Assembly: GCA_030621535.1 (NCBI GenBank)
Contig: JAUXHM010000004.1
Location: forward strand, 1 to 17,433
DNA: 17,433 nucleotides
Direction: 5' to 3'
DNA from: Candidatus Methanophagales archaeon
GTDB lineage: Archaea; Halobacteriota; Syntropharchaeia; Alkanophagales; Methanospirareceae
Shown: piece after piece, positions 1-17,433 of the stretch
How positions within the stretch are numbered: position 1 is the first letter of the stretch
Layout of the letters: each line of letters starts with the position of its first letter
Notes under the pieces: model-generated
Told to the model about the DNA's origin: nothing
The model's input: only the letters and a program-made list of their open reading frames with translations
The model's database searches: none
Position numbers and translations under genes: made by a program

Positions 1-743
1 GATATCCGCTTGCTCACGCGGATTTTCCCGCTCCCTCCACAATTCTCACAGGGCTTCTCCACTACTTCCCCTCTCCCCGCGCATCGGGGGCAAGTAGAGA
101 TAGAAATGAACTGGGCAAACCCCTGCCTTTGCACATTTTTTATCTGACCGGTTCCTCCGCATGCAGAACAGGTTTTTAATCCTCCTGCACTCGCACCCGT
201 TCCCCGGCATGAAGGGCAGCTATCTTCCTTCGAAACGTTTAATTCCTTCTCCATCCCTTTCGCAGCTTCCTCAAGGTCTATCTCAAGGTCATATCGGATG
301 TCGCTTCCTCTCTCGGCTCTAGCTCTGGGTCGGTATCCCTCCTCCGCTCTTGTGTATCCCACTCTTCCGAAGAGGTCCTCAAATATAGACCCGCCTCGGG
401 TTCTCCCGAAACCAAAATTAGCACCGAAGAAGTCTCTGAATACATCACCAAATATGTCCTCTACATCGCCGTATCGCGTGAAATTGGACCAGTCAAACCC
501 CCCCGGACCGAAGTCAACACCTGCATGCCCGAATTTATCGTAGTTTACACGCTTCTGAGGGTCTGACAACACTTCATAAGCCTCAGATACCTCTTTAAAC
601 TTCTCCTCTGCTTCTTTCGGGTTATCCTTATTAAGGTCAGGATGGTGTTTTTTCGCCAATCTCCGATAAGCACGCTTTACCTCTTCCTTCGATGCTCCTT
701 TATCCACGCCCAGTGTCTCGTAGTAATCACGCTTTGCTGCCAA
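1..743 (-). CDS. dnaJ: Molecular chaperone DnaJ (Hsp40), 3' end missing
   Basis: Type I J-protein co-chaperone that delivers unfolded clients to DnaK and stimulates its ATPase. The N-terminal J domain (residues about 5-70) has the HPD motif at residues 34-36. A Gly/Phe-rich linker follows ([21 protein letters not shown]). All four zinc-binding CxxCxGxG repeats are present at about residues 175-240 ([32 protein letters not shown]). The C-terminal substrate domain runs off the left edge. The start is a TTG (741-743, reading [13 protein letters not shown]): an in-frame TGA lies a few codons upstream, there is no ATG between, and a GGAGG lies about 12 nt before it. The gene is divergent from the winged-helix gene at 940. 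dnaK and grpE are not upstream in this window, so the usual grpE-dnaK-dnaJ order is not visible. Identity is certain; the TTG start is inferred. Confidence 0.95.
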
Positions 744-939
744 TTCCGCTTCGCCCTCCGTTCAAGAATTAGTTTGTCCCTATTGTTTAAGATTTTTAAG
801 ATGCCTTCGGTTTCATCTCTTCACTGCTTCTTTCCATAGGAAATGGGTGGTGATTTTCTGTATTTTTGCATACCCTTTATATATAAGGTCGAACTTAACT
901 TCATTTGTTCATTGAAAAAGTGAAGGGGTGAAGATGAAG
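744..939. promoter_or_regulatory. Divergent promoter region dnaJ / winged-helix gene
   Basis: Non-coding gap between two diverging genes. On the plus strand a TATA-like TTTATATATA lies at 876-885, about 55 nt before the ATG at 940, and a GGGGTGA ribosome-binding site lies at 925-931. On the minus strand a weaker A/T-rich box (CTTAAAAATC) lies near 785-800, about 50 nt before the dnaJ TTG. Heat-shock control of dnaJ would be plausible, but I see no recognisable operator. Confidence 0.45.
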
Positions 940-1473
940 ATGGCGGCGAAGGTGCGCGTGGAAGTGATAAATGAAGAAGGGATGAAAACCTCTATGGAAC
1001 GCGAGGGTGATTTTATGGACGAATCGTTTAAGCCCTCTTCAATAAGCAGTATGGTGAAATTTTTGGAAAATACCCTTCCCTCGCCATTCCTTTCTGACCC
1101 TTCTGAGGTTGACAGCGAAGACCTCACAATAAAGGAACGATTGGCGTATTTTTTGCGATATGACAAAAGGTCGCCAGGGGATTGGTTCACTTCTTCACAG
1201 ATTAGAAAAATATACGAAGAAGCGTATGGTGAGCAGGTAGGCATCAGCACGTTATCAACGTATTTAGCGAATATGCATTCCGAGGGTATTTTGGTGAGGA
1301 GGGGGAGCAGGGCGGAGAGGAAATACCGATTAGCTAAGAATATGACGCCCTCGCGTTCTGAGTCTGGTTCTGGTTCCCGTTCCCGTTCGGGCGCGGATGC
1401 TACTGCGAATGTCAATTCCAATGACATGGAATTTATAGAATGTCTTCCACTCCACGAACTCATTCCAAGATAG
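940..1473 (+). CDS. Winged-helix domain protein, hypothetical
   Basis: Protein of 177 residues with no assigned function. The middle part (about residues 65-130, from LTIKERLAYFLRYDKRSP to the KYRL strand) reads as a winged helix-turn-helix: helices, a recognition-helix-like GISTLSTYLANMHSEGILVRRG, then a basic wing. This suggests DNA binding, perhaps as a transcription regulator. The C-terminus is a low-complexity Ser/Gly/Arg stretch followed by a short acidic-hydrophobic tail. The ATG at 940 is chosen because GGGGTGA lies 8 nt upstream; GTG 928 overlaps that site and ATG 934 is too close to it. Divergent transcription from dnaJ makes stress-related regulation possible, but this is inference from position only. 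Confidence 0.75.
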   Translation: MAAKVRVEVINEEGMKTSMEREGDFMDESFKPSSISSMVKFLENTLPSPFLSDPSEVDSEDLTIKERLAYFLRYDKRSPGDWFTSSQIRKIYEEAYGEQVGISTLSTYLANMHSEGILVRRGSRAERKYRLAKNMTPSRSESGSGSRSRSGADATANVNSNDMEFIECLPLHELIPR

Positions 1474-1491
1474 TTAATAACGGACGATGGA

Positions 1492-1587
1492 GGTTTAGCG
1501 GGTTAGCAGTTTAGCGGTTTAGCGGCTTGGCTGCTTAGCGGTTTGGTCAAAGGGACTGAGCCGCTAACGAGCTAAACCTCTAAACTA
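1492..1587. repeat. 8-bp degenerate tandem repeat in two inverted arms
   Basis: The left arm (1492-1547) is seven consecutive 8-bp units: GGTTTAGC, GGGTTAGC, AGTTTAGC, GGTTTAGC, GGCTTGGC, TGCTTAGC, GGTTTGGT. After an 8-bp spacer the right arm (1556-1587) has four units in the opposite orientation: CTGAGCCG, CTAACGAG, CTAAACCT, CTAAACTA. The arms can pair into an imperfect hairpin downstream of the convergent genes at 940-1473 and 1674-2237, so it might also act as a terminator. Confidence 0.85.
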
Positions 1588-1628
1588 AGGCACCAGAAAG
1601 CCTAAACAAGGGTTGGAACAGTCTTAAA

Positions 1629-1655
1629 ACTCTGCGTACTCTGCGCTCTCCGCGG
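1629..1655. repeat. 9-bp degenerate tandem repeat
   Basis: Three consecutive 9-bp units: ACTCTGCGT, ACTCTGCGC, TCTCCGCGG. It lies in the gap just after the stop of the minus-strand UPF0200 gene. The unit is unrelated to the 8-bp element 40 bp to the left but has the same tandem, degenerate style. Confidence 0.65.
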
Positions 1656-1673
1656 TGATAAATCACTATAAGG

Positions 1674-2237
1674 TCAATACTGGAGAAGAATTTCTTTTAT
1701 CTGCTCTTTAAACTCCTCTAAAGAACCTTCATTCTTTATAACCTTGTCTGCTTTTTTCATTGCTTCTCCCATTCCCCACCCTAACTCTCTCTCTTCCCGC
1801 TTTTTGAATTCGTCAATGCTCGATAAGTCCAAATCATCGCCTCTACCGCGGGATTTTATTCGTTCATATCTAAAGCGAAGTGGGGCATCCACGCACACAA
1901 GCACGAAATGGGCACCAAATTCGTTTTTAAACGTTTCTACTTCGGCAATCCCCCTTATTCCATCTATAACAATGACTTTTTCGGTTTTACCCGCGCTTTT
2001 CTTCTGCACTTTTATAGCGGGAATGCACCGTTTAGCAATCGCATCCATCCCTTCGTGTGCCCTCAGCTCGTTTGCAACTCTGCCTGCATTTTCGTCACTC
2101 AACGGAAGCCCTCGCTTTCTTAACTCTTCTCTTATCACCTCCCCCATCGTTATGACAGGAATGCCGAGTTCCTTTGCCACCAGAGCTGCTTCCGTTTTTC
2201 CCGCTGCTGGCGCACCGACAAACGCAAACACAAACAC
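1674..2237 (-). CDS. UPF0200 family nucleotide kinase-like P-loop protein
   Basis: P-loop NTPase of the archaeal UPF0200 group (COG0237-like, related to dephospho-CoA and adenylate kinases). Walker A is GAPAAGKT at residues 8-15, followed by a nucleotide-kinase-like segment (TMGEVIREELRKRGLPLSDENAGRVANELR), the strand VIVIDGIRG, and a lid-like basic segment (RFRYERIKSRGRGDD). The substrate is not established for the family. The GTG at 2237 is preferred because it places the P-loop at the family-typical position, overlaps the previous stop codon (TAGTG) and follows AGAGGT. A second possible GTG at 2264 would add nine residues and overlap the upstream gene by 28 bp. It is the last gene of a minus-strand run. 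Confidence 0.8.
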   Translation of the reverse strand: MFVFAFVGAPAAGKTEAALVAKELGIPVITMGEVIREELRKRGLPLSDENAGRVANELRAHEGMDAIAKRCIPAIKVQKKSAGKTEKVIVIDGIRGIAEVETFKNEFGAHFVLVCVDAPLRFRYERIKSRGRGDDLDLSSIDEFKKREERELGWGMGEAMKKADKVIKNEGSLEEFKEQIKEILLQY

Positions 2238-2683
2238 TAATACCGATACCTCTCCCGTAGCCACTTCTCTGCTGCTCCCCTCGCAAGTCTTCGCTCGGTT
2301 GATGCGTAAAATATGTTCACAACACAGAGTAATTCCCCTTTTCCCACCTTACCATCAGCGAAGGGGTGAAAAATAACTTCATCAAGCGCTCGCCTCTCCT
2401 CAACTCCCTTTGCCTTTCCCACCGCTGCGAGCGAAGAAACCACACCAAGTGCGTGTCGCATTATGAAGCAAGGTAAGACTATCGCCTTTGGAGGCAGCTC
2501 TATTTCGCCGATCTTTATGTTCACAAGTTCATTTTTCCTCACTTCTTTATCCTCCTCTGCGATGACCATTTCCCATTCCCCATGCGGACCGACGGTAAAC
2601 CCATAGGGGAACGCCTCTATTCCCCGCCGCTCTATTTCACCACCGATTTTATCTTTCCAGAAAACGCATCCTATTTTTGCCAT
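2237..2683 (-). CDS. DUF22-like conserved archaeal protein
   Basis: Protein of 148 residues without a predicted signal or membrane segment. It resembles the archaeal DUF22 family in the central part (about residues 45-130): acidic EEDKEVRKNELVNIKIGEIELPPKAIVLPC, then MRHALGVVSS, then DEVIFHPFADGKVGKGELLCVVNIF. The assignment is from memory of the family pattern and is moderate. Function is unknown. It ends by overlapping the start of the UPF0200 gene, so the two are probably translationally coupled. It starts 36 nt after the stop of the 117-aa gene upstream, with only a weak AAGG before the ATG. Confidence 0.65.
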   Translation of the reverse strand: MAKIGCVFWKDKIGGEIERRGIEAFPYGFTVGPHGEWEMVIAEEDKEVRKNELVNIKIGEIELPPKAIVLPCFIMRHALGVVSSLAAVGKAKGVEERRALDEVIFHPFADGKVGKGELLCVVNIFYASTERRLARGAAEKWLRERYRY

Positions 2684-2719
2684 GTTCTTTGGTTTGCCTT
2701 TTTACAATAAAAAGTTTAG

Positions 2720-3073
2720 CTAATCGCGAGATTGGACATCGCGGGTTTTGAAACTCTTCAATCGTTTATCCCAGTACGCATCCAGAATTTTTGATTCTTC
2801 AGTATCTTCAAATATGAGCTCGCTTTGCCCCGACCTGGTTATGGTCCCCACATAATTCCAGGAAACACTCTGCCATTCGTCTTCGGTCAGTTCCCTGCCG
2901 ATTGCTTCTTCGACAATCGCACGTTTTAAAACGAGTTTTTTAGCCCCCCTTATTCTTATCTGCATTCCGAAGGCGGTGTAATCTGCGTGGTTGCCTCTAC
3001 TACGGTTGTAGTCGCAAACGGCTTTTGCAATAGACCGATTCGCTGGCACTGCTTCAATAAAAACACTTACCAT
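2720..3073 (-). CDS. Hypothetical protein, 117 aa
   Basis: I do not recognise this family. The start is secure: ATG 3071-3073 is preceded by a strong AGGAGGGG about 9 nt upstream. The protein is soluble in appearance, with an N-terminal strand (VSVFIEAVP), a charged middle with LTEDEWQSVSWNYVG, and an acidic-then-basic C-terminus (FEDTEESKILDAYWDKRLKSFKTRD). There are no Cys clusters or membrane spans. It lies 40 nt downstream of the radical SAM gene and 36 nt upstream of the DUF22-like gene on the same strand, so co-transcription is likely, and a role with the radical SAM enzyme is possible but unproven. Confidence 0.7.
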   Translation of the reverse strand: MVSVFIEAVPANRSIAKAVCDYNRSRGNHADYTAFGMQIRIRGAKKLVLKRAIVEEAIGRELTEDEWQSVSWNYVGTITRSGQSELIFEDTEESKILDAYWDKRLKSFKTRDVQSRD

Positions 3074-3113
3074 TGGTCGCTACCCCTCCTATAGTTCTAA
3101 ACAAATCCCAAAA

Positions 3114-3875
3114 CTAAATAATATAAATCACTTCCTCGCCTTCCTCCCTTGTTCGTATCCTCACTTCTTTCAGAGATGCGGCGTGGTAAGCAATTGCAGC
3201 GAGTTCTTTCAGCTCTTCGTGGCTGAATACATCTTTTTCTTTTATTTCACCACTGGGGACAAGCTCAACCCGGCCCTGTTGTATCACATACGGGCAGTGT
3301 GCAGCCCCTGCCTCTTCCAGTTCTTTTGCTATGCGTTTCACTTCCTCTGCACCGGCAAGATGTTTGAATACCGTTGTTTGCACTTCGAGTTCTATTTTCG
3401 CACGCACACAAGTACCCAGTGTCTTTTTCACTCGTTCCTCCACCCCGGGGACTTTTGTTAGTTTGGCATAGAGCTTTTTATCAGACAGCGGCGCCTTAAT
3501 ATCGAGGAATATTTTGTCAATTAGCTCCTTTCTTAGCATGGATTCGATAGCTTCAGGATAAAATCCGTTTGTCTGCACGCCAACGAACAGTGACCGTGTC
3601 TTTGCATATTCAGCAATCGCTTCTATTGCGCCGGGCTGCATGAACGGTTCACCACCGGAAATAACGACGGCATCTATGAAATCCTCATTTTTGTTTATGT
3701 CTTCTTCTATCTCCTGCATCTCAACGTAGTTATCGCCTTCCAGCAGGTCATGATTCTGGCAATAGAGACATCGAAACGGGCACCCCCTGAGAAATATCAC
3801 CATCGAAGCTTTTCCTCGCCAGTCTATGGTAGAAAAGGGAACGATGCCGCCGAGGTTTATTCTTATTTGTGTCAT
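3114..3875 (-). CDS. Radical SAM glycyl-radical-enzyme activase (anaerobic RNR activase-like)
   Basis: Radical SAM enzyme of 253 residues, closest in pattern to the archaeal anaerobic ribonucleoside-triphosphate reductase activating proteins (NrdG2/PflA-like). The [4Fe-4S] cluster motif is CxxxCxxC at C32, C36, C39 (RGCPFRCLYCQN). The SAM-binding GGE motif follows at 74-76 (SGGEPFMQPG), then VGVQTNGFYPE and FLDIKAPL, as in this family. Such enzymes install a glycyl radical on a partner under anaerobic conditions; the partner (for example nrdD) is not in the window, so the substrate is inferred. No strong SD precedes the ATG. First gene of the minus-strand run ending at 1674. Confidence 0.88.
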   Translation of the reverse strand: MTQIRINLGGIVPFSTIDWRGKASMVIFLRGCPFRCLYCQNHDLLEGDNYVEMQEIEEDINKNEDFIDAVVISGGEPFMQPGAIEAIAEYAKTRSLFVGVQTNGFYPEAIESMLRKELIDKIFLDIKAPLSDKKLYAKLTKVPGVEERVKKTLGTCVRAKIELEVQTTVFKHLAGAEEVKRIAKELEEAGAAHCPYVIQQGRVELVPSGEIKEKDVFSHEELKELAAIAYHAASLKEVRIRTREEGEEVIYII

Positions 3876-3896
3876 TGATGCTCACGCTCAAATCCA

Positions 3897-4017
3897 AGAA
3901 CCACAAGATTACACAGATTTCCACGAGAAAACAATAACGGGAATTAGATTTCCATTGGCTATTCTATTCCGCATTGCTTCTTTTTCTTGTGTTAATCTCG
4001 TGAAATCTCGTGGTTTT
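3897..4017. repeat. Inverted intergenic repeat with about 10-bp internal period
   Basis: The left arm (3897-3931) contains AACCACAAGATTACACAG followed by ATTTCCACGAGAAAA. The right arm (about 3980-4017) is its near reverse complement (AACCACGAGATTTCACGA, then GATTAACACAAGAAAA when read on the minus strand). Within each arm CACRAGATT recurs about every 10-11 bp. The right arm ends exactly at the stop codon of the M42 peptidase gene, so the hairpin may serve as its transcription terminator. A related copy lies at 6784-6910. Confidence 0.85.
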
Positions 4018-5067
4018 TTAGAAGTAATTACCCACTTGCTCTATGGCTCGTGCAGCGAGTTCAGCGCATTTATCGAGGTCTTTCAGGCTTAACAACTCCA
4101 CAGGCGAGTGAATGTACCTTGTAGGCACACCGATTACACCCGTGGGTATGCCGCTTCTTGTAAGGTGGATTGATGTGGCATCCGTCGTGCCACCTTCCGA
4201 TACGCTGAGCTGGTAGTCTATATTATGCTTAGTTGCCGTCTCTTTGAGCCATTTCAGCACCGAGGGCGGCGTTATTATGCCGCGACCCGAGGCATCGGAA
4301 ACGGTAATCACAGGACCTTTATCCATCTCTACCGTCGTGTCTTTCTTTTCTATCCCCGGATGCCCCCCTGCTATATCGGTATCTATTGCGAGGGCAACGT
4401 CGGGATTGAGCCCGAATGCCGCCGTTCGTGCCCCTTTCAGCCCCACTTCCTCCTGCACCGTGCCTACTGCATAGACCTCGAAGTCAGTATTTGCGCGTTT
4501 AAGTGCTTCTACCATTATCGCAACGCCGGAACGATTGTCAAAGGCTTTACAGCTAACTCTTTCGTTTTTCAGGTCTACAAAATGCCTATCTACGGTAACA
4601 GGCGTTCCGATGGAAATCCCCATTTGTTCCACTTCTTCTTTGTCGCACGCACCCACGTCAATGAACATATCTTCTGACTTTATCGCCTTCTCACGCTCTT
4701 CCTTTTTCATTTTATGCGGTGGTTTTGAGCCTATAACACCATACACTTTCACCCCGTTCTCGGAATGCAGAATCACACGCTGGTTGAGCAGTGTCTGGTC
4801 AAACCACCCCCCTATAGTCAAGAATCTCAAGAAACCCTTGTCTTCTATGAGCTTCACCATAAGCCCTATTTCGTCAAGGTGCGCAGCAATCATAACAGAT
4901 GGTTTTTTCCCTTTCCTCGTGGCTATTAGATTCCCCAACCCGTCGGTCCGTATTTCGTCCACGTATGGCTTAATCTCGGCCTCTACGATTTCTCTTATCT
5001 CGCCTTCGTAGCCTGAAACACCATGTGCCTCGGCTAATTTTTTCAATAATTCTCTCATTTCTCCCAT
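4018..5067 (-). CDS. M42 family metallo-aminopeptidase (glutamyl aminopeptidase / TET-like)
   Basis: Cytosolic dinuclear-metal aminopeptidase of 349 residues, normal family length; members often form tetrahedral dodecamers that degrade peptides. Metal ligands and catalytic residues are all present: H63 and D65 (AAHLDEIG), D177 (FDNRSG), E206-E207 (TVQEEVG), D229 (AIDTD) and H320 (RYIHSPVE). The ATG at 5067 gives the usual short N-terminus (MGEMRELLKKLAEAHGVSGYEGE); the longer open frame upstream is only read-through of tRNA-Tyr. A weak GGGA precedes the start. The gene starts 35 nt after the 3' end of tRNA-Tyr and may be co-transcribed with it. Substrate preference cannot be told from sequence; older annotations call such proteins endoglucanase, which is wrong for this family. 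Confidence 0.93.
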   Translation of the reverse strand: MGEMRELLKKLAEAHGVSGYEGEIREIVEAEIKPYVDEIRTDGLGNLIATRKGKKPSVMIAAHLDEIGLMVKLIEDKGFLRFLTIGGWFDQTLLNQRVILHSENGVKVYGVIGSKPPHKMKKEEREKAIKSEDMFIDVGACDKEEVEQMGISIGTPVTVDRHFVDLKNERVSCKAFDNRSGVAIMVEALKRANTDFEVYAVGTVQEEVGLKGARTAAFGLNPDVALAIDTDIAGGHPGIEKKDTTVEMDKGPVITVSDASGRGIITPPSVLKWLKETATKHNIDYQLSVSEGGTTDATSIHLTRSGIPTGVIGVPTRYIHSPVELLSLKDLDKCAELAARAIEQVGNYF

Positions 5068-5102
5068 TTTTATTCCCAAGCGTTTTTGATAAAAACTTTC
5101 AG

Positions 5103-5225
5103 TCCCGCCTCCCGGATTTGAACCGGGGACATCGCGGTGTCCGCGCACGCGGTTATGTGACCTTTGGGAGGTGGTCAAAAATTCACTCTACAGCCGCGCA
5201 CTCTGCCAAACTGAGTTAAGGCGGG
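5103..5225 (-). tRNA. tRNA-Tyr(GUA) with intron
   Basis: The reverse strand folds as a tRNA: acceptor CCCGCCT/AGGCGGG, D stem ACTC/GAGT, anticodon stem CGCGG/CCGCG with loop CTGTAGA, anticodon GUA (5189-5191), five-base variable loop ATGTC, T arm CCCGG-TTCAAAT-CCGGG, discriminator A73. The C1-G72 pair is the archaeal/eukaryotic identity element for tyrosyl-tRNA synthetase. The mature length is 74 nt without the 49-nt intron. CCA is not encoded. Confidence 0.95.
5139..5187 (-). other. Archaeal tRNA intron (bulge-helix-bulge), between positions 37 and 38
   Basis: Removing 49 nt restores the seven-base anticodon loop. The splice sites fit a bulge-helix-bulge: 5' bulge AG^A, central helix CTGT with GCGG (two GU pairs), 3' bulge AC^A. 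Inside, TGACC pairs with GGTCA as a short stem. The intron also holds an extra CCGCG and CGCGG, copies of the two anticodon-stem strands, which could form a competing fold. Confidence 0.85.
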
Positions 5226-5263
5226 ATTTTATTTCCTCCATTAAAAATTACCATATTAATAAA

Positions 5264-5276
5264 CTTAAATATAAAA
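5264..5276 (-). promoter_or_regulatory. Probable TATA box of tRNA-Tyr
   Basis: On the minus strand TTTTATATTTAAG lies about 45 nt before the tRNA-Tyr 5' end, a plausible distance for an archaeal promoter with a short 5' leader. The surrounding gap (5226-5351) is very AT-rich and has no other gene signal. Confidence 0.45.
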
Positions 5277-5351
5277 ATAATTTTTGAAGATGAAGAAGTT
5301 AATTTAAAAAAATTCGAAATCCCAATACTACTCGTTTCGCATCCGAGATTT

Positions 5352-5582
5352 TTATACCTTTCTCTTCCTCTTTATCCCGTCTAACAGCCCATGAGCGTAA
5401 TTTATACACCCAAAGGCAGTGAAGTAATCTCCTTTTTCAAGATAATACTTCGTGTCCCCGTAATACCCCTTTGCAAGCTCTATCACCTCTTCCTCATTGC
5501 TAGCCCGCGATAACGAGTCCAGCTCGACCATACTCTCTTCAAAAAGCGTTATATCCTTTTTTATCCTTTCTGTTTCACTCAT
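5352..5582 (-). CDS. DUF357 family protein
   Basis: Small protein of 76 residues, almost entirely helical. It matches the archaeal DUF357 pattern: VIELAKGYYGDTKYYLEKGDYFTAFGCINYAHGLLDG, a two-helix hairpin with an aromatic-rich turn. The function of this family is not established; many members lie near translation or cofactor genes. It is transcribed divergently from the riboflavin reductase gene. A TATA-like CTTATAAAA (about 5616-5624 on the minus strand) is close enough to give a very short leader, and there is no good SD before the ATG. Confidence 0.85.
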   Translation of the reverse strand: MSETERIKKDITLFEESMVELDSLSRASNEEEVIELAKGYYGDTKYYLEKGDYFTAFGCINYAHGLLDGIKRKRKV

Positions 5583-5600
5583 TTGCGTGCTGTGTTACGA

Positions 5601-5637
5601 TAGGGTTCGATATGGTTTTATAAGTTAAAGAACCCTA
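5601..5637. promoter_or_regulatory. Perfect 8-bp inverted repeat over a divergent promoter
   Basis: TAGGGTTC (5601-5608) and GAACCCTA (5630-5637) are exact reverse complements separated by 21 bp, and the TATA-like box of the DUF357 gene lies between them. The position, between divergent DUF357 and riboflavin-reductase genes, suits an operator for a dimeric regulator. Function is inferred. Confidence 0.45.
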
Positions 5638-5679
5638 AAGCTATTGCATCTAAATTTTTATTGGGGCGGGGAAAAAACA

Positions 5680-6363
5680 ATGAACAGACCCTTTGTATTT
5701 ATAAACGCCGCAATGAGCGCGGATGGAAAAATATCTACGGTAGAAAGGAGACAGACGACAATAAGCGGTAAGGAAGATTTTGAGCGGGTTGATTCACTGA
5801 AGGAGGGAAGCGATGCAATCATGATTGGCATAGGCACTGTTTCCGCGGATAACCCTTCTTTAACTGTAAAATCCGAAAAGAGGAGGGAAGAAAGGCGAAA
5901 GGCGGGGAAAGATGCGAATCCGCTGCGAATAGTAGTGGACAGTAAGGCGAAAACACCTGTTGATGCAGAGATATTAAACAAAGGCGAAGGGAAACGGCTA
6001 ATTGCGGTTTCCGAACGGGCAATTGTGGAAGATATGGAAGGATTAGGAAAGAAAGCGGAGGTTCTAATTTGTGGTAAGGAGGAAGTAGATTTAAAGAAAC
6101 TCCTTTTTTTGGTGTGGCTGCGAGGCGTGAGTAGATTGATGGTAGAAGGCGGTGCAACGCTTAACTGGTCTTTAATTTCGCAGGGGCTCGTTGATGAGAT
6201 ATATACATACGTGGGCAACCTGATAATCGGCGGTGAAAACGCACCTACACTTGTGGATGGTGCAGGCTTTGCCGTAGAAGGAGAAATGATAAAGCTGGAG
6301 CTTTTAAGTGCGGAGCCAATGGACGAAGGTGTTTTGTTAAGGTGGCGCGTTCGCAATGCATAA
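5680..6363 (+). CDS. 2,5-diamino-6-ribosylaminopyrimidinone 5'-phosphate reductase
   Basis: RibD C-terminal-type NAD(P)H reductase of 227 residues (the archaeal RIB7/ArfC enzyme). It reduces the ribose side chain of the riboflavin precursor before deamination, feeding FAD and also F420/FO synthesis. Family motifs in order: FVFINAAMSADGKIST at the N-terminus, GSDAIMIGIGTVSADNPSLTV (about 45-65), PLRIVVDS (strand at the nucleotide site), MVEGGATLNWSLI and the closing LIIGGENAPTLVDGAGF. The ATG at 5680 is chosen over the in-frame ATG at 5644 because it gives the conserved start and follows GGGGCGGGGA. No deaminase domain is fused, as expected for archaea. No other rib gene is nearby. Confidence 0.92.
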   Translation: MNRPFVFINAAMSADGKISTVERRQTTISGKEDFERVDSLKEGSDAIMIGIGTVSADNPSLTVKSEKRREERRKAGKDANPLRIVVDSKAKTPVDAEILNKGEGKRLIAVSERAIVEDMEGLGKKAEVLICGKEEVDLKKLLFLVWLRGVSRLMVEGGATLNWSLISQGLVDEIYTYVGNLIIGGENAPTLVDGAGFAVEGEMIKLELLSAEPMDEGVLLRWRVRNA

Positions 6364-6383
6364 AAAGCGTTTTCGTGTTCGTC

Positions 6384-6411
6384 AACCTGAAACCTGAGAA
6401 CTGAGAACAGA
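6384..6411. repeat. Heptad tandem repeat (AACCTGA type)
   Basis: Four consecutive 7-bp units: AACCTGA, AACCTGA, GAACTGA, GAACAGA, in the gap between the riboflavin reductase and the EMC6-like gene. The same heptad (AACCTCA/AACCTGA) recurs inside the tRNA-Gly intron at 8439-8473. Confidence 0.75.
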
Positions 6412-6454
6412 AATAATAATTAATATAAGTAACTTAAATTGATAGTGCGAGTCA

Positions 6455-6769
6455 ATGGAGAACGATAAAAGAGCGCGGGATATGAAGAAGAAGGAGAAAG
6501 AGAAAGCAGAATACAAGGAAGGGTTGATAAAGACGCTAACGCCTCTCCTGTTTGGCGCTCTCGCGGGTGTTATATCATTCTACGTGATAAAAAATCCTAT
6601 ATCCGAAGATGGTCTGCTTATCGCGATTCTGATGGTCATGGTGCAGAAATTTGTCTATCCGTTCTTACATACGAGCTTAGAAGGGGCAAAGGATTGGATT
6701 TATATCTCGTTTATAACCCTTTTCTGCTGGTTTATCTCGTTCTCACTGTTGCTGAACATTCACATTTAA
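6455..6769 (+). CDS. EMC6-like small membrane protein
   Basis: Protein of 104 residues with a very charged N-terminus (about 25 residues of Lys/Glu/Arg) and three predicted transmembrane segments at about 29-46, 53-72 and 82-102. The pattern around the second and third segments (MVMVQKFVYPFL, then KDWIYISFITLFCWFISFSLLLN) resembles archaeal proteins related to eukaryotic EMC6, a core subunit of the ER membrane protein insertase. A role in membrane-protein insertion is inferred from the family and not from anything local. No SD is seen before the ATG; an AT-rich stretch around 6420-6435 could be the promoter, giving a near-leaderless mRNA. Confidence 0.68.
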   Translation: MENDKRARDMKKKEKEKAEYKEGLIKTLTPLLFGALAGVISFYVIKNPISEDGLLIAILMVMVQKFVYPFLHTSLEGAKDWIYISFITLFCWFISFSLLLNIHI

Positions 6770-6783
6770 AAAGCGCCTTTTAT

Positions 6784-6910
6784 AACCACAGATTACACAA
6801 CACTTTTTCTTTTTTACAAAAAGAAAACCTGTGCTAAAAGAAAAACAAATGTTTTTTTGTTTTTGCTTGCAAAAAGTTCTGTGTTAATCTTGTGAACTCT
6901 CGTGGTTTTT
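6784..6910. repeat. Inverted intergenic repeat, second copy of the 3897-4017 type
   Basis: The left arm begins AACCACAGATTACACAAC (6784-6801). The right arm (6876-6910) reads TTCTGTGTTAATCTTGTG followed by AACTCTCGTGGTTTTT, nearly identical to the right arm at 3980-4017. Between them lie A/T-rich hairpins (CTTTTTCTTTTT with AAAAAGAAAA; AAAAACAAA with TTTGTTTTT). It sits between two convergent genes, where it may terminate both, and it overlaps the 3' end of ruvC. Confidence 0.8.
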
Positions 6911-7384
6911 ACAAGTACCGTTTTGAAAAATGTACGTGGCTGCGATAGCAAGGGCATCGGTAACATCGTCAGGTTTTGGCGTCTCCGCCAGGCGAAGCAG
7001 CTCCGTTATTTTACTCGCTACTTCGCACTTTGTCGCTCTGCCGTATCCAGTTATGACGTTTTTCACCTCAGAGGTATTGTATTCGTATGTAGGAAGTCCC
7101 GAGACAGAAGCGGCTAAGAGACATACCCCTCGTGCTTGACCAACGCTTAACGCTGTTTTCACGTTAATATTGAAAAATAGCATCTCGATTGCCATCACAT
7201 CAGGCGTCATGTCTTTTATCACCGCGAGTAAGTCTTCATAGACCTTCCTCAATCTATCCTCGTTTGACTGCTCGGGTGTTGTCTTTATATAACCAAAATC
7301 AATTGGTTTTAATGTTCCGTGATTGAACTCAATGACGCCCCATCCTGTGCGAGCAGTTCCCGGGTCTATTCCAATCACACGCAT
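6884..7384 (-). CDS. ruvC: Crossover junction endodeoxyribonuclease RuvC, bacterial type
   Basis: Holliday-junction resolvase of 166 residues with an RNase H fold. The four acidic catalytic residues are in place: D7 (IGIDPG), E67 (AIEMLFF), D140 and D143 (PDDVTDALAIA). Other RuvC signatures are NVKTALSVGQARG, TSEVKNVITGYGRATK and the aromatic FF after the catalytic Glu. Archaea normally resolve junctions with Hjc, so a bacterial-type RuvC suggests transfer. No ruvA or ruvB is nearby. The start ATG has a GTGAT 7 nt upstream. The last eight residues (KNHESSQD) and the stop are encoded by the repeat arm ending at 6910, so the native C-terminus was probably altered. It is divergent from csl4. Confidence 0.93.
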   Translation of the reverse strand: MRVIGIDPGTARTGWGVIEFNHGTLKPIDFGYIKTTPEQSNEDRLRKVYEDLLAVIKDMTPDVMAIEMLFFNINVKTALSVGQARGVCLLAASVSGLPTYEYNTSEVKNVITGYGRATKCEVASKITELLRLAETPKPDDVTDALAIAATYIFQNGTCKNHESSQD

Positions 7385-7479
7385 ATTATAATCACGTATG
7401 TATCTAATAAATAAGAAGAATAAAATTAATAAATAATTTAGAAGGGAAGAGAAAAGAAGAGAAAGGAGCGTAAAAACAA

Positions 7480-8043
7480 ATGGAAAAAGGTGGAGGAGTT
7501 GTAGTTCCTGGGGATTTCCTGGGTACTTCAGAGGAATTTACGTTGGGAAAAGGCGTATACGGTGAAGAGGGGAATTTATACGCCTTGCAGATAGGTACAA
7601 TTAACATAACCGATAAGAGAGCTATAGAAGTTCTGCCCGCGGTAGAGACACCGCCAGTGCTCAAAGAGGGGGATGTGGTTATAGGCAGAATAGAGGATTT
7701 AAGAGATAACGTTGCCCTTGTGAGTATAGCGTGCGTGGAAGGGAAGGAGAAACGGGAAATTGCTGCATCTACTCAAGCAGTTATCCGCATATCAAATGTG
7801 CGAAAAGGGTTTGTAAACGATTTGCAGCAGGAGTTCGGTTATCTTGACGTGGTAAAGGCAAAAGTGTTGGACGCAAAGGCATTACGGCTTAGCACAGAGG
7901 AACGTGATTTAGGCGTTCTTAAAGCGATGTGTACAAAATGCAAAGGTCGCCTGAAGAGGAAAGGAGATGTACTGATGTGCGAGAAATGCAAAAGGGTGGA
8001 ACCGAGAAAAATGTCAGAAGATTATGGTAAGGGCGTGGTTTAG
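7480..8043 (+). CDS. csl4: Exosome complex RNA-binding protein Csl4
   Basis: Cap subunit of the archaeal RNA exosome, which binds RNA and hands it to the Rrp41/Rrp42 phosphorolytic core. It has 187 residues in the usual three parts: an N-terminal domain (GVVVPGDFLGTSEEFTLGKGVYGEEGNLYA), an S1 RNA-binding domain (about 62-140, GDVVIGRIEDLRDNVALVSI), and a C-terminal zinc ribbon with C151, C154, C167, C170 (CTKC...CEKC). An AAAGGAG lies about 11 nt before the ATG. It is followed 13 nt later by rpoL on the same strand, a gene order seen in other archaea. Confidence 0.93.
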   Translation: MEKGGGVVVPGDFLGTSEEFTLGKGVYGEEGNLYALQIGTINITDKRAIEVLPAVETPPVLKEGDVVIGRIEDLRDNVALVSIACVEGKEKREIAASTQAVIRISNVRKGFVNDLQQEFGYLDVVKAKVLDAKALRLSTEERDLGVLKAMCTKCKGRLKRKGDVLMCEKCKRVEPRKMSEDYGKGVV

Positions 8044-8056
8044 GGGATGTTAGAGG

Positions 8057-8353
8057 ATGGATAAAGGAGAGGAAAATAAGCGCTTAAAGATACTTGAGAA
8101 GAAGAAAAAAGAGGTAAAGATAGAAATAGAAGGTGAAGACCACACGCTTTTAGCTCCGCTATCATCAAAACTGCTGGAGAATGAAAAGGTTGACATCGCA
8201 ACCTATAGCATCAAGTATACACTGATGAGCAATCCTGTTTTGTACGTGAAGATGAGGGAGGGGGACCCGATAGAAGCGGTGAAGTCCGCTGCTGCTTCAC
8301 TTGCATCAGAATTTGAGGAGTTCTCGTCGAAATATAAAGCGGCAATAGTCTAG
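8057..8353 (+). CDS. rpoL: DNA-directed RNA polymerase subunit L (Rpo11)
   Basis: Small RNA polymerase subunit that pairs with subunit D to form the assembly platform, the counterpart of eukaryotic Rpb11. It has 98 residues. Family hallmarks are LKILEKKKKEVKIEIEGEDHTLL, then ATYSIKYTLMSNPVLYVKMREGDPIEAVKSAAASL. The stop TAG (8351-8353) lies inside the next gene: the last four codons (AAIV) and stop are the first 15 nt of tRNA-Gly. It is probably co-transcribed with csl4. The ATG follows AGAGG almost directly, with a better-spaced AGGGG about 10 nt upstream. Confidence 0.93.
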   Translation: MDKGEENKRLKILEKKKKEVKIEIEGEDHTLLAPLSSKLLENEKVDIATYSIKYTLMSNPVLYVKMREGDPIEAVKSAAASLASEFEEFSSKYKAAIV

Positions 8354-8374
8354 CGGTAGGACACGGGCTTCCCA

Positions 8375-8482
8375 ACATGAGCGGGGTGCCGTGCCGGGTG
8401 TTAGTTGTCTGGTGTGAGTAGCTCATAAGTTACACACTTCAAACCTCAACCCTCAAACCTGACACCTACAAGGATGGGAAAT
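8375..8482 (+). other. Archaeal tRNA intron (bulge-helix-bulge), 108 nt
   Basis: Inserted between positions 37 and 38. The motif is nearly ideal: 5' bulge CA^A, central helix TTCC with GGAA, 3' bulge AT^A, and outer helix CAT with ATG. The interior is not a typical intron core but an inverted heptad-repeat element (8397-8473). Confidence 0.9.
8397..8473. repeat. Heptad repeat element inside the tRNA-Gly intron
   Basis: Left arm units: GGTGTTA, GTTGTCT, GGTGTGA (8397-8417), with two more degenerate units before it. Right arm units (8439-8473): TCAAACC, TCAACCC, TCAAACC, TGACACC, TACAAGG. The arms are roughly inverted (GGTGTGA against TCAAACC-type units), leaving a loop around GTAGCTCATAAGTT. 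The right arm belongs to the same AACCTGA family as 6384-6411. Confidence 0.75.
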
Positions 8483-8517
8483 AGCCTGTAACCCGGGTTC
8501 GATCCCCGGTTGCCGCA

Positions 8518-8577
8518 TCAAACTTTTTAAAAAAAAAGTTTGACCAAAAACGCTTCGCAGAAAAAGAAAAGCGTTTT
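8518..8577. terminator. Two hairpins after tRNA-Gly
   Basis: A perfect 11-bp stem, TCAAACTTTTT (8518-8528) with AAAAAGTTTGA (8533-8543), has a four-A loop. A 9-bp stem follows, AAAACGCTT (8547-8555) with AAGCGTTTT (8569-8577). They begin one base after the tRNA and could terminate the csl4-rpoL-tRNA transcript or act as 3' processing signals. There is no long U-run after the second stem, so termination is inferred. Confidence 0.5.
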
Positions 8578-8640
8578 CGGAAAAGAAAAAATTTTAAGAG
8601 TAACTAAATACGGAATAGAACAGGAATGAGGATATGAGAT

Positions 8641-9729
8641 ATGGATCGGATAAAGAAATATGAATTCAGGAAGGTTTTGGAAGAACTGAGGAAAAAGGCG
8701 GGTAGAGGGACAGAGCTCGTGTCAGTTTACATTCCGCCTGATAAACAAGTATCTGATGTTACTTCTCATCTACGTGATGAATACGGGCAAGCGATGAATA
8801 TAAAAAGCAAATCTACCCGTACCAATGTTCAGAGTTCGCTGGATTCTATTTTATCCAAGCTGAAGTATGTGCAGGTAGGTGAAAACGGCGTGGTTATATT
8901 CTGTGGTGCCGTGGAGAAGGGAGGAAACAAGACAGACATAGAAACCCTCATCGTGGAACCACCGGAAAAACTACAGTCTTATATCTACCATTGTGATTCC
9001 TCTTTCTTCCTCGAACCGCTGGAAGAGATGGTGGAGGAGAAGGAAAAATACGGTTTAATCGTGCTTGATAGAAGAGAAGCGACGATAGGCACCTTAACAG
9101 GAAAGGTAGTGGAGGCAAGGAAACACTTGACTTCTGCGGTTCCGGGAAAGATAAGAAAAGGAGGGCAGTCAGCGCTGAGATTCCAGCGGTTGCGAGAGAT
9201 AGCAATAGATGATTTTTATAAGCGAATAGGCGAGCATGCAACAAGAATATTACTTCAGGAGGATATACAAAGCATCTTGATAGGCGGGCCAAGTCCAACG
9301 AAGGACGATTTTATAAAAGGGTCTTACTTGCATTACGAACTACAGAACAAAATTCTTGGCGCTTTTGATGTAGCCTATACGGATGAATCAGGTCTTTATG
9401 AACTCATTGATAAGGCGGAAGACGCCCTCGCGGGATTGGATTTGATGAGCGAGAAGAAGCTCATGGAGCGGTTCATGAAGCTATTAGTAAATGATGAGTA
9501 CATGGTAGCATACGGGGAGAAAGAAGTAAGGAGAAAATTGGAAAATGGTGCCGTGGGTACGCTTTTGTTTTCCGAAGAGCTTGATGCCGAGTTCATGCAC
9601 GATTTAGTGGAAAAGGCAGAGGAGACCGGTGCAGATGTAGAAGTCATATCAACGGAATTTGAGGAAGGAGCGCAGCTGATGCGTGCGTTCGGTGGTGTCG
9701 CCGCTTTATTGCGGTACAGGGCAAATTAA
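8641..9729 (+). CDS. prf1: Peptide chain release factor aRF1, compact form
   Basis: Class I release factor that recognises all three stop codons and triggers peptidyl-tRNA hydrolysis. Decoding motifs are N53-I54-K55-S56 and Y116xC118xxxF122. The catalytic GGQ is G174-G175-Q176 (KIRKGGQSALRFQRLRE). The C-terminal domain has YLHYELQNKILGAFDVAYTDESGLYEL and ends VEVISTEFEEGAQLMRAFGGVAALLRY. Length is 362 residues against about 410-425 in most archaea. The missing part is the cysteine-rich minidomain, since TLLFSEEL (about residue 306) runs straight into the final helix-strand unit. The start is supported by GAGG about 9 nt upstream. Confidence 0.95.
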   Translation: MDRIKKYEFRKVLEELRKKAGRGTELVSVYIPPDKQVSDVTSHLRDEYGQAMNIKSKSTRTNVQSSLDSILSKLKYVQVGENGVVIFCGAVEKGGNKTDIETLIVEPPEKLQSYIYHCDSSFFLEPLEEMVEEKEKYGLIVLDRREATIGTLTGKVVEARKHLTSAVPGKIRKGGQSALRFQRLREIAIDDFYKRIGEHATRILLQEDIQSILIGGPSPTKDDFIKGSYLHYELQNKILGAFDVAYTDESGLYELIDKAEDALAGLDLMSEKKLMERFMKLLVNDEYMVAYGEKEVRRKLENGAVGTLLFSEELDAEFMHDLVEKAEETGADVEVISTEFEEGAQLMRAFGGVAALLRYRAN

Positions 9730-9742
9730 AAAATAAAATATT

Positions 9743-9816
9743 GACACAGATGGATCGTAAAAATCCGTAATGTTAAACCTAAATAAGTCCGCGTAAATCA
9801 GTGTAAATCCGTGTCT
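9743..9816. repeat. 10-bp degenerate repeat in two inverted arms
   Basis: The right arm has three 10-bp units: GTCCGCGTAA, ATCAGTGTAA, ATCCGTGTCT (9787-9816). The left arm starts GACACAGAT (9743-9751), the reverse complement of ATCCGTGTC with one mismatch, and continues with TCGTAAAAATCCG. It lies after the aRF1 stop and may contribute to its 3' end. Confidence 0.7.
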
Positions 9817-9835
9817 TAAATAGATGGGAGTTACA

Positions 9836-9844
9836 TTTTATATA
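9836..9844 (+). promoter_or_regulatory. TATA box of the TraB-family gene
   Basis: TTTTATATA lies 38-46 nt before the ATG at 9882. Initiation about 25 nt downstream would leave a leader of only some 14 nt, consistent with the absence of an SD. Confidence 0.5.
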
Positions 9845-9849
9845 CAATG

Positions 9850-9890
9850 GCAAATGTAAAGTGCAAAGCGGAAATTGAAAAATGCAAAAT
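9850..9890. repeat. Heptad tandem repeat covering the TraB-family start codon
   Basis: GCAAAT is followed by 7-bp units GTAAAGT, GCAAAGC, GGAAATT, GAAAAAT, GCAAAAT. The start ATG (9882-9884) spans the junction of the last two units, and the first three codons (ATG CAA AAT) are repeat sequence. Confidence 0.7.
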
Positions 9891-11174
9891 AATATAATCT
9901 TGGTGGGCACGGGGCATATATTAGAAAAGAGCGTAAGAGAGGTGGAGGAGGTAATAGACAGAGAAGAGCCCGACGTGGTTGCCGTTGAGTTATGCGAAGG
10001 CAGATTCAGGGCATTGAAAGGGGATGTAGAGGATTTTTCGATAAAAGACGTGATAAGCGGTGGCAGCCCCTTTTTATTACTCACGCATTGGCTGCTTGCA
10101 TACGTGCAGCGTAAAATGGGTGCAGAATTAGGCATTGAGCCCGGTGCAGATATGATGGCGGCGATAAAGAAAGCCGAGGAGAGAGGTTGCGAAATCGCAT
10201 TGATTGATAGGCCTATTCAAGTAACGATGCAGCGGTTCTGGAGTGCGATGAAATTTACGGAAAAGATCAAGATGATTTTTTCGATTATTTTCGCGGTTGG
10301 CAGCATGAAGGGCATAAAAGATGCTGGAGAGGAAGGGATAGGAATAGGGATAGAGAAGGGGGAGGGGAAGAATTACATAGAGCTGGATAGAATAACGGAT
10401 GACGATGTAGTTACACAGTTGATGGAAGAACTAAGGGAGTTTTCACCGGGTGCTGCGACAGCGCTGTTGGATGAACGAGATGCCTATATCGCAGGGAATT
10501 TGAGGGAACTTGAACTCCACGCTATTTCTAAAGAAGGAACCAGTGCGGATGTTGATGCCAAGGAAGAGGAAGAAGGGAGGAAAATAGTTGCGGTAGTTGG
10601 TGCGGGGCATGTTGCAGGAATAAAGAATCTCCTTGAGCATCCAGAGTCAATCCCACCAAGGGATGAGCTATGCTCGATTCCTAAGAAGAGAAGATTTGGT
10701 ATAAAAAATCTGTTGAGTGTCGGATTGGGCGCAGCTCTATTGATTATCCTTTTAGCGGTCATTTTCTCCGGCATATCTTTTGATATTCTTCTTAAAGCGT
10801 TTTTTTTGTGGTTTATAATAAATGGTGTTTTGTCTGCGGCAGGCGTTGTCATCGCAAGAGGGCATCCACTTTCTGCACTTACCGCTTTTTCTGTGGCATG
10901 GCTTACTTCTTTGAATCCGCTTTTAGCCGCGGGTTGGTTTGCGGGCTTGGCAGAAGCTCATTTGCGAAAACCTAAAGTAGAAGATGCGAAGCGTATGCTG
11001 GATGTGGAATCGTTGCGGGAATTAATGAGAAACAAGCTGTTTAAAGTTATTCTTGTAGCGGCGTTGGCAAATGTAGGAAGCATTGTTGGAACGTTTATCG
11101 GGATTGGTGTTGTGGGGCATGAGTTGGGTATAAATATACAGGATATATGGATGGGTTTGAAAGCATTTTTTTGA
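9882..11174 (+). CDS. TraB/PrgY/GumN family membrane protein
   Basis: Protein of 430 residues. The N-terminal domain carries the TraB-family motifs: GTGH (9-12, LVGTGHILEKSV), DVVAVELCEGRF, LIDRPIQVTMQRFW and a second GAGH (VVGAGHVAGIKNLL). The C-terminal third (from about residue 275) is hydrophobic with several transmembrane segments (LLSVGLGAALLIILLAVIF, ILLKAFFLWFIINGVLSAAGVVI, a Leu/Ala-rich SLNPLLAAGWFAGLAEAH, VILVAALANVGSIVGTFIGIGVVG). The family contains pheromone-shutdown and metalloprotease-like proteins; the archaeal role is unknown, and the paired GxxH motifs suggest a hydrolase. The ATG lies in a heptad repeat with no SD; a GTG at 9903 is an alternative. It is followed 11 nt later by SRP19. 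Confidence 0.88.
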   Translation: MQNNIILVGTGHILEKSVREVEEVIDREEPDVVAVELCEGRFRALKGDVEDFSIKDVISGGSPFLLLTHWLLAYVQRKMGAELGIEPGADMMAAIKKAEERGCEIALIDRPIQVTMQRFWSAMKFTEKIKMIFSIIFAVGSMKGIKDAGEEGIGIGIEKGEGKNYIELDRITDDDVVTQLMEELREFSPGAATALLDERDAYIAGNLRELELHAISKEGTSADVDAKEEEEGRKIVAVVGAGHVAGIKNLLEHPESIPPRDELCSIPKKRRFGIKNLLSVGLGAALLIILLAVIFSGISFDILLKAFFLWFIINGVLSAAGVVIARGHPLSALTAFSVAWLTSLNPLLAAGWFAGLAEAHLRKPKVEDAKRMLDVESLRELMRNKLFKVILVAALANVGSIVGTFIGIGVVGHELGINIQDIWMGLKAFF

Positions 11175-11185
11175 AGGAGGTAAAA

Positions 11186-11488
11186 GTGACCGAAAAAGGC
11201 GAAAAAATAGTCATCTGGCCTGCGTATTTAACAGCGGGGAAGACAAAAGGCGAAGGTCGAATCGTGTCGAGAAGGAATGCGGTGAAATCACCAAAGGTTG
11301 AGGAAATAGAAAAGGTTGCAAGAATGCTCGACCTGGAACCCGTGGTGGAAAAAGGAAAAGCATATCCGAAAACGCACTGGCTTCAAAGTGGAAGAGTGCG
11401 GGTGAACAAAGCAGGAAGCAAAGGAGAGATTGTGAAGAAGATTGCAATTGCTATAAAAGAGATACGAGAGAAATCCAAGGGAAGGTAA
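11186..11488 (+). CDS. srp19: Signal recognition particle protein SRP19
   Basis: Assembly protein of the archaeal SRP: it clamps helices 6 and 8 of 7S RNA so that SRP54 can bind. It has 100 residues. Typical features are KIVIWPAYLTAGKTKGEGRIVSRRNAVKSPKVEEIEKVARMLDLEPVVEKGKAYP and the RNA-binding SGRVRVNK with a basic C-terminus. The GTG at 11186 is chosen because a perfect AAGGAGG (11174-11180) lies 5 nt before it and the protein then begins at the conserved strand; the longer in-frame ATG at 11147 lies inside the TraB-family gene. It sits between the TraB-family gene and argD, probably in one transcript. Confidence 0.92.
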   Translation: MTEKGEKIVIWPAYLTAGKTKGEGRIVSRRNAVKSPKVEEIEKVARMLDLEPVVEKGKAYPKTHWLQSGRVRVNKAGSKGEIVKKIAIAIKEIREKSKGR

Positions 11489-11495
11489 AAATAAA

Positions 11496-12677
11496 ATGTT
11501 TTCATCCCCAGAAGAGGTTTTCGAGAAGGAAAAGAGATACATAATGCAGACATACAAACGACCGCGAATAGTGCTACGAGAGGGAAAAGGAGCGACGGTA
11601 AAAGATTTTTTTGGTCGTGAGTATATAGATTGTGTCGGAGGCATTGCCGTAAACGCGGTTGGGTACTGCCATCCTGCAGTGGTGAATGCGATAAAAGAGC
11701 AAGCGGGGAAGCTCATGCACACCTCGAACTTATATTACACGGAACCGCAGGTGCAGCTTGCAGAGAAACTTTCGGGGATAACCGGTATGGACAAGGTCTT
11801 TTTCTGTAATTCTGGTACTGAGAGTATAGAAGCGGCATTGAAGCTGGCATGTAAAGCGACATTTGGGAAGCGTAAGTTCATAGCTGCGGAAGGTAGTTTT
11901 CACGGTAGAACACTCGGGTCGTTAAGCATAACGTTTGGAACCAAATTAAGAGGTGTATTTGAGCCTTTACTGCGGGACGGCGTGGAATTTGTGCCATACA
12001 ACAATGCCGATGCAATCAGAGATGCAATAGACACCAACACTGCTGCAGTTATATTAGAACCCATCCAGGGAGAAACAGGAATAGTAGTTCCTTCTGCGGG
12101 ATATTTGAACGAGGTACGGGAAATATGCAGTGAGAAAGGCGTTTTGCTGATTTTGGATGAAATACAAACGGGTTTTGGTCGTACCGGTAAATGGTTTTGC
12201 AAGGAACACGAGGGCATAGAGCCAGATATAATGACCGTGGCGAAAGCGCTGGGTGCGGGTTTTCCAATAGGTGCAATGCTCGCAAAAGAGGGAATAGAAT
12301 TTGAAACCAGCGAGCACGGGTCGACCTTTGGCGGCAATCCACTGGCGTGTGCGGCGGCATTGGCATCTATAAAGGTGATAAAGGAGGAAGGGTTGGTAGA
12401 ACAATCAAGCGAGCTGGGTGCGTATTTCATGGAAAAGGTTCATGACGAGGGGATAGGGCTATATTCAAATCCGGTAGTGAAGGAGATAAGAGGAAAAGGG
12501 CTGATGATCGGGGTAGAATTAACGAAGCCATGTGGCGAAGTAGTAGACAAAGCGATTGAACGTGGGATTTTAATAAATTGCACTTCTGATACCGTGATAC
12601 GGTTGGTGCCACCGCTGGTTATAAGTAAAGAGCAGATAGACCGGGTGATTTCGGTTTTGTGCGAGATTATTAAATAG
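11496..12677 (+). CDS. argD: Acetylornithine aminotransferase (ArgD family)
   Basis: Class III PLP aminotransferase of 393 residues, normal length. It transfers an amino group from glutamate to N-acetylglutamate semialdehyde in arginine synthesis; archaeal homologues can also act on the lysine pathway or on succinyl-diaminopimelate. Motifs: CNSGTESIEAALKLA (phosphate binding), GSFHGRTLG, EPIQGETG, D221 in LDEIQTGFGRTG, the PLP lysine K250 (TVAKALGAGFPIGAML), and GSTFGGNPLACAAALA. The GGAAGG preceding the ATG overlaps the end of SRP19, 7 nt upstream. No other arg genes are in the window, so the exact substrate is inferred. It ends before a new promoter. Confidence 0.92.
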   Translation: MFSSPEEVFEKEKRYIMQTYKRPRIVLREGKGATVKDFFGREYIDCVGGIAVNAVGYCHPAVVNAIKEQAGKLMHTSNLYYTEPQVQLAEKLSGITGMDKVFFCNSGTESIEAALKLACKATFGKRKFIAAEGSFHGRTLGSLSITFGTKLRGVFEPLLRDGVEFVPYNNADAIRDAIDTNTAAVILEPIQGETGIVVPSAGYLNEVREICSEKGVLLILDEIQTGFGRTGKWFCKEHEGIEPDIMTVAKALGAGFPIGAMLAKEGIEFETSEHGSTFGGNPLACAAALASIKVIKEEGLVEQSSELGAYFMEKVHDEGIGLYSNPVVKEIRGKGLMIGVELTKPCGEVVDKAIERGILINCTSDTVIRLVPPLVISKEQIDRVISVLCEIIK

Positions 12678-12707
12678 ACCAGGAATAAGGTAGAATGGGA
12701 ACAAACA

Positions 12708-12725
12708 CCGAAAAACTTAAATATA
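12708..12725 (+). promoter_or_regulatory. BRE/TATA promoter of the AIM24-family gene
   Basis: CCGAAAAA (BRE-like, 12708-12715) runs into CTTAAATATA (12716-12725), about 53 nt before the ATG at 12779. The arrangement closely matches the promoter at 13505-13520. Confidence 0.65.
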
Positions 12726-12778
12726 CCCAACATTAGAGGATTATAGTGAAAGGAAAATATAGATAGGGGGTTGTAAGT

Positions 12779-13501
12779 ATGGAATACGAAATAATTGGTG
12801 ATAATCTCCAGATGGTCGTTACGAAATTATCTTCTGGAGAGATGGTGTATGGAGAGGCGGGTGCAATGATTTATATGAGTGAGAACATGCAGATGAATGC
12901 AAAGACAAAAGGAGGTTTTCTAAAGGGGCTTAAGCGAAAATTTACGGGTGAAACGTTTTTTATGACCGAATTCACGCCGAATGGAGATGGATTCGTGTCT
13001 TTTGCTGGCAATGCACCGGGGAGAATAAAAGCAATTGAGCTCAAGGGCAACGAATTCCTTGCGCAGAAGGATGCTTTTTTGTGCGCTCAAGATGGCGTTG
13101 ACCTCGACATAGCATTTACGAAGAAGTTAGGAGCGGGACTTTTTGGTGGAGAAGGATTTATATTGGAGAGATTGGGTGGAAATGGAACTGCGTTTATCCA
13201 TGCTTGCGGTGATTTTGTAGAGATGGACCTCGCATCTGGAGAAGTTGTGAAGGTGGACACCGGCTCTGTAGTGGGATTCGACAGCGGCGTGGGATACGAC
13301 ATCACGATGGCAGGAAACGTGAAAAGCATGCTGTTCGGAGGGGAGGGCATCTTCTTGACTACCTTGCGGGGTCCGGGTCACGTGATTTTGCAATCCATGA
13401 CGGTAGCGAATTTAGCGGCTGCGCTTAGACCGTTCATGCCATCGGGAACATCCGGAAGGAGCAGTTCGCCGCTCAGTGTTGGTGGATTGCTTGGGGATTG
13501 A
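12779..13501 (+). CDS. AIM24 family protein (TIGR00266)
   Basis: Protein of 240 residues with the glycine-rich beta-sandwich repeats of the AIM24/TIGR00266 family. Typical stretches are GEMVYGEAGAMIYMSENMQM, GETFFMTEFTPNGDGFVSFAGNAPGRIKAIEL, FGGEGFILERLGGNGTAFIHACGDFVEMDL and FGGEGIFLTTLRGPGHVILQSM. There is no signal peptide or membrane span. The biochemical function is unknown; the yeast relative is a mitochondrial inner-membrane organiser, and bacterial and archaeal homologues are often next to membrane or stress genes. Here it lies upstream of a lipoprotein and a Yip1-like membrane protein, a membrane-related setting. GGGGGTT lies upstream of the ATG. Confidence 0.9.
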   Translation: MEYEIIGDNLQMVVTKLSSGEMVYGEAGAMIYMSENMQMNAKTKGGFLKGLKRKFTGETFFMTEFTPNGDGFVSFAGNAPGRIKAIELKGNEFLAQKDAFLCAQDGVDLDIAFTKKLGAGLFGGEGFILERLGGNGTAFIHACGDFVEMDLASGEVVKVDTGSVVGFDSGVGYDITMAGNVKSMLFGGEGIFLTTLRGPGHVILQSMTVANLAAALRPFMPSGTSGRSSSPLSVGGLLGD

Positions 13502-13504
13502 AAA

Positions 13505-13520
13505 CCGAAATATTTAAATA
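13505..13520 (+). promoter_or_regulatory. BRE/TATA promoter of the lipoprotein gene
   Basis: CCGAAA (13505-13510) is followed by TATTTAAATA (13511-13520), in the same form as the promoter upstream of the AIM24-family gene. The start codon at 13556 is 36 nt further on. Confidence 0.65.
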
Positions 13521-13555
13521 CTCTTCTAAGAATGATTTACGAGGAGGTAAAAGAA

Positions 13556-14284
13556 ATGGTAGAAAAATTGAAAAATTGGGCAATAGTTGTAGTAGGGCTA
13601 CTTCTTATTGCAGTGATAGCAAGTGCGGGATGTGTCGGTGAAAAAGCACCAGAGGAAGGTGAGGCGGCGCAGGCAGGAGAAGTTACAACACCAACTACAC
13701 AAACACCTACCGCTCCATCAATCGGCGAATCGTTAGGCGACCTTCTGGGTAAGGCAAAAGGCATAACTTCCGTCAAATATGACATGGTGATGGCACCCTC
13801 CGGCGAGCCATCAGTGACATCCACGGTATGGATGAAAAGGAATAATATGAGGATGGAAATAACCGCGGAAGGGCAGAAGATGATTACAATAATGAATGGG
13901 GACAAGCAAGAAATGTATATGTATTTCCCAGAACAGAACATGGCAATGAAAATGGATTTCAGCGAAGCTCCAGAATCAGCCGTAGAAGAAGCTGTGTCTA
14001 TCGAGCAATATAACCCAACGGTTATCGGCACCGAAACAGTAGATGGAATGCTTTGCACCGTTGTCGAATATGTTGTCCCTGAGGGAAGTGCGAAGATGTG
14101 GCTATGGCAAAAGCATGGGTTCCCTGTTCGAATGGAGATGACGGCATCTGATGGTACATCGAGGATAGACTGGAAGAATATCGAATTCGGAGACATTTCA
14201 GACGACAAGTTTAAACTGCCTGCTGGTGTGGAGATAATGGAGATGCCAAGTGGTGTGCCCAGCATGCCCGGTGGTATGCAGTAA
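13556..14284 (+). CDS. LolA-like surface lipoprotein
   Basis: Exported protein of 242 residues. It begins with a signal sequence (NWAIVVVGLLLIAVIASAGC) whose C26 in SAGC looks like a lipobox cysteine. A Thr/Pro/Glu-rich linker follows (about 30-60). The main domain (about 70-235) resembles LolA/LppX-type lipoprotein folds: KYDMVMAPSG, VTSTVWMKRNNMRMEI, YMYFPEQNMAMKMDF, CTVVEYVVPEGSAKMWLWQKHGFPVRMEM and IEFGDISDDKFKLPAGVEIM. Such domains bind lipid-like ligands; the ligand here is unknown. ATG 13556 is chosen over ATG 13532 because GAGGAGGT (13541-13548) is correctly spaced. The last residues are Met/Pro/Gly-rich. The Yip1-family gene follows 25 nt later. Confidence 0.8.
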   Translation: MVEKLKNWAIVVVGLLLIAVIASAGCVGEKAPEEGEAAQAGEVTTPTTQTPTAPSIGESLGDLLGKAKGITSVKYDMVMAPSGEPSVTSTVWMKRNNMRMEITAEGQKMITIMNGDKQEMYMYFPEQNMAMKMDFSEAPESAVEEAVSIEQYNPTVIGTETVDGMLCTVVEYVVPEGSAKMWLWQKHGFPVRMEMTASDGTSRIDWKNIEFGDISDDKFKLPAGVEIMEMPSGVPSMPGGMQ

Positions 14285-14309
14285 GGAGAAATAAAAAAGA
14301 GGTAAAAAA

Positions 14310-14918
14310 ATGGATATAAATGCAATTGTGGACCGAGCAAAGAATGTGGTGCTGAAACCCAAAGAGACGTTAGAAGCAGCAAAAGCTGAACAGCCGAGCA
14401 TGCAAGACCTGATTATGTATGTAGCAATCGTTGCGATACCCACGCTGATAGGTATCATAATAGGATATGGTGTCGTCGGAGTTGGAGCTCTTTGGGCTCA
14501 CTTTAGAGTACCGATGCACTGGGCAGTAACATGGGGTATCATGCAGTATGTGCTCTCGATAATTGGCGTCATCGTCTTTGGATACGTTGTGAATATGCTG
14601 GCACCGAGTTTTTCATCTAAGCAAGACCAGATACAGGCGACAAAGCTCGTTGCATACGCATCTACACCAGGACTCCTTGCCGGGATTTTCAATATAATAC
14701 CGTCAATTTCGTTCCTGGTCCTTCTGGCAGGTCTTTATGGCTTGTACATCCTGTATTTAGGCATACCCGTGTTTATGGAGACGCCTGAAGACAAAAGAAT
14801 TATATACCTGATCGTAGCGATTGCCGTGTATATCATCATTATGGTGGTGGTTGGTGCGATCACGAGTGCGGTGATGTGGGGGATAATCGGCGGCCCTTTT
14901 TCAGGGTTTCATCCATAA
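14310..14918 (+). CDS. Yip1-domain multi-spanning membrane protein
   Basis: Protein of 202 residues with about five transmembrane segments (LIMYVAIVAIPTLIGIIIGYG, WGIMQYVLSIIGVIVFGYVVNML, LLAGIFNIIPSISFLVLLAGLYGLYILYLGI, IIYLIVAIAVYIIIMVVVGAI). The layout, with an N-terminal NPKETLEAAK-like amphipathic start (VLKPKETLEAAKAEQPS) and the ASTPGLLAGIFNIIP loop, fits the Yip1 superfamily found in archaea and bacteria, of unknown function there. AGAGGT precedes the ATG. It is almost certainly in an operon with the lipoprotein and may anchor or assist it. Confidence 0.82.
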   Translation: MDINAIVDRAKNVVLKPKETLEAAKAEQPSMQDLIMYVAIVAIPTLIGIIIGYGVVGVGALWAHFRVPMHWAVTWGIMQYVLSIIGVIVFGYVVNMLAPSFSSKQDQIQATKLVAYASTPGLLAGIFNIIPSISFLVLLAGLYGLYILYLGIPVFMETPEDKRIIYLIVAIAVYIIIMVVVGAITSAVMWGIIGGPFSGFHP

Positions 14919-14930
14919 AATAAATAGAGT

Positions 14931-14962
14931 AGGAGGATTAAGATTTCCTCCTTCATTTTTTT
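14931..14962. terminator. Hairpin plus T-run terminator
   Basis: AGGAGGA (14931-14937) and TCCTCCT (14946-14952) form a 7-bp stem with an 8-nt loop, followed by a run of seven T (14956-14962). It lies between the convergent Yip1-family and MscS genes. The T-run serves the plus-strand transcript. Confidence 0.65.
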
Positions 14963-16010
14963 ATTTCCCGTAATACACTTTTCTCACAGGCCACGATATT
15001 TCAATCTCTTCTTCATCGTATCGCTTCTTCAACGCTTTTATAAATTCATGTATAACAATATATTTAGCCGCAGGTTCCACCACACGCAAAATAATCGAGA
15101 AATTGATGTTCGAGTCGCCAAACGTATGATACCTGATGAAAGGTTCAAAGGTTTTAACCGCTCCCGGAGCGGTTTCCAGTATCTGCTTCGCTACGTCAAT
15201 CGTGACTTTCTCCACTTTTTCCAAATCCGACCCGTAAGCAACGCCACATTGAATTACCGCGGACATCTCAAGCACCGGTAACGAATAATTTGTGATTGCA
15301 CTTTCCGCGAGTTTCGAATTTGGAACGATGACAAGCGTATTTGGCAGGGTTCGCACCCTCGTGGACCGCCAGCCTATATCTTCGACAAAACCTGAAATAC
15401 TTCCCTCTATCTCTATATAATCTCCAAAATTTATTGGCCGGTCAGAGATAATATGTAATCCCGCGAAGAGGTTTGAAAGCGTGTTTTGTAGAGCCAGCCC
15501 AACTGCTAAACCACCCAACCCAAAAGCCGCAAGTAAAGGGCTTATTTCTATCTCAAAATGGTCTAGAATCATTAAAAAAGCCATTAGATAAATAACAATC
15601 GCAACTACGTTGCCCATCAATTTCGGCATCTTCTCATATTTCTTCTGCACCCTCAACCAGTGACTTACCAGCACGCCCAAAACTCGCGATACAATCAGAG
15701 ACAGCAGCAATATACTACCGACGAAAAATATCCCATCTATCTCCGCGGAATACTTTTCGAGGTAAGATAGAGATCTCAATGCGAAATACAAACCAGCAAA
15801 CATGATGAAAATGCACACCGGTTTTGTAACTATTTTCAATATGGTGTCATCAATATCGGTCTTTGTTCGATCAGCAAGCCCTCTCACGTATTTCACCAGG
15901 ATAAAATGAACTATCCTGGCAAGAAGAAGGAAGCTTATCAAAAGTAAGAAGAAGTGAAAATATTCATGCTGAATCAAACTTTGCACTGTCGCTGTCTCTA
16001 TTACCGCCAT
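14961..16010 (-). CDS. MscS family mechanosensitive ion channel
   Basis: Small-conductance mechanosensitive channel of 349 residues that releases solutes on hypo-osmotic shock. Several N-terminal transmembrane helices (HFFLLLISFLLLARIVHFIL, PVCIFIMFAGLYFALRSL, VGSILLLSLIVSRVLGVLV, VVAIVIYLMAFLMIL) lead into the pore helix, with the conserved small-residue face AAFGLGGLAVGLALQNTLSNLFAGL. The beta domain follows with INFGDYIEIEGSISGFVEDIGWRSTRVRTLPNTLVIVPNSKLAESAITNY, then the alpha/beta C-terminal domain. No SD is seen; a TATA-like TTTATATC (minus strand, near 16042-16050) suggests a short leader. The 3' end abuts the terminator shared with the Yip1-family gene. Confidence 0.95.
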   Translation of the reverse strand: MAVIETATVQSLIQHEYFHFFLLLISFLLLARIVHFILVKYVRGLADRTKTDIDDTILKIVTKPVCIFIMFAGLYFALRSLSYLEKYSAEIDGIFFVGSILLLSLIVSRVLGVLVSHWLRVQKKYEKMPKLMGNVVAIVIYLMAFLMILDHFEIEISPLLAAFGLGGLAVGLALQNTLSNLFAGLHIISDRPINFGDYIEIEGSISGFVEDIGWRSTRVRTLPNTLVIVPNSKLAESAITNYSLPVLEMSAVIQCGVAYGSDLEKVEKVTIDVAKQILETAPGAVKTFEPFIRYHTFGDSNINFSIILRVVEPAAKYIVIHEFIKALKKRYDEEEIEISWPVRKVYYGK

Positions 16011-16077
16011 GCTTTTATGTTTGTTTGTATCTATGTGTAATAGATATAAATGTATTTGCTCAATATCTTGTGGGTTA

Positions 16078-16112
16078 AATTCTAAGCACGAAACTCTAAA
16101 TCCTAAACACCT
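16078..16112. repeat. Heptad tandem repeat (AATCCTA type)
   Basis: Five 7-bp units: AATTCTA, AGCACGA, AACTCTA, AATCCTA, AACACCT. It lies in the gap upstream of the MscS gene, about 70 bp before its start on the minus strand. Confidence 0.7.
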
Positions 16113-16154
16113 ATGTTAAGTTCGTCCTCACTATTTTCTTATTCCTTTGTCCTA

Positions 16155-16189
16155 TTTAAAGTTTTCCATTTTTCATTTTTTACTCATGC
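16155..16189. repeat. Heptad tandem repeat, pyrimidine-rich strand
   Basis: Units TTTAAAG, TTTTCCA, TTTTTCA, TTTTTTA, CTCATGC. Read on the minus strand the units (TGAAAAA, TGGAAAA) resemble the GAAAAAT/GGAAATT units of the element at 9850-9890. The rest of the gap 16011-16257 has an imperfect GC-rich palindrome near 16216-16231 and nothing else I can identify. Confidence 0.65.
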
Positions 16190-16257
16190 TCCCTCTGCTT
16201 CAGGACATACACCTATCCGCGGTCCAATGGCCGCACTATGGCTGACTTCGTCCTTGG

Positions 16258-16806
16258 TTAGATATGCGCTTTAATCAAACTCTCGCGGTCATCAAGCAAT
16301 GCCGCATGTTTTTTGTCATCAGGTTCAAAGTTTGAGAGAGATTTAAGCTCAGAAAGGGTATTCCAATAATTTTTTATTAGTGATAGGTAATTTTGTGATG
16401 CAATGGAATAATCAAAAGTAAGATACGGAACAGGATTGTTTACGCCTTCAATGAACTGATTTAACCAGTTTATATAACGTTCATCATCGGTTAAGCCCCA
16501 CATCTCAACACTCTTAGCATCTTTCCACTCTTCTATAAATGATGGAGTTGTTCCACGCTCTACCATTACTATTGCAATTGCACCACTTTCCATGAGTCTA
16601 TTAAATCCATTATTGGCATAATTCTTGACAATTGATACCAAATCAGGATTATTCAAAATAAATGCACGGTTAATCAAAAGTTTATCAAAAAAGATTGCTT
16701 GCATCTTTATTGCCTCCCTTACCTCACCTTCTTCAGGATAATACTGATTATCCAAGACCATTGTTTGGGTCATTGAAGGCGTAGGTTGAATTTTATCCCA
16801 AGTCAT
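16258..16806 (-). CDS. Hypothetical protein, AT-rich accessory gene
   Basis: I do not recognise a named family. The 182-residue product is soluble and rich in aromatic residues and Asn: VLDNQYYPEEGEVREAIKMQAIFFDKLLINRAFILNNPDLVSIVKNYANNGFNRLMESGAIAIVMVERGTTPSFIEEW, then WGLTDDERYINWLNQFIEG. Its beginning looks like the N-terminal segment of a longer protein, and the end (DDRESLIKAHI) is abrupt, so truncation is possible. ATG 16806 is chosen; GTG 16821 would add five residues, and neither has a strong SD. Base composition and codon use are visibly more AT-rich than in the genes to the left, which suggests transfer. Confidence 0.6.
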   Translation of the reverse strand: MTWDKIQPTPSMTQTMVLDNQYYPEEGEVREAIKMQAIFFDKLLINRAFILNNPDLVSIVKNYANNGFNRLMESGAIAIVMVERGTTPSFIEEWKDAKSVEMWGLTDDERYINWLNQFIEGVNNPVPYLTFDYSIASQNYLSLIKNYWNTLSELKSLSNFEPDDKKHAALLDDRESLIKAHI

Positions 16807-17139
16807 GGCTGCCCACACCACCCCCTAAAACCCATTGAAATCAAGAAGGCACTTGTCCATAAGTTGATGGGACACCATCCCTTAAGATGCTGAAACGCTT
16901 TTTCTAAAAATGTTTTACTACTACTCCACATTATCTACTTCGCTACCCAACTAACCAAGTACCCCAGTGGATTATGACTATCACGTCGGAAGTCGCATCT
17001 TCTTATCCTCTGTCCCGCCATCTTCGCTTCTACCTCTCTCATCTTAATGATAACTGAAGAACTATACAAAATCTTTTTGATTTTTTTTTCTTTTTAACTT
17101 ATAGGTAAGGTTGCGAAGGGTTCCGCAGTGCAGACTGAA
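16807..17139. other. Intergenic region without identifiable gene
   Basis: No convincing reading frame on either strand. There is a small hairpin (GATGG-GACA-CCATC near 16868), a fragment AAACGCTTTTT similar to motifs elsewhere in the window, and a T-rich run near 17075-17095 that could terminate a plus-strand transcript. No tRNA, terminal inverted repeat or transposase remnant could be demonstrated. Confidence 0.5.
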
Positions 17140-17433
17140 TCATACGTCAGTGAATAGTATGTCCACGTATTCAACGTCATCATCCCATAATTCAGAAATC
17201 GCTTTTGAAGAGTACCAACCTTTCCTCTTCTCAACTCTGCCAGCCATATAATGGATTTCAATTTTGTGGCCAAACAGTAGGAATCCTTCATTTGGTATGT
17301 GATTTTTACATGATACTTTATCCAATTGAAACTCGTTTACTTCTTCCATCTGGGAGGGCGTTAACCAGTTACTTTGATATTTCTCCATAATTTCCTCAAC
17401 GTTACATCTATCGTTGTCACAGGATTGACAATA
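17140..17433 (-). CDS. Hypothetical protein, probably partial at the right edge
   Basis: Open frame of 97 codons on the minus strand that reaches the window edge without a stop. Within it an ATG at 17388 has GAGG five nt upstream and would give a complete 82-residue protein (MEKYQSNWLTPSQMEEVNEF...). The frame before that ATG also reads like protein and contains a small Cys cluster (CQSCDNDRC), so I favour a longer gene continuing to the right. The C-terminal part (FGHKIEIHYMAGRVEKRKGWYSSKAISELWDDDVEYVDILFTDV) is mixed alpha/beta and soluble. No family recognised. AT-rich like its neighbour at 16258. Confidence 0.5.
   Translation of the reverse strand, partial: YCQSCDNDRCNVEEIMEKYQSNWLTPSQMEEVNEFQLDKVSCKNHIPNEGFLLFGHKIEIHYMAGRVEKRKGWYSSKAISELWDDDVEYVDILFTDV

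Follow-up and report, generated by a model that had tools for sequence, protein, structure and literature searches.

Short tandem repeats between the genes of an ANME-1 archaeon and their probable origin as arms of dispersed hairpin elements

Several gaps between genes in a 17,433-nucleotide stretch of an ANME-1 (Methanophagales) MAG (the window; contig JAUXHM010000004.1) hold degenerate tandem repeats with periods of 7 to 10 bp, which raises the question of how such repeats arise and whether they have a common origin. Autocorrelation against shuffled sequence, the comparison that an initial annotation of the window had fixed beforehand as decisive, gave an excess at lags 7–10. Across 146 intergenic gaps (26,319 bases) on 41 contigs of the host genome (257,681 bases), 66 arrays scoring at least 10 were observed versus 2.3 in shuffles, while five samples of ORF-covered DNA of equal size held 5 to 13. 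These arrays fall mostly at lags 7 (18), 8 (8), 9 (6) and 10 (27), compared with none at lag 5, one each at lags 6, 11, 12 and 13, and three at lag 14. Lag identity likewise exceeds that of shuffles at lags 7, 8, 9 and 10 (z 6.7, 3.2, 7.7 and 7.3), whereas lags 5 and 13 give z 1.0 and 0.0; z is also elevated at lags 3, 6 and 12 (4.3, 6.1 and 4.6), probably through coding remnants. In total, the analysis covered 330,920 of the 1,090,776 bases of the host genome (about 30%). The motifs form a small set: 10-bp CRCRGATTWA, 9-bp CRCRGAGNR, 8-bp GGTTTAGC and several 7-bp words.

Ten sites in the window had been listed as periodic, intergenic and in several cases built of two inverted arms, and at all ten the repeat sequence is present as quoted (Table 1). 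Periodicity, taken as the best lag among 5–12 compared with 1000 dinucleotide-shuffled versions per site, is clear at six sites, marginal at two and not significant at two, with p-values that apply to sites already picked by eye and are uncorrected for that picking. Both sites failing the lag test fold as long hairpins. Inverted arms were recovered by folding at three of the ten sites (1492, 3897 and 6784), and neither 9743–9816 nor the tRNA intron, folded as DNA, gave a hairpin better than shuffles. Two sites depart from an intergenic location, one running over a start codon and the other lying inside a tRNA-Gly intron of about 106 bases (about 8377–8482, as compared in relatives), where a TGTGAGG/TGTTAGT arm precedes the array at about 8397–8422. 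The observation is thus partly confirmed, as the interpretation placed upon it is partly supported.

Table 1. Repeat elements and the tRNA gene of the window, with tests (lag p-values from 1000 dinucleotide shuffles, uncorrected for the picking of sites; fold z against shuffles) and their state in relatives.
Feature	Position	Strand	Composition	Tests	Relatives and other copies
8-bp hairpin	1492..1587		left arm of GGTTTAGC-like units, loop, right arm GCCGCTAACGAGCTAAACC	lag 8, z 7.5, p=0.001; fold z -3.5	shorter version in L005; loop and right arm also nested in 10-bp elements of sister genomes G150 (site S5) and G268 (L088 3511-3707)
9-bp element remnant	1588..1667		loop GCACCAGAAAGCCTAAACAA...GTCTTAAAA; right arm CTCTGCGTACTCTGCGCTCTCCGCG (1631-1655), end GGTGA; left arm not found	1629-1655: lag 9, z 4.1, p=0.001	loop and arm recur in full-length copies, e.g. 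L047, L037, L057, L060, L091; missing from L005
10-bp type II hairpin	3897..4017		ACCACAAGATTACACAGATTTCCACGAG ... CTCGTGAAATCTCGTGGT	lag test p=0.12; fold z -5.2	similar copies at L003 608-719, L003 1880-1997, L014, L015; other sequence in its place in L002
7-bp array CCTGAAA/CTGAGAA	6384..6411			lag 7, p=0.001	L003 +1 unit, L005 -1 unit
Type II hairpin with A/T-rich hairpin in loop	6784..6910			lag test p=0.42; fold z -2.9	L003 ends identical, interior different; L002 without element; clean gap against ANME-1 record
tRNA-Gly gene	8339..8517	+	anticodon CCC (read by eye)	Rfam RF00005, 47.2 bits	
7-bp array in tRNA-Gly intron	8439..8473		TCAAACC, CTGACAC	lag 7, p=0.001	+21 and -7 in L003
Eroded 10-bp type I element	9743..9846	+	one left unit, loop, right arm TAAATC-AGTGTAAATC-CGTGTC, tail TTAAATAGATGGGAGTTACATTTTATATACA; fits type I consensus	9743-9816: lag 10, p=0.003	left arm with 20 extra bases in L003, 10 in L004
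7-bp array	9850..9890	+	AAATG/AAGTG/AAGCG/AATTG units; covers start codon at 9882	lag 7, p=0.001	L002 and L003 without the unit AAAGCGG
7-bp array	16078..16112		TCTAAGCACGAAACTCTAAATCCTAAA	p=0.039	covered by no relative; words recur in G150 insertion, L097 3499-3640
Weak 7-bp array	16155..16189		CATTTTT	p=0.034, lag 8 nearly equal	covered by no relative

The initial annotation had read the motifs as differing from site to site, one style of sequence and not a dispersed sequence, a reading that fails for the 10-bp and 9-bp sites. These belong to multicopy families of elements about 120–150 bp in length with conserved loops and ends, usually built as two inverted repeat arms, and four sister genomes carry dozens of 115–160 bp copies at 80–98% identity. 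The type I consensus is conserved at both its ends and its loop, and 104 type I tails occur in 914 kb of fetched DNA that was partly chosen for elements. An inverted partner lies within 170 bp of 30 of the 58 ANME-1 9-bp arrays, and 47 of the 58 are directly preceded by AC (chance about 1 in 16). Across 294 genomes of the phylum, the 10-bp pattern occurs in 38 (reversed-pattern control 0) and has no matches in the ANME-1 genera g3 and g10, the 9-bp pattern with its edge in 49 (reversed control 1 match in 1 genome) and the 7-bp pattern in 20 (reversed control 0).

In line with the idea of a mobile hairpin and of loci empty in relatives, hairpins are cleanly present or absent at orthologous gaps of sister genomes. 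Clean presence/absence was found at 59 query sites in 83 comparisons, with a period 7–10 array within or adjoining the gap at 29 of the 59, and whole type I elements are absent from a sister at no fewer than seven separate loci. At site S1, the element is carried by G000, G224 and G268 and exactly missing in G283. Elements are also nested, such that at sites S3, S4 and S5 an 8-bp or 7-bp hairpin sits inside the loop of a 9-bp or 10-bp element and the same loop is bare in a sister. Homologous recombination between gaps through arm homology, exchanging cassettes without transposition, would account for the different repeat types at the one orthologous gap of S3 (four configurations among five genomes) and for the partial left-arm deletions common to G224 and G268 at S2; the empty sites of S1 and S6, however, are clean, bordered on each side by an undamaged flank and free of any leftover arm, and this explanation is very improbable. 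The edges of presence/absence range from -12 to +10 without a common value, and no target duplication of fixed length was seen at the resolution of BLAST edges, which is coarse enough for a short one to escape.

Once in place, the arrays vary as slippage would predict. Among 39 insertions of 3–40 bases within arrays, 10 are unit multiples, where the rate among other intergenic insertions predicts 2.7 (Poisson p 5e-4), and in the 8-bp class there are none among six. Such unit steps, together with proposals in passages of two reports that period 7 reflects a polymerase footprint (PMC4692102, PMC4679880), are what a purely local origin has in its favour, in which arrays slip in place and the inverted arm forms by template switching at a hairpin, without any dispersal. 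The recurrence of nearly the same loops, ends and arms at dozens of unlinked loci, the clean absence of whole elements in sisters and identical units in further genera and phyla all speak against it, so that a local origin can scarcely be maintained for the 10-bp and 9-bp families and is improbable as a general account. Slippage by itself may have produced the free-standing 7-bp arrays that lack a partner arm.

The best reading, at a probability of roughly 60%, is that hairpin elements have been dispersed around the genome and afterwards reshaped by slippage. Most 8- to 10-bp arrays and some 7-bp ones would then be arms of short non-coding elements of the form arm, loop, inverted arm, of which a new copy would appear complete and bounded by its own ends, either between genes or within another element's loop. 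Settled arms would lengthen, shorten and drift by whole units, through slippage or unequal exchange, which would give the arrays their degenerate look. From the families, their copy number, the presence and absence, the nesting, the unit steps and the common unit and edge, we infer a transposition-like dispersal, for which an enzyme acting in trans and recognising the arms or the edges may be responsible.

A candidate for such an enzyme is the Y1 (RAYT/IS200) transposase that mobilises REP elements. Like REP elements and MITEs, the ANME-1 elements are small, multicopy, palindromic and intergenic, and a target duplication is not clear; the host genome has two Y1 genes, and a Y1 match (PF01797) occurs in 23 of 32 genomes with the element versus 6 of 19 without it (Fisher p 0.008). 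Nonetheless, the match is absent from 9 of the 32 element genomes, including G098 with its 110 element matches and all five element-bearing genomes of genus g2 (MAGs 56–98% complete), and about 900 bp on each side of both host Y1 genes lack 9-/10-bp arms (by eye). REP elements are described in the sections cited as 20–40 bp long with GTAG or CGTC tags (PMC3733652), unlike the full ANME-1 elements of about 120–150 bp with their AC edge. Y1 is associated with the elements, its absence from 9 incomplete element genomes speaks against it as their necessary mover, and REP-like mobilisation by Y1 is improbable as the explanation. No mobilising enzyme was found.

Beyond ANME-1, the 9-bp and 10-bp units are found together with the AC outer edge in members of Bacteroidota, Gemmatimonadota and Pseudomonadota and on viral contigs, with hairpins that combine unit and edge in records of Gemmatirosa, Bacteroides ovatus, B. 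finegoldii and Pseudoalteromonas. In viral contigs, the 10-bp pattern matches 25 stretches (about 20 distinct) versus 2 for the reversed control, and the 9-bp pattern at least 120 versus 53. The latter count is weak when taken alone because same-strand ORFs enclose 30 of the 47 control arrays versus 59 of the 168 viral 9-bp arrays among the matches listed; hence the argument is carried by the AC edge, which precedes 124 of these 168 (chance about 1 in 16) and for which the reversed pattern is no matched control. Most viral 9-bp arrays lack an inverted partner, which speaks against their being hairpin arms: one accompanies 24 of 112 among the matches listed versus 49 of 560 random stretches. 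A 7-bp pattern of the YCTAAGCAC type matches three viral stretches, a count without a control.

Homologues of whole elements beyond ANME-1 were sought among plasmids and viral contigs and with the 9-bp element, and none were found: the element at 9743–9816 has zero plasmid matches at E 0.1, a whole 9-bp element matches outside ANME-1 only at E 2–5, and the exact ANME-1 arm occurs in no viral contig. Plasmid matches from cyanobacteria and Azospirillum are weak (E 0.2 to 0.6); in a Nostoc match among them the left arm is clear and the right arm poor. For the viral 9-bp arm, a phage collection returned 18 records, of which 14 are chance-like 19-base matches in Klebsiella phages and four are weak matches in gut phages. 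The 9-bp and 10-bp families are probably part of a wider class, present also in bacteria and phages and defined by the unit CRCRGA(G/T)NN(N) with an outer edge of AC/GT. That one widespread machinery disperses such hairpins, with the nested 7-/8-bp hairpins included, through archaea, several bacterial phyla and phages is a tentative proposal, to which we give somewhat less than even odds. The tandem units of the 9-bp and 10-bp arms in this wider class are the size of a helical turn. A literature search, with most subscription journals outside its coverage, found no published description of these archaeal elements; among the text matches listed for the arm strings, nothing was related as judged by title, one being a Thermotoga promoter table.

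Several known systems share parts of this pattern. The heptanucleotide STRR repeats of cyanobacteria, offered earlier as a partial analogue, are supported as such: they are degenerate heptanucleotide arrays like the 7-bp arrays here, and they occur in rnpB and in a tRNA-Leu intron, comparable to the tRNA-Gly intron of the window, although their motifs differ and the host intron there is self-splicing, where archaeal splicing applies here. MITEs end in the inverted repeats of a transposon and duplicate their target over a fixed length, and the ANME-1 elements resemble them in being short, multicopy and present or absent at orthologous sites. With simple slippage microsatellites (SSRs) the arrays share whole-unit length differences between relatives, the 8-bp class apart, but the 10-bp and 9-bp copies are dispersed, with loops and ends common to many loci. 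Borg tandem repeats also evolve fast and in a setting of methane-oxidising archaea; as described in the text cited, their units are perfect, drawn from local sequence, unique to each locus and nearly absent from host chromosomes (PMC9879509), unlike the ANME-1 families.

Paired tandem repeats of this type are already published for Geobacter and Xanthomonas. In Geobacter metallireducens, passages on 'global regulator binding sites' describe 8-bp GTTGCTYN, 9-bp TCTCCGTSY and 7-bp MTYCTGA repeats (classes 1–3) as opposite-strand pairs at variable distance in dozens of copies (PMC2700814); the pairing across strands is as in the ANME-1 9-bp arrays, and the successive 7-bp units ATTCTGA and CTTCTGA of L060 fit class 3. 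The host differs in being bacterial, and the passages cited offer no comparison of empty sites, of nesting or between domains. The Xanthomonas GGGAATC heptamers are arranged between genes in arrays of period 7 (186 and 183 per genome, with 70 and 75 inverted pairs) whose lengths vary between close relatives, as in ANME-1, unlike which the portion cited describes a single G-rich, G-quadruplex-forming motif and no 8-, 9- or 10-bp families (PMC4692102). The TAACTGA arrays of Beggiatoaceae are likewise intergenic heptamers, patchy over distant bacteria, for which horizontal transfer is suggested there without a mechanism; they differ in being one motif in direct repeats with inverted pairs scarce (PMC4679880).

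Two of these reports bear on the possibility that the repeats are selected sites that arose convergently, either with a DNA-bending or nucleoid protein fixing the 7–10-bp spacing or with the arrays acting on RNA near start codons. The Geobacter arrays are proposed as IHF/HU sites in the passages cited (PMC2700814) and the TAACTGA arrays precede start codons (PMC4679880), and here 17 of the 104 type I tails run up to the ATG of an ORF at least 60 aa long, a raw count without a background. Rapid presence and absence, replacement by unrelated motifs at one gap and a copy inside a tRNA intron would not be expected of such sites, which makes a regulatory origin unlikely. Viral 9-bp arrays, with 74 on the same strand as the downstream gene and 76 on the opposite strand among the matches listed, are also without the bias that a regulatory role would predict, and a role as translation enhancer is rejected on the same count.

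Should the reading of dispersed and slipping hairpins be correct, much of the intergenic "junk" of ANME-1 would be a population of nested, unit-slipping hairpin elements, of which the tRNA intron of the window would be an example of settlement within a tRNA intron. The elements would provide fast markers to separate closely related ANME-1 strains, and the repeats reported from Geobacter, Xanthomonas and Beggiatoaceae would join into one question, namely what moves them and whether they cross between domains.

The initial annotation had listed ten places within 1492..16189 of the window at which short tandem repeats fill intergenic DNA; a site-by-site lag test found the repeats clear at six, marginal at two and not passing at the other two. 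Its broader expectation of excess autocorrelation at lags 7 to 10 between genes was borne out across 41 contigs of the host genome (170 contigs totalling 1,090,776 bases, completeness 60.6%; the window is contig C36). The list at score 11 comprises 49 arrays, of which only 4 come from the window; the remainder lie elsewhere in this genome, and thus the finding is independent of the first choice of sites. Words that recur among the host arrays are ACACAGATTAACGCAGATTAACACAGAT, CGCAGAGTACGCAGAG, CTCTAAACCGCTAAAC, AGGTGTGAG and GCATCCT.

Many of these arrays are parts of larger, dispersed elements. A 17.6-kb host contig served as query in a search of four sister genomes plus two from other genera; the matches listed included many copies of 115–160 bp with common end points. 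The type I elements (10-bp unit CRCRGATTWA) run from an AT-rich left end through three units, a loop and three inverted units to the tail TTAAATAGAAGGAAGTTATACTTTATATACA (72 rows, with some copies counted once on each strand), and 104 such tails occur in 914,161 fetched bases. An ATG stands at the right edge of 31 of the 104 tails, and 17 of those 31 start an ORF of at least 60 aa (raw counts). The 9-bp elements are laid out as TTTATCAC-CGCGGAGAGCGCAGAGTACGCAGAG-loop-CTCTGCGTTCTCCGTGTGCTCTGCG-GTGAAATTT; among two-unit 9-bp arrays of ANME-1, AC directly precedes 47 of 58 and an inverted partner lies within 170 bp of 30 of 58. In the window, the 9-bp site corresponds to one such element's loop and right arm, and it adjoins an 8-bp hairpin. 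A REP-like double palindrome of 44–53 bp (GGGCTCTGCCC...AGCCCTGAAAGGGCTT) is also found, alone or between type I arm units.

Alignment of six host gaps (S1–S6) with the four sister genomes revealed both empty sites and elements nested within one another (see table). In a wider scan, 83 comparisons, whose rows are not independent events, gave clean gaps at 59 query sites, 29 of which had a period 7–10 array in the gap or at most 30 bases from it; the remaining sites were gene indels or different repeats.

Host gaps compared with sister genomes (G000, host; G150, G224, G268 and G283, sisters) and positions of other features (L numbers, individual sequence records)
Feature	Genome or position	Observation
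S1	three genomes	type I element
S1	G283	clean empty site
S2	two genomes	left arm lost
S3	G000	9-bp hairpin with 7-bp hairpin inside loop
S3	G283, G224	bare 9-bp hairpin
S3	G268	10-bp plus GCATCCT arrangement
S3	G150	pair of ATCCTAA arrays
S4	G000	8-bp hairpin nested in 9-bp hairpin
S4	G283, G150	9-bp hairpin, loops differ
S4	G224, G268	nothing present
S5	G000, G283	empty
S5	G268	type I
S5	G150	type I with 8-bp hairpin inside
S6	G150 only	type I
Double palindrome	L027 4143-4186; L089 8232; L101 19050; L139 4766-4818	inserted alone or between type I arm units
Hairpin ACGCTTCGCAGAAAAAGAAAAGCGTTTTC	window 8559-8590	further copies off-site in L002, L006, L013
tRNA-Gly gene with intron	window 8339-8517	found by Rfam, missed by ARAGORN
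tRNA-like gene with intron	window 5103-5226, minus strand	by eye; no report from ARAGORN or Rfam (gathering score)
IS200-like Y1 transposase genes	host, L090 7948-8301; L091 7353-7670	in-frame stop in one

The arrays also change length in unit steps. Close relatives of the window are available in four ANME-1 records (L002–L005) with release-factor proteins 96–99% identical to its own; 22 of the 23 loci found with this match have 77–99% protein identity. Most of the records bear Methanophagales or ANME-1 titles. Four of the loci (L012, L009, L018 and L019; 79–82%) are titled Nitrosotalea or Methanosarcinales though their release-factor genes are ANME-1-like, and the titles may be wrong. Relative to the window, the array at 6384 is one unit longer in L003 and one unit shorter in L005, the array at 9850-9890 is one unit shorter in L002 and L003, and the element at 9743 is longer by 10 bases in L004 and by 20 in L003. 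Over the full set of orthologous alignments, 39 insertions of 3–40 bases fall inside period 7–10 arrays, and 10 of them are unit multiples (7 bp, 4/17; 8 bp, 0/6; 9 bp, 2/6; 10 bp, 4/10); the number expected, judged by 159 insertions in other intergenic DNA, is 2.7.

Of 23 ANME-1 sequences compared (the window and L002–L023), 15 have the tRNA-Gly intron and 8 lack it. Only the window and L002–L005 carry its 7-bp arms, one of which is 21 bases longer in L003 than in the window and the other 7 shorter, with small gaps besides; ten other introns are shorter or differently built. Intron lengths are very different among these sequences, and that of L021 (G37ANME1) holds another tandem repeat with a period of about 28–30 bp.

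In a sample of 294 genomes of the phylum, the 10-bp pattern occurs in 38 (9 of them outside the ANME-1 family), the 9-bp pattern with its outer AC/GT edge in 49 and the 7-bp pattern in 20. Within the family, 32 of 51 genomes have the 10-bp pattern, and none was found in genus g3 (7/7 genomes) or genus g10 (4/4). Four genomes (G260, G275, G231 and G095) carry the same 10-bp arms around other loops and with different flanks. Viral contigs contain 25 stretches with the 10-bp pattern, and, among the matches listed, 124 of 168 viral 9-bp arrays follow AC, but an inverted partner accompanies only 24 of 112. A viral 9-bp arm matched Gemmatirosa, Bacteroides and Pseudoalteromonas plasmid records at best E values of 8e-6 to 3e-4; those of the stretches that were inspected form hairpins whose edges are AACC or CACC on one side and GGTT or GGTG on the opposite side. 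A viral 10-bp arm matched Bacteroides and Phocaeicola records at E 0.004 to 0.7. Both forms are present in the B. finegoldii stretches. Two records labelled as plasmids of this species (L328 and L330) carry dnaN and trmB and therefore look like chromosome pieces. Whole ANME-1 elements had no match among the bacterial records searched; what is common to the ANME-1 and the bacterial and viral cases is the unit and the edge, not the loops or flanks, and this sharing across phyla may reflect either horizontal spread or convergence.

The elements are dispersed, nested and altered in unit steps, and each would have been moved as one unit by an enzyme acting in trans. A Y1 transposase (PF01797) occurs in 23 of 32 genomes with elements versus 6 of 19 without (p 0.008), and is missing from 9 of the 32; as the mover it is a lead rather than an answer.

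Paired repeats of 7, 8 and 9 bp on opposite strands in Geobacter metallireducens (PMC2700814) and inverted heptamer pairs in Xanthomonas (PMC4692102) have already been described. To these the present analysis adds an archaeal example, a family with 10-bp units, the nesting of elements, sites that are empty in sister genomes, and a unit and edge that recur across phyla.
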